A stretch of DNA of 64,000 nucleotides from an uncultured Mucispirillum sp. GTDB taxonomy: Bacteria > Chrysiogenota > Deferribacteres > Deferribacterales > Mucispirillaceae. Location of the stretch: assembly GCA_944325215.1 (NCBI GenBank), contig CALUZC010000007.1, positions 1 to 64,000 of the forward strand. The letters are read 5' to 3'. Below are positions 1-64,000 of this stretch, one piece after another; the stretch's first letter is position 1, and each line of letters starts with the position of its first letter. The notes under the pieces were generated by a model, which was given only the letters and a program-made list of their open reading frames with translations, did no database searches and was not told where the DNA came from. Both the position numbers and the translations under genes were made by a program.

Positions 1-36
1 GCACCTTTAGATGCTGCAGGTGGTAGTGGCTTATAG
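1..36 (+). CDS. C-terminal tail of a CDS entering from the left
   Basis: The first frame reads A-P-L-D-A-A-G-G-S-G-L followed by TAG at 34-36, and a perfect hairpin with a T-run follows 10 bases later. That is what the end of a gene looks like. Only 11 residues are visible, too few to name the protein. The other two forward frames meet stops within the same stretch. Confidence 0.45.
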   Translation, partial: APLDAAGGSGL

Positions 37-46
37 CCAAAGAGCA

Positions 47-79
47 AACTACCCGTTTAACGGGTAGTTATGATTTTTT
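47..79 (+). terminator. Intrinsic terminator of the upstream gene
   Basis: An 11-bp perfect inverted repeat (47-57 with 59-69, GC-rich core ACCCG/CGGGT) is followed by a run of six T at 74-79. It separates the gene fragment at 1-36 from the racemase gene, whose ribosome binding site (AAGGTGAT) follows at once. Confidence 0.75.
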
Positions 80-90
80 AAGGTGATAAT

Positions 91-783
91 ATGAAAACAA
101 TAGGTATAATAGGTGGTATGGGACCACTGGCTACAATTGATTTATATGAAAAAATAACATTTAACACAAAAGCAGAAAAAGACCAGGACCATATACATAT
201 AATAATAGACAGCTACCCACAAATAGAAGATAGAACTGCTTATATTTTGCATGGTGGTAAAAATCCGAAAGATAAATTAATAGAAAGTGCAAAAAGGCTA
301 GAAAATGCAGGAGCAGATGCTTTAATTATGCCATGCAATACTGCCCATTATTTTGCTAATGATATAGAAAAGGAAGTTGGTATTCCACTTATTCATATTG
401 TAAAAAGTGCAGCAGAAGCTATAAAAAATAAATATCCTAATGCAAAAAAAACAGGGTTAATAGCTACAACAGGCACTATAAAATCTGGAGTTTATGCTAA
501 TATATTAAAAGATTATGGCTATGATATTATAGAACTTGATGAAAAGCTAGAAAATAATATCATGGACTGTATTTATAAAGGTGTAAAAGCAGGGAAAACA
601 GAAGAGTATGTTACGCTTTTTCAAGAATGTGTAGATAAAATTACTGATATGGGAGCAGATGTATTAATTGCAGGCTGCACTGAAATTCCAATTCTAGTGC
701 CACATATAAAATCTAAACTTCCAGTAATTGATGCTACTTTAGAACTTGCTTTAGCTGCTGTTAACTTTGCCTTGCCAAAGTAA
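91..783 (+). CDS. Aspartate/glutamate racemase family protein
   Basis: This 230-residue protein has the PLP-independent Asp/Glu racemase fold: N-terminal IGIIGGMGP, then MPCNTAH with Cys82 and AGCTEIP with Cys196. Those are the two catalytic thiols of the family, which remove the alpha proton from opposite faces. Length matches typical aspartate racemases. AAGGTGATA lies just before the ATG. The likely reaction is interconversion of L- and D-aspartate or a related acidic amino acid in the cytoplasm, possibly for cell-wall or D-amino-acid metabolism. Substrate cannot be read from sequence; broad-specificity RacX-type enzymes look similar. It follows a terminator and is not obviously part of an operon. 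Confidence 0.85.
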   Translation: MKTIGIIGGMGPLATIDLYEKITFNTKAEKDQDHIHIIIDSYPQIEDRTAYILHGGKNPKDKLIESAKRLENAGADALIMPCNTAHYFANDIEKEVGIPLIHIVKSAAEAIKNKYPNAKKTGLIATTGTIKSGVYANILKDYGYDIIELDEKLENNIMDCIYKGVKAGKTEEYVTLFQECVDKITDMGADVLIAGCTEIPILVPHIKSKLPVIDATLELALAAVNFALPK

Positions 784-834
784 ATTTTTATGTATAGAAA
801 AATAGTATAATTGTAAAAAAGAGGAGGTTATCTA

Positions 835-1151
835 ATGGCAGATAATACAAAATTTTGTCCTGAATGTGGCAAAAAGGTAGCAGCTAATGCAGTAGTATGC
901 ACAGGTTGTGGAGTTCAGTTAAAACCAATTGGATTAGGTTCTGGCAAAAATAAAATGGTGGCAGCATTACTCGCATTTTTTCTAGGTGGCTTTGGTATTC
1001 AATGGTTTTATCTTGGTAAGAAAAGTTATTGAATAATATCTCTTTTTTATTCTGGACAGGAATTCCTGCAATAGTATCTTTTATTCATTTTATTATACTT
1101 TTCGTTTCCAGTGATGAAGAATTTGATGCAAAATATAAAAAGGGGCAATAG
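835..1151 (+). pseudogene. Zinc-ribbon/TM2-domain protein, frameshifted (copy 1)
   Basis: A strong ribosome binding site (GAGGAGG) precedes ATG 835. The first frame encodes a zinc ribbon with two CxxC pairs (residues 8-11, 22-25) and the first TM2 helix ending in FYLGKK, then stops at 1030-1032. Reading moved back by one base around 1021-1026 continues as KLLNNISFLFWTGIPA..., giving the second TM2 helix and the typical SSDEEFDAKYKKGQ end, stopping at 1149-1151. The intact product would be about 105 residues, a small membrane protein of unknown function. The break lies in an A-rich stretch (AAGAAAAG). It may be a real mutation, a sequencing error or, less likely, frameshifting. A second copy follows at once. 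Confidence 0.8.
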
Positions 1152-1157
1152 TAGACT

Positions 1158-1594
1158 ATGGAAAATGATACAAAGTTTTGTACAAGTTGTGGTAAAAAAT
1201 CTTAAGAAAAGCAGTAATATGTCCAAAATGTGGTTGTGAACAAACAAGATTAAGAACCAATTATACAGATAAAAATAGAGTAATGGCAGCACTACTTGCA
1301 TTTTTTGTTGGTGTATTTGGAGTGCATTGGTTTTATATTGGTAAAAAAATATATGGCATAATTATGCTTTTATGTGCTGTCTTATCGCAAGTATTTATTT
1401 TTTATTCAATTATTTTGATAGAATATTTAGGGTATTCAAAGTCAAGTGATTTTTCTATCCTATTGACTATTACCATATTAATATTATCTATAATTGGATT
1501 GGTAGCATTAGTTGTGGTAAGTATTATTAATGGAATAATATTTTTAACGCAAAGTGATGAACAGTTTAATAAAAAGTATCTAGATTATAAATAA
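1158..1594 (+). pseudogene. Zinc-ribbon/TM2-domain protein, frameshifted (copy 2)
   Basis: ATG 1158 starts a second zinc-ribbon protein (N-terminus MENDTKFCTSCGKK) that stops at 1203-1205. The remainder continues after a one-base backward shift in the A6 run 1194-1199 as ILRKAVICPKCGC, followed by VMAALLAFFVGVFGVHWFYIGKK and two or three hydrophobic segments, ending at 1594 after SDEQFNKKYLDYK. It is therefore a paralog of the gene just upstream, separated from it by six bases, and it is broken the same way, in a homopolymer. TM2 domains sit in the membrane with a cytosolic zinc ribbon here; no function is established. An internal ATG at 1283 could give only the membrane part. Confidence 0.75.
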
Positions 1595-1718
1595 TCTTAC
1601 AGGGAACATTACTTTTAAAGTATGTAAAAAGACACTAGGAAATTATAATTAATGTGTGCAGGCATAAATAAATACCATACAGTATTTTTTAAAAGTATAT
1701 CCCTAAAAATTTGAGAGA

Positions 1719-3068
1719 TTACTTTGTTTTATATGACATTAATGCTGCTAGCCTGCCTATATTTTTATAGCCTATTAAGCTGCATATAAAATCAGTAAAC
1801 TTGCCAAATTTTCTATAAAATATATTAAAAAGTAAGTAAGGTATCCACTGGTTTTTAGATTTAGGCATTCTTTTAATAATATTTTTAAAAGAGTATATAT
1901 CTTTATAGATTTTTAAATACCCTTGTTTAAGTTCATCTGGGCTCATATTTTTAGGCATAAATACAACATTAGCAGTATTATATTTTGCATAATCATCATC
2001 TATAATTCTACCAGATGATTTTAATTTTTTAAAAAGCTCTGTTCCAGGATAAGGTGTTAAAATGTGAGATGTTACTGTTTCAATTTTATTATCAACTATC
2101 CATTTTAAAGTGTTTTTAAATGTATCTTTATTATCGCCGTCCAGCCCAAAAACGAAGCTGGCATTAATCATTATACCACGTTTATGGATTTCAGAAACTA
2201 TATAGTTATAACGCTCCACATTATTTTGCACTTTTTCTGCATCTTCAATAGATGAAGTATTAATACTTTCAAAACCAATAAATAAACTTTGGCAGCCTGC
2301 ACTTTTCATTTTATCAAGCATATTTGGAATATTTACCACATTACTGGAAACTGCAGCATTCCATTTTAGGTTAAGCGGTGTTATAGCTTCTAATAATTCA
2401 AAAGTCCATACAGGATTACCTATCAGGTTATCATCAATAAACATAATATGCCTGTTATTTATAGCTTTAATATCCTTAATAACATCTTGAACACTTCTTG
2501 AAATATATAAGTTTTTATATGCATCTGTGCTGTTATAGCAGAAGTTACATTTATAAGGGCAGCCTCTGCTGGTAGATATAATATTATAATATAAGTATTC
2601 ACTTTTATTTATTAAGTTATAGGCAGGGGAAATAATACTATTAGGTGTAATATTACTTGTATTATGGTAATATCTTTTTTTAAGCTGTCCTTTTTCAAAA
2701 TCGCTGATAATATCATACCATGTTAGTTCTGCAAGCCCAATACTTAATGCATCAAAATATTCTTCTGATTCATCAGGATTAGCAGTAATATGAATACCAC
2801 CAGCAACAACAGGAATATTTTTTTCCCTATATTTTTTTGCAATTTCTACAGCCCTGAAAAACACATCTACTGTAATGCTTATGCCCACAATATCTACTTT
2901 TTCATTAAAATCAATATCTTTTATATTTTCGTTTTCATATATTATGGTATGCTTATCTTGAAACATATTTGCAATGGTCAAAAGCCCAAGGGAAGGGGAC
3001 ATTTTTGTTTTAAGCCCTGTATCCATTGGTCTTTTAATCATTTTTGGTTGGATAAGTTTGATAATCAT
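1719..3068 (-). CDS. Radical SAM protein with N-terminal B12-binding-like domain
   Basis: The protein has about 449 residues if started at the ATG whose complement is 3066-3068, the start of MIIKLIQPKM. A longer in-frame ATG at 3104 would overlap the neighbouring trhA gene, and its extra residues look unlike the family. Residues ~1-125 resemble the B12-binding Rossmann domain (VDIVGISITV, VVAGGIHIT). The radical SAM core follows with CPYKCNFC, the three cysteines that bind the [4Fe-4S] cluster, then the FIDDN and FIGFES strands. This is the BchE/P-methylase/HpnP-type class (B12-binding radical SAM); the substrate, often a lipid, tetrapyrrole or peptide, cannot be inferred. It lies downstream of trhA on the same strand with about 7 bases between them. 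Confidence 0.8.
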   Translation of the reverse strand: MIIKLIQPKMIKRPMDTGLKTKMSPSLGLLTIANMFQDKHTIIYENENIKDIDFNEKVDIVGISITVDVFFRAVEIAKKYREKNIPVVAGGIHITANPDESEEYFDALSIGLAELTWYDIISDFEKGQLKKRYYHNTSNITPNSIISPAYNLINKSEYLYYNIISTSRGCPYKCNFCYNSTDAYKNLYISRSVQDVIKDIKAINNRHIMFIDDNLIGNPVWTFELLEAITPLNLKWNAAVSSNVVNIPNMLDKMKSAGCQSLFIGFESINTSSIEDAEKVQNNVERYNYIVSEIHKRGIMINASFVFGLDGDNKDTFKNTLKWIVDNKIETVTSHILTPYPGTELFKKLKSSGRIIDDDYAKYNTANVVFMPKNMSPDELKQGYLKIYKDIYSFKNIIKRMPKSKNQWIPYLLFNIFYRKFGKFTDFICSLIGYKNIGRLAALMSYKTK

Positions 3069-3075
3069 AATGTTA

Positions 3076-3723
3076 CTATAACACCACGTAGAATAATACT
3101 GCAAAAAATTGAAGCACAGTACCAGCTAATACAAACAAGTGCCATATGGCGTGGTTAAATGGAAGTGATTTCCATTTATAAAATATTACACCAAATGAAT
3201 AAGAAAGTCCGCCTGCTGCTAAAAGTATTACGCCACCTAGTTCAACATTTTTTACAAAAGGGTATATGGCAATCAATATCATCCACCCCATAGCAAGATA
3301 TATAATAGTAGATATTTTCCTAAAATTATTACCATATATTATTTTTAATATTGTACCAGTAATAGCACACGCCCATATTACACCAAAAATAGACCATCCC
3401 CAAGCACCACGCAGGTTAACAAGCATAAACGGTGTATAAGAGCCAGCAATAAGGTAATATATAGATATGTGGTCAAACATATTTAATTTTTTTGCTGCTT
3501 TAGTTTTTGAAAAGCTGTGGTATAAGGTGGAAGCAGTATATAAAACTATCATAGATGCTCCATATATGGAAGAAGCTACTACTTTCCAAGCATCACCATA
3601 AAGGGCAGCAAATACAACTAATATAACAAGCCCTGCAATGCTTAAAGCTATACCAATACCATGGGTAACAGCATTCATTATCTCTTCTGCTTTTGTATAT
3701 TTTGGTAAAACGTATTCTGACAT
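3076..3723 (-). CDS. trhA: Hemolysin III / TrhA family membrane protein
   Basis: A 215-residue protein with seven hydrophobic segments of the PAQR/hemolysin III family (YqfA, TrhA). The conserved N-terminal E-x-x-N-A-x-T-H-G-x-G (EEIMNAVTHGIG), the STLYHSF segment, DHISIYYLIAGSYTPF and the C-terminal NHAIWHLFVLAG histidines are all present; these Ser/His/Asp residues line the putative metal site. In Bacillus and E. coli the family affects membrane lipid and energy homeostasis. The start is supported by GGAG seven bases upstream on the minus strand. It lies 34 bases downstream of a small Cys-containing gene and directly upstream of a radical SAM gene, likely one transcript. Confidence 0.88.
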   Translation of the reverse strand: MSEYVLPKYTKAEEIMNAVTHGIGIALSIAGLVILVVFAALYGDAWKVVASSIYGASMIVLYTASTLYHSFSKTKAAKKLNMFDHISIYYLIAGSYTPFMLVNLRGAWGWSIFGVIWACAITGTILKIIYGNNFRKISTIIYLAMGWMILIAIYPFVKNVELGGVILLAAGGLSYSFGVIFYKWKSLPFNHAIWHLFVLAGTVLQFFAVLFYVVL

Positions 3724-3757
3724 TAATTACTCCAATTAATTGATATATATAAGGAAA

Positions 3758-3952
3758 CTATGGAAGAAATTCATCTATTGAGTGTTCTTTAATCTTCAAT
3801 GGACCTTGAAACAGGTTGCATCTTGATTTAACTTCGTCTTTAGTAATGTATTTCTTTATAGCTGCACATCTAAAAAGATATATTTCTTTCATCTGCTCTA
3901 CTTTAATATCTTTTTTATGGATACAGCCGTGATTACAGCCCCTTAAACTCAT
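3758..3952 (-). CDS. Small four-cysteine hypothetical protein
   Basis: A 64-residue ORF with four cysteines (C6, C10, C29, C45), basic and without a membrane segment; I do not recognise a family. It may bind a metal or Fe-S cluster, but the spacing is not a classic zinc ribbon. It ends 34 bases before trhA on the same strand, so co-transcription is likely. A promoter with TATAAT lies so close that transcription would start at or within three bases of the ATG, implying a leaderless message. If that ATG is not used, the internal Met21 (ATG at 3890-3892) is the alternative and the protein would be 44 residues. Confidence 0.5.
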   Translation of the reverse strand: MSLRGCNHGCIHKKDIKVEQMKEIYLFRCAAIKKYITKDEVKSRCNLFQGPLKIKEHSIDEFLP

Positions 3953-3959
3953 AAGGTGG

Positions 3960-3987
3960 ATTATATCATTAAAAAATATATTATCAA
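3960..3987 (-). promoter_or_regulatory. Sigma70-type promoter for the small Cys protein/trhA transcript
   Basis: On the minus strand, TTGATA (complement of 3982-3987) and TATAAT (complement of 3960-3965) are spaced by 16 bases, and the -10 is extended (TGATATAAT). The predicted start point falls at about 3952-3954, right at the ATG of the 64-residue ORF. Confidence 0.6.
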
Positions 3988-4110
3988 TAAAAAATTATTA
4001 TTTTTTACTATAATAATTTTGAATAATAAAATACCTTGTATAATAATATCACAAATGATATATTTATATATTAGATTAAAAGCAATAAATTTTATGTTTG
4101 GAGGTATAAT

Positions 4111-4431
4111 ATGGATTATAGAAGAGGAACAAGGATAGTAATGGATGAAGATAAAATCAAAAGGGAAGGTATATATGATTTAGAAAACATTTATAAAGAT
4201 ATAGATAATATGGCAGAATATGCAGGATTAATTAAAAAAAATAAATATACTTACATCTGCCAAGGTAATGAAAAAGATTTAGCAGCCCTTGCTATATTTA
4301 ATTTCCATAAATTAGTTGAACAAGAATGGTTTACAAAAAATGTAAAAGAATGGACTTGGATAAATAAAGAAGAAGGTGATGAAAATCTAATAGAACATTT
4401 TAAAAATGAGAATGAAGGTGTTTGGGTTTAA
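4111..4431 (+). CDS. Hypothetical partner protein upstream of VapD-like gene
   Basis: A 106-residue acidic protein that I do not recognise; it is cytoplasmic (no signal or membrane segment). GGAGG lies eight bases before ATG 4111; a second ATG at 4141 also has a purine-rich leader and would give 96 residues. The middle (residues ~45-75) is aromatic and charged (NKYTYICQGNEKDLAA, VEQEWFTKNVKEWTW). It ends three bases before the ATG of the VapD-like gene, so the two are very probably translationally coupled. Its position fits an antitoxin or regulator of the VapD-like nuclease, but that is inference from gene order alone. Confidence 0.7.
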   Translation: MDYRRGTRIVMDEDKIKREGIYDLENIYKDIDNMAEYAGLIKKNKYTYICQGNEKDLAALAIFNFHKLVEQEWFTKNVKEWTWINKEEGDENLIEHFKNENEGVWV

Positions 4432-4434
4432 TAA

Positions 4435-4782
4435 ATGAGAAAAAAAGTAATCAAAAGAGCAATTAATTTTGATTTAGATACAAAAGAGCTACTTAAACAT
4501 TTTAAAAATACTCATCAAGCATATTCTGCAATAAAAATATTTATGGAAAAAAATGGTTTTGAACATAGGCAGTATTCTGGATATATTTCTAAAGAGCCTA
4601 TATCTGAATTTAGTGCAATAAAATTAACTGAAAAATTAAATAAAAAGTTTAAATGGCTTAAGGATTGTATCCAGAAATATGATGTTACAGAGATAGGTGA
4701 AACTTATGATTTAAAATATATGTTTGATGATGCAAAAAAACAGGAAAAAGAAAAGAGTAAAAATAAAGGATTGGAAAGATAA
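4435..4782 (+). CDS. VapD-like endoribonuclease
   Basis: A 115-residue protein whose residues ~8-90 match the VapD pattern: first strand INFDLDTKELLKHF with Asp13 and Asp15, then AYSAIKIFMEKNGFEHRQ-SGY, then FKWLKDCIQKYDVTEI. VapD has a ferredoxin-like fold related to Cas2; the Helicobacter and Haemophilus proteins are ribonucleases linked to persistence. The N-terminus here carries about seven extra basic residues and the C-terminus a lysine/glutamate-rich tail (~95-115) not seen in the compact family members. It follows the unknown 106-residue gene with a three-base gap, and no promoter fits between them. Confidence 0.75.
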   Translation: MRKKVIKRAINFDLDTKELLKHFKNTHQAYSAIKIFMEKNGFEHRQYSGYISKEPISEFSAIKLTEKLNKKFKWLKDCIQKYDVTEIGETYDLKYMFDDAKKQEKEKSKNKGLER

Positions 4783-5172
4783 CTATTTAGAAATAATAAT
4801 TATAAGATAAGATGGTCAAATGACTGGCTTATTTTTTTATAAAGTCGGTAAATTCTAGAAACAGCATATATAAATAATGTTTGATTTAGTATTAAAATAA
4901 TATATACCATATACGCTACAGTTACAAACATACAAAAAAATATAATAAAATAAAAAAAATACTTGCTTTTTTATTTTAGATGATATAATATTTGCCACTA
5001 ATGATGGAAACAAACCGTGGCTGTTATCATGGCAGCATTCATATAAAGGGGAGTTTCCGACAAGCTAATTTATTAATAAAGAAAATTAAAATTGCTTTTT
5101 TATGGGGCAGAAAAATTTTAATAAATAATAATATATCGTGGTGAAAAACCATAATTTTATTGGAGGTGTAAT
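4783..5172 (+). promoter_or_regulatory. Leader and promoter region of the str gene cluster
   Basis: No gene is visible in these 390 bases. An extended -10 (TGATATAAT, 4981-4989) preceded by TTGCTT at 4963-4968 (15-base spacing, short) is the best promoter for rpsL onward. About 180 bases of leader follow, including a GC-richer stretch at ~5005-5062, unlike its surroundings, which could fold and may carry regulation. No tRNA or riboswitch could be recognised. The cluster starts with a GGAGG site at 5162-5166. Confidence 0.45.
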
Positions 5173-5544
5173 TTGCCGACTCTTAATCAGTTAGTTAGAT
5201 TTGGTCGTATGGAAATGATTAAAAAGACCAAATCTCCGGCATTACAAGCAAACCCACAAAGACGTGGCGTGTGTGTTCGTGTTTATACCACAACACCTAA
5301 AAAACCTAACTCAGCTTTAAGAAAAGTTGCAAGGGTTCGTTTAACAAATGGTATTGAGGTAACAGCTTATATCCCGGGTATCGGCCATAATCTTCAAGAG
5401 CACTCAGTTGTTCTTGTTCGTGGTGGAAGGGTAAAAGACTTACCGGGTGTTCGTTACAAAGTTGTTCGTGGCGCTTTAGATACTGCAGGCGTTGCAAACA
5501 GGAAAAAAAGCCGTTCTAAATACGGTGCTAAAAGGCCTAAATAA
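5173..5544 (+). CDS. rpsL: 30S ribosomal protein S12
   Basis: A 123-residue S12 beginning [11 protein letters not shown]. It starts at TTG 5173 with GGAGG seven bases upstream; no better start exists since the family begins MPTxNQL. The decoding-centre segments [13 protein letters not shown] and [14 protein letters not shown] are intact, with lysines at the positions whose mutation gives streptomycin resistance in other bacteria. It is the first gene of the str cluster (rpsL-rpsG-fusA-tuf-rpsJ-rplC). rpoC is not immediately upstream as in many genomes; a VapD-like gene is. Confidence 0.97.
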
Positions 5545-5557
5545 GAGAGGAATATAG

Positions 5558-6028
<471 letters not shown>

Positions 6029-6042
6029 TATAGGAGTTTCCT

Positions 6043-8121
6043 GTGGCAAGAGCAAAATCATTAGATTTACAAAGAAACATTGGTATCATGGCTCACATTG
6101 ATGCTGGTAAAACTACTACTACAGAACGTATATTATATTATACTGGTGTAAACTATAAAATCGGTGAAGTTCATGATGGTGCAGCTACAATGGACTGGAT
6201 GGAGCAGGAAAGAGAAAGAGGTATTACAATTACTTCTGCTACTACTCAATGCTTCTGGAAAGATTATGTTATTAACATTATTGATACTCCAGGACACGTG
6301 GACTTTACTATTGAAGTTGAACGCTCACTTAAAGTATTAGACGGTGCAGTTGGTGTATTCTGTGCAGTTGCTGGTGTTCAGCCTCAGTCTGAAACAGTTT
6401 GGAGACAGGCTGATAAATACAAAGTACCAAGAGTTGCTTTCGTTAATAAAATGGATAGAACTGGTGCAAATTTCTACCGTGTTCTTGATATGATGAATGA
6501 AAGATTAGGTGCTACACCTGTTGCAATTCAAATACCAATAGGTGCTGAAGATAAATTCCAAGGTGTAGTTGATTTAATAGAAATGAAAGGCTACATTTGG
6601 GACGTTGAAGGGGATTTCGGTATGAAATTCAAAGAAGTTGAAATCCCTGCTGATTTAAAAGATAAAGCAGAAGAATATCGTGCAAAAATGATAGAAATTG
6701 CAGTAGAAGCTGATGAAGAGCTTATGGAAAGATACCTTGATGGTGGCGAAGTTACTAATGAAGAAATTAAAGCAGCACTTCGTAAAGGAACTTGTGCATT
6801 ACAGTTTAACCCTGTATTATGCGGAACAGCTTTCAAATATAAAGGTATCCAAAAACTTTTAGATGCAGTAGTTGAATATCTTCCATCTCCACTTGATATT
6901 CCTGCAATTGCTGGTATTAACCCAGAAACTAACGAAGAAGAAACACGCCCTGCAAGTGATGACGAACCATTTGCAGCATTAGCATTCAAAATCATGACAG
7001 ACCCATATATGGGGCAGCTTGCATACTTTAGGGTTTACTCTGGTGTGTTTGAAGCAGGTAATTATGTTTTAAACTCTACTAAAGATAAAAAAGAACGTAT
7101 TGGCCGTCTTTTAAAAATGCACTCTAATAAAAGAGAAGAAATAAAAGAAATCAGGGCTGGTGATATTTGTGCGACAGTTGGTTTAAAATTCACTACAACA
7201 GGGGATACTCTTTGTGATGAGAAAAAACCAATTATATTAGAAGCTATGGAATTTCCAGAGCCAGTTATATCTATTGCTATTGAACCAAAAACAAAAGCAG
7301 ACCAAGATAAACTTTCTGTTGCACTAGGCAAACTTGCTTCAGAAGACCCATCTTTTAGAGTTAGAGTTGATGAAGAAACTGGCCAGACAGTTATTTCAGG
7401 TATGGGTGAATTACACCTTGAAATCATTGTTGACCGTTTAAAAAGAGAATTTAAAGTGGAAGCTAACATTGGTAACCCACAAGTTGCTTACCGTGAAACT
7501 TTCCGTAAATCTGTTAAAACAGAAGGTAAATATATTAAACAGTCTGGTGGTAAAGGTAACTATGGCCACTGCTGGTTAGAAATGACACCACTTGAAGCTG
7601 GTTCTGGCTTTGAGTTTGAAAACAAAATCGTTGGTGGTGCTATTCCAAAAGAATATATCCCAGCTATTGAAAAAGGTGTTGCAGAAGCAATGGAAAATGG
7701 TATAGTTGCAGGCTATCCTGTTGTTGACTTTAAAGTAACTGTATTTGATGGTTCTTTCCATGAAGTTGACTCTAACGAGATGGCATTTAAAATTGCTGCT
7801 TCTATGGCATTTAAAGATGGTATGAAACAAGCTTCACCTGTATTATTAGAGCCTATTATGAAAGTGGAAGTTGTTACTCCAGATGAATACATGGGCGATG
7901 TTATGGGCGACTTAAACTCAAGACGTGGTAGAATTGAGGGTATGAATGTTCAAGGTAATGCACAGGTAATTAATGCAATGGTACCTTTAAAACAAATGTT
8001 TGGTTATTCAACTGAACTTCGTTCTATTACACAAGGTAGAGCAACTTACACTATGCAGTTTGACCATTATGAAGAAGTACCTGCAAATATTGCAGAAGAA
8101 ATAATTAAATCTAGAAATTAA
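6043..8121 (+). CDS. fusA: Elongation factor G
   Basis: A 692-residue translocase GTPase starting at GTG 6043 with AGGAG upstream. The G domain carries the P-loop [15 protein letters not shown], switch [11 protein letters not shown] and NKMD; domains II-V follow in standard order, with [14 protein letters not shown] in domain IV and the [11 protein letters not shown]-like end ([12 protein letters not shown]). Full length with no breaks. It catalyses GTP-driven movement of tRNA and mRNA, and with RRF splits ribosomes. Located between rpsG and tuf as usual. Confidence 0.97.
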
Positions 8122-8143
8122 AAAGATTTTGGAGGAATAAATC

Positions 8144-9334
8144 ATGGCAAAACAAAAATTTGAAAGAACAAAACCACACGTAAACGTTGGTACTATCGGT
8201 CACGTTGACCACGGTAAAACTACATTAACAGCAGCTTTAACAAACGTTTTATCTCAAAAAGGTTTAGCTGCATTCGTAGATTATGCAAATATTGACAAGG
8301 CTCCTGAAGAAAGGGAACGTGGTATTACTATTGCAACAAGCCACGTTGAATATGAATCTGAAACTCGTCACTATGCACACGTTGACTGCCCAGGTCATGC
8401 CGACTACGTTAAAAACATGATTACTGGTGCTGCTCAGATGGACGGTGCTATATTAGTTGTTTCTGCAGCTGATGGTCCTATGCCACAAACTCGCGAACAC
8501 ATTCTTCTTGCTCGTCAAGTTGGCGTTCCATACATCATCGTTTTCATGAACAAATGTGATATGGTTGACGATGAAGAACTTTTAGAACTTGTTGAAATGG
8601 AAATCAGAGAATTATTATCTTCATATGAATTCCCTGGTGATGATACTCCAATTATCAAAGGTTCTGCATTAAAAGCATTAGAAAACCCAACAGATGAAGC
8701 TCAAACTAAACCAATTTGGGATTTATTAGCAGCATTAGACTCTTACATTCCAACTCCAGAACGTTCTGTTGACCAACCATTCTTAATGCCAATAGAAGAC
8801 GTTTTCTCTATTTCTGGCCGTGGTACAGTTGTTACAGGTAGAGTTGAACGTGGTATTATTAAAGTTGGTGAAGAGATTGAAATTGTTGGTATTCGTGACA
8901 CTTCTAAAACAACAGTTACTGGTATTGAAATGTTCCGTAAACTTTTAGACCAAGGTGAAGCTGGTGATAACATCGGTGTGTTACTCCGTGGTACTAAAAA
9001 AGATGAAGTTGAACGTGGTCAAGTTTTAGCTAAACCTGGCACAATCACTCCACACAAAAAATTCAAAGCAGAAGCTTATATCTTAAATAAAGATGAAGGT
9101 GGCCGTCACACTCCATTCTTCGGTGGATACCGTCCACAGTTCTATTTCAGAACTACTGACGTTACTGGTATCATCACATTACAAGAAGGCGTTGAAATGG
9201 TTATGCCTGGTGATAACATCAGCTGTGAAGTTCAACTTATCCAACCTATCGCTATGGAAAAAGGTTTACGTTTTGCTATTCGTGAAGGTGGTAGAACTGT
9301 TGGTGCAGGCGTTGTTACTGAAATCATTGAGTAA
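8144..9334 (+). CDS. tuf: Elongation factor Tu
   Basis: A 396-residue EF-Tu with P-loop [29 protein letters not shown] and a complete three-domain length. It carries aminoacyl-tRNA to the ribosome as a GTP complex. Strong GGAGG ten bases before ATG 8144. Codon and base use are visibly richer in C and G at third positions than in neighbours, as expected for a very highly expressed gene. Whether a second tuf copy exists elsewhere cannot be seen here. Confidence 0.97.
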
Positions 9335-9352
9335 TCAGGCTGGTAGATTATA

Positions 9353-9661
9353 ATGGAAAATCAAAAGATAAGAATTAAACTTAAAGCTTTTGAACACAAA
9401 ATTTTAGACAAAGTTGTAAAAGACATTGTTAATACAGCTAAAAGAACTGGCGCAAGGGTAGTGGGTCCTATACCACTGCCTACACGCATAGAAAAATTTT
9501 GTGTAACGCGTTCACCTCACGTAGATAAAAACTCTCGTGAGCAGTTTGAAATAAGGACTCATAAGCGTTTAATCGATATTTTTGAGTATAACCCTCAAAC
9601 AATTGATGCGCTTAAGAATCTTGAGCTATCTGCGGGCATAGACGTAGAGATTAAACTCTAA
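9353..9661 (+). CDS. rpsJ: 30S ribosomal protein S10
   Basis: A 102-residue S10 ([16 protein letters not shown]-terminus, [27 protein letters not shown] region split across family motifs, and [17 protein letters not shown]). It is a 30S head protein and also the NusE partner in transcription antitermination. It lies 18 bases after tuf and 14 before rplC. In most bacteria it begins the long S10 operon; here only rplC follows. Confidence 0.97.
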
Positions 9662-9675
9662 TAAGGCAGGAATAA

Positions 9676-10314
9676 ATGGCAAAGGGAATTATCGGTAAAA
9701 AAATCGGAATGACTCAAATATTCTCTGAGAACGGGGCGGTTATTCCGGTTACGGTTGTACAAGCAGGACCATGCGTAGTTGTACAGAAAAAAACCGTTGA
9801 ATCTGATGGCTACAACGCTATACAAATCGGGTTCGAAGAGATACTCTCAGAAAAGAAAGTTAATAAACCTATGGCTGGACATTTCAAAAAAGCAGATGTT
9901 AAGCCTATGAAATATCTTCGTGAAGTTCGCGTTGATGCTATTGATGACTATAACGTTGGTCAAACAATCAACAGCGAAATTTTCGCAGAAGGTGATTTAG
10001 TTGATATTCAAGGCGTTACAATCGGTAAAGGTTTTGCTGGTGGTATGAAACGCTGGAACTTCGCAGGTGGCCCTGGTGGTCACGGTTCAGGTTTTCACCG
10101 TAGACTTGGTTCTATAGGTATGAAAGAATGGCCTGCAGAAGTAAACAAAGGTAAAAAAATGGCTGGGCATTTAGGTGTGGAAACTGTTACAACTCAAAGA
10201 TTAAAAGTTGTAAAAGTAATGCCTGAAAAAAATGTTATACTTGTTAAAGGCTCTATTCCAGGGCATAAAAACGGTATAGTTTACATTAAAGCAACAGCTA
10301 AACCAAAAAGATAG
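9676..10314 (+). CDS. rplC: 50S ribosomal protein L3
   Basis: A 212-residue L3 (GIIGKKIGMTQIF N-terminus; central loop GGPGGHGSGFHRRLGSIG, the site of glutamine methylation in E. coli L3). Length and ends are normal. The next expected genes (rplD, rplW, rplB, rpsS...) are absent: a strong terminator follows within 20 bases, then an unrelated exported MORN-like protein. Confidence 0.97.
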   Translation: MAKGIIGKKIGMTQIFSENGAVIPVTVVQAGPCVVVQKKTVESDGYNAIQIGFEEILSEKKVNKPMAGHFKKADVKPMKYLREVRVDAIDDYNVGQTINSEIFAEGDLVDIQGVTIGKGFAGGMKRWNFAGGPGGHGSGFHRRLGSIGMKEWPAEVNKGKKMAGHLGVETVTTQRLKVVKVMPEKNVILVKGSIPGHKNGIVYIKATAKPKR

Positions 10315-10333
10315 TTTATAATAAGCTATATAT

Positions 10334-10369
10334 AAAGCCTCTCATAAATTTTTTTGAGAGGCTTTTTTA
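10334..10369 (+). terminator. Strong intrinsic terminator directly after rplC
   Basis: The arms AAAGCCTCTCA (10334-10344) and TGAGAGGCTTT (10355-10365) pair perfectly over 11 bp around an AT-rich loop, followed by a T-run. It ends the ribosomal transcript after L3. Confidence 0.9.
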
Positions 10370-10385
10370 TATGGAGGGGGAAATA

Positions 10386-10934
10386 ATGTCTAAATATCTA
10401 GTAATAATTTATGTAATAATAACATTTATACCATTTTATTTATATGCTCAAAATATTGAAATAAAATGTGATTTTAAAGATAATAATGTAGATACCACTA
10501 AACTTTATAGCACTGGGACTTATAATAAAAATATAAGTGGAATGTTATGTTATGAAAATATAACTGATGATGAAATGTATGGAAAACTTAATTTTAAATA
10601 TTATTTTCCACTTAAAAATGGTAAATTAAATGGCAGGGTGCTCACTTATATAAAATTTAGAAATAATGATAATTATTATGTAAACAGTCATAGTGAATAT
10701 AAAGACGGTGTAAAAAATGGAAAAGAATTTTTTTATGATTATCAGGGCAATATGAGAATTGATTCAGAATATAAAAATGGTCAACTTGATGGTGTTCTAA
10801 AAGAGTATAGTGATGGAGTATTAACTTTAAAAGCGGAGTATAAAAATGGTAAAGAACATGGTAAAACAATATATTATAATGAAGATGGTATAGAGAAAAT
10901 AGAATATTTTAATAATGGTGTAAAAGTAAAATAA
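10386..10934 (+). CDS. Exported MORN-repeat protein
   Basis: ATG 10386 is chosen over the upstream ATG 10371 because GGAGGGGG lies between them and the product then begins with a clean signal peptide (MSKYLVIIYVIITFIPFYLYA, cleavage after YLYA). The mature ~160 residues carry at least four copies of a Y-x-x-G-x-x-x-G-x-x-x-x-Y pattern (for example EYKNGQLDGVLKEYSDG and EYKNGKEHGKTIYYNEDG), typical of the MORN-like repeats of the YwqK family. Periplasmic or surface location is likely; the role is unknown, and such proteins often serve as binding scaffolds. The gene follows the rplC terminator and is probably transcribed separately. Confidence 0.75.
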   Translation: MSKYLVIIYVIITFIPFYLYAQNIEIKCDFKDNNVDTTKLYSTGTYNKNISGMLCYENITDDEMYGKLNFKYYFPLKNGKLNGRVLTYIKFRNNDNYYVNSHSEYKDGVKNGKEFFYDYQGNMRIDSEYKNGQLDGVLKEYSDGVLTLKAEYKNGKEHGKTIYYNEDGIEKIEYFNNGVKVK

Positions 10935-11190
10935 ATAATTTTCAAAAATAAAAACATTATAATGAAGATAGAAAGTATAACAGCCAATAAAAAGCAGGTA
11001 ATGTTACCTGCTAGTTAGTCTTCGCTTAAGAATATGAGTTACAAGCTCATAATATTAAAATGAATACTTAAACAAATATAAGTTAAATATTAATTAAAAA
11101 CTTAAATAAACATGGCAACCTCCCGTATATTTATTAATAGTACTATTATAATATTTTTTTCATAAAAATAATAAACTAGGGAGTAGAAAT
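10935..11190 (+). other. Intergenic region with a 9-bp palindrome
   Basis: No gene is seen. AGCAGGTAA at 10993-11001 and TTACCTGCT at 11004-11012 form a perfect palindrome with a two-base centre; there is no T-run, so it may be an operator or a weak terminator for the MORN gene. A weaker ATGAG/CTCAT hairpin lies at about 11034-11050. The rest is AT-rich leader to the LemA gene, whose ribosome binding site is GGGAG at ~11180. Confidence 0.4.
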
Positions 11191-11753
11191 ATGAGTCTTA
11201 CAGTAATAATTGTGCTTGCAGTTATAATTTTATTTATAATAATATGTTTCATATTACAATAAGATGGTAAATTTAAGAAAAAGGGCTTTGGAAGCTAAAT
11301 CTGGCATTGATGTGCAGCTTAAAAAAACATTTTGATTTAATTCCAAATCTTGTATCTACTGTGCAAGAATATATGAAATATGAAAAAGATACATTAAACC
11401 AGTTAACAGAATTACGTACTCAAGCTTTAAAAGGTAATATAAGCCATGATGAGCTTATGGGCTTATCAGAAAAAGCAGAGAGTATGTTAAAATCTATTAT
11501 GGTATCTGTTGAAAACTACCCAGAATTAAAAGCAAGTGCTAATATGGAGCTTTTACAACGGTCATTAAATGAAGTAGAAGACCAGATTGCAGCAAGCAGA
11601 AGAGCATATAATATTGCAGTTAGAGAATTAAATAACGCTGTTAATATGATACCTACAAATATTTTTGCTTCAATGCTTAATATAAAACGTGGAGAGTTTA
11701 TAGAAATAAAAGAGCAGGAAAAAGAAAACGTAAACGTTTTTAGAGCTTTTTAA
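11191..11753 (+). pseudogene. lemA: LemA family protein, broken by two frameshifts
   Basis: ATG 11191 (GGGAG upstream) gives an N-terminal membrane anchor (MSLTVIIVLAVIILFIIICF) and stops at 11260-11262. The next segment, YNKMVNLRKRALEAKSGIDV, lies in the frame starting at 11255; then QLKK joins HFDLIPNLV in a third frame at an A7 run (11321-11327). The final frame continues to 11753 with the LemA hallmarks DLIPNLVSTVQEYM, YPELKAS and NNAVNMIPTNIFAS. Reassembled, it is a normal LemA protein of ~185 residues. Two single-base indels in low-complexity sequence suggest a decaying gene or sequencing errors. An ATG at 11307 could start a truncated product lacking the anchor. Confidence 0.85.
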
Positions 11754-11770
11754 AAAGTAGATAATATAAA

Positions 11771-11800
11771 AACCTGTGTAAGATACTACCCACAGGTTTA
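11771..11800 (+). terminator. Terminator-like hairpin after the LemA gene
   Basis: AACCTGTG (11771-11778) pairs with CACAGGTT (11791-11798) around a 12-base loop; the tail TTATTAC is only weakly T-rich. About 250 bases of AT-rich sequence without a gene follow before the chemoreceptor, with a possible promoter around TTGACTATT at ~11946. Confidence 0.55.
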
Positions 11801-12049
11801 TTACATAAAAATTCTTAATATTAAATAAATAATCAGCTAAAACTTTTTACTTAATATTATTATATATAACAATAGATTTTAAGCAAAATATTTATAACAA
11901 ATCTTATGTAAATTAAAAAAATATGGGGAAAAAAAGAAATAGAACTTGACTATTATTTATATATTATTGATAATGGTCAGGATAGTATAAATAAAAAGTC
12001 CACTTTTATAGTATTTTATCTAAATTTGATGGGTGGGGGAGATAGTATT

Positions 12050-13954
12050 ATGGCTTTAAAAAAGACACTTTCCATACGTGCAAGAATAACATTAATTTTA
12101 ATTACTAGCTTTGCTGTAGGTCTTACAGCAGTAATTTTTATAACATTAGGTATTAATAATAAATATTTTAAACAATATGTCTATGACCATCTTAATTTAA
12201 CAGTAAGCGAATTAAAAAATATAACATCCACCACAATTAATAATCATAAAAGTGATATTTCTGATATTGCATCAGTATTATTATTTGATAATACATCTGA
12301 TGTTTTAAATATTCAAAACACCGTAAATAAGCTCTATGACAAATACCAAGGCACTGCTTATTCTGTTGGTGTATTTTTTAGCGATAATAACTTTTACTTA
12401 GATACTATTTCAAAAAATACATATAAAATTTATAATACAGATATATATAATAAAACCATTAATTCAAATAATGTAAACGTATCTGATATTTTAATTGATA
12501 ATGCTACAAATAGACCATATTTAATGTATACCGCACCAATTAGAACAAAAGACAATATTAAAGGTGTGTTAGCAATAAGCATTTATACTGATAGTATGGT
12601 AGACTATATTGATAATACCTTTATTGGAGATATAGTAAAAGGCAAATACTATGTTGTAAATAAAAGCGGTCAAATACTTATTGATACAGATAGAACTTTA
12701 AATAAAAAAATTACTGATATTTATCCAAAACTTTCAAATTTTTTAAACAAACTTACAGAATCTGAAAGCCATATTGAATATAAGTCTAGATATACAAATA
12801 TTGCCCAAAGTACGCAAATTGAAGGTACAAATTTTACTATTATTTTTATCATAGGTAAAACAATTTTTCTAAAAAGAATAAATACTGCCATATATGCTGC
12901 AATTGCTGGGCTTATTATCTTAACAGGTATAATGGTAATAGTTACTTTATTTACTACTAACAGAATTTTTGTTGATTTGAAAAAGATAAATAATGCCATT
13001 AACAGTGCAAGCATGCATAATGATTTAAGCCTTTTTATAGATTATAATAAACGTAACGAATTAAAAGATGTATCTGATAGTATAAATACTTTTATAACCA
13101 ATGTACGAAATACCGTATCAGAAGTGCATACTTTAACTGATGAAGTGTCAGAACAAAGTATAGAACTAAATAATACTATGAGAGAACTTACAGAAATGTT
13201 TAAAAAACAAATGGGGCATATTAATAATATTGTAGATGAAATGGGGATTGCAAATGCATCCTCTTCTGATATTGTAAATATTATGAGTGAAAATATGAAA
13301 CTTTTAGGCATAACTGTAAGAAAAACAAATGAGGAAAAATCATTAATTAATACTGTTAATGATAATATGGTAGAAATACGTGAAAATACATCGTTACTTT
13401 CTGATAATGTATTAACTCTTTCAGAACAATCAAAAAATATTGGAAATATTTTAAATGTTATTAATGATATTGCTAAAAAAACAAATCTTCTGGCCTTAAA
13501 TGCATCAATAGAAGCAGCAAGAGCAGGCGATTCTGGTAAAGGGTTTGCAGTGGTTGCAGATGAAGTTAGAAACTTAGCTGAAAGAACAAAAAATGCTACA
13601 GAAGAAATAGAAAAAATTATTTTATCTTTGCAAAATGAAGCATCTTCAGCTTCTCAAGAGATGGATAAAGCTTCAGAAGCCGTAAATTTTGGGCTTGATA
13701 ATCTTGGGAAAGTAGCAGGTGAAATTGATGAGACTATTAGCGGTATTAATGGGATGTATCAAAGTATAAGCCCTAGTGCAAAAGATTTAGTGGAACAGCA
13801 AAAGCAAATTAAATATATTACTGAAAATTCATACAGCATATTGCAAGGTATAGAAGAAAGTAATAGAGCTATTGAAGAAATAGATAAAACTGTTAGTAAT
13901 ATGACAACTCGTGCATTAAAATTAAAACAATCTGTAGACCAATTTAAAATATAA
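12050..13954 (+). CDS. Methyl-accepting chemotaxis protein with periplasmic Cache-type sensor
   Basis: ATG 12050 is preferred over 12026 because GGGGGAG lies between them and the protein then begins directly with the charged tail and first membrane helix. 634 residues: helix 1 (~12-35), a ~230-residue periplasmic domain with Cache-like features ([22 protein letters not shown]), helix 2 (~275-300), a HAMP-like region, then a long coiled-coil signalling domain. The hairpin tip reads [21 protein letters not shown], differing from the consensus DIA-Q-TN by a Lys. No C-terminal NWxxF tether for CheR/CheB. It feeds CheA/CheW; the ligand is unknown. Seventeen bases before a second receptor gene. Confidence 0.9.
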
Positions 13955-13964
13955 TTAGAGGTAA

Positions 13965-15896
<1,932 letters not shown>

Positions 15897-15941
15897 TTTT
15901 AATTATAATATAGCATTATCTATAAGATAGATAATAATTTT

Positions 15942-15974
15942 AGCCTGTGAGATATATTCCCACAGGCTTTTTTT
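15942..15974 (+). terminator. Terminator after the chemoreceptor pair
   Basis: AGCCTGTG (15942-15949) and CACAGGCT (15961-15968) form an 8-bp stem followed by seven T. It faces the convergent phage-like gene whose stop lies in the T-run. Confidence 0.85.
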
Positions 15975-16308
15975 AAAATATACTGGAGAATATGCCTTTT
16001 GTTGCTGTATTCATTAAATCACCTGCAATACCTTTATCATCTTCACCATAACCTATGCTTAAAAGCTTCATTTGGTCATTCCAGTAGTTATCTTCTGCCT
16101 GAGCCATAGCAGAGCCCATTGCTTTTGAGGTAACAGATGAATTAACTATGCCGCGACTGGCAAGGTTATTTAATGCTGTGCCACTTAAGTTTTCAAAATC
16201 TGCCATTCTAGTGTCACGGTCTGCTACTTTATCATACTGCTGCCTTTGTTTATTTTCAGCAGTATTTTCTCCAAATAATAGTTTATTTAATCCATCAAAA
16301 AATCCCAT
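15973..16308 (-). CDS. Small phage virion/ejection-like protein
   Basis: A 111-residue protein starting MGFFDGLNKLLFG, rich in Ala, Asn, Gln and Met, with helical stretches (ASRGIVNSSVTSKAMGSAMAQ) and a hydrophobic C-terminal end. No family can be named with confidence. Similar short Ala/Gln-rich proteins follow the tail-hub gene in podoviruses and act as internal or ejection proteins, and this gene sits exactly there, 13 bases after the tail gene with GGAGG before its ATG. Function is therefore inferred from position. Confidence 0.55.
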   Translation of the reverse strand: MGFFDGLNKLLFGENTAENKQRQQYDKVADRDTRMADFENLSGTALNNLASRGIVNSSVTSKAMGSAMAQAEDNYWNDQMKLLSIGYGEDDKGIAGDLMNTATKGIFSSIF

Positions 16309-16321
16309 TTATTTCCTCCAT

Positions 16322-18463
16322 TTATTTCCCTATGGTTGAATATTCTATGAATATATTATCAATAAAAAAATCACCATTATGGGTTATATCTATTTGAATT
16401 TTATTGACTTTTTTTGTTATAAAATATTTGTGTTTAGTTTGACCTGATTTTAATATTAAATTATAGCTCATATTATTAAGCAAGAGAGTAAAATTTTTAT
16501 CCTCACTTAGCACAGGGGTATATACTGTTATGGCTTTTATAACCATATTTAAATTACTTTTTACTTCCTTATAAACCACATTAATAGTATCTAATTTATT
16601 TTTATTTTCAATGTGCAGTTTACCACTGTTATCAAGAGCATAAGTTATATAATTACCATTATAAATCTCTAATATTTGTTTATAGTTTGTTTTATTATTT
16701 AATGTATAGATTGAATAGCCGCCTAAAGTATTAGAATATTCAAAAATATAATCATTATGGGTAAACATTAATGTATTTCTATTATTAATAAGGCATATAT
16801 CTACCACATTTTTATCTTTTATAATCTTTTGATAATCTGATAAGAAAAAATCACCATAATATTCTGTGGCACTAATTTTTTTTATACCTGAAGCTGCTCC
16901 AAAAATAATAGATGAACCATAAGTTATTGCCCTGCTTGTAACTTTATCTACTTCACCTAGTTTTGAAACAATCCAGTTTGGGTAACTGCCTGCAAGACGG
17001 TATATATTGCCGTTATCTTTAAATATAATAATACTGTCTAATACTACAACGGCATAAGTTATTCTTCCACCATCTTTATATCCAATTTCTACAAACAATG
17101 CATCTAAATCTGTGCCCCAAGCCCAGTTATAAAAATCACCAATTCCACTGAAATATAAAGATGAACCCTGCGGCACTACAAGCCTGCCGTTTTGAATTAA
17201 AAGGCATGGTATATTTTCCATTTCAGGTGAAACATCTACATAAAATATACCGTTATAGTTTGCCACATAAAGTCTGTTATTGTTTATTGTTATAGTAGAT
17301 GATGAAGCATTATTTTCTGGTGGGTTTATATAATCTAGAAGCACCAGTTTATTTTGTGAGTATTCATATATCATAACTGTTTTTGAAGCATTAATATGCT
17401 TTGCAGTTGCTGAAAAATAGCAAAGTAAAGCACCATTTACATAAAATACATTTTGTAAAAAAATGGTATTAATAAAATCTATAAATAATGTGGCGGATAT
17501 ACTAAATGATGAGCCGTTAAAATAAAGCTTATAAAGTGATGATTTTACTTGTGCCATAGATGAGTCTGTTTCATTAATAAGCAAAAATATTTCATTATTA
17601 AAAACTCTAATATATTTCTGCCCATATGTTCCAAGCCCCTTATTACAATAAACCGGATACCTTTTAATACTTTTATTTAAAGTATTAAATGCAGCTACTT
17701 CATATGTAGTATTATTGGTAAGGTTTAAAAGCTCATTTCCATAAGCTGCTGTAAAACGTGTGTTAAAGTTTTGGGCAGAAATATCGGCATACATTATAAT
17801 TTCATCGTTTGATATAATGTATATATTTCTATAATCTCCAGCAAATAATGTATTATTGCACACATAAAAATCAAGAGTTGTTAAGTTTGCATCTATAATT
17901 TTTACATTGCTTGAGCCTTCCACCATATATCCAACACCTCTACTGTCTGAAAAATAAAGGCGTGAGCTAAAATACATAAGCGAGTTTGCAGGAGTAAAAT
18001 CACTTTGACGAGGAGATAACCTTTGCCATGAAAAAGGTGCTAATGAATACGTTATTTTATTAATAGAGCCGTCATTTTTTAAATGATAAATATTATATGT
18101 GCTTGCAATAAAAATTCCGTCTTGGTTACTTATAATATCACATGGTACAGCATTATTTTCAATATTATATCTTTTATTGTTAGTAATATCATAAACCCCA
18201 CCGTTGTAGGTTGCAAAAAGGCATTGTTTTCCATTATAATGAACATTATAAAGCCTTGAGAAAACCATGTTTTTAAAATATTCCATAGTATCAAACAAAT
18301 ATGAACCAGAAAAAGAGTTTATATCTTCATTATAAATGACACCTGAAATATGGCACGCCTGATTATCCTTTATATATTCGCCACTTATAGTATTGCACAT
18401 TCCACTAATGGGTTTATAAAGTTTAGCTACTGAATTTTTTGAAGTATATGATGATTTTTTCAT
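16322..18463 (-). CDS. Podovirus-type tail hub/nozzle protein
   Basis: A 713-residue protein made of many short beta-strand repeats, as in propeller-like tail nozzle proteins (T7 gp12, P22 gp10). The most telling stretch is RLVVPQGSSLYFSGIGDFYNW, split here as RLVVPQGSS and SGIGDFYNWAW, the 'RL..S..GD..NF' block that nozzle proteins share; the following domain (YAVVVLDSIIIFKDNGNIYRL, then GSSIIFGAASGIKKI) also fits. No signal peptide. It overlaps the adaptor gene by four bases (ATGA), so the two are translationally coupled. No capsid, portal, terminase or integrase gene is adjacent. Assignment rests on pattern, size and gene order, not a search. Confidence 0.6.
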   Translation of the reverse strand: MKKSSYTSKNSVAKLYKPISGMCNTISGEYIKDNQACHISGVIYNEDINSFSGSYLFDTMEYFKNMVFSRLYNVHYNGKQCLFATYNGGVYDITNNKRYNIENNAVPCDIISNQDGIFIASTYNIYHLKNDGSINKITYSLAPFSWQRLSPRQSDFTPANSLMYFSSRLYFSDSRGVGYMVEGSSNVKIIDANLTTLDFYVCNNTLFAGDYRNIYIISNDEIIMYADISAQNFNTRFTAAYGNELLNLTNNTTYEVAAFNTLNKSIKRYPVYCNKGLGTYGQKYIRVFNNEIFLLINETDSSMAQVKSSLYKLYFNGSSFSISATLFIDFINTIFLQNVFYVNGALLCYFSATAKHINASKTVMIYEYSQNKLVLLDYINPPENNASSSTITINNNRLYVANYNGIFYVDVSPEMENIPCLLIQNGRLVVPQGSSLYFSGIGDFYNWAWGTDLDALFVEIGYKDGGRITYAVVVLDSIIIFKDNGNIYRLAGSYPNWIVSKLGEVDKVTSRAITYGSSIIFGAASGIKKISATEYYGDFFLSDYQKIIKDKNVVDICLINNRNTLMFTHNDYIFEYSNTLGGYSIYTLNNKTNYKQILEIYNGNYITYALDNSGKLHIENKNKLDTINVVYKEVKSNLNMVIKAITVYTPVLSEDKNFTLLLNNMSYNLILKSGQTKHKYFITKKVNKIQIDITHNGDFFIDNIFIEYSTIGK

Positions 18464-19017
18464 AATGCAAACCTGTTATCCCTTTGTAATGGATATGAGC
18501 CATATTTTGAAAGGGTAGTTTTTATAATCATATTTGAAAGCTGCAACAATTCCTTTTCTTCTTTATCCATATTAAATTCAAGGCGAGATAAGGCTTTTAT
18601 AACAGTATATAAGTATAGATAGTCTATATATGATGATGGCAGGTTTATTTCATCATCAACCCCATATCTATCAAATTCTTTTATATAATAAATATCTGCA
18701 TTATGATTTGGCAGCACAATACTATTGTTAAGTATAAAGTAGCCAAAGTTATTATCATATTCATTTTTTAAAGGTATTATCATATTATCAATTATAATCT
18801 TATGTATCTCTAGTAAATCATCAGGCACAGGGCATGTATTTAATGGGGAGTGTAAAAGAGTAATATTAAATTTTACCCTGTTTGATAGTAAAATCATTTC
18901 AAGACTTGAAAGTCCATTATGGATATATGATAAAAGCTCATCGTCACTAAATTCAAGTGCTGATGTATCATTTATTTTAATTCTAATTTTTTCTATTAAA
19001 TTATTTATTGTTTTCAT
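18460..19017 (-). CDS. Podovirus-type head-tail adaptor protein
   Basis: A 185-residue, mainly helical protein starting MKTINNLIEKIRIKINDTSA, then FSDDELLSYIHNGLSSLEMI, a beta-rich centre (PVPDDLLEIHKIIIDNMIIPL) and a helical end (PSSYIDYLYLYTVIKALSRL). This matches the layout of gp4 of P22 and gp11 of T7: a DNA-end-facing helical bundle with 'D..LL.Y.N.A...' near the N-terminus. These adaptors join the portal to the tail. It is the first gene of a three-gene minus-strand module and diverges from ispG across 207 bases. Cytoplasmic, no membrane segments. Confidence 0.6.
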   Translation of the reverse strand: MKTINNLIEKIRIKINDTSALEFSDDELLSYIHNGLSSLEMILLSNRVKFNITLLHSPLNTCPVPDDLLEIHKIIIDNMIIPLKNEYDNNFGYFILNNSIVLPNHNADIYYIKEFDRYGVDDEINLPSSYIDYLYLYTVIKALSRLEFNMDKEEKELLQLSNMIIKTTLSKYGSYPLQRDNRFAL

Positions 19018-19224
19018 AATATTCTCCGTTTTTATTTATATTATTTATAAATTATTAGCCTGTGTCCGTTATGTCTTTTATGTCATAAAATATATATGTT
19101 TAGTTATAAAGGTATAATAATGCTTATATTTATAAAGATATTTAAAATAATCAGTTGATTTTATTACTTTTTATATGCTAAAGTATGGAAAATATTTTTT
19201 AAAATGATTTAGGTATAAATATTA

Positions 19225-20271
19225 ATGAAAAGCAGAGTGATAAAAGTAGGCAGTTTATCTTTAGGTGGTGATAATCCTATATATATCCAGTCTATGACAA
19301 ATACTGATACTAGAGATGTGGAAAAAACAGTAGAGCAGATTTTAGCTTTAGAAAAAGCAGGCTGTGAGATTATTCGCTGTGCTGTTTTAGATAGCAGTGC
19401 AGCTGCTGCATTAAAAGATATAAAAGATAAAATACATATTCCATTAATAGCAGATATTCATTTTGATTATAAGCTTGCTATTAAATCAATAGAATCAGGT
19501 GCAGACTGCATAAGAATTAACCCGGGTAACCTTGGTGGCTATGAAAAATTAAAAATAGTAACAGATGCATGTAAATCAGCAGGGGCTGCCATTAGAGTAG
19601 GGGTTAATTCTGGCTCACTGGAAAAAGATTTGCTTGAAAAATATGGGGTGTGTGCAGAGTCTATTGTAGAATCTGCCTTAAGAAATATTAGATATTTATA
19701 CGATTTAAATTTTGATAATTTTAAAGTATCATTAAAATCAAGCTCTGTTCCTATTACTATAAAAGCATATCAGCTTTTTGCAGAAAAGGATAATTCTCCA
19801 CTACATGTAGGTGTTACAGAATCTGGCACTATATTTTCCGGCACTATAAAATCAGCTGTTGGCATTGGTGCAGTTTTAGCTTCAGGCATAGGCGATACTT
19901 TACGTGTGTCTTTAACTGGTGATGTACTTGATGAAGTAAAGGTGGGCTGGCAAATATTATCTTCTCTTGATTTAAGAAGAAAAGGTCCAGAAATTATATC
20001 ATGCCCAACTTGTGGCAGAACTGAAATCAATTTAATTGAGCTTGCAAATACTGTAGAAAATATGCTGCAAACTTCTAATAAAATTATAAGTGTTGCCGTT
20101 ATGGGCTGTGCTGTAAATGGTCCTGGTGAAGCTAGAGAAGCAGATTATGGTATAGCAGGCGGCATAAAGCAGGGGCTTATCTTTAAAAAGGGGCAGATAA
20201 TAAAAAAAGTAGATGAAGAAAAGCTAATAGATGAATTTGCAAAAATATTACAAAATGATGGTGTAATATAA
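19225..20271 (+). CDS. ispG: 4-hydroxy-3-methylbut-2-enyl-diphosphate synthase
   Basis: A 348-residue IspG (GcpE) of the short bacterial type. The TIM-barrel start is intact (NPIYIQSMTNTDT, PLIADIHFDY, CIRINPGN) and the iron-sulfur domain has its three cluster cysteines, C260 and C263 in SCPTCGR and C295 in GCAVNGPGEA, plus the usual glutamate. It performs the penultimate step of the MEP isoprenoid pathway, reducing MEcPP to HMBPP. The ATG lacks a strong Shine-Dalgarno sequence. It ends three bases before a metal-binding lipoprotein gene, so the transporter is likely expressed with it. Confidence 0.96.
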   Translation: MKSRVIKVGSLSLGGDNPIYIQSMTNTDTRDVEKTVEQILALEKAGCEIIRCAVLDSSAAAALKDIKDKIHIPLIADIHFDYKLAIKSIESGADCIRINPGNLGGYEKLKIVTDACKSAGAAIRVGVNSGSLEKDLLEKYGVCAESIVESALRNIRYLYDLNFDNFKVSLKSSSVPITIKAYQLFAEKDNSPLHVGVTESGTIFSGTIKSAVGIGAVLASGIGDTLRVSLTGDVLDEVKVGWQILSSLDLRRKGPEIISCPTCGRTEINLIELANTVENMLQTSNKIISVAVMGCAVNGPGEAREADYGIAGGIKQGLIFKKGQIIKKVDEEKLIDEFAKILQNDGVI

Positions 20272-20274
20272 ATT

Positions 20275-21177
20275 ATGAAAAAGTTATATGTATTATCTAT
20301 AATAATATTAGTTATTGTAACAGCAGCAGGCTGTAAAGTGAAAAGTTTTGAACAAAAAGACAGGTCTATAATTATTTGTTCCAATGAAATTATTGATGAT
20401 TTAGTAAACACTATTGGTGGAGATTTTATTAAGACTAATATTGCCATTAGAAAAGGTAATGACCCACACTCATATACAGCTACAGAACGCGATATTATTA
20501 GTATAACAGATTCTTCCCTTATTATATATAACGGTGGTGGTTTAGAGGGCAGGCTTGAATGGGCTTTAGGTAAAATTGGTAATATTACACCTGCTATATC
20601 TATTATGAAAAATATTCCTGAAGAAAAATTTATATATAAAGATGATGTGCTAAATCCGCATATTTGGCATGATGCAATGTTGTGGAAAAGTGTAGCTATA
20701 TTTATTGCTGATAATCTTGCTACAATGAATGAAGAAAATCACCAAATATATTACCAAAATGAAGAAATCGTGCTATATACATTAGAAAAATTAGATAAAT
20801 ATATAAAAGAACAGGTAGCACTTATTCCTGCTGAAAAACGTATATTAGTTACTGAGCATGATGCATTTGCCTATTTTGGCAGAGCATATGGCTTTGAAAC
20901 ATTATCTATGCAGGGGGTAAGCACATATTCGGAAGTATCTTCAATTGATATAAATAATTTAGCAGATATTTTAATAGAAAAAAATGTGGATACTATCTTT
21001 TTAGAAGCCACTGTGCCAGATAGAAATATTAGGCTTTTACAAGCTACATTAAAAGCCCAAGGTCACTCTGTTAAAATTGGCGGCATATTATATTCAGATA
21101 CTTTAGGGAATAATAATACATACGATAAAATGATGCGTCATAATATTGATACAATAGTTAAAGCGTTATCAAAATAA
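20275..21177 (+). CDS. Metal ABC transporter substrate-binding lipoprotein
   Basis: A 300-residue cluster A-I (TroA/ZnuA/MntC type) binding protein. A lipoprotein signal ends at VTAAGC (Cys20), so it is anchored in the membrane facing the periplasm. Metal ligands can be seen in order: His in DPHSYT, His in NPHIWHD, Glu/His in VTEHDAFAYFG and Asp in YSDTLG. The backbone helix and the second lobe are complete. Manganese, zinc or iron is likely; the ligand set alone does not decide. It is followed by the ATPase and two permease genes. Confidence 0.9.
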   Translation: MKKLYVLSIIILVIVTAAGCKVKSFEQKDRSIIICSNEIIDDLVNTIGGDFIKTNIAIRKGNDPHSYTATERDIISITDSSLIIYNGGGLEGRLEWALGKIGNITPAISIMKNIPEEKFIYKDDVLNPHIWHDAMLWKSVAIFIADNLATMNEENHQIYYQNEEIVLYTLEKLDKYIKEQVALIPAEKRILVTEHDAFAYFGRAYGFETLSMQGVSTYSEVSSIDINNLADILIEKNVDTIFLEATVPDRNIRLLQATLKAQGHSVKIGGILYSDTLGNNNTYDKMMRHNIDTIVKALSK

Positions 21178-21214
21178 TTAATAAATTATCTAAAATAATA
21201 TATGGAATAGGCAA

Positions 21215-22021
21215 ATGATAAGAACATACTCATCACAAGAACATATAGAACAGTTAAATATTGCTGTTAAGGTGGAAAATGTTACAGTTGAATATAAAGG
21301 TAAACCAAACCTTTTTAATGTAAATATGGAAGTTCCATGCGGAGTGCTTTTAGCTGTTCTTGGTCCTAATAATTCAGGAAAAACCACATTACTAAAAACA
21401 ATGGCAGGCATAGAAAAACCAACAGCAGGTAATGTTTATATTTATTCAAAACCAACTCATGCTGCAAAAAATGATTTAGCTTATGTTCCTGAAAGAAATA
21501 TGGTTAACTGGGATTTTCCAATAAGCCTTTTTGACCTTGTTTTAATGGGTTCTTACAACAGGCTTAGACGGGTAGAACACCCTAAAAAGAAAGATAAGGT
21601 AATAGCTTGGGAAGCATTAGAAAGAGTGGGCCTTGAAAAATTAGCTAAAAAAAGTATATGTGATTTATCTCGTGGAGAAAAACACAGAGCATTAATTGCA
21701 AGGGCATTAGTGCAGGACGCTAGAATTTATGTTATGGACGATCCTATGGTGGCAGCCGATGAAGAAAGTATAAATATTATAGTGGAAGTGCTTCAGGAAT
21801 TGAGAGCAAAGAAAAAAACTGTAATAGTGTCACACCATGAGTTTGTAACAATTCCTAGGTATTTTGATATGGTTGCACTTTTAAATGTTAAACTTTTAGG
21901 TATGGGCAAAACAGAAGATATATTAACTGAAGAAAACTTTGAAAAAACTTATGGAATGAGTGCTGGTATGATTAAAAATATAAGACTTTATATGGACGAA
22001 AGCCATGATAGAAATAAGTGA
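21215..22021 (+). CDS. Metal ABC transporter ATP-binding protein
   Basis: A 268-residue ABC ATPase. Walker A is GPNNSGKT (50-57), the signature is LSRGE (151-155) instead of LSGGQ, Walker B is IYVMDD (171-176), and the switch His lies in IVSHHE. The residue after the Walker B aspartate is Asp176 where the catalytic glutamate is expected, an unusual conservative swap that may slow hydrolysis. About 18 residues precede the ABC core. Overlaps the next permease gene by 17 bases, so assembly with TroC/D-type permeases is expected. Confidence 0.9.
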   Translation: MIRTYSSQEHIEQLNIAVKVENVTVEYKGKPNLFNVNMEVPCGVLLAVLGPNNSGKTTLLKTMAGIEKPTAGNVYIYSKPTHAAKNDLAYVPERNMVNWDFPISLFDLVLMGSYNRLRRVEHPKKKDKVIAWEALERVGLEKLAKKSICDLSRGEKHRALIARALVQDARIYVMDDPMVAADEESINIIVEVLQELRAKKKTVIVSHHEFVTIPRYFDMVALLNVKLLGMGKTEDILTEENFEKTYGMSAGMIKNIRLYMDESHDRNK

Positions 22022-22907
22022 TACTTTTATTTTTAATACTATGCTAAAAAGTGCTTCTTTTTTAGGATTAAGCAGTGGTATGCTTGGTGTTATACTTTCA
22101 TACCAAAGAAGAAGCATAGAAATTAATGCTCTTGCTGCTGGTTCATTTGTAGGTATATTAGTATTTTATCTTTTAGCAGGGGTTGGTGTATATATTAGTC
22201 CTTATATATTTGAGCAGATAGATAAGTATGTATTTTCATTTATTGGCTCTATTGTTGGAGCATTATTTATGATAGTGCTGCTTCATATATTATACAAAAC
22301 AGACAGGCTCCATATGCATATAATCCAAAGTTTAATGACAGCCGTTATGCTTGGTGTTGGCATAACTTTAATAACATATATTCGCCATACAGGTGGTTCC
22401 TTAGATTCTGGTATTGATATATATCTTTTTGGCGAAAAAACATCATTAACAAGTGAAGAATTTGTATTTTTAAGAGTAATAGCTACAGCTATTGTTGTTA
22501 TTTTATTACTCTATTTTTCACGATTAAAAATAGTAGTTTTTAATAAAGATATAGCTTTAACAACACATTTTCATACATCATTTTATTATTTTTTAGTAAA
22601 TATTATGGTTATATGTTTAGTAGCATTTTCTATTAAGATTATGGGAGTATTTTTATCTGTTTCTATATTTTTAATTCCTGCAGTTACTGCAAGGTTATGG
22701 AGTAACAGGTTATTTATTATCATGATAACAGCAGGGTTAATTGGTGCAGTTAGTGGAGCTTTAGGAACTACAGTTTCGGGGCTTTTAGGTAATATTACAC
22801 TAGGTATTTCCATTACATTAATACTTGCTGTTATTTTCATTATATCACTTATAATATCTCCATATAAAGGGATTTTGGGTAAAAAGCTTTATTCAGGAGG
22901 TAAGTAA
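22005..22907 (+). CDS. Metal ABC transporter permease (TroC/MntB type)
   Basis: A 300-residue integral membrane protein of the ABC-3 family with about eight or nine hydrophobic segments; hallmark stretches are MLKSASFLGLSSGMLGVILSY near the start and VSIFLIPAVTARLWSNRLF near residue 220. It forms the channel with its partner encoded next. It overlaps the ATPase gene by 17 bases and abuts the second permease (stop at 22905-22907, ATG at 22908), which indicates a tightly coupled operon. Confidence 0.88.
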   Translation: MIEISDTFIFNTMLKSASFLGLSSGMLGVILSYQRRSIEINALAAGSFVGILVFYLLAGVGVYISPYIFEQIDKYVFSFIGSIVGALFMIVLLHILYKTDRLHMHIIQSLMTAVMLGVGITLITYIRHTGGSLDSGIDIYLFGEKTSLTSEEFVFLRVIATAIVVILLLYFSRLKIVVFNKDIALTTHFHTSFYYFLVNIMVICLVAFSIKIMGVFLSVSIFLIPAVTARLWSNRLFIIMITAGLIGAVSGALGTTVSGLLGNITLGISITLILAVIFIISLIISPYKGILGKKLYSGGK

Positions 22908-24032
22908 ATGTTTTCAATGGAGTTTGAATTAGTATTAGTAATAACATTATCGGCTGTTACATGCTCAATACCAGGGGCATTTTTAGTAATGCGTAAAAAT
23001 TATTATGCGGCAGATACATCAACCCGTTCTGCTATGTTTGGTATTTCTATTGCATTAATATTTTCAGCGTTTTTATCTTCGCCATTAGTAATAATATTTG
23101 GTTCTCTAACTGCTATTTTAGGTATGTTCCTTATAAAAAAAATTAAAGGAATAACGCATTTTAGGTCAAAGGGTATATCTATTATTGTTTCATCAACTTT
23201 ACTATGTTTAGGTATTTTAATAGCTACTAATTTTTCGTTTAATAAATCATCTGAATTTGATTTATCAATTATTTATCTTGGAGAAACAGCATTTACTTAT
23301 TTTAACAGAGTGCGTATTGCTGGAGTTGATATAGGCTCTTATGCTTTTTATTCTATTTTATTAGTAATGATTATAAATATAGTTATAGTTACTGTATTTT
23401 ATAAAGAGTTTAAAATAGATGGTGTAGATAAAAATTATGCAGCCTCCATTCAAATGAAGGAAGAAACAATTGATTTATTACTAGTTGTAATGACGGCTTT
23501 AAGTGTATCTGTATCATTTCAAACAGCAGGTATTTTTATGACTACTGCTTTTATATTAGGGCCTGCTGCTGCTGCACTTTTTTACACTAAAAGGCTTTCT
23601 ACACTTGCTTTTGTATCCGTTTTTATTTCCTCTATTGCCTGCCTAGTAGGTTTTAGCATAGCATGGCCTAATTATGTATCTATTTCTGGTTCAATTGTAT
23701 CGTTTATTGGAATATTGTTTATATTATCAGTGCTTTGTGCACCAGAAGAAGGCATTATAAAAAAATATTTTGATTATTTAGCCGAACAAAAAAAACTTGA
23801 TGAATATATTATTTTAGATATATTAAATACTCAAAGCATTGATAATTCTTCTAGTTCCATAAATGAAATACTTGCTGTCTCATTAAACTGGAAAGTGTTG
23901 CGAGTATCATATATTGTAAATAAATTAAAAGCAGAAAAGAAGCTGGAAGATATTAATGGTAAAGTTATTATTACAGATGAAGGTAAAAATATTGTAGAGC
24001 ATTTTATGAAAACACAAAATTGTTTTCATTAA
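22908..24032 (+). CDS. Metal ABC transporter permease with C-terminal winged-helix-like domain
   Basis: A 374-residue permease of the ABC-3 family. Residues 1-275 hold the membrane domain (AAALFYTKRLSTLAFV and preceding FILGPAAA are the conserved region). About 95 residues follow (EEGIIKKYFDYLAEQKKLDEY... LRVSYIVNKLKAEKKLE... VIITDEGKNIVEHF) that look like a small winged-helix domain resembling DtxR-type regulators. Such tails occur on TroD-like permeases of spirochetes and others. GGAGG lies before ATG 22908. The tail may bind metal or DNA and feed back on transport; this is inference. Confidence 0.85.
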   Translation: MFSMEFELVLVITLSAVTCSIPGAFLVMRKNYYAADTSTRSAMFGISIALIFSAFLSSPLVIIFGSLTAILGMFLIKKIKGITHFRSKGISIIVSSTLLCLGILIATNFSFNKSSEFDLSIIYLGETAFTYFNRVRIAGVDIGSYAFYSILLVMIINIVIVTVFYKEFKIDGVDKNYAASIQMKEETIDLLLVVMTALSVSVSFQTAGIFMTTAFILGPAAAALFYTKRLSTLAFVSVFISSIACLVGFSIAWPNYVSISGSIVSFIGILFILSVLCAPEEGIIKKYFDYLAEQKKLDEYIILDILNTQSIDNSSSSINEILAVSLNWKVLRVSYIVNKLKAEKKLEDINGKVIITDEGKNIVEHFMKTQNCFH

Positions 24033-24052
24033 GCGATAATAAGGAGCAGTAT

Positions 24053-24358
24053 ATGGCAAAAATAAGATTAGTTAAATTAATAAGTGGCGACTTTGTTGTA
24101 GGGGTTGACGAAGAAGAAAAGAAAGGCATAAAAAATATAGGTTCTTTACAGTTTGTACCAGCAGAAAATGGTGGTATGTCTGTGGCATTAATCCCTTATG
24201 GTTTTCCTTTTGAAGATGAATTTAAAGGGTTTATACCAAATGATAAAATCCTTTATGAAATAGAAAAAGTGCCAGAAGATTTACAAAATAAATATACTGA
24301 AGCAACATCAGATATTAAATTAATATCAGGCTCAAACAACGGTAATATAATATTATAG
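24053..24358 (+). CDS. Conserved small hypothetical protein
   Basis: A 101-residue protein starting MAKIRLVKLISGDFVVGVDE; ATG 24053 is chosen over 24020 because GGAG lies eight bases upstream and the longer start overlaps the permease. It is predicted beta-rich with a segment VALIPYGFPFEDEFKGFIPNDKI that looks SH3- or Sm-like. No family is recognised. It starts 20 bases after the permease and ends one base before the Nudix gene, so it belongs to the same transcript. Confidence 0.65.
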   Translation: MAKIRLVKLISGDFVVGVDEEEKKGIKNIGSLQFVPAENGGMSVALIPYGFPFEDEFKGFIPNDKILYEIEKVPEDLQNKYTEATSDIKLISGSNNGNIIL

Positions 24359-24359
24359 C

Positions 24360-24896
24360 ATGAAAAAAGACTGGAAGTTTATAAAAGAAGAAAAAGTTTT
24401 TGATGATACTATTTTATCTATTAGACATTTGGAATATAAGTATGAAAAAATAGATAAAAATATGGTGTTTACTGTCCAAGATATGAGCAACTGGGCATTA
24501 ATAGTGCCTGTTTTAGAAAGTGATGATTTTGTAGCAGTTAGGCAGTTTAGAGTTGGAACAAATAGTGATACTTTAGAGTTTCCGGGTGGTGCAATAAATA
24601 ATCAGGAAGAACCAATAAAAGCAGCAGAGCGAGAACTAGAAGAAGAAACAGGGCTTAAAGCAAAGAAAATAGTTCCCATAGGAATAATGGATCCAAATCC
24701 TGCATTTATGACAAATAAATGTTTTGTTTTTGCTGCTCTTGGCTGTAGTTTTACAGGAAAAATTTCTCTTGATTTATTTGAAGATACTGTTGCATTAACT
24801 ATAACAGAAAAAGATTTACAGCAAAAAATAAAATCTGGTGAGTTTAGCCAAAGTTTATCTATTGCGGCTTACTCTTTATATAAGAATAATTTATAA
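24360..24896 (+). CDS. Nudix hydrolase, ADP-ribose pyrophosphatase type
   Basis: A 178-residue Nudix protein. The Nudix box runs from GGAINNQEEP to AERELEEETGL, fitting G-x5-E-x7-R-E-U-x-E-E-x-G-U exactly, with magnesium-binding glutamates. The N-terminal beta domain (VFTVQDMSNWALIVPVLESD, VAVRQFRVG) and overall length match ADP-ribose diphosphatases such as NudF. It hydrolyses nucleoside-diphosphate compounds in the cytoplasm. Its TAA shares its last base with the ATG of the hemW-like gene. Confidence 0.88.
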   Translation: MKKDWKFIKEEKVFDDTILSIRHLEYKYEKIDKNMVFTVQDMSNWALIVPVLESDDFVAVRQFRVGTNSDTLEFPGGAINNQEEPIKAAERELEEETGLKAKKIVPIGIMDPNPAFMTNKCFVFAALGCSFTGKISLDLFEDTVALTITEKDLQQKIKSGEFSQSLSIAAYSLYKNNL

Positions 24897-25978
24897 TGCG
24901 TGGTTTATATATTCATATTCCATTTTGTAATAATTTATGCCCATACTGCCATTTTTATTCTGTGGTGGATAATGACGGCAGTTTGCAGGAAAAATATATT
25001 TTTGCATTAATAAAAGAAATGCAGATGCTTGAAAATAAGGTGTTTGATACAATTTATATAGGTGGTGGAACTCCGTCTGCATTAAATATCTTATTATTAG
25101 AAAAGCTTATTAATGCTATTGATAGTAATATTATATATAAAGGCAGTGAGTTTAGTATAGAAGCAAACCCTGAAAGTGTAACAGATGATTTTATATCGCT
25201 TATACATAATAGTAAAATCTCTAGAGTATCACTTGGTGTGCAGAGTTTTTTTGATGATGTTTTAAAACTTTTAGGGCGTATCCACTCAGGAAAGCAGGCT
25301 GAAAAGGCTGCTTATAAAATTTTAAATATTAATAAAGATTTAAATATGGATATTATATATGATATACCATATACTGATAATCTAAAAAGTATGAAAACAC
25401 TAAAAAAAGTGATAGATATTAACCCAAGCCATATTTCAGCATACTCATATGATGCTGAAGATACAGGGTATTTAAAAGGCTTTAATAATGATGATACTTT
25501 ATTTTTAGAAATAGAAGAGTTTTGCGAAACACATGGATTTTATAAATATGAAACATCTAACTTTGCAAAAGCTGGAAAAGAAAGTATTCATAACAGTTTA
25601 TACTGGCAGGGAGAAGAATATACAGGGCTTGGTGTATCTGCTTATTCTATGGTTTATATTGATAAAAATATGAGAAAGAGATATAATCATGGAAATAATA
25701 TAGAAAAATATATTATTAACCCAGAACATATTGAAAATATTGAGATAATTTCCAGTGAAGATGCTTTAATTGAAGATATAATCTTTGGGCTGCGTATGAA
25801 GAAAGGTGTAAATTTAGCAAATTTAGAAAAAAAGTTTGGCAAAATCGATAAAAATTTGTTAAATAAAATAGAAGAAAATATTAATAATGGACTATTAGTA
25901 AGAGAAGGGCAATGTATCAAAACAACAAAAAGAGGAAGTCTTGGTTTAGAGTGGTTATCCTGCTCCTTACTTCCGTAA
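24896..25978 (+). CDS. hemW: HemW-like radical SAM protein
   Basis: A 360-residue radical SAM protein starting MRGLYIHIPFC with cluster cysteines C11, C15 and C18 in CNNLCPYCHF. Further HemW/HemN-type motifs follow: IYIGGGTPS, EANPES, RVSLGVQSF and YEISNFAK-like YETSNFAK. It has the HemW C-terminal domain and length. HemW is a heme-binding chaperone that delivers heme to cytochromes; it lacks coproporphyrinogen oxidase activity in tested cases. The neighbouring gene encodes a tetraheme cytochrome, which fits such a role. The 3' end overlaps the cytochrome gene by 67 bases in another frame. Confidence 0.88.
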   Translation: MRGLYIHIPFCNNLCPYCHFYSVVDNDGSLQEKYIFALIKEMQMLENKVFDTIYIGGGTPSALNILLLEKLINAIDSNIIYKGSEFSIEANPESVTDDFISLIHNSKISRVSLGVQSFFDDVLKLLGRIHSGKQAEKAAYKILNINKDLNMDIIYDIPYTDNLKSMKTLKKVIDINPSHISAYSYDAEDTGYLKGFNNDDTLFLEIEEFCETHGFYKYETSNFAKAGKESIHNSLYWQGEEYTGLGVSAYSMVYIDKNMRKRYNHGNNIEKYIINPEHIENIEIISSEDALIEDIIFGLRMKKGVNLANLEKKFGKIDKNLLNKIEENINNGLLVREGQCIKTTKRGSLGLEWLSCSLLP

Positions 25979-26238
25979 TAATTTCAACAAGTTTTTTTAT
26001 TAATAATGGTGTTGCAGGCTGTGCTGGTGATTGTATGACTTGCCACCCTAAATTAATAGGTGATATTACACATTTACCACTGACTACATGTATTAAATGC
26101 CATGAGCCAGTGCAAAATAAAGCATTGGAGGAGGCTAAAGGTGGCTGTGGGGACAGGTGTTTTCAATGCCATGAGCAGTGGCCAAAAGATGGCAGCCATG
26201 CACCACTTAATAAATGCCTTGATTGCCATGAAAAATAA
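25912..26238 (+). CDS. Small periplasmic tetraheme cytochrome c
   Basis: A 108-residue protein with a basic n-region (KKRK) and signal helix (residues ~13-30), then four CxxCH heme-c attachment sites: CMTCH, CIKCH, CFQCH and CLDCH. Two are preceded by another Cys-Gly/Ala-Asp (CAGDC, CGDRC), a pattern of small anaerobic multiheme cytochromes. It would carry electrons in the periplasm. The start at ATG 25912 keeps the full signal peptide but overlaps hemW by 67 bases; GTG 25950 would cut away the basic n-region. AGAAGGG lies just upstream of the ATG. Confidence 0.85.
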   Translation: MYQNNKKRKSWFRVVILLLTSVIISTSFFINNGVAGCAGDCMTCHPKLIGDITHLPLTTCIKCHEPVQNKALEEAKGGCGDRCFQCHEQWPKDGSHAPLNKCLDCHEK

Positions 26239-26255
26239 GTGTTGAGGGTAGTATC

Positions 26256-28010
26256 ATAAAAAAAGTTTTTAGGTTAATGTGGCCATATTTTGCACCATAT
26301 AAATGGCTAATGTTTCTTGCGATTATCGCATCAATTATTACAGCATCTACAAATGGTGCTTTAGCTGTTGCTGTAAAATATGTGTTTGATAATATGTTTA
26401 AGCCAAATGATTATACATATTTATATATCTTACCAATTACGGTTGTGCTTATATATGTAGCAAAAAGTAGTTTTTTATTTATGCAGGGTTTTTTAATGAG
26501 CTTTATAGGAAATAAAGTTATAGAAAAACTTAGAAATGAAACATTTGAAAAGATGATTCGTTTACCTGTTAAATATTATTCTGACCAGTCAACTGGTGCA
26601 TTAATGAGCCGTATTACAAATGATATAAACTTGGTCCAGTCATCTATTCCTACAATTATAAGTATGTTTAGGGCAGTGCTTACAATGATAGGCTTAATAG
26701 GTGTTATTATATATATGAACTATAAATTAGCATTAATAGCTATTGTTTTATACCCAATATTTATTTTTCCTCTTTCTATTATTAGTAAAAAATTAAGGAA
26801 ATACAGTCATTTAGGGCAGGAAAGAATGGGTGATTTAACAAGTGTTTTACAAGAATCTTTTTCTGGTATTAGGGTTGTAAAAGCTTTTGTAGCAGAAGAT
26901 AAAGAGGTAGAACGATTTGAAAAAGCAAATGCTCAAACTATAAAATATGCTAATAAAAGTGTATTAGCAGGAAACCTTGCCTCCCCATTAACTGAAGCTT
27001 TAGGTTCATTTGGTATTGGAGCTGTTTTACTGATGGGTGGTTATCAAGTAATTAGTGGCACATCTACTACAGGGACATTTATTGCCTTTTTAGCAGCACT
27101 TGTACAAATTTATGAGCCTGTAAAATTATTTGCTAACTCTAATAATGCACTACAGGCTTCTATTGCTGCAACTGACAGAGTATTTTCTATGTTTGATGAG
27201 GAAGATGAAGTAATAGAAAATAAAGGCCGTATAGAATGTCATGCAGAAGGCAAAGATATTGAATTTAAAAATATTAGCTTTAAATATAAAGATAATATAT
27301 ATGCATTAAAAAATATATCTTTTAATGTAAAAGCAGGTTCAACTGTTGCTTTTGTTGGTCCAAGTGGTGCAGGAAAAACTACTTTAGCACACTTAATAAC
27401 AAGGTTTTATGATGTAACTGAAGGGGCAATATTAATAGGTGGTATTAATATTAAAGATTATGATTTATATTCATTAAGGCATAATATTGCAACAGTTTCC
27501 CAAGATGCATTTTTATTTAATGATACTATTAGAAATAATATTAGTTACAGTAAGGAAAATGCTACTGATGAAGAAATTAAAAATGCAGCTAGGGCTGCCT
27601 ATGCTGATGAGTTTATTGAAAATTTTCCTGAAAAATATGATGCATTATGTGGGGAACGTGGAGTAAAACTTTCTGGTGGTCAAAAACAGCGTATAACAAT
27701 TGCCAGAGCATTACTTAAAAACCCACCGATTTTAATACTTGATGAGGCAACAAGTGCACTAGATACTGAAAGTGAAAGAGTTGTGCAAAAAGCACTGGAT
27801 AATTTAATGAAAGGTAGAACTTCTTTTGTAGTAGCCCACAGGTTAAGCACGATATTAAATGCTGATATAATAGTAGTTTTTAATAATGGTGGTATTGAAG
27901 CAATAGGCAGGCACGAAGAGATTTTAGTAAGTTCACCAACTTATAAAAATCTTTATGAAATGCAGTTTAAAGTAGAAGAAATGGAAAACATAACAGCAGG
28001 CAAGGAATAA
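26256..28010 (+). CDS. MsbA-like ABC exporter (lipid A/lipid flippase type)
   Basis: A fused membrane-plus-ATPase half-transporter of ~584 residues. Six membrane helices (1-310) are followed by an ATPase domain with Walker A GPSGAGKTT, signature LSGGQKQR, Walker B ILILDEAT and a switch His in VVAHRLST. GAGGG at 26244-26248 is seven bases from ATA 26256, which would start MKKVFRLMWPYFAPYKW-like sequence matching family N-termini; the first ATG, 26277, has no good Shine-Dalgarno and loses seven of those residues. ATC 26253 is another option. It begins an LPS cluster (GT9, GT2, lpxK), so lipid A-core export across the inner membrane is the likely job. Confidence 0.85.
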   Translation: MKKVFRLMWPYFAPYKWLMFLAIIASIITASTNGALAVAVKYVFDNMFKPNDYTYLYILPITVVLIYVAKSSFLFMQGFLMSFIGNKVIEKLRNETFEKMIRLPVKYYSDQSTGALMSRITNDINLVQSSIPTIISMFRAVLTMIGLIGVIIYMNYKLALIAIVLYPIFIFPLSIISKKLRKYSHLGQERMGDLTSVLQESFSGIRVVKAFVAEDKEVERFEKANAQTIKYANKSVLAGNLASPLTEALGSFGIGAVLLMGGYQVISGTSTTGTFIAFLAALVQIYEPVKLFANSNNALQASIAATDRVFSMFDEEDEVIENKGRIECHAEGKDIEFKNISFKYKDNIYALKNISFNVKAGSTVAFVGPSGAGKTTLAHLITRFYDVTEGAILIGGINIKDYDLYSLRHNIATVSQDAFLFNDTIRNNISYSKENATDEEIKNAARAAYADEFIENFPEKYDALCGERGVKLSGGQKQRITIARALLKNPPILILDEATSALDTESERVVQKALDNLMKGRTSFVVAHRLSTILNADIIVVFNNGGIEAIGRHEEILVSSPTYKNLYEMQFKVEEMENITAGKE

Positions 28011-28016
28011 TACATT

Positions 28017-29054
28017 ATGTTTAAATTTAAAAGGATAGATAAAGAGCCTAAAAGTATTATTATTTCTAGAACTGATAAAATTGGAGATTTAGTTCTTTCA
28101 GTCCCTGCCATATCTACTGTTAAAAAAATGTATCCCAATGCAAAATTATATGTATTAGTAAGAAAATATAATATGGAAGTAGTAAAAGGATATACATTTA
28201 TTGATGGTGTTCTTGCAATAGATGACTGCCCTAAAAAAGAACTTTATAAAAAAATAAAGCAAATTAAGGCAGATATTTTTATTGCATTATATTCTGATAC
28301 TACAGTGCTAAAACTATCATTAAAAAGTGGTGCAAAATACAGGGTTGGGCCACTTTCTAAACCACTTTCTTTTTTCATATATAATTGTGGTTTGAAACAA
28401 AAACGTTCAGAATCTATAAAAAATGAAGCTGAATATAACCTTGATTTAGTAAAGCATCTTGATAAAGAGTTGTTTGAAAAACAAAAGATTACAATTGACA
28501 GGCTGCAGTATGGCAGAACGAATCATAATAAAGCATTAAAATTTTTAAATGAAAATGCTATTTATAATTACGTCCTAATCCACCCTTTTACTGGTGGTTC
28601 TACTAAAAATTTTACAGTAGATGAGTATATAAAAGTTATAAAGGGCTTAAATAATGCAAACCCATCATTACAGATTGTAGTTACTTCATCACTAGATGAT
28701 ATGAAAATGGCAGAATATATAAAATCTTCCTGTAGCAATATATATATTTTTGCATCATCATCAATTTTAGAACTGGCAGCAGTAATTGATAAATGCAAAG
28801 TATATGTTGGTGCCAGCACTGGACCAAGCCATATAGCAGGTAATTTATGTAAGCCTTCAGTATGTATTTATCCTAATTATAGAGTGCTTTCTCCTACAAG
28901 ATGGGGGCTTTATGGTAATAATGATAGAACAACATATATAATCCCTGATAAAAATATGGCAGAAAAAGATTATAATGATAGAACTTTTGATAATATAACA
29001 GATGAAATTATTAATGAAACAGTAAAAGCTGTGCTGGATAAATTACATGGATAA
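28017..29054 (+). CDS. Glycosyltransferase family 9 (heptosyltransferase-like)
   Basis: A 345-residue GT9 protein. N-terminal IIISRTDKIGDLVLSVPAIS is the acceptor-side motif (D-x-I-G-D-x-V), and the C-terminal half has VLIHPFTGGSTKNF and VGASTGPSHIAGNLCKPSV, the donor-binding region with the S/T-G-P-x-H-x-A signature. It most likely adds a heptose or related sugar to the LPS core in the cytoplasm. It overlaps the GT2 gene by eight bases and follows the exporter by six, so it is an operon member. Confidence 0.88.
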   Translation: MFKFKRIDKEPKSIIISRTDKIGDLVLSVPAISTVKKMYPNAKLYVLVRKYNMEVVKGYTFIDGVLAIDDCPKKELYKKIKQIKADIFIALYSDTTVLKLSLKSGAKYRVGPLSKPLSFFIYNCGLKQKRSESIKNEAEYNLDLVKHLDKELFEKQKITIDRLQYGRTNHNKALKFLNENAIYNYVLIHPFTGGSTKNFTVDEYIKVIKGLNNANPSLQIVVTSSLDDMKMAEYIKSSCSNIYIFASSSILELAAVIDKCKVYVGASTGPSHIAGNLCKPSVCIYPNYRVLSPTRWGLYGNNDRTTYIIPDKNMAEKDYNDRTFDNITDEIINETVKAVLDKLHG

Positions 29055-29817
29055 TAAACTAGATTTATCTGTGGCTATAATTACATTTAATGAGGAAAAA
29101 CGGCTTGGAGCCACTTTAGAAAGTATATGTGATATTGCTTCAGAAATAGTGGTAATTGATAGCTTTTCACAGGATAGAACAGTTGAAATAGCAAAAAAAT
29201 ATAATGCAAAAGTTTTTCAAGAACAATGGAAAGGATTTGTTGCACAAAAAAACTCATTAACATCTAAATGCAGCCATAATTTTATATTATATCTTGATGC
29301 TGATGAAGTAATAAGTAGTGAATTAAAACGGGAAATAGTAAAAGCTATTAGTAAGCCATATGCAGATGGTTATTATTTACGAAGAAAAACTCATTATTTA
29401 GGTAAGCTTTTAAACTATGCATGGCAAAAAGATGAACGGCTAAGACTTGTGAAAAAATCAGCAGAACCATTATGGAAAGGTGAGATTGTCCACGAAGAAC
29501 TATTTATAAAGGGCAAAACATCACTGCTTAACGGGTATATAATTCATTATTCATATAAAGATATTAAAGACCACTTTACAAAAACCATAAATTATGCAAA
29601 CCTTTCTGCTAAAAGTTACTATAATAAAGGTAAAAAACCTAGTATTAGCAAGCTAGTATTTAGTCCATTTTTTTCCTTTTTTAAGCTTTATATTTTAAAA
29701 AAAGGATTTCTTGATGGTGTTGGTGGCTTAATAGCTGGTTTTAGTGCATATGTATATGTGTTTTTAAAATATGCTTTTTTATGGGAAATGTATCTAAATA
29801 AAAAGGAACAGGATTAA
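29047..29817 (+). CDS. Glycosyltransferase family 2, WaaE/KdtX-like
   Basis: A 256-residue GT2 enzyme. GT-A signs are LSVAIITFNEEKRLGATLES, VVIDSFSQDRTVEIAKKY and the metal/nucleotide motif LDADE. The C-terminal part has HEELFIKG and a family-typical hydrophobic tail (GLIAGFSAYVYVFLKYAFLWE). Homologs such as WaaE add glucose or heptose to the inner LPS core. Overlaps the GT9 gene and ends three bases before lpxK in the same frame. Confidence 0.85.
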   Translation: MDNKLDLSVAIITFNEEKRLGATLESICDIASEIVVIDSFSQDRTVEIAKKYNAKVFQEQWKGFVAQKNSLTSKCSHNFILYLDADEVISSELKREIVKAISKPYADGYYLRRKTHYLGKLLNYAWQKDERLRLVKKSAEPLWKGEIVHEELFIKGKTSLLNGYIIHYSYKDIKDHFTKTINYANLSAKSYYNKGKKPSISKLVFSPFFSFFKLYILKKGFLDGVGGLIAGFSAYVYVFLKYAFLWEMYLNKKEQD

Positions 29818-29820
29818 TAT

Positions 29821-30744
29821 ATGGTAAATCATGGTATAAAGACGATATCTGTTGGTAATCTTGTAATGGGTGGGGCTGGTAAAACACCACATACACTTTT
29901 AATTGCTGGTGAAATGATAAAAAAAGGTGAGAAAGTTGCAATTTTATCTCTTGGCTATAAAGGAAAAATTGGCTATGATATAAATGTAATTAGTGACGGC
30001 AACGGTGGTTTATACCATCATCCACCAATGGCGGCAGATGAGCCGTATATGATGGCAAAAAACTACCCAGAAGCTGTTGTTATTACAGGTAAAAAAAGAG
30101 AACAGTCGCTATCTTTAGCAAGGGATAAATATGGTGCTACAGTTGCAATACTTGATGATGGGTACCAGTATAAAAAATTAGCACGTGATGTTAATATATT
30201 ATTACTAGACCATAAACGCCCAATATCTACAGGATTTCCTTTTCCTTTTGGATATTTAAGAGAATTTCCGTTTGCTATAAACCGTTCAGATATTATTATA
30301 TTTACTAGAGCAAAAAATGATAATATTCCTGATAATGTAAAAGGGTTTATTAATAAGCAGAGCATATATTTTAGTGATACTGTTTTCCATAGAGTAGCTA
30401 TTAAAAATGAATTTGTAGAATTATCTTATATTAAAGGAACAAAAGTTTGTGCGTATTCTGGTATTGCAAGAAACGAAGTTTTTTATAACACTTTAATAGA
30501 TGCAGGGCTTGATGTAGTATTTTTTGCAGGATTTCACGATCATTCTTTATTAGAAGAAAAAACTATTAATGGTATTTTAACGCAAGGCAAAAATAAAGGA
30601 GCATCTCTTTTTATTACTACAGAAAAAGATTTTGTAAAACTTCCAAGTGAATATCAGCCACTTTTTAGCTATATTAAAATGGATATAGAACTAAATGATA
30701 AAGAAGGGCTTTTCAAGGATATAGAAAAACTTACATCTATTTAA
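29821..30744 (+). CDS. lpxK: Tetraacyldisaccharide 4'-kinase
   Basis: A 307-residue LpxK, which phosphorylates the 4' position of the lipid A disaccharide. The P-loop GGAGKT begins at residue 17, about 35-40 residues earlier than in typical LpxK. The conserved DEPYMMA, VAILDDGYQ and FTRAK segments are present, and so is the second half. The N-terminal membrane helix of usual LpxK is missing; an in-frame stop of the GT2 gene lies three bases upstream, so no longer start exists. Fourth gene of the LPS cluster. Confidence 0.88.
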   Translation: MVNHGIKTISVGNLVMGGAGKTPHTLLIAGEMIKKGEKVAILSLGYKGKIGYDINVISDGNGGLYHHPPMAADEPYMMAKNYPEAVVITGKKREQSLSLARDKYGATVAILDDGYQYKKLARDVNILLLDHKRPISTGFPFPFGYLREFPFAINRSDIIIFTRAKNDNIPDNVKGFINKQSIYFSDTVFHRVAIKNEFVELSYIKGTKVCAYSGIARNEVFYNTLIDAGLDVVFFAGFHDHSLLEEKTINGILTQGKNKGASLFITTEKDFVKLPSEYQPLFSYIKMDIELNDKEGLFKDIEKLTSI

Positions 30745-30752
30745 AAAAAATA

Positions 30753-30781
30753 TTGATTAATACATTATTATATATTATATT
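30753..30781 (+). promoter_or_regulatory. Candidate promoter of the aminotransferase gene
   Basis: TTGATT (30753-30758) and TATATT (30776-30781) are separated by 17 bases. A small hairpin GGCAA...TTGCC follows in the leader at about 30807-30826, and the ribosome binding site AAGGTGATA lies before ATG 30849. Confidence 0.45.
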
Positions 30782-30848
30782 TCATAATGTAAATGAAAAA
30801 TTATAAGGCAATATATTGTTTTTGCCATAATAAAAAAGGTGATATTAT

Positions 30849-32156
30849 ATGAATCCATTAGCCAAAAGCTTAAATGATGAGCTTGCAAAACATAACCCTT
30901 ATATTTTAGAAATGTTATCTCATACAGGTAAAGAGATGTTTATGCCAAAGGGTATATTAAGCCAGAGTGCAGAAGCTAAAGAAAAAGCACATAAATTTAA
31001 TGCAACAATTGGTATTTCAACTGCAAAAGGGGAGCCAATGTATCTTGAAAGTATGTTTAAAAAATTTCAAGGCATACACCCACGTAAGCTTTTTACGTAT
31101 GCTCCAGCAACTGGTTTACCAGAACTTAGGACATTGTGGGCTGCTAAAATCAGAGAAGAAAATCCATCTCTTGCAGGCAGGCAGATGAGTAATCCTGTAG
31201 TGTGTAACGCATTAACAAATGGACTTGTTACAGCAGCAGAATTATTTTTAAATGTAGGTGAATATATAGTATTACCAGATAAATTTTGGGGCAACTACCG
31301 TTTAATGTTTAGCACATTATTAGGTGGCGAAATAGCTACATATGAGACATTTAATAAAAATAATGGATATAATATTGAAGGGCTTTTAGAAAAGGTAAAA
31401 GAATGTGGTGCAAAAACAAAAAAAGTAGTAGTTGTGCTTAATTTTCCAAATAACCCAACAGGTTATACCCTTACTCATGATGAGGCAGTTCAATTATCAA
31501 ATGGTTTAACAGAAATAGCAGATAGTGGTATTAATATTGTAGCTATTTCAGATGATGCTTATTTCGGCTTGTTTTTTGATGATGTTTTTAAAGAATCGCT
31601 TTTTAGTCTGCTTTCAGGCAGAAGCCCAAGGCTTTTAGCTATAAAAATAGATGGTGTTACAAAAGAAAGTTTTGCATGGGGTTTTAGAGTAGGTTTTGTC
31701 ACATATGGGGAAACTATAAAAGGTGATAACACTGAAATTTTTAAAGTGCTTGAAACAAAAACAGCAGGCTATATTAGGGCATCAATATCTAGTGCTCCAC
31801 ACCCAAGCCAGTCTATTACTGTTGATGTTTTAAAAGAACCGTCCTTTAAAACAGAAAGAGCAGAATTAAATGGTATTATTGAAGAAAGATGTAAGAAAGT
31901 AAAAGAAATCTTTGATAAAGGTATATATGATGATGAATTTACAGCATACCCATTTAATTCAGGCTATTTTATGTGCATAAGGTTAAAAAATGTAGAGGCT
32001 GAAAAATTAAGATTAGCATTGCTTGATAAATATGGCGTAGGTGTAATAAGCACAAATGCAACAGATATAAGAATAGCATTTTCCAGTGTAGATGTGGAGA
32101 ATATTGATGAGTTGTATTCTATAATATATAAATGTTGCAAAGAACTGACGGCTTAG
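30849..32156 (+). CDS. PLP-dependent aminotransferase, class I/II
   Basis: A 435-residue fold-type I aminotransferase. Visible features are FTYAPATGLPELRTLWA, VLNFPNNPTGYTLT (asparagine loop), ISDDAYFGLFFDD (Asp-x-x-Tyr for the PLP pyridine and phenol), the Schiff-base lysine in DGVTKESFAWGFRVG and the substrate-binding arginine near RIAFSSVD. It resembles the group of ~430-residue enzymes often annotated as aminotransferase class I/II with an N-terminal segment of about 35 extra residues. Substrate is unknown. It stands alone, with its own promoter and the repeat region behind it. Confidence 0.88.
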   Translation: MNPLAKSLNDELAKHNPYILEMLSHTGKEMFMPKGILSQSAEAKEKAHKFNATIGISTAKGEPMYLESMFKKFQGIHPRKLFTYAPATGLPELRTLWAAKIREENPSLAGRQMSNPVVCNALTNGLVTAAELFLNVGEYIVLPDKFWGNYRLMFSTLLGGEIATYETFNKNNGYNIEGLLEKVKECGAKTKKVVVVLNFPNNPTGYTLTHDEAVQLSNGLTEIADSGINIVAISDDAYFGLFFDDVFKESLFSLLSGRSPRLLAIKIDGVTKESFAWGFRVGFVTYGETIKGDNTEIFKVLETKTAGYIRASISSAPHPSQSITVDVLKEPSFKTERAELNGIIEERCKKVKEIFDKGIYDDEFTAYPFNSGYFMCIRLKNVEAEKLRLALLDKYGVGVISTNATDIRIAFSSVDVENIDELYSIIYKCCKELTA

Positions 32157-32568
32157 GCGGCTGTATCTTTTTAATTTATACGGCGTTGGTATTTTTTTAC
32201 CTTGCTCATTTACTAATTATGTAAACTCGCATCGGTAAAAAAATATCCGCCTTGTCTAAATTAAAAATCTTACAGCCTTAGTATAACTTGCATTGGCAAA
32301 AATATCTACCTAGCTTAAAAACAAAATCTTTAAGCCTTAGTAAACTCCTGACGCAAAAATTCTAATCCGCCTTGTCTAAATTAAAAATCTTACAGCCTTA
32401 GTGTAACTTGCATTGGCAAAAATATATACCTAGCTTAAAAACAAAATCTTTATACCTTTACACTCCTTTCGCAAAAATTCTAATCCGCCTTGTCTATCGC
32501 AAAAATCTTTAAGCCTTATAACAAGTTGCACTGGAAACAATATCCGCCTTGTATTCATTAAACTTTTA

Positions 32569-32596
32569 TTTTTTATTCTATCCATAGAATAAAAAA
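32569..32596. repeat. Hairpin with TATCCATA core (1)
   Basis: TTTTTTATTCTA (32569-32580), loop TCCA, TAGAATAAAAAA (32585-32596): a perfect 12-bp inverted repeat. The loop and flanking bases match the second hairpin at 32705-32724. Confidence 0.75.
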
Positions 32597-32624
32597 AATC
32601 TCCGTTTGGTCGCACTAAATGCTG

Positions 32625-32724
32625 TCCAGCCACCTTTTCTTATTCCTTGCTACTCGCTCGGGAAAAGGTGTCCTCGCAAAAACCGCTCGTCACACTTGCT
32701 AAAGCAAGCCTATCCATAGGCTTG
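32625..32724. repeat. Dispersed structured repeat element, copy B
   Basis: It starts TCCAGCCAC; the stem CACCTTTTC (32631-32639) pairs with GAAAAGGTG (32662-32670). It then has TCCTCGCA...CGCTCGTC to 32691 and a second hairpin CAAGCCTA-TCCA-TAGGCTTG (32705-32724). Copy A lies at 50038-50131 and preserves both stems with changed bases. Confidence 0.8.
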
Positions 32725-32880
32725 TATTCGGCTTAATTTTTTTGTGCTATACTGCGTTGGTTAAAAATCTTACAGCCTTAGATAAACTTCTATCGCAAAA
32801 ATCTTTAAGCCTTACTAAAAACTTCATTGCTTAATTTCAAAGCCGAATTCATTAAATTTTTATTTTAATCCATCTCAATA

Positions 32881-33070
32881 GTAGTATATGTTAGTGCATA
32901 CTTTTAAATATTTTTATAAAAATATTTTAAAAACTTTTACATGCTTTTTATGATATAAACTATAAAAAAATATTTTATTATTAATTAATTATGTATATTG
33001 TTAACAAATTATATACTTATGTGTATACTTTATAAAATTTAAAAATTTTACACAAAGGACATTTTGACCC
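32881..33070 (+). other. AT-rich stretch without a gene
   Basis: Between the repeat array and the promoter of the repeat lipoprotein there is only AT-rich sequence with T- and A-runs. I see no gene and no RNA feature. Confidence 0.5.
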
Positions 33071-33099
33071 TTGACAACTGTAATTTAAAATATTACACT
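33071..33099 (+). promoter_or_regulatory. Promoter of the repeat lipoprotein gene
   Basis: Consensus TTGACA (33071-33076), 17 bases, TACACT (33094-33099). This is the best -35 in the window, suggesting strong expression. The ATG follows 32 bases after the -10. Confidence 0.65.
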
Positions 33100-33130
33100 T
33101 GAGTAACTAAATATTATTGAGGTAAAGAAG

Positions 33131-33595
33131 ATGAGAAAATTAAGTTTAGTAATCCTTTCAGTTGCATTTATAGTATTTATAACTGCAGGTTGTAAAAAAA
33201 CTGAAACAACTGAAACTACTCCAGCTGAAACTACTCCAGCTACAGAAACTCCAACAACAGAAGTTCCAGCTACTGAAACTCCAGCGACAGAAGTTCCAGC
33301 GTTAGAAACTCCAGCTACAGATATGCCAGCAACTGACGCACCAGCTACAGATATGCCAGCAATTGATGCACCAGCTGCAGATATGCCAGCTACTGATGCT
33401 CCTGCTACAGATATGCCAGCAACTGATGCACCTGCAACAGATATGCCAGCAACTGATGCACCTGCAACAGATATGCCAGCAACTGACGCACCTGCTACAG
33501 ATATGCCAGCAACTGACGCAACAGCAACAGACGCTCCAGCAGCTGATGCAACTGCAACAGATGCACCTGCTGTAGATAATCAATCATTACAATAA
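33131..33595 (+). CDS. Repeat lipoprotein rich in Ala-Thr-Asp-Pro
   Basis: A 154-residue lipoprotein: signal helix ending FITAGC (Cys at residue 21), then only low-complexity sequence. A ten-residue repeat (PATDMPATDA) corresponds to nearly identical 30-bp DNA units at 33311-33520 (seven), preceded by two glutamate variants at 33251-33310. The mature chain is acidic, extended and unstructured, as in spacer or surface stalk proteins. Copy number can change by slippage or recombination. No globular domain is present. Ends before a hairpin terminator. Confidence 0.85.
   Translation: MRKLSLVILSVAFIVFITAGCKKTETTETTPAETTPATETPTTEVPATETPATEVPALETPATDMPATDAPATDMPAIDAPAADMPATDAPATDMPATDAPATDMPATDAPATDMPATDAPATDMPATDATATDAPAADATATDAPAVDNQSLQ
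33251..33520 (+). repeat. Tandem 30-bp coding repeat, nine units
   Basis: Units align exactly every 30 bases; units at 33311 and onward share the block ACAGATATGCCAGC with few changes, mostly synonymous (gct/gca, gat/gac). The first two carry GAAGTTCCAGC instead. It lies inside the lipoprotein gene. Confidence 0.9.
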
Positions 33596-33619
33596 GATTA
33601 TTTATAATTTTATAAGATT

Positions 33620-33648
33620 AAGCTGCTCTTAATTGGGCAGCTTTTTTA
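33620..33648 (+). terminator. Terminator between lipoprotein and ogt genes
   Basis: AAGCTGC (33620-33626) pairs with GCAGCTT (33637-33643), followed by six T. The convergent ogt gene ends in the T-run. Confidence 0.8.
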
Positions 33649-34146
33649 TTTTATAATTATATTTTCCAGTTTCAAAAGATACTCTTTTATATGGATACCT
33701 GCTGCATAGCCTTTTAGAGAGCCGTCTTTTCCTAAAACTCTATGGCAGGGTATAAGTATTGATATTTTATTACGACCTATGGCGTTTCCTACTGCTTGGA
33801 AAGGGGCTGATTTTAAACACCTGATTTTTGCTACTTCTAATGCAATATTATAATACGTTGTTGTTTTTCCATATGGGATTTTTAAAAGCATAGCCCATAC
33901 AAGTTTTTGAAATTCAGTGCCTTCTATCTCTAAGGGTATATTGTGGCTTGTATTTTTACCATTAAAATAATCATCTAAATATAGTTTTATATTATATATT
34001 ATTTTATTTTCATGATGTTGTGCATCTAATAAAGAAATATTTGGAAAATACTTTTGGTTATAAAAATAAAGCCCCTTTAAACCCTTATTACTGGCATATA
34101 ATAATATTTTACCAACTGGGCTTATATAATCATTAATAAAAAGCAT
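33646..34146 (-). CDS. ogt: Methylated-DNA-protein-cysteine methyltransferase
   Basis: A 166-residue Ogt-type suicide repair protein. The active site ILIPCHRVLG contains acceptor Cys134, and the helix-turn-helix and asparagine hinge precede it (PFQAVGNAIGRN). It removes alkyl groups from O6 of guanine. The N-terminal ~75 residues are the family's poorly conserved domain. It lies three bases after a zinc-ribbon membrane protein gene. Confidence 0.92.
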   Translation of the reverse strand: MLFINDYISPVGKILLYASNKGLKGLYFYNQKYFPNISLLDAQHHENKIIYNIKLYLDDYFNGKNTSHNIPLEIEGTEFQKLVWAMLLKIPYGKTTTYYNIALEVAKIRCLKSAPFQAVGNAIGRNKISILIPCHRVLGKDGSLKGYAAGIHIKEYLLKLENIIIK

Positions 34147-34149
34147 ATA

Positions 34150-34350
34150 TTAACCTCTAAAAAACAAGTTTTTCTTTTCTGTAATTTTACCACAGGCACT
34201 ACAGGCATATACTTTATACCCTTTTTTAGTTTCATACTCTTTTTTTCTGTTAATATAACGTGACTGGCAGTGGGGGCATCTATGCACTGTAAAAAACCTT
34301 AAAAATAAGTATGTACCAATTATAAGCATTAAAAGTATAATAAGTTCCAT
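34150..34350 (-). CDS. Small membrane-anchored zinc-ribbon protein
   Basis: 66 residues starting MELIILLMLIIGTYLFLRFF, so one N-terminal membrane helix, then a zinc ribbon with two CxxC pairs (CPHCQSRY and CSACGK). The ATG at 34350 has GGAGAG upstream; the ORF continues 14 codons further but without a good start. The function is unknown. Probably in one transcript with ogt. Confidence 0.7.
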   Translation of the reverse strand: MELIILLMLIIGTYLFLRFFTVHRCPHCQSRYINRKKEYETKKGYKVYACSACGKITEKKNLFFRG

Positions 34351-34423
34351 TTTTCTCTCCAAAACAGCACTTATTATAATACAGTTACACAAGTTATTCT
34401 AGTGTTTTTTATATTGCATATGA

Positions 34424-34429
34424 TATAAT
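34424..34429 (+). promoter_or_regulatory. Extended -10 for the membrane-protein array
   Basis: TGATATAAT gives an extended -10 about 40 bases before ATG 34469; the -35 region (AGTGTT at 34401) is poor, as is common with extended -10 elements. Confidence 0.4.
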
Positions 34430-34468
34430 TTTATTTTATACTTATACTACTACAAAAAGGAAAAGTAT

Positions 34469-36250
34469 ATGCAAAAAGAAGAAAGTATTTTATCATCTCT
34501 TAGTAATGATATTGATTTATTTAAAACACCACTGCTTACAAGAAAACAGTATGCAGCATCTTTTTTTAAACTATCTTTACTTATAGTGTTATTTGTTGTT
34601 TTATTTTTTCTTTTTTTAAATCTTGGAAGCGTAGTTATTATTCTATCTAGTATAATATTTATACCTTTTTTATCTTTCATGTTATTTTATTTTAATATAC
34701 TTTTTATTAAAAGATATTTAGATACATCTATGCCTGTATTTTTACTTTTTCTTATTCCTATATTATATACATTATCTTGTTCATTTGGCATGGTATATGA
34801 ATATTTTATTTGGGAAAGTCCTATAAAATGGTTTTTTAGGGCTGGTATTTGGCTGTTACCTGCTTTACTGCTTTTTATATTAGTATTCATTATGCCATCA
34901 TCTAACAAAGAACGCCCAATTATTACAAAAATAAAAAACAGCTTATATATTAAGAAAAATATTTTATACCCAATAAATAATATTTTAACATTAAAATTTA
35001 AAAATCGCATAAATAGTAAACAGTTTATTTATGGGCTTTTATTTACATTTATACCACTTTTATTATTTTTATTACACAAAGATATAATAGAGCTTTTAAA
35101 AAATATATACACTCAAATATTTCATTTTAAAAATTTTGCTTTTGAAGCATATGAAATGAGAGAGTATCATGATAAATATTTTTCACCACGGTTTCCTGTA
35201 ATTATCTTTTATGGAACTTTCTTTTTTATATTAATTAGTTTTCTTGTTTTATATATTAATTCTTATAAAAATATATCTAAAAATAAAGTAGCTGTATTTA
35301 TTATTGGTTTGATTTTAGTATTTATTTTACCTTATTCATTTTATATGTTTTATGGTTATATGGTTAAAGATTATGAAGATATGTTTAATTCTGGTAGAGA
35401 AAGCTTAATCTTATTTTTAAATTCAAAATCTGATAGATATTTACTATTAGTTTCTATTATTCTTTTATTTATATATTATAAGCTTATTAGTGTAAAAAAT
35501 AACTTAAAAACACCGCAGATTAATAGAATATCATTTAAAGAATATATTATAAAAGTAATAGTGTTAGCTGGTATATATATGGTTATACAAGATGTATTAT
35601 ATTATGTTGAACATTATATAAACTTTATATATCTGCCTGATAATGTGTTAAGTCTGTCAGATATTATATATCTGTTTATAAAAATACAATTTATTTATTG
35701 TATGCTTTATTACACTATGAAAAGAATTAATAATGCCATAATAAATAAATTAGTTATAATATCATTTATTATATATGTGCTGTTACCATATTACATTAAT
35801 TTTATGTCTTTTTATATAGTAATATATATTCTTTTACTGATTATTGCAGGTGCTTATATTCCTAAATACGCAAATGAAAGAAAATATGTATTTAATAATG
35901 AAAAGTATAAAAAGTTAGCAGATTATTTTAATATATCAAACAAAATAGAAAATATATTATTTTTCAAACTTAAAAGAGTAATCAGCATAAGAGAGTTTAT
36001 ATTATCTTTTATATTTATTTTGATTATGTATGTTTATATTATTCCATTTGACTGGTTAAAATATATGCTTATAAATATGACTATTTATCTTCCAACAGAA
36101 GTCCCAAGCGAAAATGGATATGTAACAGATTATTTTATATCACCCATGTTATATATGTATATTATTTTAGTGGTGTATTCAATATTTGTGCTTATGTGTA
36201 ATGGGATATATACAATATATATGAAAAGAAAAGGTGTAATTAATGGATAA
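34469..36250 (+). CDS. DUF805-like polytopic membrane protein, double length (array member 1)
   Basis: A 593-residue protein with about 14 hydrophobic segments. Two DUF805-like beginnings are visible: FKNRINSKQFIYGLLFT near 170 and LKRVISIREFILSFIFI near 500, plus NRISFKEYIIKVIVLAG near 350. The block ERKYVFNNEKYKKLADYFNIS joins them. The three following genes share the same blocks, so this looks like a duplicated or fused version. DUF805 proteins have no known function; this assignment is from the R-x-x-E/K-Y-W-like starts and H-x-x-x-N-K segments only. Overlaps gene 2 by eight bases (ATGGATAA). Confidence 0.7.
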   Translation: MQKEESILSSLSNDIDLFKTPLLTRKQYAASFFKLSLLIVLFVVLFFLFLNLGSVVIILSSIIFIPFLSFMLFYFNILFIKRYLDTSMPVFLLFLIPILYTLSCSFGMVYEYFIWESPIKWFFRAGIWLLPALLLFILVFIMPSSNKERPIITKIKNSLYIKKNILYPINNILTLKFKNRINSKQFIYGLLFTFIPLLLFLLHKDIIELLKNIYTQIFHFKNFAFEAYEMREYHDKYFSPRFPVIIFYGTFFFILISFLVLYINSYKNISKNKVAVFIIGLILVFILPYSFYMFYGYMVKDYEDMFNSGRESLILFLNSKSDRYLLLVSIILLFIYYKLISVKNNLKTPQINRISFKEYIIKVIVLAGIYMVIQDVLYYVEHYINFIYLPDNVLSLSDIIYLFIKIQFIYCMLYYTMKRINNAIINKLVIISFIIYVLLPYYINFMSFYIVIYILLLIIAGAYIPKYANERKYVFNNEKYKKLADYFNISNKIENILFFKLKRVISIREFILSFIFILIMYVYIIPFDWLKYMLINMTIYLPTEVPSENGYVTDYFISPMLYMYIILVVYSIFVLMCNGIYTIYMKRKGVING

Positions 36251-37112
36251 CCAAATAGAAAATAAAACTGATGTAAGAATAAGTATAGAAAAATATTTAA
36301 TAAATATTGGAATATTATTTATAGTATTTCTTTTTTGTTCAAGTATTTTTATTATGCCAGCTTTAGGAATATTTGAACTTACTGCTTTAATACCCCTTGG
36401 AGTGCTTTCTATTTATTTAATATATTTTTCATCAAAAAGGATAGCTCATGCAGTAATAAATAAATTGATAATTTTGCCATTTATATTTTTGTTTTCATAT
36501 TATATATTAAATATTACAAATCCAAAATATATATTAGCCATATTATACATAGTTATATATATGATAATATTAATACTTATTTCCTTGTTTTTACCAAAAA
36601 AAATAAATGAAAGAAGATATATTTTTAGTAGTGAAAAATACATACGTATTGCAGATTTTTTTGATATTAGTAAGCCTATGGAAAATATATTACTTTTTAA
36701 ATTTAGAAACAATATTTCAAGGCATAAATATTTTGTTGTTACACTATTTATAATATTGGCAAATATATTTATTTTTATTGATTTATTCATTATTATACAG
36801 TTGGCTGGTATATTAGGTTATCATGGTTTTGGTCTTGGAAGTTTTATTTTAATATTTATTTTTATTGAGTATGGAATTTTAATGTTATGTGCATTTATAA
36901 TACTTATCTCAAATAGATTAATAAATATATTTGGAACTAATAAATATAATATCTTAATATTTACCATAATATTTGTATTATTCTATTTTTTACATTATTT
37001 AATACCTTATAATGATATTTATGATATTTATAATTTTTATATGGTTGCTGCTTTCGTATTAATATTATTTATTGGTATTATTCCACCAAAAAAGGATAAG
37101 GTAAATGGATAG
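36243..37112 (+). CDS. DUF805-like membrane protein (array member 2)
   Basis: 289 residues, about seven hydrophobic segments. Shared blocks are VRISIEKYLINIGIL at the N-terminus, SSKRIAHAVINKLII, ERRYIFSSEKYIRIADFFDIS, FKFRNNISRHKYFVVTLF and the end IGIIPPKKDKVNG. Function is unknown. The ATG lies inside the eight-base overlap with the previous gene (ATGGATAA), and the stop overlaps the next ATG the same way, so translation is coupled along the array. Confidence 0.7.
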   Translation: MDNQIENKTDVRISIEKYLINIGILFIVFLFCSSIFIMPALGIFELTALIPLGVLSIYLIYFSSKRIAHAVINKLIILPFIFLFSYYILNITNPKYILAILYIVIYMIILILISLFLPKKINERRYIFSSEKYIRIADFFDISKPMENILLFKFRNNISRHKYFVVTLFIILANIFIFIDLFIIIQLAGILGYHGFGLGSFILIFIFIEYGILMLCAFIILISNRLINIFGTNKYNILIFTIIFVLFYFLHYLIPYNDIYDIYNFYMVAAFVLILFIGIIPPKKDKVNG

Positions 37113-37947
37113 AGAAATAGAAAATATAAAAGATAACAGGATAAGTTTTCAAGAATATAAAAAAGGTGTATTGCGAGTACTGCCTATTTTTGTTTTATCA
37201 GTTATGTTAATTGTTTTTCCTATATTTTCCATATTACCTTCAGGTGTATTTGTATTATATCTACTTTATTATACAAATCTTCGTATATCTCATGCTGTAA
37301 TTAATAAACTTTTAATTATTCCGTTTATAGTAATATATAATTTTTTTATTTTATTTGTTACTGAAATCTATATTTTGTATATAATACTTGCTTTAATATT
37401 ATATATATCATTTATTATTCTGCTTGCAAAATATCTGCCTAATTATATCGGTGAAAGAAAATATCTTTTTAATAATGAAAAATATAGGCGTATTGCTGAT
37501 TTTTGTGATATATCAAAACCAATGTATAATATATTATTTTTTAAATTTAATTACTTTATTAATAGAAAAGAATATTTTTCTATAATTATCTTTTTAATAA
37601 TTGTAAATGTTTTTATATATTATGATATTAGACTTTTATATGTTGTACGAGATTATATGTATTATAAACTTGATTTCACATTTTTTAGACCTGATGCATT
37701 TTTCGTGCTTATTGTAATTCTTATATATTTTATAATGTTATTGTATATACAGTTTATTGTATTTTTTATAAGATTAACAAGCATTTTTGGAACTGCAAAA
37801 TATAATATATTAGTGATTGTATTTTTAGGTGTATTAAAATATTTTTTGATCAAGTATATATCTGCTGAATATTCCCTGGCAATTTATGTTACATTCTTTT
37901 TAATTGCAGGTATACTGCCACCAAAAAAGGATAAGGTAAATGGATAA
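37105..37947 (+). CDS. DUF805-like membrane protein (array member 3)
   Basis: 280 residues, paralog of its neighbours: NRISFQEYKKGVLRV, TNLRISHAVINKLLIIPF, ERKYLFNNEKYRRIADFCDIS, FKFNYFINRKEYFSIIIF and IAGILPPKKDKVNG. The RKEYF motif matches DUF805's R-K-E-Y-W. About seven membrane segments are seen. Function is unknown. Confidence 0.7.
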   Translation: MDREIENIKDNRISFQEYKKGVLRVLPIFVLSVMLIVFPIFSILPSGVFVLYLLYYTNLRISHAVINKLLIIPFIVIYNFFILFVTEIYILYIILALILYISFIILLAKYLPNYIGERKYLFNNEKYRRIADFCDISKPMYNILFFKFNYFINRKEYFSIIIFLIIVNVFIYYDIRLLYVVRDYMYYKLDFTFFRPDAFFVLIVILIYFIMLLYIQFIVFFIRLTSIFGTAKYNILVIVFLGVLKYFLIKYISAEYSLAIYVTFFLIAGILPPKKDKVNG

Positions 37948-38887
37948 TGTAATAAAAGATAAAAGAGTAAATAGAATTAGTTATAATGAATATAAATATG
38001 GGTTATTAAAAACATTACTTGTTTTTATTGTTATCTTTTCTGTAATATTATACGGTAATGTATCAGGTTTCCTATATATTGTTGGAGCTATGTTATATTA
38101 TAATTCTTCCATATCTCTTATATTTAGTATATTTTTATTAATATTTTGTGTTTTCTTGTTATACTTTTTATATTATACATCAAAAAGAGTAGCTCATGCA
38201 GTAATAAATAAGATTATTATACTGCTGTTTATATTTTTAGTTTCATATTATATATTAAATATTATAAATATTAAATATGCAGTTTTATATATTTTGTTAT
38301 ATATGGTATCAATTATAGTCTTTGCAAAATTTTTTGTAGAAAAAATAAGTGAAAGAAAATATTTATTTAATAACGAAAAATATAAATTGATGGTAGATTA
38401 TTGTAATATATCAAAGCAGATAGAAAATATATTATTTTTTAGGTTTACTGGTAATATTACAAGAAAAGAATATTTTTTAACTATATTATTTATAATATTA
38501 GTAAATGTATTTATTTTTCTTGATTTATATTTGGTTTTAAAATTAGCATATATTTTAGAATATAACAGTTTTAGTAATGATTTTGATGAACTTGTTAAAT
38601 TTATGGCGAAATTATATGCACCTTTTGTATTATATGCTTTTTTTATGCTGTTATTTAATAGATTAACAAATATATTTGGCAGTATGAAATATCATGTCTT
38701 TATTTTTATAATAATATTTCTAATTTTTTATTTTACATTAATATATAAGCATAATATTGGCTTTATCAATGATTATAAATTGTATATTAATATAGTATTA
38801 TTTGCTTTCATTATATTATTTTTCGGTATTATACCACCCAAAAAAGAGTATGAAGGTGATGAATACTATACAAATAACGTCCGTTAA
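37940..38887 (+). CDS. DUF805-like membrane protein (array member 4)
   Basis: 315 residues with the same blocks: NRISYNEYKYGLLKT, TSKRVAHAVINKIII, ERKYLFNNEKYKLMVDYCNIS, FTGNITRKEYFLTILF, NRLTNIFGSMKYHVF and IIPPKKEYEGDE. It is the last member and has an extra C-terminal tail of about ten residues instead of the ...DKVNG end that overlaps a next gene. About eight membrane segments. Confidence 0.7.
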   Translation: MDNVIKDKRVNRISYNEYKYGLLKTLLVFIVIFSVILYGNVSGFLYIVGAMLYYNSSISLIFSIFLLIFCVFLLYFLYYTSKRVAHAVINKIIILLFIFLVSYYILNIINIKYAVLYILLYMVSIIVFAKFFVEKISERKYLFNNEKYKLMVDYCNISKQIENILFFRFTGNITRKEYFLTILFIILVNVFIFLDLYLVLKLAYILEYNSFSNDFDELVKFMAKLYAPFVLYAFFMLLFNRLTNIFGSMKYHVFIFIIIFLIFYFTLIYKHNIGFINDYKLYINIVLFAFIILFFGIIPPKKEYEGDEYYTNNVR

Positions 38888-38992
38888 GTAGAATAAATTT
38901 TATAGTATATGAAAGTGGTGATTATTATATATAATTTTACTTGATTTATTGCATTATTTTCTTATAATCATAATTGGAGCGTTGGAGTAGGA

Positions 38993-41089
38993 ATGACAAA
39001 AGATGATAAGAAAATAGTTCGCAATGTAATATTATTTTGTATTATATTTTCAGTATTTTTTACAGTTTATAGAATAGCCACCTTACTTGAAAAACAGTCA
39101 GAAAATAAAAAAAGTGATAATGTTACAGCCATTGATAATTTTACACCAAGCCAAAATATTAATATGCTTGAAAATGTAAATGGTTATAATAATATAAGTG
39201 GTCAAAATATTATAGATAACAGTTCTGTTATAAATAGCAATACATTTAATGATAATAATATAAATGGTGTAAGCGATTTAAAATCTTTTGATAATATTAG
39301 TGGGCTGGACCAAATCTCAAACCCTTATGATAATCTTGATAATATGCTCTATGATGCTGTATTAAAAGGTGATTTTGAAGGTGTAAGGCGATATGTTAAT
39401 ATGGGAGCTAATATTAACAGTATAGATAATAATGGTAATACTATAATCTATAGAATGGCTTTACAAAAAGATTTAAATATGGACCAGTTAAATAGTATAA
39501 ATTATCTGCTTGTAAAAGGGGCAGATGCAAATAAAGCAAATTATGATGGTTATACTCCACTTACTGCTCATCTTTCATCAAACCTTTTTAATAAAGAGTT
39601 TATAGATAGGTTATTAAAATATCATGCAGAAGTAAACGCCACAGATTTTGAAGGTGATACACCACTTCATTATGCTGTTATGAATAATAATTTAGATGCT
39701 GTTACATATTTAATAGATAATGGTGCTAATGTAAATGTAAAAAATAAAGACAGTATAACACCACTTCATATTGCAGTGCAGCAGAAAAATTATGATATAA
39801 CAGGCCAGCTTTTACATAATGATGCTGATAGAAATACTAAAAATATTGATAATGTAAGCGCATTGGATTTGGCTAAAAAAAGTGGTGATGTAGATTTATA
39901 TAAACTTTTTAGCATAACTAAGGAAGATTTAGAAAAGGATAAAATTCATGAAGAGCTTGTGCAGGCTATAAATGAAAAAATGGGGCTTCCTGCAGTTAGA
40001 GCCATATCTGAAAATGTGGCAAAGGGTTTTATTAATAGACCTATAAAGCAGGATAAAGGCTCATCATCTATTGAAGGCAAGTTTGTTGGTGAAAACCCAA
40101 CCCCTTTAATTGCTGCCCTTTATTTTAATTATAATAATATTGCTAAAGCATTAATAAAAGCAGGGGCAGATGTTAATAAACCTAACGACTACCCATATTA
40201 TTCACCTTTAATGGTTGCAAGTGATACAAATAATATGGAAATGGTAAAAGAGTTATTAAATAAAGGGGCAGATGTAAACTACGCTTCTAAAATGGACGGA
40301 ATTACAGCTTTAAATGTAACTGATAAAGCAGATATTGCAGAAGTATTGCTTAAATCTGGTGCTGATGCTAATGTGGTTGCAAATAAATCATGCCTTTCAC
40401 CTTTACAGCTTGCTGTTATTAATAATAACTATGATTTAGCAGAAACATTACTTAAGCATGGTGCTAATGCAAACCATGTAGACTGCAATGAATATAAACC
40501 AGTTATTGCCAATGCAATAGATACAGCAAACCCTGCTCTTGTTAGGCTTTTACTTCAATATAATGCAGGAGTTAATACTGAAATTGGGGAAGATTTATCT
40601 GTAAAAGTAATAGATTATGCAAAATCAAAAGGCAACCAGCTTATTATTGATATGATAGAAGAACGTATTAAAGAAACTGCTCCAAAAAAAGTAGATATGG
40701 GAGTAGAGATAGTTCAAGATAATTTTATTAAAAATAATGTTCAAAATGATAACAAAACTATAAAAGATAATATTACATTAAAAGATAATAAGACGTTAAG
40801 TAATAATAATTCCCTGCATGATAATAAAACAGTAAATGTCCCTATTCAAGATAATAAAACATATAAGCAAAATGATAATGTAAACATAAATCAAAATATG
40901 ATTAAGGATAATAAAACAGCTACAAAACCAGTAAATAAACCTAAAATTGATAATCAGTCATTAAATAATATAATGCTAAATAATCAAATTAATAAAGATA
41001 ATGCTAGCAATATTATAAATAATAATATAAAAGATAATAAAAGCAATGAAATTGATAATATAATGAATAATATTATTAATGAATTATAA
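38993..41089 (+). CDS. Membrane-anchored ankyrin-repeat protein
   Basis: 698 residues: a membrane helix (~10-28) with a basic n-region, an Asn-rich low-complexity linker (~35-110), ankyrin repeats at ~115-305 and ~365-545 (for example GDTPLHYAVMNNNLDAVTYL, and DSITPLHIAVQQKNYDITG), and a C-terminal ~130-residue Asn/Lys-rich tail with about seven D-N-K-T/S motifs. The helix probably leaves most of the chain in the periplasm. Ankyrin repeats bind proteins; the partner is unknown. GTAGGA precedes the ATG. It follows the membrane-protein array by about 105 bases. Confidence 0.85.
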   Translation: MTKDDKKIVRNVILFCIIFSVFFTVYRIATLLEKQSENKKSDNVTAIDNFTPSQNINMLENVNGYNNISGQNIIDNSSVINSNTFNDNNINGVSDLKSFDNISGLDQISNPYDNLDNMLYDAVLKGDFEGVRRYVNMGANINSIDNNGNTIIYRMALQKDLNMDQLNSINYLLVKGADANKANYDGYTPLTAHLSSNLFNKEFIDRLLKYHAEVNATDFEGDTPLHYAVMNNNLDAVTYLIDNGANVNVKNKDSITPLHIAVQQKNYDITGQLLHNDADRNTKNIDNVSALDLAKKSGDVDLYKLFSITKEDLEKDKIHEELVQAINEKMGLPAVRAISENVAKGFINRPIKQDKGSSSIEGKFVGENPTPLIAALYFNYNNIAKALIKAGADVNKPNDYPYYSPLMVASDTNNMEMVKELLNKGADVNYASKMDGITALNVTDKADIAEVLLKSGADANVVANKSCLSPLQLAVINNNYDLAETLLKHGANANHVDCNEYKPVIANAIDTANPALVRLLLQYNAGVNTEIGEDLSVKVIDYAKSKGNQLIIDMIEERIKETAPKKVDMGVEIVQDNFIKNNVQNDNKTIKDNITLKDNKTLSNNNSLHDNKTVNVPIQDNKTYKQNDNVNINQNMIKDNKTATKPVNKPKIDNQSLNNIMLNNQINKDNASNIINNNIKDNKSNEIDNIMNNIINEL

Positions 41090-41111
41090 TAAAAAGTTAT
41101 TGGAGTTTAAC

Positions 41112-42164
41112 ATGGCAAAAATTATAGCTGTTGTAGCAGGCATATGTGTTATTATTGCTGCAGGTGTTGCAGTTTATTTTATTTATTCAAAACCTAGTGA
41201 AAAGACTTTAAAGTTTGCTGAAAAATATGAAAAGCAGATAAACGTTATAATGGATTATATTAGTAATGAAATTGGTTCGGATTATTCATTAAGAAATAAT
41301 GTAAAATTAAAGTTTAAACCATTTAAATGCATAGCAAAAAATAGTAAAGTAATATGTAGGTCCGATAGGTTTTATATTGGATTACCATTTGCAAGTGTAG
41401 ATTTAAGGAATAATATAATTTCAACTAATTTTAAAGGTGATAGTAAAGTTGTATTAGAAGTGTCTTCTGATGGTGTTTTTGATTTAGAAAGCAATCCTTA
41501 TACAAACTCTTTTAAAACTGATGTAGGTGGAAAATGCTCTTATACATCAACATATGATAAAGAAAATGGTGTATTTGATACTTCTGTTTCTGATTGTAAA
41601 AGTAATTTTGGTTCACTTATATTAAATATAATGATGGAAGAAAGCCAAAGAAGTGAAAACTTTAAAAATAAAGATATATATGATGCCTATTCTTCATATC
41701 TTCAATTTGATAATATAGAGAAATTATTTAAATATAATGAAGAAGATATGCTTGCAAACGAAGAAGATATTAGTAATATTTTAGAAGATATTGATATTGA
41801 AAGAAAATGGGATAATATATATATAAACATATACAGTTCAAAAGGTATTTTTGATAGTATTTATGAATATACCAATTTAATTTCAAAAAAGAAAATAGAA
41901 AAAGAAGAAATTCATGAAGTATATGAAGATTTAAGAAAAAATTTTGATAAAGACTTATCATACGATAATAAAGACGAAGAAGAAAAAGAGCTTTTGAAGT
42001 TAACAGAAGATACATTAATAGCAATAGACCGTGTTATATATGATGGTCATAAAAATTTTAATGTAGAATTAACAGCAAAAGAAAAAGATGATAAATATTA
42101 TTCATTTGAAACCTATAATGAAGTTATAGATAATTTTAATATAAAAATATATAGTAATAATTAG
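41112..42164 (+). CDS. Membrane-anchored Cys-paired protein (paralog 1)
   Basis: ATG 41112 is chosen (GGAG nine bases upstream) over 41079, which lies inside the ankyrin gene. 350 residues: an N-terminal anchor (KIIAVVAGICVIIAAGVAVYFIYSK, residues ~3-27) and a periplasmic part. The shared block FKPFKCIAKNSKVICRS provides two cysteines 11 apart, and a second pair lies at KCSYTS and SDCKSN. The remainder is helical with many charges. The two following genes have the same layout. No known family is recognised; disulfides are likely. Confidence 0.65.
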   Translation: MAKIIAVVAGICVIIAAGVAVYFIYSKPSEKTLKFAEKYEKQINVIMDYISNEIGSDYSLRNNVKLKFKPFKCIAKNSKVICRSDRFYIGLPFASVDLRNNIISTNFKGDSKVVLEVSSDGVFDLESNPYTNSFKTDVGGKCSYTSTYDKENGVFDTSVSDCKSNFGSLILNIMMEESQRSENFKNKDIYDAYSSYLQFDNIEKLFKYNEEDMLANEEDISNILEDIDIERKWDNIYINIYSSKGIFDSIYEYTNLISKKKIEKEEIHEVYEDLRKNFDKDLSYDNKDEEEKELLKLTEDTLIAIDRVIYDGHKNFNVELTAKEKDDKYYSFETYNEVIDNFNIKIYSNN

Positions 42165-42234
42165 TATCACTTTATAATTGCATTATATATATATGTATGT
42201 TATAAAAGGCAGATATTATATATTGGAGGAAATA

Positions 42235-43287
42235 ATGAGTGAAGAAAATATGAATAATGAACCTGTAAATAATCAAGAACAGCAGGTAAATGGTATAACT
42301 AATAGTGTTTCTAATAAGCCAAACAAATCTAATAAAAAAGCTATTATAATTATGAGTATTATTATTTTGCTTATAGTAATAGCAGTAGTTGCTATATTTA
42401 TTGTGCGTTCATCTTTAACAAGTGAGGCAGCATTAAAACTTGAAACATCTTTAAATTCATTTTTAAGTGATATGGAAAATGATTATAAAGATAGTAATAA
42501 AACCATAAGTTATAAACCATTTAAATGTACTGGCAGTTCAATAATTCAGTGCAAAAGCAGTTCTATAGATATAAAAGATTCTGACCTTGAACTTATATCC
42601 AAAGATATTGTTTTTAGTGTTGAGCCTGGTATTAAAAACACAAATCTTACATTTAGTGGGAACTTTAATGTATCAATCTTTGATTATAATGATGAACGTA
42701 AAGGCCCTATTGATATAAATGTAGACTGTAAAAATAATGCTGAAATAGATGGTGATAACGAATATATTATTAATAACCTTGTTTGTGAAAATAAACTTCA
42801 AGATATAACCAGTAAACAAACAAGTAAAATTTACCTTAAAAATGAAAAATTTTCCATTGGTAATTTTATATTATTAATTAAAGATATTGAAGAGAATAAA
42901 GAATTTTATAATAACATATTAAATGAAACTGAGTATGCAGTCGCAGAAACAACAAACAATCTTTCTAGTGCTGATTTACTTCAATCCATATTATATTTAA
43001 TGAATACTTTTGATAAAAGTGAAGAATATACAAAAGAAAAATTAGTTAGCCAGTTTGAAGCAGCAAAATCAGAATTTGAAAGATTAATATCAATTTTTGG
43101 CTCATCAGAAGAAATGCCAGAATTACAAATAATTAGAAATTTTATAGATGTGGCTGATAATGTGCTGACTAAAGGTCATAATAAAGTAGATATCCATGTT
43201 AAGCTTAAAGACGGTAATACTATTGATGATGTATTTTTCATAGGTTTTGAGCCTAGATTATATGACGTATCATTATCAAGCAAATAA
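42235..43287 (+). CDS. Membrane-anchored Cys-paired protein (paralog 2)
   Basis: ATG 42235 with TGGAGG upstream is preferred over 42178. 350 residues: ~35 Asn-rich cytoplasmic residues, a helix (AIIIMSIIILLIVIAVVAIFIV), then YKPFKCTGSSIIQCKSSS with the cysteine pair, DVDCKNN/LVCENK as the second pair, and a long helical C-terminal part ending like paralog 1 (LTKGHNKVDIHVKLKDG). Clearly the same family as its neighbours. Confidence 0.7.
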   Translation: MSEENMNNEPVNNQEQQVNGITNSVSNKPNKSNKKAIIIMSIIILLIVIAVVAIFIVRSSLTSEAALKLETSLNSFLSDMENDYKDSNKTISYKPFKCTGSSIIQCKSSSIDIKDSDLELISKDIVFSVEPGIKNTNLTFSGNFNVSIFDYNDERKGPIDINVDCKNNAEIDGDNEYIINNLVCENKLQDITSKQTSKIYLKNEKFSIGNFILLIKDIEENKEFYNNILNETEYAVAETTNNLSSADLLQSILYLMNTFDKSEEYTKEKLVSQFEAAKSEFERLISIFGSSEEMPELQIIRNFIDVADNVLTKGHNKVDIHVKLKDGNTIDDVFFIGFEPRLYDVSLSSK

Positions 43288-43293
43288 ATAGCA

Positions 43294-43328
43294 AAAGAAA
43301 GGCTTATTTTTTAAGCCTTTCTTTATTT
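43294..43328 (+). terminator. Terminator-like hairpin between paralogs 2 and 3
   Basis: AAAGAAAGGCTTA (43294-43306) and TAAGCCTTTCTTT (43312-43324) pair over 13 bp with a short T-rich loop and a T-rich tail. It could also attenuate into paralog 3. Confidence 0.75.
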
Positions 43329-43342
43329 TAAGTTATTATATT

Positions 43343-44317
43343 ATGAAAAAACGCATAATTATAATATCATCTATACTTATTGTGTTATTTGCTGCTGGTT
43401 TTATTACTATTCAAATAATATATGGCACAATAAACTACTTTTCAAAAACAGTGGAAAGTTCTTTTAATTTATCACTTAAAAATATAAAGAAGAAATCAGA
43501 AGATTTTAAGCTGACATATAATGATTTTAAATGCAGTGGTAAAAGAAGTATAGAATGTTATGGTAAAAAAATCTTGTATGATAAGGACAGGTATAAAATA
43601 GAAGTTAAAGACATTAATTTTATATTAACACCTTATTACAAAAGTGCAGATTTTTCTTTTAATGCTAAGGCAGCATATAAAATATTTGTAGATGAAAGCT
43701 TTAAATCACTGCCTATCACTATAGAATGTTATGGCAAGCTTGATTTAATGCCTGAAAAAACATATATTAAAGCAGATTATTGGTGTAATACGTTTATTAA
43801 TTATTTAAAATCATATCATACATCTACTATATATTTTAAAAATAAAGAATTTAATGAAAAAAATATTTATGATTTTGCAAAAAAATTTGATACTTTTATT
43901 ATTGAAAAATTATACTTAAAAAAAATAGCAGGCACTTCTTTTGCAGTGGATTATATAAAAGGGTATATTAAAAGTAAGGATTTATTTCAGGAATATGTGA
44001 ATATTATGCGCAGGTTTGATATAAACTATGAATATGACAGGGAAAGTGCCATATTATCTACTGCAGGTTTTAGTGCAGAAAAGTTTTTTGTCAGGTCTTT
44101 TGCTGGTAAAGATAGTTTAGAATATGTATTAGCTGAAAAAATTACTGATAATATTAAAAATATAATTCATAAAAATCATAACAGGCTTTCATACAATATA
44201 ACAAGAAAAGGTGGCAAGCCTATAGAAAATTTTTTCATTAACAGTATGAAACAGGCAGTTAATGTTATTTATAATAATAGAAGCTATAGTATAGATATTC
44301 ATACAAGTAAAAAATAA
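43343..44317 (+). CDS. Membrane-anchored Cys-paired protein (paralog 3)
   Basis: 324 residues: helix (IIIISSILIVLFAAGFITIQ), then YNDFKCSGKRSIECYGKK (cysteine pair) and TIECYGKLDL/YWCNTF (second pair). The C-terminal end HKNHNRLSYNITRKGGKPIENFFIN aligns with KGHNKVDIHVKLKDGNTIDDVFFI of paralog 2. Located after a hairpin; no clear Shine-Dalgarno precedes ATG 43343, so it may depend on read-through or a weak start. Confidence 0.65.
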   Translation: MKKRIIIISSILIVLFAAGFITIQIIYGTINYFSKTVESSFNLSLKNIKKKSEDFKLTYNDFKCSGKRSIECYGKKILYDKDRYKIEVKDINFILTPYYKSADFSFNAKAAYKIFVDESFKSLPITIECYGKLDLMPEKTYIKADYWCNTFINYLKSYHTSTIYFKNKEFNEKNIYDFAKKFDTFIIEKLYLKKIAGTSFAVDYIKGYIKSKDLFQEYVNIMRRFDINYEYDRESAILSTAGFSAEKFFVRSFAGKDSLEYVLAEKITDNIKNIIHKNHNRLSYNITRKGGKPIENFFINSMKQAVNVIYNNRSYSIDIHTSKK

Positions 44318-44714
44318 TAGTATACAAATAATAGAAACTTGTAACAATACGTTATAAAGTTGCGACTTTATGTATGTTTGTATAGGAAACAATTTTAAAG
44401 ATAATTATTATAAAATAATTGTATAATTTAGTAAAGCAGCTGTTATAATTATGATGATAATATGTGTAATAAGCAAATTTTATTAATCTCGAAAAATAAA
44501 ATAAATGAACTCATTACAAATAAAAATATCTATATAATTGGTATAGAATTATAAACTTACTTCATATTATATGTTGCAGTTCTTTGTGGATATGATAGAG
44601 TAATAGCTAGTTTACTAAAAATTTGCACATATATAATAATCTATACTTTAATATCTTTATATGGTTTATATTATAGTTAGATAATGAAAAATCTTAATTT
44701 ATTCAAGGATATAT
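44318..44714 (+). other. 397-base intergenic region
   Basis: I see no gene here. A perfect 7-bp hairpin ATAAAGT-TGCG-ACTTTAT at 44354-44371 may end the preceding transcript. The rest is AT-rich; no tRNA, riboswitch or repeat matching other parts of the window was noticed. Confidence 0.5.
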
Positions 44715-45155
44715 ATGCAGGTAAAAATTAATATGGAAAATCTGAAAGTTGAATTTTTCTCTGATAAAACGAAAGAAACTATATATATAAGAGATATTGT
44801 TTTTGTGCAGGAACAAGGTTTTATTGATGAATATGATGAACTTGACTGTAAAAGTACACATATTTTAGTAAGTGATAAGAATCTTCCAATAGCAACAGGC
44901 AGATTTTACAAACATAAAGATAACAGCTGGATAGTAGGCAGATTTGCAGTTATTAAAGAGTATAGGCATATTGGTATTGGAAGTTTTTTAATGCAAAAGA
45001 TAGAAGAAAAAATAAAAGAAAATGGTGGTGAACTTATAGAGCTTTCTGCACAGCTGCAGGCAAAAGGATTTTATGAATCACTAGGCTATAAAGCTTTAGG
45101 CAATATATATTATGACCAGCATGCAGAACATATTCATATGGAAAAAAAATTATAA
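44715..45155 (+). CDS. GNAT family N-acetyltransferase
   Basis: 146 residues, a single GNAT domain. The acetyl-CoA loop is EYRHIGIGSFLMQKIEEK (R/Q-x-x-G-x-G/A form), preceded by the strand WIVGRFAVIK and followed by QLQAKGFYESLGYKALG. A helix with QEQGFIDEYDELD resembles the ElaA/YjcF group. AAGGA lies six bases before ATG. The acceptor is unknown. Confidence 0.82.
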   Translation: MQVKINMENLKVEFFSDKTKETIYIRDIVFVQEQGFIDEYDELDCKSTHILVSDKNLPIATGRFYKHKDNSWIVGRFAVIKEYRHIGIGSFLMQKIEEKIKENGGELIELSAQLQAKGFYESLGYKALGNIYYDQHAEHIHMEKKL

Positions 45156-45217
45156 AAAAGACTTTATCAAAAAAAATATATGTGTTAAAGTGGACAATAG
45201 TCAAGATGAGGTTTTAA

Positions 45218-45898
45218 ATGGTAAATATAATAATTCTTTCTGTAGTTATTGTTATTTTAATAGGAATGTTGGTATATTTTTTCGTTAATAGAAAGAAGAT
45301 TAAAATAAAGCTGTTAGAAGAAGAAGCTGCAAAAGGTAACCCTGCCACATTACTGGCATTAGGTTTAATGTTTTATTCTGGTGTTAAAATAGATGAAGAT
45401 AAAGAAAAAGGTATTAAGTATATTAAGCAGGCGGCAGAATCTGGTAATGCTCAAGCCCAATATTTATACAGTGGTATTATTCTAGGTTCAAATGAAAACC
45501 AAGAGCCTACAAAAGAGCAGTTATCAGAAGCTGCTTTATGGATAGAAAAATCAGCTGAAGGTGGTTTTCTAACAGCTATAACAACCCTTGCAAATATGTA
45601 TGCAGAAGGCAAAATAATCCCAAAAAATGTTAAAAAAGCACAATATTATTTTCAAAAAGCAGCACTTATGGGTGATGTTCAGTCGCAGGTAACTGTTGCT
45701 GGTTTTAAGCATTTTAGTATTGACGGCAATAAAAAGGAAGCATATGCATGGTATAAGGTAGCAGAACAAAATGGTTCAGAATATGCAAAAGAAACAGCAG
45801 AAAAATTGCTTTCAGAATTAAGTGATGAAGATAAGCTTCAGGCATATAAAATAGCTGATGAATATATAATTAAATACGGAAAAGCACAAGTGCATTAG
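45218..45898 (+). CDS. Sel1-like repeat protein with N-terminal membrane anchor
   Basis: 226 residues: one membrane helix (3-22), then four or five Sel1/TPR-like repeats (ALGLMFYSGVKIDEDKEKGI, AAESGNAQAQYLYSG, SAEGGFLTAITTLANMYAEG, and AALMGDVQSQ). These helical repeats mediate protein contacts; an anchored form is usually periplasmic or faces the cytoplasm near envelope complexes. GAGG precedes ATG 45218. Confidence 0.85.
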   Translation: MVNIIILSVVIVILIGMLVYFFVNRKKIKIKLLEEEAAKGNPATLLALGLMFYSGVKIDEDKEKGIKYIKQAAESGNAQAQYLYSGIILGSNENQEPTKEQLSEAALWIEKSAEGGFLTAITTLANMYAEGKIIPKNVKKAQYYFQKAALMGDVQSQVTVAGFKHFSIDGNKKEAYAWYKVAEQNGSEYAKETAEKLLSELSDEDKLQAYKIADEYIIKYGKAQVH

Positions 45899-45914
45899 TT
45901 TTGGTAGCAGTTTT

Positions 45915-46343
45915 ATGGTGCAGAGATATATTTTATCAGACTATTCAAAGCTTTTTGATATTTGGGAAAGAGCAGTTAAAAAAACTCATCATTTTTTATC
46001 AAAAGAAAGTTATGAGCATATTCGTTTGATTTTGCCATCATATTTTCAGAAAGTAGAAGTCTATGTTTATAAAAAAGCTGGTAAAGATGTAGCATTTATG
46101 GGTGTAAAAGATGATAAGCTTGAAATGCTTTTTTGCGATCCAGATTATTTTAGGCAGGGTATAGGTTCATTTATGATTGATTATGCACTTCATTTTTTAA
46201 ATATAAAATATGTTGATGTAAATGAGCAGAATTTACAGGCCATAGAGTTTTATAAACACCATGGTTTTAAAGAAGTAGCAAGAACAAAAAGTGATAATTT
46301 TGGATATCCAATAATTCATCTTGCCCATGAAAGTGGTATGTAG
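45915..46343 (+). CDS. GNAT family N-acetyltransferase (YjaB-like)
   Basis: 142 residues. The pattern KKTHHFLSKESYEHIRLILP...VYVYKKAGKDVAFMGVKDDKLEMLFCDPDYFRQGIGSFMIDYA and the end NLQAIEFYKHHGFKEVART is that of small GNATs such as YjaB; the CoA loop is RQGIGS. It lies 16 bases after the Sel1 gene and ends one base before the M23-like gene's ATG. Confidence 0.8.
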   Translation: MVQRYILSDYSKLFDIWERAVKKTHHFLSKESYEHIRLILPSYFQKVEVYVYKKAGKDVAFMGVKDDKLEMLFCDPDYFRQGIGSFMIDYALHFLNIKYVDVNEQNLQAIEFYKHHGFKEVARTKSDNFGYPIIHLAHESGM

Positions 46344-46344
46344 T

Positions 46345-47088
46345 ATGAGAACTTTATTAACTTTTATACTTACTTTTATCTTATGTATATTTATAATAAC
46401 AGAAGCATTTGCTCAAGATAATCAATGCACAAAGCCTGTTATATTTCCGTTACTTTCAAAGCCTGTTAATGATATTGGTCAAGAATATGATAATTATGAC
46501 TGGCGAAGTGAACACGGTGCAAATCAGGCAGTATATAAAAGCTATAGAATACGTAAAAGCAGTAAGAAAAATATTACAAAAAAAGCATTTCATGCAGCAC
46601 GAGATTTATATACAGATGTATATAATGATAAAGGAAATTATGGATTATTAAAGTCTAGAAATTATGTTAGGGCAGTAAGTGAAGGTAAAGTTTTAGAAGT
46701 TGGCTATTTTTATGCAGGAACTTATAAAGTAACAGTGCAGCATACAACATGTGATGGAAGAAGTTTCATTATAAGATATGGTGAGTTAGACCCTGCAAGC
46801 ATAAAAGTTGCAGTTGGTGAAACTGTAAAACAAGGGCAGATTTTAGGCAGACCGGGTTTTTTATCTAAAAAAAATAAGAAAAAAGAAACTGTGCCAATAA
46901 ATGTAATAATGGATAAAGTTGTATTTATGCTTCACTTTGAATATTTTGCCAGTGGTGAGCTTAGTAACGAACCATTTTCTGAAGCCTTTAGTGATAATAG
47001 GTTTGATAGAAGAAAAGATCTTGATGACAGCTTAAGTATTTTAGAAGAAGGATATATTAATTCTTTTGGGGAGCCTGTGAAAAAATGA
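46345..47088 (+). CDS. Exported M23-like peptidase, variant catalytic site
   Basis: ATG 46345 gives a signal peptide (cleavage after AFA, residue ~23) and 247 residues; the in-frame ATG at 46321 lies inside the preceding gene. The LytM fold is visible: FHAARDLYTDV (zinc ligands H83, D87), AVSEGKVLEVG, the strand IIRYGELD and MLHFEYF (ligand H197). The canonical histidines of YxHL and HLHFE are replaced by Glu147 and Met195. M23 enzymes cut peptidoglycan crossbridges; this variant keeps the metal triad but lacks the standard catalytic pair. It overlaps the next gene by four bases. Confidence 0.75.
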   Translation: MRTLLTFILTFILCIFIITEAFAQDNQCTKPVIFPLLSKPVNDIGQEYDNYDWRSEHGANQAVYKSYRIRKSSKKNITKKAFHAARDLYTDVYNDKGNYGLLKSRNYVRAVSEGKVLEVGYFYAGTYKVTVQHTTCDGRSFIIRYGELDPASIKVAVGETVKQGQILGRPGFLSKKNKKKETVPINVIMDKVVFMLHFEYFASGELSNEPFSEAFSDNRFDRRKDLDDSLSILEEGYINSFGEPVKK

Positions 47089-47621
47089 AAAAATTACTAA
47101 TATATGTTATAACGCTGCTTTCTTTTACAAATATATATGCTTCTCCCTATGCTGATGATTACCTTTATGAAGATATACTAGAGTATATTGAAAACCCAGC
47201 AAAATATTCAAATAATTATGTTAATGGATATGTAAATAATAACCCTGATATAATAGTGGGAGCTTTTATAGAAAAGGCTTTTTCTGTTTATGAAAAAGAA
47301 GAAAAATATACGCCTGATTTTAAAAGCTGTGGGGAAGGCTGCTATAAAGATGATAATGCACATGATATTTTAAATGCATATCATAAGTTTTTTTATATGT
47401 TTGCTATTGCTGAAGAAATAACTTCTGTATTAATACAAAACCCACAAGAAAATGATAATATTGAATACACTCTAAAAAATAAAAAAATAAAGTATAAATG
47501 GAATAATAAAAACAAATTAGTTATAAATATAGACAGCAACACTGTTGAATTTATAAAACAAAATAAAGGTGTTGTTATAAAAACAGATATGAAGTCTTTA
47601 AAAAAATACAGGCTGAATTAG
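47085..47621 (+). CDS. Exported hypothetical protein, coupled to the M23-like gene
   Basis: 178 residues with a signal peptide (KKLLIYVITLLSFTNIYAS, cleavage near residue 19). The mature part is helical (YLYEDILEYIENPAKYSNN), with one cysteine pair (SCGEGC), and ends in a basic tail. I recognise no family. The ATGA overlap with the peptidase gene indicates coupled translation and a likely 1:1 partner in the periplasm; inhibitor, immunity protein or cofactor are all possible. Confidence 0.65.
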   Translation: MKKLLIYVITLLSFTNIYASPYADDYLYEDILEYIENPAKYSNNYVNGYVNNNPDIIVGAFIEKAFSVYEKEEKYTPDFKSCGEGCYKDDNAHDILNAYHKFFYMFAIAEEITSVLIQNPQENDNIEYTLKNKKIKYKWNNKNKLVINIDSNTVEFIKQNKGVVIKTDMKSLKKYRLN

Positions 47622-47633
47622 TAAAGGTGATAT

Positions 47634-48263
47634 ATGAAAAAATTATTGTTATTATTTATTTTCATAACTGCTACAAACAGCTTTGGCTATAATGAACAAG
47701 ATATTGATTTATCTAACCATTCAAACCAGCATGGAGTTATTTTCCAAGCCTTAGATAAAAAGGAATACTATAAAAATATTACATACAGCACCATAAGGGA
47801 AAGTAAATGTTTAGGAGCCGATTATAAAACCATAAAAAGAACGGCTAATATTTTAAAGGAAAAAGAACAGCCTTTCTGGGTTTATAAATACTGCAAAAGC
47901 AGTGAATATGAATATAACACGACAAATATTATAGAAGCATATAACAGCTATCGTTTTGATTTAAATAAGCGTTTAATAAATATGAAAGAGTATCAAATAT
48001 TAGATAATATAGTATCATATCTTCCTGTAAATATAAAATCAGGGAGCAATTATTTATATTATCTTGGCATGAGAAATAATATTATAGAATGGCAGGATAA
48101 AAATAATGAGTTAAATATTACACTACCTATTATGTTTAGCGGCCTTATTACAAAAATGACATTGGAAAAAGATAAAGTAAAAGTATATGAAATATTTACA
48201 TATGACAGGCCTGACAATATGCCAAAAGAAAATGAAGGGTATAAAGATTTATTTGTTAAATAA
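47634..48263 (+). CDS. Exported hypothetical protein, third gene of the M23-like run
   Basis: 209 residues, signal peptide (KKLLLLFIFITATNSFGY), then a mature chain of ~190 residues with two cysteines (KCLGADY and KYCKSSE). No family is recognised. AAAGGTGAT precedes ATG 47634, 12 bases after the previous stop. Its proximity suggests a job with the peptidase and its coupled partner. Confidence 0.65.
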   Translation: MKKLLLLFIFITATNSFGYNEQDIDLSNHSNQHGVIFQALDKKEYYKNITYSTIRESKCLGADYKTIKRTANILKEKEQPFWVYKYCKSSEYEYNTTNIIEAYNSYRFDLNKRLINMKEYQILDNIVSYLPVNIKSGSNYLYYLGMRNNIIEWQDKNNELNITLPIMFSGLITKMTLEKDKVKVYEIFTYDRPDNMPKENEGYKDLFVK

Positions 48264-48428
48264 ATCATACAAATCATATTTATTATATTAATAAAACTAT
48301 TTTATATGTAACAATTTTTTAAATCTGAAAAGAGCTATCTATTTTATATTGTTCAAAAATTTTTCATAAAATAATTTGACTTATTATATTTAATAATGTA
48401 TAACTCCATATAAAAGGGGGATATATTT

Positions 48429-48680
48429 ATGCAGGATTTTTTATTTGATAAAGTTAATATTATACCAGAAGCTAAAAGAAGAAGCAGAAGCCGTGGTCGT
48501 GGTTTTTTCGGTGGTATATTATCAACAATTGGTGCTGTTATTATAATAATTTTGGCTGTAATAATGCTGCCTTTTATATTAATTAGAAATAGAAGAAACC
48601 CTTCCAATGATGCATTAATAAACGATAATAATATTAATAATACTCAAAGTCATAATGATAAGATAAATCTAAAAAAATAA
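48429..48680 (+). CDS. Small single-membrane-segment protein
   Basis: 83 residues: a strongly basic stretch (KRRSRSRGRGFF), one membrane helix (GAVIIIILAVIMLPFILI), then an Asn-rich tail. AAGGGGG lies about ten bases before ATG. The function is unknown. It ends before a strong terminator, so it is separate from the lysis cassette. Confidence 0.6.
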   Translation: MQDFLFDKVNIIPEAKRRSRSRGRGFFGGILSTIGAVIIIILAVIMLPFILIRNRRNPSNDALINDNNINNTQSHNDKINLKK

Positions 48681-48713
48681 CATCTACTTATATTCTCATG
48701 ATATTAAACCAAT

Positions 48714-48745
48714 AAACCACCTAAAATTTAGGTGGTTTTTCTTTT
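48714..48745 (+). terminator. Terminator before the lysis cassette
   Basis: AAACCACCTAAA and TTTAGGTGGTTT (48714-48738) form a 12-bp stem with a one-base centre, followed by a T-rich tail. Confidence 0.88.
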
Positions 48746-48818
48746 TTCTGACATATGGGACAAAACGGACATAGTATATTTTGCTACTGCTATAAATAGT
48801 AGTAAAGCAGGAGGCAAA

Positions 48819-49187
48819 ATGGATAAAATTTATACAGGAATTATAGTCGTTCTTGTTATCATAATTATTTCTTTATCTACTTATATGCTGATTAAATCAG
48901 GAATATATAAAAATATGATTAATGAACTGCAAACAGAAAATAAGTCATTAATTACAAGGTTAAGTAGTGCAGAAAGCTATATTGATATACAGAATTTAAA
49001 AATATCAGAACACAGTAAGAATATGGAAAAAGCAGAAGAAATATACACATTAAAAATAAAATCAATAAATGAAAAATATTCTGCTTTAGAAAAAAAATAT
49101 AAAAATATCAGCTTACTACAGTGTAATGAAGTATTAAAGATAATAGATAATAACCAACGGAGGTATATATATGGTTACACAGATTAA
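48819..49187 (+). CDS. Inner-membrane spanin-like (Rz-like) protein
   Basis: ATG 48819 with GGAGG upstream; the longer ORF start at 48732 lies within the terminator. 122 residues: a membrane helix (~5-26) then a long heptad-patterned coiled coil (INELQTENKSLITRLSSAES... ISEHSKNMEKAEEIYTLKI). This is the layout of phage i-spanins, which span the periplasm. It overlaps the next gene by 17 bases, as Rz/Rz1 pairs often do. Sequence similarity is not strong by eye; the call is from topology and neighbours. Confidence 0.65.
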   Translation: MDKIYTGIIVVLVIIIISLSTYMLIKSGIYKNMINELQTENKSLITRLSSAESYIDIQNLKISEHSKNMEKAEEIYTLKIKSINEKYSALEKKYKNISLLQCNEVLKIIDNNQRRYIYGYTD

Positions 49188-49578
49188 AGAAACAGTAAAA
49201 AAATTATATGAAAAAATAAAAGAAAAAATAATGAAACTATATGAAGTTATAAAAAATTTCATAAAAAATACAGCAGAAGATTTTTCAATAATTGATGTAG
49301 AAGAAGGGCAGGCTCGCTGGAGTTTTAACTGGTGGGTTCAAAAAAGTTTTAAGTGGATAACAGCCATTATTCTTGCAGCAGCCGCTCTTTTTATATGGGG
49401 CTGTTCTACACATAATGGCAGTGTAAAGTATTACCCTGTTAATATTCCTGTAAGCTGTCAAATAGATATGCCTGAAAAGCCAGTATATAGTGAAAATATT
49501 GTTGTTACAAATTTAAGTATTTTATCATACGCTTCAAAGTTGGAATCAGCCTTAAAAGCGTGCAGAGGTGATAAATGA
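49171..49578 (+). CDS. Outer-membrane spanin-like (Rz1-like) lipoprotein
   Basis: 135 residues. A hydrophobic helix ending ALFIWGC provides a lipobox-like cysteine at ~residue 78, and the downstream part (YYPVNIPVSCQIDMPEKPVY... NLSILSYASKLESALKACRGDK) matches the usual end of o-spanin-type proteins, where a short helix with a final Cys follows a proline-rich region. Unusually, ~58 residues of charged amphipathic sequence precede the hydrophobic segment; an internal ATG at 49231 would shorten it by 20. It overlaps the holin gene by four bases. Confidence 0.6.
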   Translation: MVTQIKETVKKLYEKIKEKIMKLYEVIKNFIKNTAEDFSIIDVEEGQARWSFNWWVQKSFKWITAIILAAAALFIWGCSTHNGSVKYYPVNIPVSCQIDMPEKPVYSENIVVTNLSILSYASKLESALKACRGDK

Positions 49579-49910
49579 TAGAGAAAGCATTTAATTTATC
49601 TGCAGAAATATGGCAATGGATATGGCTGTTTTTAGTATCTTTTACAGGTGGTGTGGTAGGTTTTATTACAAAAATATCACCTACATTAAAAGGGCGTTCT
49701 TTTCGTTCTAAATTTGCCGCTCTTTGCATGGGTATGATAAACAGTATGTTTATAGCATATATTAGCTATGAAATATTATTAAGTGTTATTGATAATCATG
49801 GTCTTGCAGTAGCACTTTCAGGTATGGCAGCATTTACAGGAACAGACCTTTTAATCATAACGCAAAATAAAATTGTAGAACTTGTAAAAAGAAAAATTGA
49901 TAATATATAG
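49575..49910 (+). CDS. Phage holin-like protein
   Basis: 111 residues with three membrane segments (~12-32, 45-70, 75-92) and a charged C-terminus (KNKIVELVKRKIDNI), as in class I/III small holins. The block ALSGMAAFTGTDLLIITQN resembles the LydA/HP1-type holin end. Holins open the inner membrane for the endolysin. Overlaps the spanin-like gene by four bases. Its stop is eight bases before a truncated copy of the endolysin start. Confidence 0.7.
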   Translation: MIEKAFNLSAEIWQWIWLFLVSFTGGVVGFITKISPTLKGRSFRSKFAALCMGMINSMFIAYISYEILLSVIDNHGLAVALSGMAAFTGTDLLIITQNKIVELVKRKIDNI

Positions 49911-49917
49911 GGGGGGA

Positions 49918-49962
49918 ATGTTTAAATTATCAACACTATCCCAAGCAAAATTAAATACTTGT
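49918..49962 (+). repeat. 45-bp direct repeat, left copy
   Basis: It matches 50155-50199 with one mismatch (C versus T at the 24th base). The two flank a 192-base insertion. Confidence 0.92.
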
Positions 49963-49977
49963 ATTATAAAACAATAA
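49918..49977 (+). pseudogene. Truncated duplicate of the endolysin 5' end
   Basis: ATG 49918 has a GGGGGGG ribosome binding site and encodes MFKLSTLSQAKLNTC, identical to the intact endolysin's first 15 residues, then diverges (IIKQ) and stops at 49975-49977. The DNA match is 45 bases with one C/T mismatch. A structured repeat element follows, separating the truncated from the intact copy. Confidence 0.88.
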
Positions 49978-49978
49978 C

Positions 49979-50005
49979 AAAAAATCTGTCCGTAGATTTT
50001 TTGTT
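49979..50005 (+). terminator. Terminator-like hairpin between holin and endolysin
   Basis: AAAAAATCT (49979-49987), loop GTCCGT, AGATTTTTT (49994-50002), then GTTT. It lies inside the inserted segment and may stop transcription from the spanin-holin part. Confidence 0.6.
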
Positions 50006-50037
50006 TAGGCGAGCTTATGAAATAAATTCATTTAATA

Positions 50038-50131
50038 TCCAGCCACTTTTTCTATTTCCTACGCTACTCGCTAGGGAAAAAGTGTCCTCGCATAAAACGC
50101 TCGTCTTACTAAAGAGCCACTTCCTGTGGCT
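50038..50131. repeat. Dispersed structured repeat element, copy A
   Basis: It starts TCCAGCCAC; the stem CACTTTTTC (50044-50052) pairs with GAAAAAGTG (50076-50084). It then has TCCTCGCA...CGCTCGTC to 50105 and a hairpin AGCCAC-TTCCT-GTGGCT (50115-50131). Copy B at 32625-32724 has the same plan; the changed position in stem 1 is compensated on the other arm. Confidence 0.82.
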
Positions 50132-50154
50132 GGAAAAAAAGTAATGGAGGAAAA

Positions 50155-50199
50155 ATGTTTAAATTATCAACACTATCTCAAGCAAAATTAAATACTTGT
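50155..50199 (+). repeat. 45-bp direct repeat, right copy
   Basis: It forms the start of the intact endolysin gene and matches 49918-49962 with one mismatch. Confidence 0.92.
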
Positions 50200-50520
50200 C
50201 ATAGTGATTTAATATTATTGATAAATGAAGTAGCAAAAACAGAAAAATGTGCTGTTATATGTGGTCATCGTGGAAAAGCAGAGCAGGAAAAAGCGTATAA
50301 TAGTGGTACAAGTCGTGCAAAATGGGGGCAGTCAAAACATAATCAAATGCCGTCTTTAGCAGTAGATGTAGTGCCCCTGCCTTTAGACTGGGATAATATA
50401 GAAAGTTTTGAAAAACTTGGTAATATTATTATGGAAAAAGCAAAAGAACTTAAAATAAATATTAAATGGGGCAGAGACTTTACAAAACTAAAGGATTACC
50501 CACACTTTGAACTGGTATAA
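50155..50520 (+). CDS. M15-family endolysin (L,D-peptidase type)
   Basis: 121 residues. Zinc ligands of M15C peptidases are in place: H62 (QSKHN), D71 (AVDVVPLP) and H117 (PHFEL), and GHRGKAEQEKAYNSGTSRA is the usual loop. It resembles the L-alanyl-D-glutamate peptidase endolysins of phages. There is no signal peptide, so a holin is needed; one lies just upstream. TGGAGG precedes the ATG. An insertion has separated it from the holin gene and left a 45-bp duplicate of its beginning. Confidence 0.85.
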   Translation: MFKLSTLSQAKLNTCHSDLILLINEVAKTEKCAVICGHRGKAEQEKAYNSGTSRAKWGQSKHNQMPSLAVDVVPLPLDWDNIESFEKLGNIIMEKAKELKINIKWGRDFTKLKDYPHFELV

Positions 50521-50542
50521 TATAACTGGTATAATATAAAGG

Positions 50543-50587
50543 GTGCTTAAAGCTATATAAATATTAGTTTTAAGCACTTTTTTTATT
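50543..50587 (+). terminator. Terminator after the endolysin gene
   Basis: GTGCTTAAA (50543-50551) pairs with TTTAAGCAC (50569-50577), followed by eight T. Just before it, a short direct repeat CTGGTATAATATAA occurs twice (50514-50539). Confidence 0.8.
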
Positions 50588-50676
50588 TTAACATATTTAT
50601 TTCTAATGTTAAAATATATGAACTTATTTCTTGTATAAAATATCCTAAACTATTATATACTTATCTATATAATTAT

Positions 50677-50724
50677 TTGACAATGTATAGAAATATGTCC
50701 ACATTTATGATAATTTCTATTGTC
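50677..50724 (+). promoter_or_regulatory. Possible operator upstream of the RND pump genes
   Basis: GACAAT-GTAT-AGAAAT (50679-50694) and ATTTCTATTGTC (50713-50724) form a bulged inverted repeat overlapping a TTGACA at 50677-50682. No good -10 was found at the right spacing. A local repressor gene is not next to the pump. Confidence 0.35.
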
Positions 50725-50796
50725 CATTTTTAAAAAATATGTTTAGAATAAAAACCTTAATATTTTTGCGTATTAATATTATTTTGGAGTTAATTT

Positions 50797-51981
50797 ATGA
50801 AAAAACAGCGTATTACAAAAGTGTTATTGATGTTGATTGTTTTAACAGCTTTTTTTTCTGGCTGTAAAAAACAGGAGGAACAGCCAAAAACTATGCCTCC
50901 TACCATTGTTTCTTTAATGACAGTTGAGCAAAAAGATACACCATTTAGAGCCGAGTATGTAGGTATTACAGAAGGTTCAAAAGCCGTTGAAGTTCGTGCC
51001 CAAGTAGGTGGTATTTTAAGGCAGCGCCATTACAGAGAAGGTCAGTATGTAAATTTTGGTGATGTGCTTTTTACTATTGAATCAGATACATACGAAGCAG
51101 CATTAAAAACTGCTCAAGGTAATCTTGATATGGCTAGAGCTCAGCTTAGGCAGGCAAAATTAGATTATGACAGATATCAAAATCTATACAAAACAAATTC
51201 TATTAGTAAAAAAGATTATGATGCAGCCTTAGCAGCTTATGAGTCAGCAAAAGCCCAAGTAGAAACTGCACAAGGAACATTAAGTGATTCTAAAATACGC
51301 CTTGGTTATACAAACGTTATTGCTCCAGTATCAGGCTATACTAGTAAAGCTAACTTTACTGAAGGTAACTTAATTTCTACAACAACTACTACACCTTTAA
51401 CAGTGATTAACCAAATAGACCCAATTTATGTTAATTTTTCTATTCCTGCTACAACTATGACGCAGCTTAGGCTGCTTGCCCTTGATGGTAAAGTTAAAGC
51501 AGATGATAATTTAACATCTACAGTATATACTGCGGATAAAACTAAATATCCAGAAAGTGGAAAAGTTATATTTTTTGATAAAATAATCACAGCTTCTACT
51601 GGTGATATTAAAATAAAAGCTGAATTTCCAAACCCTGTTACAGCACTTTTGCCAGGTCAGTATGTTAGAGCTACTCTTGATGGTTTCACACTTACCAATG
51701 CAATAGTTATACCACAAAAAGCTATTGTTCAAAGGCAAGGCAAACAGTTTGTAATAGTAGTGGAAAATATGCAAAATGGTGTTGGCCAGCCAAAATTTGT
51801 TCCAGTTGATTTAGGTATAAATATGGGCAATTATTTTCTAGTAAATAGTGGTTTGAAAGCAGGTGATGTAATTGTTGTAGAAGGAAGCAATAAAATTATG
51901 AGTGAAAAAGGCACTGTAATGGACGCTAAAACTATGCAGCAAAAAATGTCTGCAGGGCAGCAACAGCAACAAGCTAAATAA
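50797..51981 (+). CDS. RND efflux periplasmic adaptor (AcrA/MexA type)
   Basis: 394 residues. The lipoprotein signal ends FFSGC (Cys23). In order: the lipoyl-like half motif VRAQVGGILRQRHYREGQYV, a coiled-coil hairpin (~95-165, with ALKTAQGNLDMARAQLRQAK), the second lipoyl half IRLGYTNVIAPVSGY, the beta-barrel and the membrane-proximal domain (LDGFTLTNAIVIPQKAIVQRQG). It joins the inner-membrane pump to an outer-membrane TolC-type duct. GGAG lies nine bases before the ATG; the pump gene follows after 13 bases. Confidence 0.93.
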   Translation: MKKQRITKVLLMLIVLTAFFSGCKKQEEQPKTMPPTIVSLMTVEQKDTPFRAEYVGITEGSKAVEVRAQVGGILRQRHYREGQYVNFGDVLFTIESDTYEAALKTAQGNLDMARAQLRQAKLDYDRYQNLYKTNSISKKDYDAALAAYESAKAQVETAQGTLSDSKIRLGYTNVIAPVSGYTSKANFTEGNLISTTTTTPLTVINQIDPIYVNFSIPATTMTQLRLLALDGKVKADDNLTSTVYTADKTKYPESGKVIFFDKIITASTGDIKIKAEFPNPVTALLPGQYVRATLDGFTLTNAIVIPQKAIVQRQGKQFVIVVENMQNGVGQPKFVPVDLGINMGNYFLVNSGLKAGDVIVVEGSNKIMSEKGTVMDAKTMQQKMSAGQQQQQAK

Positions 51982-51994
51982 TTAAGGAAATAAT

Positions 51995-54900
51995 ATGAAT
52001 AATAATGAAGAAATTAAAGCAGGTTTTTTTATACAAAGACCTATTTTCGCAACGGTTATATCTATTATCATTACCCTTGTAGGTTTAATTGCTATACAAG
52101 TTTTACCAATAGAGCGTTATCCAAACTTAACGCCACCACAAGTATCAGTTTCTGCAAACTATAACGGTGCCGATGCTGAAACTATTGCTCAAAATGTGGC
52201 TTCCATATTAGAAAGCCAGATTTTTGGTGTAGAAGATATGATATATATGAACTCTGTATCATCAAGTGCAGGGTATGTAAATGTTACAGTTACTTTTGCC
52301 ATTGGAACAGATCCTGATTTGGCAACCATTAACGTTAATAACAAAGTGCAGACAGCTCTTGCAAGGCTCCCAACAGAAGTGCAGCAGTTAGGTATTACAG
52401 TTACAAAACGTAACCCATCTATGCTTATGCTTGTATCATTAGTATCTGTTGATAACAGTTACAGTAAAGCATACCTTGCAAACTATGCATCATTAAACGT
52501 AGTTGATGAGTTAAAGCAGGTTAGTGGTGTAGGTGAAGTTAGTTTATTTGGTAAAGATGATTACTCTATTCGTGTATGGCTTGACCCTAATAAGCTTGCT
52601 TATTATAACCTTATACCAGCAGATGTGGCAAATGTTATTCGCTCTCAAAATGCTCAGTTTGCAGCAGGTTCTTTAGGTGCTGCTCCAATGGAAGGAAAAG
52701 CTGATGTTTACTGGCAGGTTCTTCCACCTGTAAGGTATAGCACACCAGAAGAATTTGGTGAGATTATAGTGCGTTCTAATTCTGATGGCTCATCATTAAG
52801 GTTAAAAGATATAGCAAGAATAGAGTTAGGTGCAGAAACATATGGTGTAGAAAGCCGTTATAATGGTCAAATGGCTACGGCTATGGCTATATATTTATCC
52901 CCTGATGCAAATGCCCTTGCAACAGCCAATGCTGTTAAAGCAAGAGTGGAAGAGCTTTCTAAAAACTTCCCTGACGGTATAGAGCACAGGTTTATTTTCG
53001 ATAATACAAAATTTATTGTAGTTTCTATTAAAGAAGTAGTTAAAACATTAATAGAAGCATTAATATTAGTTGTAATTATTGTGTATGTTTTCCTGCAAAG
53101 CTGGCGGGCTACATTAATTCCTTCCATTGCAGTTCCAGTATCTATTATAGGAACATTTGCAGGTATGTATGCATTAGGATTTTCTATTAATATATTAACT
53201 ATGTTTGCTATGGTTCTTGCTATTGGTATGGTGGTAGATGATGCTATTATCGTTGTTGAAAATGTAGAACGGCTTATGGCAACAGGTTTATCAGTTAGGC
53301 AGGCAACAGCAAAAGCTATGAATGAGGTAACACGTCCTGTTATTGCGGTTGTGCTTGTTTTATCTGCCGTATTTATTCCAGTTGCATTTATGGGTGGTTT
53401 AGCAGGTGTTATGTATAAGCAGTTTGCCATAACCATTGTAATATCAGTTGTAATTTCTGGTATTGTAGCATTAACATTTACTCCAGCATTATGTATGCTT
53501 TTACTAAAACATGGTAAAGAACATAAACATATATTCCATCGTGGGTTTAACAAAGGTTTTGAGTTTATGACTCAAGGTTATCTGCATGGTGTTAAATTTA
53601 TACTTCGTAATAATATTATTGCATTAGTTATGTTTGGTGCTACATTAGGTGGTATTGGTTATTTATTTACTCACATTCCAACAGGGCTTGTTCCTAGTGA
53701 AGACCAAGGGGTAGTTATTGCCTTTGTTCAGCTTCCAGACGGAACTGCTATTGATAGAACTGCAAAATATATGGAAAATTTTGCTAATAAATTAAAGCAG
53801 GACCCATCAGTTGAAGGCTTTATGGCTTTAGCTGGTTTTGATATGCTTGCAAGTTCTGTTCGTCCAAATTCTGGTGCTGCATTTATTGACTTAAAGCACT
53901 GGGACGAAAGGAAAACTAAAGAGTTATCATCAGATGAATTAGTTAAAAGAATTGGTGCAATGGGATATATGACACCAGAAGGTGTAAGCTTTGCATTTAA
54001 CCCATCTCCAATACCTGGTATGGGTGCAACTGGTGGTTTTGAAATGTGGATACAAAACAGAACAGGTGACAGCACAGATAAACTTTACCAATATGCAATG
54101 CAGATTGTAGCAGCTGCCAGTCAGCGTCCTGAACTTACTGGTGTTAGAACAACTATGAGTATTACAGCACCACAGTTACAGCTTGAAGTAGATAAAGAAA
54201 AAGCGCTTGCAATGGGTGTTTCAATATCTGATATTTTTTCAGTGCTTTCTGCCACTTTTGGTCAGTCATATGTAAATGACTTTAATCTTTACGGCAGGTC
54301 ATATAAAGTGTATGCTCAAGCAGATGCAGAATATCGTTCTACTCCTAGTGATTTAGAAAAATTATATGTTAGAAGTGGTAATGGTGATATGGTGCCACTT
54401 GCTGCTATGGTATCATATACTGAAAAAGGCGGGGCATACGTTATAGAAAGATATAATAACTTCCCTGCTACTAAAATTATTGGTAATGCAAGTGCAGGAT
54501 ACAGCTCAGGTGAAGCAATGGCTGCAATTGAGCAGGTAGCTAAAGAGATACTTCCACGTGATTACACACTAGGCTGGTCTGGGCAGGCTTATCAGGAAAG
54601 AGTATCTTCAGGCAGCACTGTTACAGTATTTGTTCTTGCTATGATTATGGTATTTTTAATATTAGCAGCACAATATGAAAGCTGGTCACTACCGTTTGCA
54701 GTTGTTATTTCTATTCCGTTTGCAGCTTTAGGTGCAGGGCTTGCAACATATTTAAAAGGATTTTCCAACGATATTTATTTCCAAGTGGCTCTTGTTACAC
54801 TTGTTGGTTTAGCAGCAAAAAATGCCATATTAATAGTAGAGTTTGCCGTTGAAAGATACAGAGCAGGTGGCTGCACATTAGAAGAAGCAGCCTTTACTGG

Positions 54901-55138
54901 TGCACAGCTTAGGTTTAGGCCAATTATTATGACATCTTTAGCATTTATTTTTGGAACAATTCCACTGGCAGTAAGTACAGGTGCAGGGGCAGCAAGCCGT
55001 AATGTATTAGGTATTGCAGTTGTAGGTGGTATGATATTTGCAACCATACTGCTGCCGCTTTTTGTCCCATTTTTCTTTAAATGGATTATGTGGATTTCAT
55101 TAAAACTTTTCCCATCAAGAAAGGAAGAAATAGAATAA
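51995..55138 (+). CDS. RND multidrug efflux pump (AcrB/HAE1 type)
   Basis: 1047 residues, full family length. The N-terminus FIQRPIFATVISIIITLVGL and the fourth membrane helix with GMVVDDAIIVVENVERLM (the proton-relay aspartate pair) are present, as are the second repeat's membrane block and the end. Large periplasmic loops lie after TM1 and TM7. It exports hydrophobic or amphiphilic compounds with proton influx. No TolC gene is in the window, so the outer-membrane partner must be elsewhere. Confidence 0.95.
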   Translation: MNNNEEIKAGFFIQRPIFATVISIIITLVGLIAIQVLPIERYPNLTPPQVSVSANYNGADAETIAQNVASILESQIFGVEDMIYMNSVSSSAGYVNVTVTFAIGTDPDLATINVNNKVQTALARLPTEVQQLGITVTKRNPSMLMLVSLVSVDNSYSKAYLANYASLNVVDELKQVSGVGEVSLFGKDDYSIRVWLDPNKLAYYNLIPADVANVIRSQNAQFAAGSLGAAPMEGKADVYWQVLPPVRYSTPEEFGEIIVRSNSDGSSLRLKDIARIELGAETYGVESRYNGQMATAMAIYLSPDANALATANAVKARVEELSKNFPDGIEHRFIFDNTKFIVVSIKEVVKTLIEALILVVIIVYVFLQSWRATLIPSIAVPVSIIGTFAGMYALGFSINILTMFAMVLAIGMVVDDAIIVVENVERLMATGLSVRQATAKAMNEVTRPVIAVVLVLSAVFIPVAFMGGLAGVMYKQFAITIVISVVISGIVALTFTPALCMLLLKHGKEHKHIFHRGFNKGFEFMTQGYLHGVKFILRNNIIALVMFGATLGGIGYLFTHIPTGLVPSEDQGVVIAFVQLPDGTAIDRTAKYMENFANKLKQDPSVEGFMALAGFDMLASSVRPNSGAAFIDLKHWDERKTKELSSDELVKRIGAMGYMTPEGVSFAFNPSPIPGMGATGGFEMWIQNRTGDSTDKLYQYAMQIVAAASQRPELTGVRTTMSITAPQLQLEVDKEKALAMGVSISDIFSVLSATFGQSYVNDFNLYGRSYKVYAQADAEYRSTPSDLEKLYVRSGNGDMVPLAAMVSYTEKGGAYVIERYNNFPATKIIGNASAGYSSGEAMAAIEQVAKEILPRDYTLGWSGQAYQERVSSGSTVTVFVLAMIMVFLILAAQYESWSLPFAVVISIPFAALGAGLATYLKGFSNDIYFQVALVTLVGLAAKNAILIVEFAVERYRAGGCTLEEAAFTGAQLRFRPIIMTSLAFIFGTIPLAVSTGAGAASRNVLGIAVVGGMIFATILLPLFVPFFFKWIMWISLKLFPSRKEEIE

Positions 55139-55143
55139 ATTAA

Positions 55144-55166
55144 AACCCCCTGCTAGACAGGGGGTT
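55144..55166. terminator. Hairpin between convergent RND and nitroreductase genes
   Basis: AACCCCCTG, loop CTAGA, CAGGGGGTT: a 9-bp GC-rich stem. On the minus strand it is followed by TTTAATTT, so it best ends the nitroreductase gene; on the plus strand the tail is not T-rich. Confidence 0.75.
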
Positions 55167-55191
55167 ACTTGCTTCAAAAATAAAAATTATT

Positions 55192-55722
55192 TTAATATTT
55201 ATTATAGTGGACTTTAGTGCTGTCATATCTATTAACAAATTTGTTACTTTCTTCAGAGTAGCCAATAGCTATTACAGTAAATGGAATAATATGTTCTGGA
55301 ATATTGAAATGTTTTTGCAAACCTTTAATACGCACTTCATCAGGGTAAGAGCCAATCCATACACCACCAAGCCCTAATTTTGCAGCCTGTAAAAGAATAT
55401 TTTGAGTAGCAGCAGATACATCTAATGGATACCATAATGCTCCATTTTCACCTTTGTATGAAGTTTTTTCATTACCCATTGCAATAATAACAAGTGGTGC
55501 TTTTGCTACTAGAGAAAAATGCCTGTCAAGTGGAGCAATGCTGTTTATAACATCTTTATCATCAAGCACAAGAAACTCCCAAGGCTGTTTATTACAGGAA
55601 GACGGTGCCTGCATAGCAGCTTTTATTATAAGTTCTATTTTTTCACTTTCCACCTTTTTTTCTTTTATAAACGAACGAATGGAACGGCGTGTAAATATTA
55701 TATTATTCTCAATATTTTCCAT
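55192..55722 (-). CDS. Nitroreductase family protein
   Basis: 176 residues. FTRRSIRSFIKEKKV at the N-terminus is the FMN-phosphate-binding R-R-S-x-R motif; AAMQAPSSCNKQPWEFLVLDD and LGLGGVWIGSYPDE are also typical. These FMN enzymes use NAD(P)H to reduce nitro compounds, quinones or similar substrates. Short for the family, of the compact two-domain swap type. Monocistronic, with a hairpin at its 3' side. Confidence 0.9.
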   Translation of the reverse strand: MENIENNIIFTRRSIRSFIKEKKVESEKIELIIKAAMQAPSSCNKQPWEFLVLDDKDVINSIAPLDRHFSLVAKAPLVIIAMGNEKTSYKGENGALWYPLDVSAATQNILLQAAKLGLGGVWIGSYPDEVRIKGLQKHFNIPEHIIPFTVIAIGYSEESNKFVNRYDSTKVHYNKY

Positions 55723-55841
55723 AGTGTAACCTCATATTTTATTCTAATGACTATTATCTAAAAATAATAAAAGAATATCAAGAGAAAAATATATGTATTA
55801 TTTGAAAAAAGTATGGTATAAATATAGTTGAGGTAAAGAAA

Positions 55842-56441
55842 ATGAAGTTTATATTACTTTTGTTTGTCTTTTTATTTTTTATACTTGGAATGGCAGCTTT
55901 AATTGGTGTATGGGTTATAAAAGGTTTATCTGATTTCTTTTCTGGCATATTTAAAAACCCTGCCCAAAACAATGATATTCATTTTAAAAGGCAGGAAAAC
56001 AGTGCAGATAATTCTGTTATAATTGAAGGCGAAGTGGTAAAAGAAAGTGTTATTGAAAAATATATAAAAGATATTAACCAATCAAAAATCGGTTTAGATA
56101 GTGATGTTGCCTCTGCTTTATCATCTCTAACTGATATTATGAAAAAAATGGATACTTATATTTCTAACCACAAAAATAATGAAAAAGATATTAAAGTTAT
56201 GACAGAGCATTATATACCAGAACTTTTAAAGCATATTAAAGTATTTAAAGAGCTAAGTTCCAGCAGCTTTACAAATGTTCATAAGGAAGATATTAAAAAG
56301 GAACTTTTAGAAACTATAAGTATGATAACTAATGCATATTCAACTGTTTTATCAGAATTTTATGACAGTATGGCACTTTCTGTATCATCATCTTTAGAAG
56401 CTATAAAATCAAGCATAAAATTAAAAGGATACATTAAATAG
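55842..56441 (+). CDS. Membrane-anchored protein related to XpaC
   Basis: 199 residues: one N-terminal membrane helix (MKFILLLFVFLFFILGMAAL), a linker, then a helical domain (~70-199) with DIKVMTEHYIPELLKHIKVFKEL, TISMITNAYSTVLSEFYDSMALSVSSSLEAIKSS. The helical domain matches the C-terminal part of the XpaC-like gene downstream. A ribosome binding site GAGG lies ~11 bases before the ATG. It is the first gene of an XpaC/TelA run. Confidence 0.72.
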   Translation: MKFILLLFVFLFFILGMAALIGVWVIKGLSDFFSGIFKNPAQNNDIHFKRQENSADNSVIIEGEVVKESVIEKYIKDINQSKIGLDSDVASALSSLTDIMKKMDTYISNHKNNEKDIKVMTEHYIPELLKHIKVFKELSSSSFTNVHKEDIKKELLETISMITNAYSTVLSEFYDSMALSVSSSLEAIKSSIKLKGYIK

Positions 56442-56457
56442 ATTATATATAAAATAA

Positions 56458-56922
56458 GAGAGTTTAAAATATTATATAATCAATAGTGGCAAGTTTAGAC
56501 AACTGCATAATTTTACATTACAGACAACAAGTGATAATGTTCTTATAAAAGAAATTAAAAGTTTACCATTTGATTTTGATAATGATATAAATAGTTCCTT
56601 AAAACAGTTAATAGATACACTAAATAATCTTAATAATTACTTAAAAGAGCATACATCTAAAGCTAATGAAATAAAAGTTATGGCAGATTATTATATTTGT
56701 GAGCTTGTAAAAAACCTTAATATATATCTGCAAATATATAAAAGTAATAAAAATAGTATACAGCTTGGAAAAATAAAGCCAGAAATTATTAAAACCATTG
56801 GAATCATCAATAATGCCTTTTCAATAGTATTAGCAGAATTTTATGATAATATGGCACTTTCAGTATCATCTTCTCTTGAAGCAGTAAACCAAAGTATAAA
56901 ATTAAAAGGTTATATAAAATAG
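56458..56922 (+). pseudogene. Decayed duplicate of the XpaC-related gene
   Basis: An open frame from 56458 lacks any ATG, GTG or TTG near its 5' end. From about 56540 it reads TSDNVLIKEIKSLPFD... and from ~56660 it is clearly a copy of the preceding gene: EIKVMADYYICELVKNLNIY, then INNAFSIVLAEFYDNMALSV and LKGYIK. The membrane helix is missing. Only an internal ATG at 56680 could start a truncated 80-residue protein. Confidence 0.75.
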
Positions 56923-57006
56923 AGAATATTATACATTCTAGTATTTGATTTTTTAAAAAATATATGTTAAAAATACTAGTATAATTTTATATATTAAGGT
57001 GCATTT

Positions 57007-57888
57007 GTGTATAATGTAGATGATGAAAGCTCTGCTTTTGGCAGGCTTGGCAGTATGACGGCAGTTATACTTATATTTGCAGGGTTTGCTTTAATAATAT
57101 TTTCTATTATAACATTTAATAGTATTTTATTAATCACATGCTGTTTTTTACCAGGAACTGGTTTAATTATATATGGTTTTTTAATATTTTCTCGCTATAT
57201 TAGAGCATTAAAGTATTATAATATATATATGTCTGGCTCTGAAACTTTGCAGGATTTTTCTGATATATTAATGGATTCTAAACGCAATATTAGAAAAGAT
57301 ATTGCAAAAATGGCACAGCTTGGGATAATGCCCAATGCTCATTTTAACAGTGATGATGTGCTTGTTTTTACTGCTGATAATCTTGGTAAAAATGTAATTG
57401 ATGTGGAAGTAGAAGAAAACAGAAATGAAAGTAATATAGTAAAACAGCAGGAAAATTTATCTATCAACCAGTGGAAAAGTTATATTAAAACCATAAAAGA
57501 GGCAGAAAGTGAGTTTAAATCGCAGGATATTTCTTTTAGTTTATACAGGCTTTCAAAAGTAGTGGAAAAAGTTATAGATTACCTTGAAAAACACCCAGAA
57601 AAAGAAAAAGATGTTAAAAAATTAATGGAATTTCATCTGCCATCTACTGTTAAGTTAATATTATCATACAGGGAGCTGGATAAGTCTGGCATTAATACAT
57701 TTAATATAGAAAAAACAAAGGAAGAAATAGTTTCTGCCTGTGATAAAATCCATGAAGCATTTAATGGTGTATTAGAAGATTTATATAATGATAAAGCCAT
57801 AGATGTATCAACTGATATACAGGTTTTAAAAATGATGTTATCTCGTGAAGGGTTTTTAGATAGAGATGTATTTAAGCAAAATAAATAA
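57007..57888 (+). CDS. XpaC-like protein (5-bromo-4-chloroindolyl phosphate hydrolysis family)
   Basis: 293 residues starting at GTG 57007 with AAGGTG upstream. Two membrane helices (~17-62) followed by a long helical domain: SLYRLSKVVEKVIDYLEKHPEK, KKLMEFHLPSTVKLILSYRELDK and KIHEAFNGVLEDLYNDKAIDV. In Bacillus XpaC is required for hydrolysis of the chromogenic phosphate; its real role is unclear. The pair XpaC-TelA is widespread and tied to envelope stress. TelA follows after 14 bases. Confidence 0.85.
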   Translation: MYNVDDESSAFGRLGSMTAVILIFAGFALIIFSIITFNSILLITCCFLPGTGLIIYGFLIFSRYIRALKYYNIYMSGSETLQDFSDILMDSKRNIRKDIAKMAQLGIMPNAHFNSDDVLVFTADNLGKNVIDVEVEENRNESNIVKQQENLSINQWKSYIKTIKEAESEFKSQDISFSLYRLSKVVEKVIDYLEKHPEKEKDVKKLMEFHLPSTVKLILSYRELDKSGINTFNIEKTKEEIVSACDKIHEAFNGVLEDLYNDKAIDVSTDIQVLKMMLSREGFLDRDVFKQNK

Positions 57889-57902
57889 TTAAAGGTGATA
57901 TA

Positions 57903-59048
57903 ATGGAAGAAAAAAAAGAAACAGCATTAGAAGAAGTAAATAATACCATTAATAATATTAATAGAGAAATAGCAAGCCACACATCAAAAATGGCACCAAA
58001 ATTAGATATGGAACCATTAACTGATGATGAATTAAAGCAGATAGAAAATTATGCAGCATCTATTGATATTCATAATACAAGCACAGTAATATCATATGGT
58101 GCTGCTGCTCAAAGAAAGGTTGCAGAATTTTCTGAAAATGCACTGGGTAACGTAACATCAAAAGATTTAGGTGCAGTAGGGGAAGCATTAACAAGTGTTA
58201 TAACTGAACTGAAAGGCTTTGAAATAGATAAGGAAGAAAAAGGTTTTTTTAGCTTTTTCAAACGCAGTGCCAAAAAAGGTGCTAATAAAATGATGGCTTT
58301 AAAAACAAGCTATGAAAAAGCCGATGCAAATATTGAAAAAGTAGTGCAGGTATTAGAAAACCACCAAATTACACTACTTAAAGATGTAGCAATGCTTGAT
58401 AAATTATATGAGTTAAATAAAAGCTATTTTAAAGAGTTAACAATGTATATAGAGGCTGGTAAGAAAAAACTGGCATCTATTCAAGATACTGAGTTAAAAG
58501 ATTTAAGAGAAAAAGCTCAAAAATCAGGACTGCCAGAAGATGCCCAAGCAGTTAAGGATTTACTCGATTTATACAGCAGATTTGAAAAGAAAATACATGA
58601 TTTAGAGCTTACAAGAACAATATCATTACAAATGGGACCACAAATTAGAATGATACAAAGTAATGATATTCAAATGAGTGAGAAAATACAGTCAACCATA
58701 GTAAATACAATACCTTTATGGAAAAGCCAAATGGTGCTGGCAATTGGTATAACACATTCTCAAGATGCAGCAAAAGCTCACAGAGAAGTTACAGATATGA
58801 CAAATAAACTGCTTACTAAAAATGCAGAAACTCTAAAAATGGCAACTGTTGAAACTGCTAAAGAAACAGAAAGAGGCATTGTGGATATAGAAACATTAAA
58901 AACTACAAATGCAAGCCTTATATCAACTTTAGATGAAGTATTAAAAATTCAAGAGCAGGGCAGGCAGGGCAGAAAACAGGCAGAAGCAGAGCTTGTTAAA
59001 ATTGAAAATGAATTAAAAAATAAACTTATGGGTTTGGCTAATAAGTAA
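57903..59048 (+). CDS. TelA family protein (tellurite/toxic anion resistance)
   Basis: 381 residues, helical throughout, no signal or membrane segment. The typical start (LTDDELKQIENYAASIDIHN) and ISYGAAAQRKVAEFSENAL, the KGFFSFFKRS-like insertion and ALKTSYEKADANIEKVVQVLENHQ fit TelA. Ends with a Gln/Arg/Lys-rich helix. TelA proteins confer tolerance to tellurite and some cell-wall agents by an unknown mechanism, typically encoded with XpaC, as here. Confidence 0.88.
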   Translation: MEEKKETALEEVNNTINNINREIASHTSKMAPKLDMEPLTDDELKQIENYAASIDIHNTSTVISYGAAAQRKVAEFSENALGNVTSKDLGAVGEALTSVITELKGFEIDKEEKGFFSFFKRSAKKGANKMMALKTSYEKADANIEKVVQVLENHQITLLKDVAMLDKLYELNKSYFKELTMYIEAGKKKLASIQDTELKDLREKAQKSGLPEDAQAVKDLLDLYSRFEKKIHDLELTRTISLQMGPQIRMIQSNDIQMSEKIQSTIVNTIPLWKSQMVLAIGITHSQDAAKAHREVTDMTNKLLTKNAETLKMATVETAKETERGIVDIETLKTTNASLISTLDEVLKIQEQGRQGRKQAEAELVKIENELKNKLMGLANK

Positions 59049-59087
59049 AAAATAGAACTATACATAAATAATTAGAGGGGATTTATT

Positions 59088-59531
59088 TTGAAAAAATCCA
59101 TTTTATTTTTAATTTTGTTTACATTTTTATCTGCAAATCTTTATGCAGAAGAACTGCATTATCATGAAGAAATGTTTTGTTTAAAACCAGATGGAACACC
59201 TAATGGAGAAACTTCTGTTCAAGATGGTGTTACTTATATTACTGTTCCAGATGGAGCAGGGCAAAGCAGCGATGAAATAAAAAAACAATCACTACAGGAA
59301 GTTTATGCTCAATATGCAAAATTCAATGAATTACCTACAGCAATTCCAAGCAAAAAAACAACGTATAATCTTCATGATGGTGCATTAGTTATTAAAGTTG
59401 AGCCTGTATCAAAAACTCAAGTTTTAATCACTTTCTTTCATAGAGAAGCATCTACTCGTGAGCCAGTATTATTAACATACTACCCTGATAAAAAAATCAC
59501 TCGTGAAACTTACTGTGTTGATTTACCATAG
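59088..59531 (+). CDS. Exported hypothetical protein
   Basis: 147 residues starting at TTG 59088 with GAGGGG upstream. The signal peptide is KKSILFLILFTFLSANLYAE, cleavage after YAE or YA. The mature part has two cysteines far apart (MFCLKPDG, YCVDLP), suggesting a disulfide that ties the ends. No family is recognised. Follows telA by about 40 bases and ends in a terminator. Confidence 0.68.
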   Translation: MKKSILFLILFTFLSANLYAEELHYHEEMFCLKPDGTPNGETSVQDGVTYITVPDGAGQSSDEIKKQSLQEVYAQYAKFNELPTAIPSKKTTYNLHDGALVIKVEPVSKTQVLITFFHREASTREPVLLTYYPDKKITRETYCVDLP

Positions 59532-59564
59532 AGAGATATTATATTAATAACTAAAAAGAATAAC

Positions 59565-59597
59565 ACCCCAGATATTTAAAGTATTTGGGGTATTTTT
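59565..59597 (+). terminator. Terminator after the exported protein
   Basis: ACCCCA-GATA (59565-59574) pairs with TATTTGGGGT (59582-59591) with one mismatch, followed by six T. Confidence 0.75.
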
Positions 59598-59635
59598 TAA
59601 TTACAGTTTAAAATATATTAAGTAAGATACTAAAT

Positions 59636-59908
59636 TTATTGAAAATTTTTATAGATTTCACCTCTATTGCCTGCTGTAATAACTTCTATAATAATAATTT
59701 CTTCATTAATTATTTTATATATAACACGATATTTTTGTATTCTCATTCTATATATATTATTATAATTTTTCATAGCTTTTATATCAATATTTGTATTATT
59801 GTTATTATAAACAGATTTTAAATTATTAATAAATTTAGCATATATATCAATATGATTTTTGAAAAATTTATTGGCAGAATTAGATAAATTAATTATGATT
59901 TTTTTCAT
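59636..59908 (-). CDS. RelE/ParE-type toxin
   Basis: 90 residues, very basic and Asn-rich: KNYNNIYRMRIQKYRVIYKIINEEIIIIEVITAGNRGEIYKNF is the classic RelE/ParE ending (Y-R-x-R-x-x-x-Y-R-x-x-Y), with catalytic-type Arg and Tyr near R76 and Y86. RelE members cleave mRNA at the ribosome; ParE members poison gyrase. Overlaps the antitoxin by four bases. The toxin target cannot be told from sequence. Confidence 0.82.
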   Translation of the reverse strand: MKKIIINLSNSANKFFKNHIDIYAKFINNLKSVYNNNNTNIDIKAMKNYNNIYRMRIQKYRVIYKIINEEIIIIEVITAGNRGEIYKNFQ

Positions 59909-60168
59909 AACTCTATAATATCACGTTTTACAATTTTAATATCATCATCGGTTAGTTTATTAAGTAATTGAGTTATTTCTTTTTCCTCTGTATCATCACA
60001 ATATTCCACATTTGAAAGCCTTACAATAAAGTCATTTTTTTTATCTTCTAATTCTTTAATAACAGCATTTCTAATAAATTCAGAAGAAGATACATTAAAT
60101 AAATTTGAAACACGCTTAATACTATTAAATAACTCATCGTCTATTTTAAGGCTGATTGTTTTAGACAT
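59905..60168 (-). CDS. Ribbon-helix-helix antitoxin
   Basis: 87 residues starting at the second of two tandem ATGs (60168), which has the better spacing from GGAG; the first ATG is at 60171. SKTISLKIDDELFNSIKRVSNLFNVSSSEFIRNAVIKEL is the RHH DNA-binding part, and the acidic C-terminal half (~45-87) should bind the toxin. RHH antitoxins repress their own operon; the matching operator candidate is just upstream. Confidence 0.82.
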   Translation of the reverse strand: MSKTISLKIDDELFNSIKRVSNLFNVSSSEFIRNAVIKELEDKKNDFIVRLSNVEYCDDTEEKEITQLLNKLTDDDIKIVKRDIIEL

Positions 60169-60183
60169 CATTTACTCCAGTAT

Positions 60184-60225
60184 TATCATATTATCATATT
60201 ATTGTAATACTAATATAATATGATA
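60184..60225 (-). promoter_or_regulatory. Operator-like repeats upstream of the toxin-antitoxin operon
   Basis: TATCATATTAT occurs at 60184-60194 and 60192-60202 (overlapping, 8-base period), and its inverted copy ATAATATGATA at 60215-60225, giving an 11-bp inverted repeat with a 12-base spacer. RHH antitoxins often bind such arrays. AT-rich -10-like sequences overlap. Confidence 0.55.
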
Positions 60226-60255
60226 TTATATATAATTCAAGTAATAACTTGATTA

Positions 60256-60699
60256 TTAAATCTTTTTTCTTAAAACTTCCATATCTTTTAAAAGTATGCC
60301 GTTATCAATTACAGGGTGAGAATAATTATCTACAAAGAAGTTTTTAATAGTTTTATAATGAATGTATCCACGATTTTTATAATAACTTAATAAGGGGAAA
60401 GCTGTGCCTATTTCCATATACTTTCCCCCTAAAAGTTTTGCCTGATTTTCAGCATGGCTAATTAAAGTGGTGCCTATTCCTTTTTTCTGATGTGTATCTT
60501 TTACAGATAAATTTACAAGCTCAAAAACATGGTTTTCTTTTTCTATAATTAAATAAACACCTACAAGCTTACTATCTTCATAAGCTCCAAAAAGCATACC
60601 TTTTAATAAGTAATTATCCACATTCCTTTTTTCAGGGTCTGCATCTAATAATAAATCATAAGGGGTATGCAATTCAATACAGGGGCATATAATTATCAA
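60256..60699 (-). CDS. GNAT family N-acetyltransferase
   Basis: 147 residues. The CoA loop is QKKGIGTTLISHAENQAK, followed by KYMEIGTAFPLLSYYKNRGY. The N-terminus (HTPYDLLLDADPEKRNVDNYLLKGMLFG) is unlike typical GNATs but resembles the group with a short N-terminal lobe. Substrate unknown. Overlaps the NYN gene by four bases, so they are co-translated. Confidence 0.8.
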   Translation of the reverse strand: MIIICPCIELHTPYDLLLDADPEKRNVDNYLLKGMLFGAYEDSKLVGVYLIIEKENHVFELVNLSVKDTHQKKGIGTTLISHAENQAKLLGGKYMEIGTAFPLLSYYKNRGYIHYKTIKNFFVDNYSHPVIDNGILLKDMEVLRKKI

Positions 60700-61493
60700 T
60701 CTTCAACTTCCTGTTTTTTCATGCGTTTATCTTTTATATATATCTGCTTAATATTTGGTGCTCGCTGGTCTATCCTTTCATCAATTTTGAAAAGACCAAT
60801 GGCTTTAACTAAATCTTTTAGTTTTGCATAGCCATAGTTTCTGGCATCAAATTCTGGGGACTGTTTTGTTATGTGCTGGCCAACTTCACCTAAAAACGCC
60901 CAGCCTTCTTCGTCCATGGAAGCAATAACAGCAGAACGTAATAGGTTTACCAGCCTTGTATCCATTTTCAATTCATTAGTGCTTTTTTGCTTAACTTGTG
61001 GTTTTTTCTCTTTAACACCATTATTTTCAGAATCATTTTCATCAATATTTTGCAGGATTTCTGTATAAATAAACTTATCACATACGCTTATAAATGATTT
61101 TGGAGTTTTTTCTTCCCCAAAGCCATATACATTTAAGCCGCCTTCTCTAATACGTGAGGCAAGGCGTGTAAAATCGCTGTCACTTGAAACTATACAAAAG
61201 CCATCAAACCTGCCACTGTATAGTAAATCCATAGCATCTATAATCATAGCTGAATCTGTTGAGTTTTTACCTTTTGTATAACCAAACTGCTGTATAGGCT
61301 GCAATGCATGTTCTAATAATATTTCTTTCCAGCCTTTTAGGTTTGGACTTGTCCAGTCACCATATATTCTTTTAACATGTGCTGTGCCGTATTTGGCAAT
61401 TTCTGCCATTAGACCATAAATTATACTAGGGGACGCATTATCTGCATCTATTAAAACTACTAATTTTTGTTGTGAATTATTTACATCTTTCAT
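60696..61493 (-). CDS. NYN-domain nuclease with C-terminal OST-HTH domain
   Basis: 265 residues. The PIN-like NYN core has acidic metal ligands: D16 and D18 in VVLIDADNAS, then NSTDSAMIIDAMDLL and CIVSSDSDFTRLASRIRE. The C-terminal ~80 residues (LVNLLRSAVIASMDEEGWAFLGEVGQHITKQ...YAKLKDLVKAIGLFKID) form an OST-HTH/LOTUS-like fold for RNA binding. Such LabA/LOTUS proteins are predicted RNA-processing enzymes. Between DUF294 and GNAT genes on the minus strand. Confidence 0.88.
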   Translation of the reverse strand: MKDVNNSQQKLVVLIDADNASPSIIYGLMAEIAKYGTAHVKRIYGDWTSPNLKGWKEILLEHALQPIQQFGYTKGKNSTDSAMIIDAMDLLYSGRFDGFCIVSSDSDFTRLASRIREGGLNVYGFGEEKTPKSFISVCDKFIYTEILQNIDENDSENNGVKEKKPQVKQKSTNELKMDTRLVNLLRSAVIASMDEEGWAFLGEVGQHITKQSPEFDARNYGYAKLKDLVKAIGLFKIDERIDQRAPNIKQIYIKDKRMKKQEVED

Positions 61494-61510
61494 ATTACAT
61501 TTTTACTCTC

Positions 61511-63400
61511 TTATATTTCATTTAATAATTTTGCCCCATAGCCTGTGTAAATTGTAGCAAACTGTAATGCTCTCTTTAATTTTTCTTGGTAGAAAAGGGA
61601 AAGAGATGATGGGGAAATATAACTAGTTACTTTTTGTTTATTAATTGACTGGTTTATTTGCTCATTAATCAATGTTTCTGTAATTGTATCAAAAGCAATA
61701 ACAGCCTGATTTGCTATTTCTTCAGGTATTATTTTTTTACGCTCTAAATGTTTTATACGTTCCACAGTGCTCATATCTGTAATACCTGCATAAATAGATA
61801 ACAGCCTTGTAATATTAATAATATAAGAAAGGCTTTGGGTTTTTAAATTAATCATACCTGCATGTTCGCCGTCTTTATCTACAATAAATGAACCAAATTG
61901 AGATACAGGTATTTTTATAGCAGGGGACTGCTTTATTAATGCCGATAATATGGCAGGTCTATCAGCTGCTTTTTTAATAATATAGTTACGCAGTGACCAT
62001 GCAAGCATAATATCACCTTCTAATGCTGCTAAATCTAAAAGCATAGCAAAAGCATATTTATTATCTGCCTTATTACTTTTAGATGCCCAGCCATCAATTG
62101 CTTCTATCCAATTAGAATATTTTAAAACCATATTTACAGTCATAACATCATCATCACTATTATGTGGATAATAGCCAATATTAACAAGGTTCTCATGGTA
62201 TCTTGAAGCAAATTCTCTAAATAATTCTTCTGCCTTTTCAGTAATATCATCAGCAAGTATAAATGCATTATTTATCTGTGGACGTAAATCCATTTCACGC
62301 CTTGCACCTGCTCCTAAAAGTAAGTAGCAGTATGAATAATCTGAAAGTTTAAAGCCTTTTTCTTCCTTAAAGTTATCACTTGTAAGCTGAAATACTTTTC
62401 TGTGTATTGCCCTGTGAATAGAAGAAAGGGCAGTTAATTCTTCCCTTGAAACACGGGAGGACGTAGCTAAATTTTTTGCAGCTACATATATTTGAGAAAA
62501 TGCATTTTTCAACTCATCAAAATTTGTCATATTATCAATATGAGCACAATATAAATGAGAATTTTCTAAAAGCATTAATGCAATATTATGGATTGAAACA
62601 ATACCAGCAGGTTTGCCATTTTGCATAACAATACCATGTGTTTTGCCTGCAATTTGCAGCTCATTTAATGCTTCTACCACAGGAAATTCTGGTGGAAACA
62701 TAACAGGTTCAACATCCATATAATTTTCTACTTCCTGTTTATGAATATTATCATTTAATGATGATAAAAAATTTCTTGTTAAATTAGTAACTGTTAAAAT
62801 TCCTTTTATAATCTGCTTTCTGTTAACAACAAGCAGACTGCTTATTTTATGTTCTGTCATTAAATTGGCAGCTTCCACCACGGATTTACCTGTTTGAATA
62901 GATATAACAGGGGAGCTCATAACACCTGATACAGTCTGGTATATGGACTGCATTAAAAATGCATTGGAAGAATTATCAAGCTGAGTTAGGCGAACTTGTA
63001 TATCTTTTATTAATTTACTTCTAAAATCATCAGAAAGTTCCATGAGCCTGTATATGCATAATTCATGAATAAATAACAAATCACAGTCAGATTTCGCAAC
63101 TGCATTCATGGTATACATTGTCTTTCCTAAAAAAGTAGAAAGCCCAACAGGACAATTATAACATGAAACTTCTATTTTTGAATTAGGGCGGCTTAATATT
63201 ATCTCACCATTTAGTAGAAAATATATACCTTTATGGTATCTTTCTCCCTTTCTAAAAGCCAGCTCACCTGTTAAAATATGTATTTCTTCAAAACGGGTAA
63301 CAGCAGACCTGATTTCTTCTATAGATAAACTTTCAAAAAGATGCTGATTTTTTATTTTTTCCAGAATATTATCTGGTAATACTTGAGTATCTTCAGTCAT
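61511..63400 (-). CDS. DUF294 nucleotidyltransferase with cNMP-binding and CBS domains
   Basis: 629 residues: a cyclic-nucleotide-binding-like domain (~15-130), two CBS domains (~160-285, for example VMSSPVISIQTGKSVVEAAN), then a DUF294 nucleotidyltransferase (~345-480, with LLGAGARREMDLRPQINNAF, where the usual G-S-x-G-R-x-E-Q... site reads G-A-G-A-R-R-E-M) and the substrate-binding tail. It probably senses a nucleotide and modifies an unknown target. The standard catalytic Asp pair is only partly kept. Likely one transcript with the NYN gene 17 bases downstream. Confidence 0.88.
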   Translation of the reverse strand: MTEDTQVLPDNILEKIKNQHLFESLSIEEIRSAVTRFEEIHILTGELAFRKGERYHKGIYFLLNGEIILSRPNSKIEVSCYNCPVGLSTFLGKTMYTMNAVAKSDCDLLFIHELCIYRLMELSDDFRSKLIKDIQVRLTQLDNSSNAFLMQSIYQTVSGVMSSPVISIQTGKSVVEAANLMTEHKISSLLVVNRKQIIKGILTVTNLTRNFLSSLNDNIHKQEVENYMDVEPVMFPPEFPVVEALNELQIAGKTHGIVMQNGKPAGIVSIHNIALMLLENSHLYCAHIDNMTNFDELKNAFSQIYVAAKNLATSSRVSREELTALSSIHRAIHRKVFQLTSDNFKEEKGFKLSDYSYCYLLLGAGARREMDLRPQINNAFILADDITEKAEELFREFASRYHENLVNIGYYPHNSDDDVMTVNMVLKYSNWIEAIDGWASKSNKADNKYAFAMLLDLAALEGDIMLAWSLRNYIIKKAADRPAILSALIKQSPAIKIPVSQFGSFIVDKDGEHAGMINLKTQSLSYIINITRLLSIYAGITDMSTVERIKHLERKKIIPEEIANQAVIAFDTITETLINEQINQSINKQKVTSYISPSSLSLFYQEKLKRALQFATIYTGYGAKLLNEI

Positions 63401-63611
63401 TCATCACCTATGTGTAAAATAAGAACATAGTTATATTTATATAACTTATTTTTTAGTAAACCACACATACGATAAAAAATCAATGAAAATAAATTAAATA
63501 CTACACAGATTAAACAAGAAAATATAAAAATGTATAATAATATATTTTTTGCCTTGTAAAAAATAAAAAAAATATATATTATTCGGCTAAATATAAATAT
63601 TTCGGTGGTTT

Positions 63612-64000
63612 ATGTTAGAAGAAGCAGCATACAGATATATTAATGGTCAGTTAGAACCTGCATATATTGAAAGTGATATTGAACTTTCTGAGCTTTTAGC
63701 TGTTAGTGATAATGTTACGCTAGCTGATAAAAATATTGCGTCATTTATTGCAGGTGGTCCATGCCTAAATATGCTTTTATGGGGTGAAAAAGGCAGCGGC
63801 AAATCTACCCTTTTAAAGCTGCTTGCTTTAAAATATGCCAAAGAAAACCTTGTAACCATAGAGTTTATAGATGAAAGTGCAGGTGCAATTTATAAATTAT
63901 ATAAAATAATCCGTGAAAACAGCCATAAAAAGTTTTTACTGTTTTTTGATGACATTTCATTTAATACATCAGATACAGTATACAGGCGTTTTAAATCTGC
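63612..64000 (+). CDS. DUF815-type AAA+ ATPase, truncated by window end
   Basis: At least 129 residues from ATG 63612, open to the window end. FIAGGPCLNMLLWGEKGSGKSTLLKLLALKYA carries the Walker A motif GEKGSGKS, and FLLFFDDISFN is Walker B followed by the family's D-D-L-S-F block (here D-D-I-S-F). This is the DUF815 pattern of cytoplasmic ATPases of unknown role. Transcribed divergently from the DUF294 gene over a 210-base gap. Confidence 0.88.
   Translation, partial: MLEEAAYRYINGQLEPAYIESDIELSELLAVSDNVTLADKNIASFIAGGPCLNMLLWGEKGSGKSTLLKLLALKYAKENLVTIEFIDESAGAIYKLYKIIRENSHKKFLLFFDDISFNTSDTVYRRFKS

Follow-up and report, generated by a model that had tools for sequence, protein, structure and literature searches.

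RcGTA is alphaproteobacterial and has a long-tailed ancestor, and few gene transfer agents (GTAs) are known beyond the Alphaproteobacteria. For the PBSX particle of Bacillus, the presumed role is the killing or lysis of related or rival cells. Six features describe GTAs: their proteins derive from caudoviricetes, they package mostly random host DNA, they are endogenized, often at multiple loci, they cannot package their whole genome, they are inherited vertically, and they deliver DNA (PMC9662315, in part). In RcGTA, the activator GafA binds the structural and lysis promoters alike (PMC9662315, PMC6363796; both in part), and PBSX packages random host fragments of 13 kb (PMC7667829, in part). 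FpGTA of Faecalibacterium is described as the first GTA of podovirus-like morphology (PMC12946183, in part) and was the sole published podovirus-like GTA found in our literature search.

The genus Mucispirillum inhabits the mouse gut and includes the cultured strain ASF 457 (PMC5285517). Our literature search found no paper pairing Mucispirillum with a GTA; the available main text of the M. schaedleri genome paper does not mention prophages, terminases, or capsids, and the available part of a transductomics paper does not name Mucispirillum. Here we describe three operons that look like an undescribed machine for exporting the host's own DNA to other cells. They probably constitute a particle system of this genus that derives from a podovirus, has been domesticated, and is inherited vertically; most likely it works as a GTA.

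Results

We analyzed a 64,000-nucleotide stretch of Mucispirillum DNA (Deferribacterota; contig CALUZC010000007.1), referred to as the window, from a genome designated G000. With nine relatives (G001–G009), it formed a genus set of 10 genomes. Nearly all the named relatives are MAGs; seven of the 10 genomes are high-quality, G006 is the only closed one, and completeness is 86% for G002, 57% for G005, and 75% for G008.

A preliminary description of the window had proposed that three neck genes (module B) and four lysis genes (module C) may be parts of a single particle system, inherited and dispersed. All seven open reading frames (ORFs) that it listed are present. About 30 kb separates the modules, and the genes between and on either side of them look like ordinary chromosomal ones. 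Of its seven gene identities, those of the lysis genes were supported by profile, weakly for the i-spanin, and that of the adaptor by fold; the tail nozzle is a low-confidence assignment, and the "internal protein" is assigned by position.

In module B, the first gene (18460..19017, minus strand; 185 amino acids [aa]) is supported as the head-to-tail adaptor by its predicted fold and by the G006 copy. The AlphaFold model of the window protein (pLDDT 85.7) matched the KHP30 tail in Foldseek (E = 2e-8), as well as SU10, N4, and VP1, and structure comparison (VIA) gave Z = 14.3 against the H. pylori phage KHP30 and Z = 13.4 against SU10, the latter tied with several further podoviruses. The G006 copy matched Pfam SU10_adaptor at E = 2.4e-4, under the sequence cut-off. 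For the window adaptor itself, a Pfam profile search returned no matches and PHROG gave weak ones (phrog_399, structural protein, E = 0.0039).

The second gene (16322..18463, minus strand; 713 aa) encodes a putative tail nozzle, as suggested by its position after the adaptor and by a beta-propeller in a low-confidence model (mean pLDDT 55). In structure searches, P22 gp10-type proteins appeared at rank 43 in one and at ranks 9 and 33 in another, amid generic propellers; they were absent from the best 50 rows of a third. There was no profile match, and a PDB profile search was also empty. Because hhalign of shallow genus profiles against single podovirus proteins yielded nothing significant, the nozzle is without sequence support. 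The gene is present in nine of the 10 genomes and full length in eight; in G008, a stop follows 103 codons.

The third gene (15973..16308, minus strand) encodes a conserved 111-aa protein that, from its position, is possibly an internal or virion protein. It accompanies every module B copy with a complete nozzle (8/8, including the window's) and was not seen in G008. Its median dN/dS is 0.21, and searches of PHROG, Pfam, and PDB profiles gave no convincing match. A single 26-residue PDB profile match, to a pentatricopeptide repeat protein, was judged spurious. We identified no ejection protein or tail fibre; a search with phrog_4287 for the former found no match, nor did it find one in its controls.

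Module C, on the plus strand, begins with a 122-aa i-spanin (48819..49187) weakly matching the Rz-like phrog_214 (E = 0.016) and of the same length in all seven genomes with the module, the window counted. Its gene overlaps that of a 135-aa o-spanin lipoprotein (49171..49578), which matches phrog_2291 (E = 4.6e-11) and the Rz-like phrog_456 (E = 0.0023); phrog_2291 is an unannotated family. The 111-aa holin (49575..49910) matches phrog_2073 (holin, E = 2.7e-16) and, under the family cut-off, Pfam Phage_holin_3_3 (E = 5e-5). It occurs in seven of the 10 genomes, namely all seven of the high-quality ones. The last gene (50155..50520) encodes a 121-aa M15-type endolysin (phrog_465, E = 2.6e-33; Peptidase_M15_4, E = 1.2e-6).

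The preliminary description had suggested looking elsewhere in the genome for portal, capsid, and terminase genes in a similarly isolated module. Such a module, A, exists on a different contig of G000, consists of TerS, TerL, portal, small protein, scaffold-like protein, and major capsid protein (MCP), and is at least partly present in all nine relatives. In G006, TerS matched Pfam GP3_package (E = 5e-14), and the portal and MCP exceeded the Pfam cut-offs for SU10_portal (E = 6e-124) and SU10_MCP (E = 4e-40). TerL matched phrog_2 (E = 1.4e-40), with no match in Pfam or in a PDB profile search, and the capsid profile matched the VP1 capsid in PDB (E = 1.9e-12). The 82-aa small protein had no BLASTP match to its SU10 counterpart. 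The portal, MCP, and adaptor, along with the order of the head genes, place module A and the adaptor in the SU10/VP1-type podovirus lineage.

The portal is found in all 10 genomes and the MCP gene in nine. A frame change splits the G000 portal gene across two frames, which points to either an assembly fault or a defective particle in that lineage. Nozzle, MCP, and holin were not found in G002, and the holin was not found in G005 or G008.

The three modules share a promoter element. It comprises three 9-bp repeats, GACATAAAAGACATAACGGACA at module B (19063..19084, minus strand) and GACATATGGGACAAAACGGACA at module C (48750..48771, plus strand), the latter followed by a TATA at 48791-48794. CGGACA occurs in 24 of 24 upstream regions of modules A, B, and C (shuffle mean 0.28), and GACAN5GACA, the 9-bp repeat ahead of CGGACA, in 21 of 24 (shuffle mean 0.02). 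In the closed G006 genome, GACATNNNGGACA occurs three times, once at each module. Module C carries the element in 7/7 genomes; at module B, G001, G007, and G005 retain the CGGACA repeat alone. The TATA lies 16–21 nt past the repeats in A and C copies and, among B copies, in G008 only. The module C element falls within a longer open frame if the start is GTG 48732 rather than ATG 48819.

We also scanned for a fourth module using patterns of this element. Of 26 matches to GACATNNNGGACA in 10 genomes, 20 were at modules and six elsewhere; five of the six are within ORFs, and the other (L092) falls in a short gap whose flanking ORFs are on the opposite strand. A second scan gave five off-module sites, four within ORFs and a fifth (L134) that overlaps the start of one; a further scan of three genomes gave 11, of which 10 lie within ORFs and one between the window's holin and endolysin. 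Another scan of four genomes, whose pattern misses the element at module C in G006 and G003 and at module B in G000, gave five off-module matches with three mismatches apiece. Among the off-module sites examined, these scans of three to 10 genus genomes revealed no fourth module with the shared element; a degenerate element would escape them. A motif scan of viral contigs ran to at least 120 stretches. In viral_contigs, short-peptide seeds, which detect close relatives only, found no relative of the adaptor or 111-aa protein, no free-phage relative of the MCP or TerL, and one relative of the nozzle (L028).

The modules are unlinked. In G006, module B lies at 863 kb, A at 1,044 kb, and C at 2,174 kb, with spacings of 0.18 to 1.1 Mb. 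Throughout the genus, modules B and C are conserved and, for the most part, intact, and gene order is constant inside each module; as the same gene sets recur, these sets are not due to chance. Median dN/dS ranged from 0.06 to 0.36 for 12 module genes; these counts exclude the 82-aa gene, two individual copies (the G000 portal, which is split, and the G003 endolysin), and any pair whose dS fell outside 0.05–1.5. What the preliminary description had named as grounds for abandoning the idea (no phage similarity, absence from relatives, many inactivations) does not apply to the system as a whole, in which two genes are broken, each in a single genome (the G000 portal and the G008 nozzle).

Identity of module genes tracked that of host genes (rho 0.85 over 36 genome pairs, which are non-independent; the holin and 111-aa genes were omitted as too short). 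Module and host trees have their deep split in common, with support of 1.000. Finer branches differ, at least for module B, along with recombined host flanks. The system is therefore inherited vertically and co-diversifies with its host. Together with the shared promoter element and purifying selection, this co-diversification supports the proposal that modules B and C are part of one dispersed system.

Discussion

Three GTA features are visible in these genomes: caudoviricete-derived proteins, full endogenization, at three unlinked loci in G006, and vertical inheritance with co-diversification with the host. We propose that module A would build the head and then load DNA via TerS/TerL and the portal, module B would close the portal and form a short tail, and module C would lyse the cell through holin, endolysin, and spanins. 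One activator acting on the common promoter element, analogous to GafA of RcGTA, would turn on all three operons together. A distance of as much as ~1.1 Mb between loci would keep the particle from carrying its own genes as a unit, so that it would package host DNA, presumably at random, for delivery to other cells.

An unlikely alternative, which nevertheless survives best, is that the domesticated DNA-packaging particle is retained for killing or lysing related or rival cells, the role presumed for PBSX, and does not deliver usable DNA. PBSX, too, packages random 13 kb host fragments (PMC7667829, in part), the lysis module is conserved and under selection, and ejection and fibre genes were not identified. 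However, the gene set is that of a DNA-packaging head with a short neck, and no long-tail or tailocin genes were recognized within the modules. A ComEC-type family in 10/10 genus genomes also speaks against this alternative, though 10 of 14 control genomes have the family too, as is common among bacteria.

It is quite improbable that the modules were captured independently, the lysis genes coming from resident prophages and serving a host role of their own while A and B form a separate particle. Prophage-like contigs in G000 (L068) and G009 (L069) do bear cassettes resembling i-spanin/o-spanin/holin, whose holins share 37% and 51% identity with that of module C, but neither contig matches GACATNNNGGACA, whereas module C carries the element in every genome that has it. 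Slightly less probable still is that the three modules are remains of an old, broken-up prophage without joint function. The split portal and truncated nozzle would fit such decay; the low dN/dS and the ORFs intact in most genus genomes led us to reject it, and the same promoter element on all three operons and the preserved order within modules also argue against it. Least probable is a phage satellite or fragmented element reliant on a helper phage: several genomes contain additional terminase genes and prophage-like contigs, but the system has TerL, capsid, portal, and lysis genes of its own, its loci are unlinked and genus-wide, and no integrase, replication, or repressor genes were recognized beside the modules in G000 and G006.

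We therefore favor a GTA. It is rather likely, if less so than the GTA reading itself, that this is a new, independently domesticated SU10/VP1-type podoviral lineage of GTAs, fixed in a whole genus of Deferribacterota, with a dedicated promoter element uniting its three operons, and that it is not the phylum's sole such event, as two class-level relatives have their own isolated podoviral head cluster under purifying selection. If so, this second podovirus-like GTA would mean that domestication of short-tailed phages has happened repeatedly and that gut commensals use such particles to export DNA. The particle would be a candidate vehicle for exchange among members of the genus, and dispersed particle systems could be found through promoters rather than gene clusters.

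Mucispirillum is a diderm host. FpGTA, from Faecalibacterium prausnitzii, is likewise a podovirus-like system of a gut bacterium, with a TerS-TerL-portal-scaffold-MCP operon apart from the operon with lysis genes, by ~125 kb in one strain (PMC12946183, in part). Its host is Gram-positive, its genes form two operons, with baseplate, fibre, and lysis genes in the second, and its particles (~40 nm, with 8.4-8.9 kb DNA) have been shown (PMC12946183, in part). By comparison with that published description, Mucispirillum differs in having three operons and a shared promoter element. RcGTA also has genes over several loci and a separate lysis cassette (PMC9662315, PMC6363796; both in part); unlike it, Mucispirillum has an SU10/VP1-type podoviral head and adaptor. 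BhGTA/VSH-1 of Brachyspira is similarly genus-wide, co-diversifying, and probably dispersed, terL lying apart from the main cluster, but has a 45 nm head and a flexible 65 nm tail, and its clear caudoviricete similarity is confined to the endolysin (PMC9662315, in part). The Mucispirillum proteins match known podoviruses. Among these, Escherichia phage SU10 (KM044272) and Vibrio phage VP1 share the portal, MCP, and adaptor families, and SU10 the gene order TerL-portal-small-scaffold-MCP; both are free phages, whereas in Mucispirillum the genes are in unlinked modules.

Neck and lysis genes in the window

The seven open reading frames (ORFs) that the preliminary description had assigned to a phage-type neck module and a lysis cassette were all found where it had placed them. 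The lysis layout claimed for 48819-50520 was borne out for three of the four plus-strand genes. PHROG profile searches matched the o-spanin (49171..49578; phrog_2291, E 4.6e-11), the holin (49575..49910; phrog_2073, E 2.7e-16), and the M15 endolysin (50155..50520; phrog_465, E 2.6e-33); the match of the i-spanin (48819..49187) was weak (E 0.016).

The neck layout, on the minus strand, held in part. The adaptor (18460..19017) stood, as its model (pLDDT 85.7) matched the folds of podovirus adaptors, including those of KHP30 (E 2e-8; Z 14.3 over 179 residues, 3.9 A) and SU10 (Z 13.4 over 174 residues, 2.5 A). Identification of the 713-aa protein (16322..18463) as a nozzle is less secure. Its model (mean pLDDT 55) resembled beta-propellers of diverse kinds; P22 gp10-type proteins ranked 43 in the PDB and 9 and 33 in BFVD, and were absent among the 50 matches listed in a further comparison. 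The proposed internal protein of 111 aa (15973..16308) found no convincing match in database searches. Ordinary-looking chromosomal genes flank both modules: the neck module has ispG and two chemotaxis receptor genes as neighbours, and the lysis module has acetyltransferase, Sel1-like, and secreted-protein genes and an efflux operon (two labels come from Pfam, the rest from our interpretation of the sequences).

A head and packaging module elsewhere in the chromosome

The preliminary description had suggested a search of the remaining genome for portal, capsid, and terminase genes. Such a module, isolated with host genes on either side, lies on another contig. It encodes TerS (123 aa), TerL (478-483 aa), portal (579-591 aa), a small protein (66-92 aa), a scaffold-like protein (228-239 aa), and the major capsid protein (MCP, 392 aa); SU10 has the same order of TerL, portal, a 78-aa protein, scaffold, and MCP. 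With copies from the closed genus genome, G006, Pfam identified GP3_package (E 5e-14), SU10_portal (E 6e-124), and SU10_MCP (E 4e-40) and gave no match for TerL, the small protein, or the scaffold-like protein. PHROG profiles recognized TerL (phrog_2, E 1.4e-40), portal (E 1e-82), and major head protein (E 4e-17). The capsid profile also matched a solved VP1 capsid (E 1.9e-12), and the portal profile matched seven different sequences of structurally solved phage portals. Genes for ejection proteins or fibres were not identified.

Our genus set comprised 10 genomes, with G006 a single contig of 2,347,083 bases and the named relatives mostly metagenome-assembled. Large terminase matches (phrog_2) occurred in all 10, some of them prophage-derived; TerL of the head module's class was complete in nine, with a partial frame in G005. 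The complete module lies on one contig in six genomes (L050-L054, L056), and other copies are cut by contig ends or divided among contigs. Portal was present in 10/10 genomes and MCP, in single copy, in 9/10; in the 35 other genomes of the order, MCP was absent save for one 65-residue match (E 5e-4). The portal of the window's genome is split into ORFs of 177 and 412 aa by a one-base length difference relative to G001, and is a single frame in the other nine; either an assembly error or a true loss in this lineage could explain the split. In G006, the neck, head, and lysis modules map to ~863-866, ~1,044-1,050, and ~2,174-2,175 kb. The genes that flank the head module (L050:11528-12460 and L050:3293-5263) encode two proteins, one FGE-sulfatase-like, divergent from TerS, with matches in six genomes, the other lipoprotein-like with Big_2 domains.

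Podoviral head genes were also seen in wider relatives. Two class-level relatives with 1.3 Mb genomes, G048 (L302:4455-10184) and G049 (L303:6093-11790), carry a syntenic, isolated cluster among host genes, in which five small genes accompany SU10_MCP (E 3.5e-51) and SU10_portal (E 1.2e-19). Its dN/dS was 0.02 for MCP and 0.07 for portal, and its dS was 0.34-0.70, compared with 0.39-0.40 in two flanking genes. This cluster is possibly a second domesticated podoviral head. SU10-type MCP genes also occur on short contigs (L304, L305, L306) of the order-level genomes G035 and G031, one with an ORF nearby that we interpret as i-spanin-like.

Conservation of the neck and lysis modules

Both gene sets of the window recur in the same order across the genus, a conservation that the preliminary description had proposed examining. 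The nozzle gene is single copy in 9/10 genomes, full length without stops in eight, and absent from the 29 other genomes of the order; nozzle-profile loci of named genomes were labelled Mucispirillum in 6/6. Beside it, in unchanged order, are nine copies of the adaptor and eight of the 111-aa protein. In G008 only residues 1-103 remain, followed by a 977-aa lipoprotein-like ORF (L017:1541-5015), reflecting deletion, insertion, or misassembly. On an IMG/VR contig (L028:8881-12136), what appears from its ORFs to be a myovirus-type prophage directly abuts the nozzle gene. The match starts at residue 5 and lacks adaptor and promoter; this is either an insertion into the neck module of one strain or a chimera.

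A close holin was found in seven genomes, comprising all seven high-quality ones, each time next to i-spanin, o-spanin, and endolysin. In G009 the lysis module is near genes that we interpret as encoding ribosomal proteins. Given these atypical neighbours, the module either relocated and was retained or sits on a misassembled contig. A second holin, 37-51% identical, occurs in G000 (the window's genome), G001, and G009. In G000 (L068, contig C4) and G009 (L069, contig C137) it lies on prophage-like contigs with the same i-spanin, o-spanin, holin order (37% and 51% identity, respectively). Such cassettes are a likely source of the lysis module.

Selection and inheritance

Purifying selection, another proposed check, was evident in relatives: median dN/dS (Nei-Gojobori, pairs with dS 0.05-1.5) ranged from 0.062 to 0.36 in 12 module genes. 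Values were 0.077 for MCP, 0.096 for TerL, 0.086 for TerS, 0.128 for portal, and 0.36 for scaffold; 0.18 for adaptor, 0.20 for nozzle, and 0.21 for the 111-aa protein; and 0.26 for i-spanin, 0.31 for o-spanin, 0.062 for holin, and 0.19 for endolysin.

Across 36 non-independent genome pairs, the identity of module genes (median of up to 10) correlated with that of host genes (median of up to 18), with rho 0.85. FastTree trees of each module, the combined modules, and 19 host families had one split in common (support 1.000), which separates G000, G001, G005, and G007, where present, from the rest; finer branches disagree. For the neck module this disagreement arises because a low-divergence stretch between G001 and G007 spans both the module and its host flank. 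Between these two genomes, synonymous divergence amounts to 0.12 for adaptor and nozzle and to 0.02-0.21 for ispG and the four genes after it, but reaches 0.81-0.90 in the two genes that follow. The neck module recombines jointly with its flank, as chromosomal genes do. The interspecies recombination tract (window 16322-24032 and L012/L013) is at least 7 kb.

A promoter element common to the three modules

Ahead of its first gene, every module has TTTTTCGGACATNACGGACA or a variant thereof; the element is a 9-bp direct repeat of GACATNNNG. Among 24 upstream regions (eight head, nine neck, seven lysis), CGGACA lies 51-86 nt before the start codon in all 24 (200 shuffles: mean 0.28, maximum 2/24). 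GACAN5GACA occurs in 21 (shuffle mean 0.02, maximum 1) and is missing from the neck modules of G001, G005, and G007. A TATA sequence follows the repeats by 16-21 nt in nine head, six lysis, and one neck copy; in the remaining neck copies, a TATA box, if any, has other spacing. All three modules of the window's genome carry the repeat in three tandem copies, and four of the five GACAN5GACA occurrences in the 64-kb window fall within its two elements (shuffle mean 0.46). If the i-spanin began at the GTG at 48732, the lysis element would lie within an open frame; in relatives the start is the ATG equivalent to 48819.

Genome-wide, GACATNNNGGACA had 26 matches in 10 genomes, 20 of them module promoters; the other six do not precede any recognisable phage gene. 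G006 and G009 have three matches each, every one at a module. A reversed control pattern outnumbered GACATNNNGGACA in 10/10 genomes; thus, the element is rare and not an effect of composition. There was no match on the prophage-like contigs with homologous lysis cassettes.

Comparison with gene transfer agents

The genus carries genes for a head and packaging motor, a neck, and a lysis cassette, all behind one common promoter element and long retained. In the most likely mode of operation, one activator would turn on all three modules, heads would become filled with host DNA, holin and endolysin would open the cell, and particles would arrive at kin cells. A ComEC-type protein would aid the recipient cell; this family is present in 10/10 genus genomes and is also widespread in bacteria.

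Our literature search found no paper on a gene transfer agent (GTA) in Mucispirillum, and the words prophage, terminase, and capsid do not occur in the accessible portion of the Mucispirillum genome paper. GTAs are defined by six features (PMC9662315); the Mucispirillum system displays three, and locus spacing suggests one more. RcGTA is a good model: its genes are described as distributed over five loci (PMC9662315), and its regulator GafA as binding structural as well as lysis promoters (PMC6363796). On present evidence, the three-module system is GTA-like in its working and a candidate GTA; among published cases, FpGTA (PMC12946183) comes closest.

Follow-up and report, generated by a model that had tools for sequence, protein, structure and literature searches.

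A dispersed family of covarying hairpin elements in Mucispirillum, inserted at CC and often nested in other hairpins

Two nested repeats in the window

The window, a stretch of 64,000 nt from an uncultured member of the mouse-gut genus Mucispirillum, carries two composite repeats, in each of which a dispersed element of about 64-66 bp (element B, CC-AGC...GCTCG-CC) has been inserted into a copy of a separate hairpin family with a TCC loop and free stems (element A). The first copy of B, at 32626-32691, is written CCAGC...GCTCGTC on the plus strand, and the minus strand is the one that would fold. The second, at 50039-50105 and likewise assigned to the minus strand, sits in A between prophage lysis genes, with a holin-like gene on one side and an M15 endolysin gene on the other, and is absent at an empty site (L013, C14:44222-44331). 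To the left of this second composite lies one member of a 46-nt direct repeat, a truncated duplicate of the beginning of the endolysin gene (49917-49962, plus strand) that is 98% identical to the start of the intact gene (50154-50199, plus strand; gene at 50155-50520). Both places had been given correctly by the initial annotation (32625-32724 and 50038-50131): the copies score 92 and 89 bits with R1, a covariance model built from an alignment (A3) of ten B copies, and a search of the window with R1 returned no match beyond these two.

In the first copy the main stem pairs CACCTTTTC (32631-32639, plus strand) with GAAAAGGTG (32662-32670, plus strand), and in the second CACTTTTTC (50044-50052, plus strand) with GAAAAAGTG (50076-50084, plus strand), a T-A to C-G exchange that confirms the compensatory change from which the analysis started. 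Read on the minus strand, the tip of the first copy (32645-32661) is CC-GA-GC-GAGTA-GC-AA-GG, that is, a GNRNA-like pentaloop on a 2-bp covarying helix with a purine-purine internal loop, and the tail mini-hairpin (32676-32686, minus strand) is GC-GGTTTTT-GC, whose 2-bp helix covaries within the family. Loops of the GNRNA type with G.A mismatches are a typical motif of RNA too. When the minus strand was folded with DNA energies, the expected shape was obtained for both window copies, most strongly for the second (z -2.9); two copies from relatives, also with DNA energies, had modest fold scores and partly different tips.

The surrounding copies of element A, both assigned to the minus strand, consist of a hairpin H1 with a middle region and, beyond B, a hairpin H3. 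In the first (32564-32623, 73.2 bits with model R2) H1 reads TATTCT-ATCCAT-AGAATA on the plus strand and the middle is conserved; in the second (49972-50030, 44.1 bits) H1 reads AAAAAATCT-GTCCGT-AGATTTTTT on the plus strand and the middle is divergent. H3 is CAAGCCTATCCATAGGCTTG, written AAGCCTATCCATAGGCTT, at 32705-32724, and AGCCAC-TTCCT-GTGGCT, written AGCCACTTCCTGTGGCT, at 50115-50131. It had been described as a second hairpin of the repeat, standing at the same place in both copies with different bases; place and bases are right, but the hairpin is part of A and not of the element that constitutes B. Copies of A number 11 to 87 per Mucispirillum genome, and the H1 stem covaries: all of its cells (100%) are paired, and both partners have changed in 8 of its 11 pairs.

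Shape, covariation and strand of element B

The covariance-model search that had been proposed as a check brought up further copies and further covariation, and the two in the window are members of a truly dispersed family, as had been claimed. R1 finds 22 copies of B in the window's genome and at least 224 across ten Mucispirillum genomes, at 2 to 39 per genome, and zero in 50 genomes of other genera, five of them from the same family. BLAST against the window's own genome likewise gave more copies, several with other stems (CACTTTTTC, CAATATTTC, GAGATTTTC, GGGATTTTT). A degenerate B pattern run against 84,980 species returned 25 stretches, 23 of which are named Mucispirillum; a match in Flavobacteriales was dismissed as chance (13.8 bits). 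Phage and plasmid collections gave no match, and one viral contig, L184, carries two copies. Some copies were carried by larger repeats, such as a repeated unit in the genome G004, with no independent insertion of B there.

The anatomy of the element was drawn from 152 distinct copies with 129 distinct cores, of which 125 were parsed. On the window's plus strand the consensus is CC-AGC-[stem]-5-nt bulge-CC-TC-nn-TACTC-n'n'-TC-GG-[stem']-TCCTC-GC-A6C-GC-TCG-CC, corresponding on the minus strand to GGCGAGCG-T6-GCGAGGA-[stem]-CC-GA-nn-GAGTA-nn-GA-GG-AAATA-[stem']-GCTGG. The fixed parts are the pentaloop (TATTC or TACTC), both TC of the internal loop, the bulge and the ends, and among 123 distinct copies the feet CCAGC and TCCTCGC are conserved on the plus strand (GAGGA and GCTGG on the minus strand). 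Stem and foot distinguish four subfamilies: I, with stems CAC.., CAATATTTC, CAGATTTTC and GAGATTTTC; II, with CCAGCTAC-GCATTTC or GGACTTC and the 3' foot TTGCGTCGC; III, with CCTGTGCAAATTC; and IV, with AAAGCTGCTTTTC. The majority of copies are single, and at least 10 head-to-head pairs occur with their CCAGC ends facing each other, about 3-15 nt apart (for example L030, L060, L132 and L152).

The claim that structure is kept while sequence changes holds well beyond the two copies on which it was based. In the ten aligned copies, standard pairs fill 96.9% of the pair cells, and both sides have changed at 8 of the 13 pairs, values that none of 500 shuffles reached, although shared ancestry means that such paired-change counts, like the counts of mismatch types given below, overstate the independence of the copies. 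Sliding the partner column by one lowers the pairing to 58%. Over the seven inner pairs, the 125 parsed cores contain 39 distinct stems, with 850 of 875 pairs being Watson-Crick. The two short helices covary as well, the tip as CC/GG, CT/AG, GC/GC and GT/AC, and the tail as GC/GC, GT/AC, AC/GT and AT/AT.

A mechanical origin of these matched changes has to be considered, in which one arm of a palindrome serves as template for the other through a template switch at replication, with no selection for shape involved; together with a role as RNA, this is the main rival of the reading of B as a mobile element. Such copying would account for the near absence of one-sided changes from the main stem of B and their complete absence from the H1 stem of A. 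On the other hand, the two-base helices of tip and tail covary too, the bulge and the purine-purine mismatches persist where repair would have produced a perfect palindrome, and arm-to-arm copying does not predict that the residual mismatches should differ between strands, so that we judge this explanation quite improbable.

In fact, the departures from pairing are strongly asymmetric. On the CCAGC (plus) strand, 32 cells are C.A and 4 are G.T (binomial 2e-6, on cells that are not independent), and with distinct stem and tip types counted once the numbers are 15 and 3. Since C.A on the plus strand is a G-U or G-T wobble on the opposite one, the strand that folds would be the window's minus strand, opposite to the one on which the initial annotation had written the stems. 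The tip agrees with this: its minus-strand sequence, CC-GA-nn-GARTA-nn-GA-GG, sets a GNRNA-like pentaloop on a closing helix of 2 bp with tandem purine mismatches (G.A) on either side, which is the layout that selection on a folded single strand would give and would likewise mark the minus strand as the folded one. Few bacterial repeats show the upkeep of shape over sequence so directly, with one fold kept through 39 stems and the strand legible from mismatch types alone.

Copies of B lie mainly between genes (38 co-directional, 12 convergent and 1 divergent gaps), and coding sequence was therefore rejected as an explanation of the conserved parts; 39 apparent overlaps with open reading frames were not counted as genes because the caller was a permissive one, with an 80-aa limit. 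Relative to co-directional genes, 22 copies have the same orientation and 16 the opposite one, without preference for the coding strand. A DNA element that keeps clear of promoters would be expected to show this pattern of gaps and orientations. Association with tRNA genes is confined to a tRNA-Ser locus, in three species, and sampled GC skew in the one-contig genome G006 was too irregular for locating origin or terminus as a basis for a replication-strand bias.

These surroundings bear on the second main rival, according to which B, and A with it, would act in transcripts as protein-binding hairpins that bind or sequester an RNA-binding protein. The minus-strand loops of A read ANGGAN or AGGAN on free stems, which is the layout of CsrA-binding sites, and a gene for CsrA is present in each of the seven Mucispirillum genomes searched; among the loci collected, NTCCT and NTCCNN loops stand on 25 and 41 distinct 6-bp stems, respectively, where permuted loops have 1 to 12. 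Furthermore, the GNRNA-like pentaloop of B with its sheared-type G.A pairs and the excess of C.A over G.T, which fits tolerance of G-U in a minus-strand RNA, would suit this role. However, the orientation of B is not biased toward transcription, the strand of the second window copy that would fold is the one not coding for the lysis genes, genera devoid of B have CsrA too, and a search of Rfam 15 with the window and the first copy gave no match either at the gathering threshold or at E<=1. We therefore regard a role as RNA as unlikely, and the folded form of B would rather be single-stranded DNA.

Insertion at CC and within hairpin loops

The mobile-element reading is supported by five contexts that offer comparable sites both with and without B and in which B has been inserted at CC (a slash marks the insertion point). 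An empty ATTCCATCC/TTGGAAT is found filled as ATTCTGACC[AGC..CTCG]CCTTGGAAT; L072 has the empty and L064 the filled form of TAATAATGCTCT/CC/GCATTTTGTTAGG; the second window copy compares with the empty L013 as ATTTAAGCCC/TTACTAAAG; the first compares with A copies that carry no B as AATGCTCC/TGCGCTTGC, the point of insertion within A being AATGCTCC/TGC of the empty copies; and the fifth is TTTTCTTCA/TTGCTGC. The rule common to all five is a single B flanked by CC on each side. Exact CC...CC ends are present in 82 of 123 distinct copies, the rest being mostly TC/CA or CT/TC.

The sites chosen are frequently hairpins themselves. In addition to the sites occupied in the window, B is found in the loop of the H1 hairpin of A and in the loops of further hairpins, and strongly complementary flanks accompany 22% of 122 distinct copies, whereas re-pairing left with right flanks gives 1.6%. 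The H1 loop of A is occupied by subfamilies I, II and IV, and the AATGCTCC site by I and III; that different subfamilies hold the same positions indicates repeated insertion and argues against a single inherited composite. This preference for loops suggests that the target of insertion is DNA left single-stranded within hairpins.

It might also be supposed that B has no insertion reaction of its own and spreads only passively, through duplication or recombination of larger repeat blocks. Tandem and composite arrays do exist, for example L145, in which A units lie 142 bp apart, copies sharing flanks in G004, and copies in a CRISPR-like array on C30. The clean empty sites in five contexts and the presence of different subfamilies at the same positions of A nevertheless leave purely passive spread with very little probability.

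B is fairly probably a non-autonomous miniature mobile element of about 64 bp that is recognised as a folded single strand and inserts at CC. The machinery would read the shape together with a few fixed, mostly unpaired motifs (the tip pentaloop with its flanking G.A mismatches, the 5-nt bulge, the small tail hairpin and the CC/GG ends), so that the sequence of the stem would be free to drift as long as pairing holds. The target would be a CC dinucleotide, with CC bounding the element on either side afterwards, and in many cases one lying open in the loop of a different hairpin, in particular that of element A. The fold would be what the moving enzyme binds. A bolder and more tentative proposal, possible but doubtful at present, is that an undescribed recombinase reads the structure and inserts the folded single strand at CC within loops that belong to other hairpins. 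Nested hairpins would be the outcome, and selection would act only on shape and loop, not on stem sequence.

Candidate movers and comparison with known systems

A REP-associated tyrosine transposase had been named as an example of a transposase to look for, and this was not borne out. The Y1 transposase domain (PF01797) is absent from the window's genome (G000) and from three other copy-bearing genomes (G003, G005 and G006); Y1 transposases are present in six of the ten Mucispirillum genomes, and at seven Y1 loci elsewhere no B occurs within the flanks examined, nor do the genus's own IS200-like loci carry it. A Y1 enzyme was rejected as the mover on these grounds. IS110 transposases (PF02371) occur in none of the ten genomes, and the serine recombinase/resolvase family (PF00239) in one, as a 618-aa frame in G009, with the window's genome lacking it; these candidates were rejected in turn. 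No mover of the tested classes is thus at hand in the window's genome, whose assembly is 95% complete, so that an enzyme gene may have been missed, and the mover would be a distant or lost enzyme acting in trans. Clean CC-bounded empty sites and the lack of known transposases make the mover of RAYT-less REP-like elements a testable question, and a complete genome is available for the organism.

The initial comparison with mobile miniature or REP-like elements stands as far as the empty sites show insertion, but the GTAG and CGTC tags are missing and the repeat consists of two nested families. B works like a REP or an IS200/IS605-type end but lacks the marks tested, tag and transposase, and was rated as a variant of miniature palindromic elements that matches none of the known families tested. 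Literature on Mucispirillum repeats or hairpin-in-hairpin insertion yielded nothing beyond the cases of REPs within palindromes, which Di Nocera and colleagues described in three species, together with CGTC REPs that likewise lack a mover (PMC3733652).

With REPs and REPINs accompanied by RAYTs, B shares a short, intergenic, bulged hairpin in many copies with head-to-head pairs (PMC3733652, PMC3116915), scarcity between divergent genes, sub-families that differ in their paired stems, and the reported location of some copies inside palindromes. Inverted pairs are thus common to both, whereas B, in 123 distinct copies, has no unpaired GTAG (or GYRG) tag at the stem foot and no CGTC beside the stem, and no linked Y1 gene or RAYT gene flanked by B is found. 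B is also distinguished by its 64 bp, an extra tail hairpin, CC ends and a preference for the hairpin loops of several unrelated stems. CGTC REPs are defined by a CGTC/TGTC/CCTC tag, an 8-9 bp stem starting with AT, a loop of 4-5 nt and a CCA tail (PMC3733652); the stem of B starts with CA, GA, GG or CT, and about 17 nt separate it from the terminal GTC/GCC.

The ends of IS200/IS605 elements resemble B in having an imperfect, bulged hairpin near the end, apparent recognition of a single strand and a fixed short target motif with no long target duplication, and the mismatch asymmetry of B is compatible with a strand-wise cleavage and joining of single-stranded DNA of the IS200/IS605 type. They differ in that the ends of B are CC/CC and its target is CC only, as compared with a tetra- or pentanucleotide, and in that the window's genome has no Y1 gene. 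For IS607 (serine) and IS110 elements the recombining core is a dinucleotide, and after insertion it is identical at both ends, as in B, but the matching recombinases are those found in one and none of the ten genomes, respectively. Finally, BOX, ERIC, dRS3 and other mosaic intergenic repeats are, like B and A, made of hairpin modules that lie nested or concatenated between genes, but within a species the sequence of their stems is generally kept far more, whereas the stem of B is nearly free.

Sequences flanking the window copies

Window positions 32245-32540, next to copy 1 of the hairpin element B, contain tandem, non-coding repeats about 119 bp long, built from AAAATCTTTAAGCCTTA and ATCCGCCTTGTCTA units. 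At copy 2, the A/B element lies between two copies of the first part of the prophage endolysin gene (window 49917-49962 and 50154-50199). The same layout of a duplicated endolysin start is found, with diverged sequence, at 1450-1660 of L013, the counterpart site on contig C14 that is empty of B, and here again the two copies are similar to each other.

Similar hairpins in other genera and on a viral contig

The model of the A hairpin, the TCC-loop family hosting B, gave weak to moderate matches in G040, G032, G017 and other Deferribacterales genera, the best outside Mucispirillum being 3.0e-8 in G040, and these matches suggest that TCC-loop hairpins are present beyond Mucispirillum. A viral contig of 6.2 kb (L184, IMGVR_UViG_3300029905_000198) carries an A element together with two copies of B, one from subfamily II and one from subfamily III, in an A/B layout identical to that of locus L136.

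In Ezakiella coagulans (Firmicutes), B-like hairpins adjoin tRNA-Ser genes (L187, 600-1600; L185, 1470-1560); they score 33 bits with R1, the covariance model of B, share the stem GCATTTC with subfamily II and form a tandem array of units of about 120 bp, each bordered by fragments of the tRNA-Ser T-arm and 3' end. Mucispirillum likewise has a B copy next to tRNA-Ser(GGA), with inverted T-arm copies, at L016, L049 and L057.

B copies within other repeats

In the window's own genome (G000:C30:12689-18533; L023, L026-L028, L033) and on G007:C15 (L122, L123), several B copies break up an array of TTATAAGGGATTGAAAC repeats that looks like a CRISPR array; nested within one of them is a further element, a hairpin about 62 bp long (CGGGGTCTTGCCC...GGAGCAAAAAA). 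B copies also appear to be housed in the loop of an additional hairpin repeat with variable paired ends, TGTCATACTGAG...GCGAAGTATCT (L145 600-900, L105, L107 and similar loci), which is similar to REPs of the TGTC/CGTC type.
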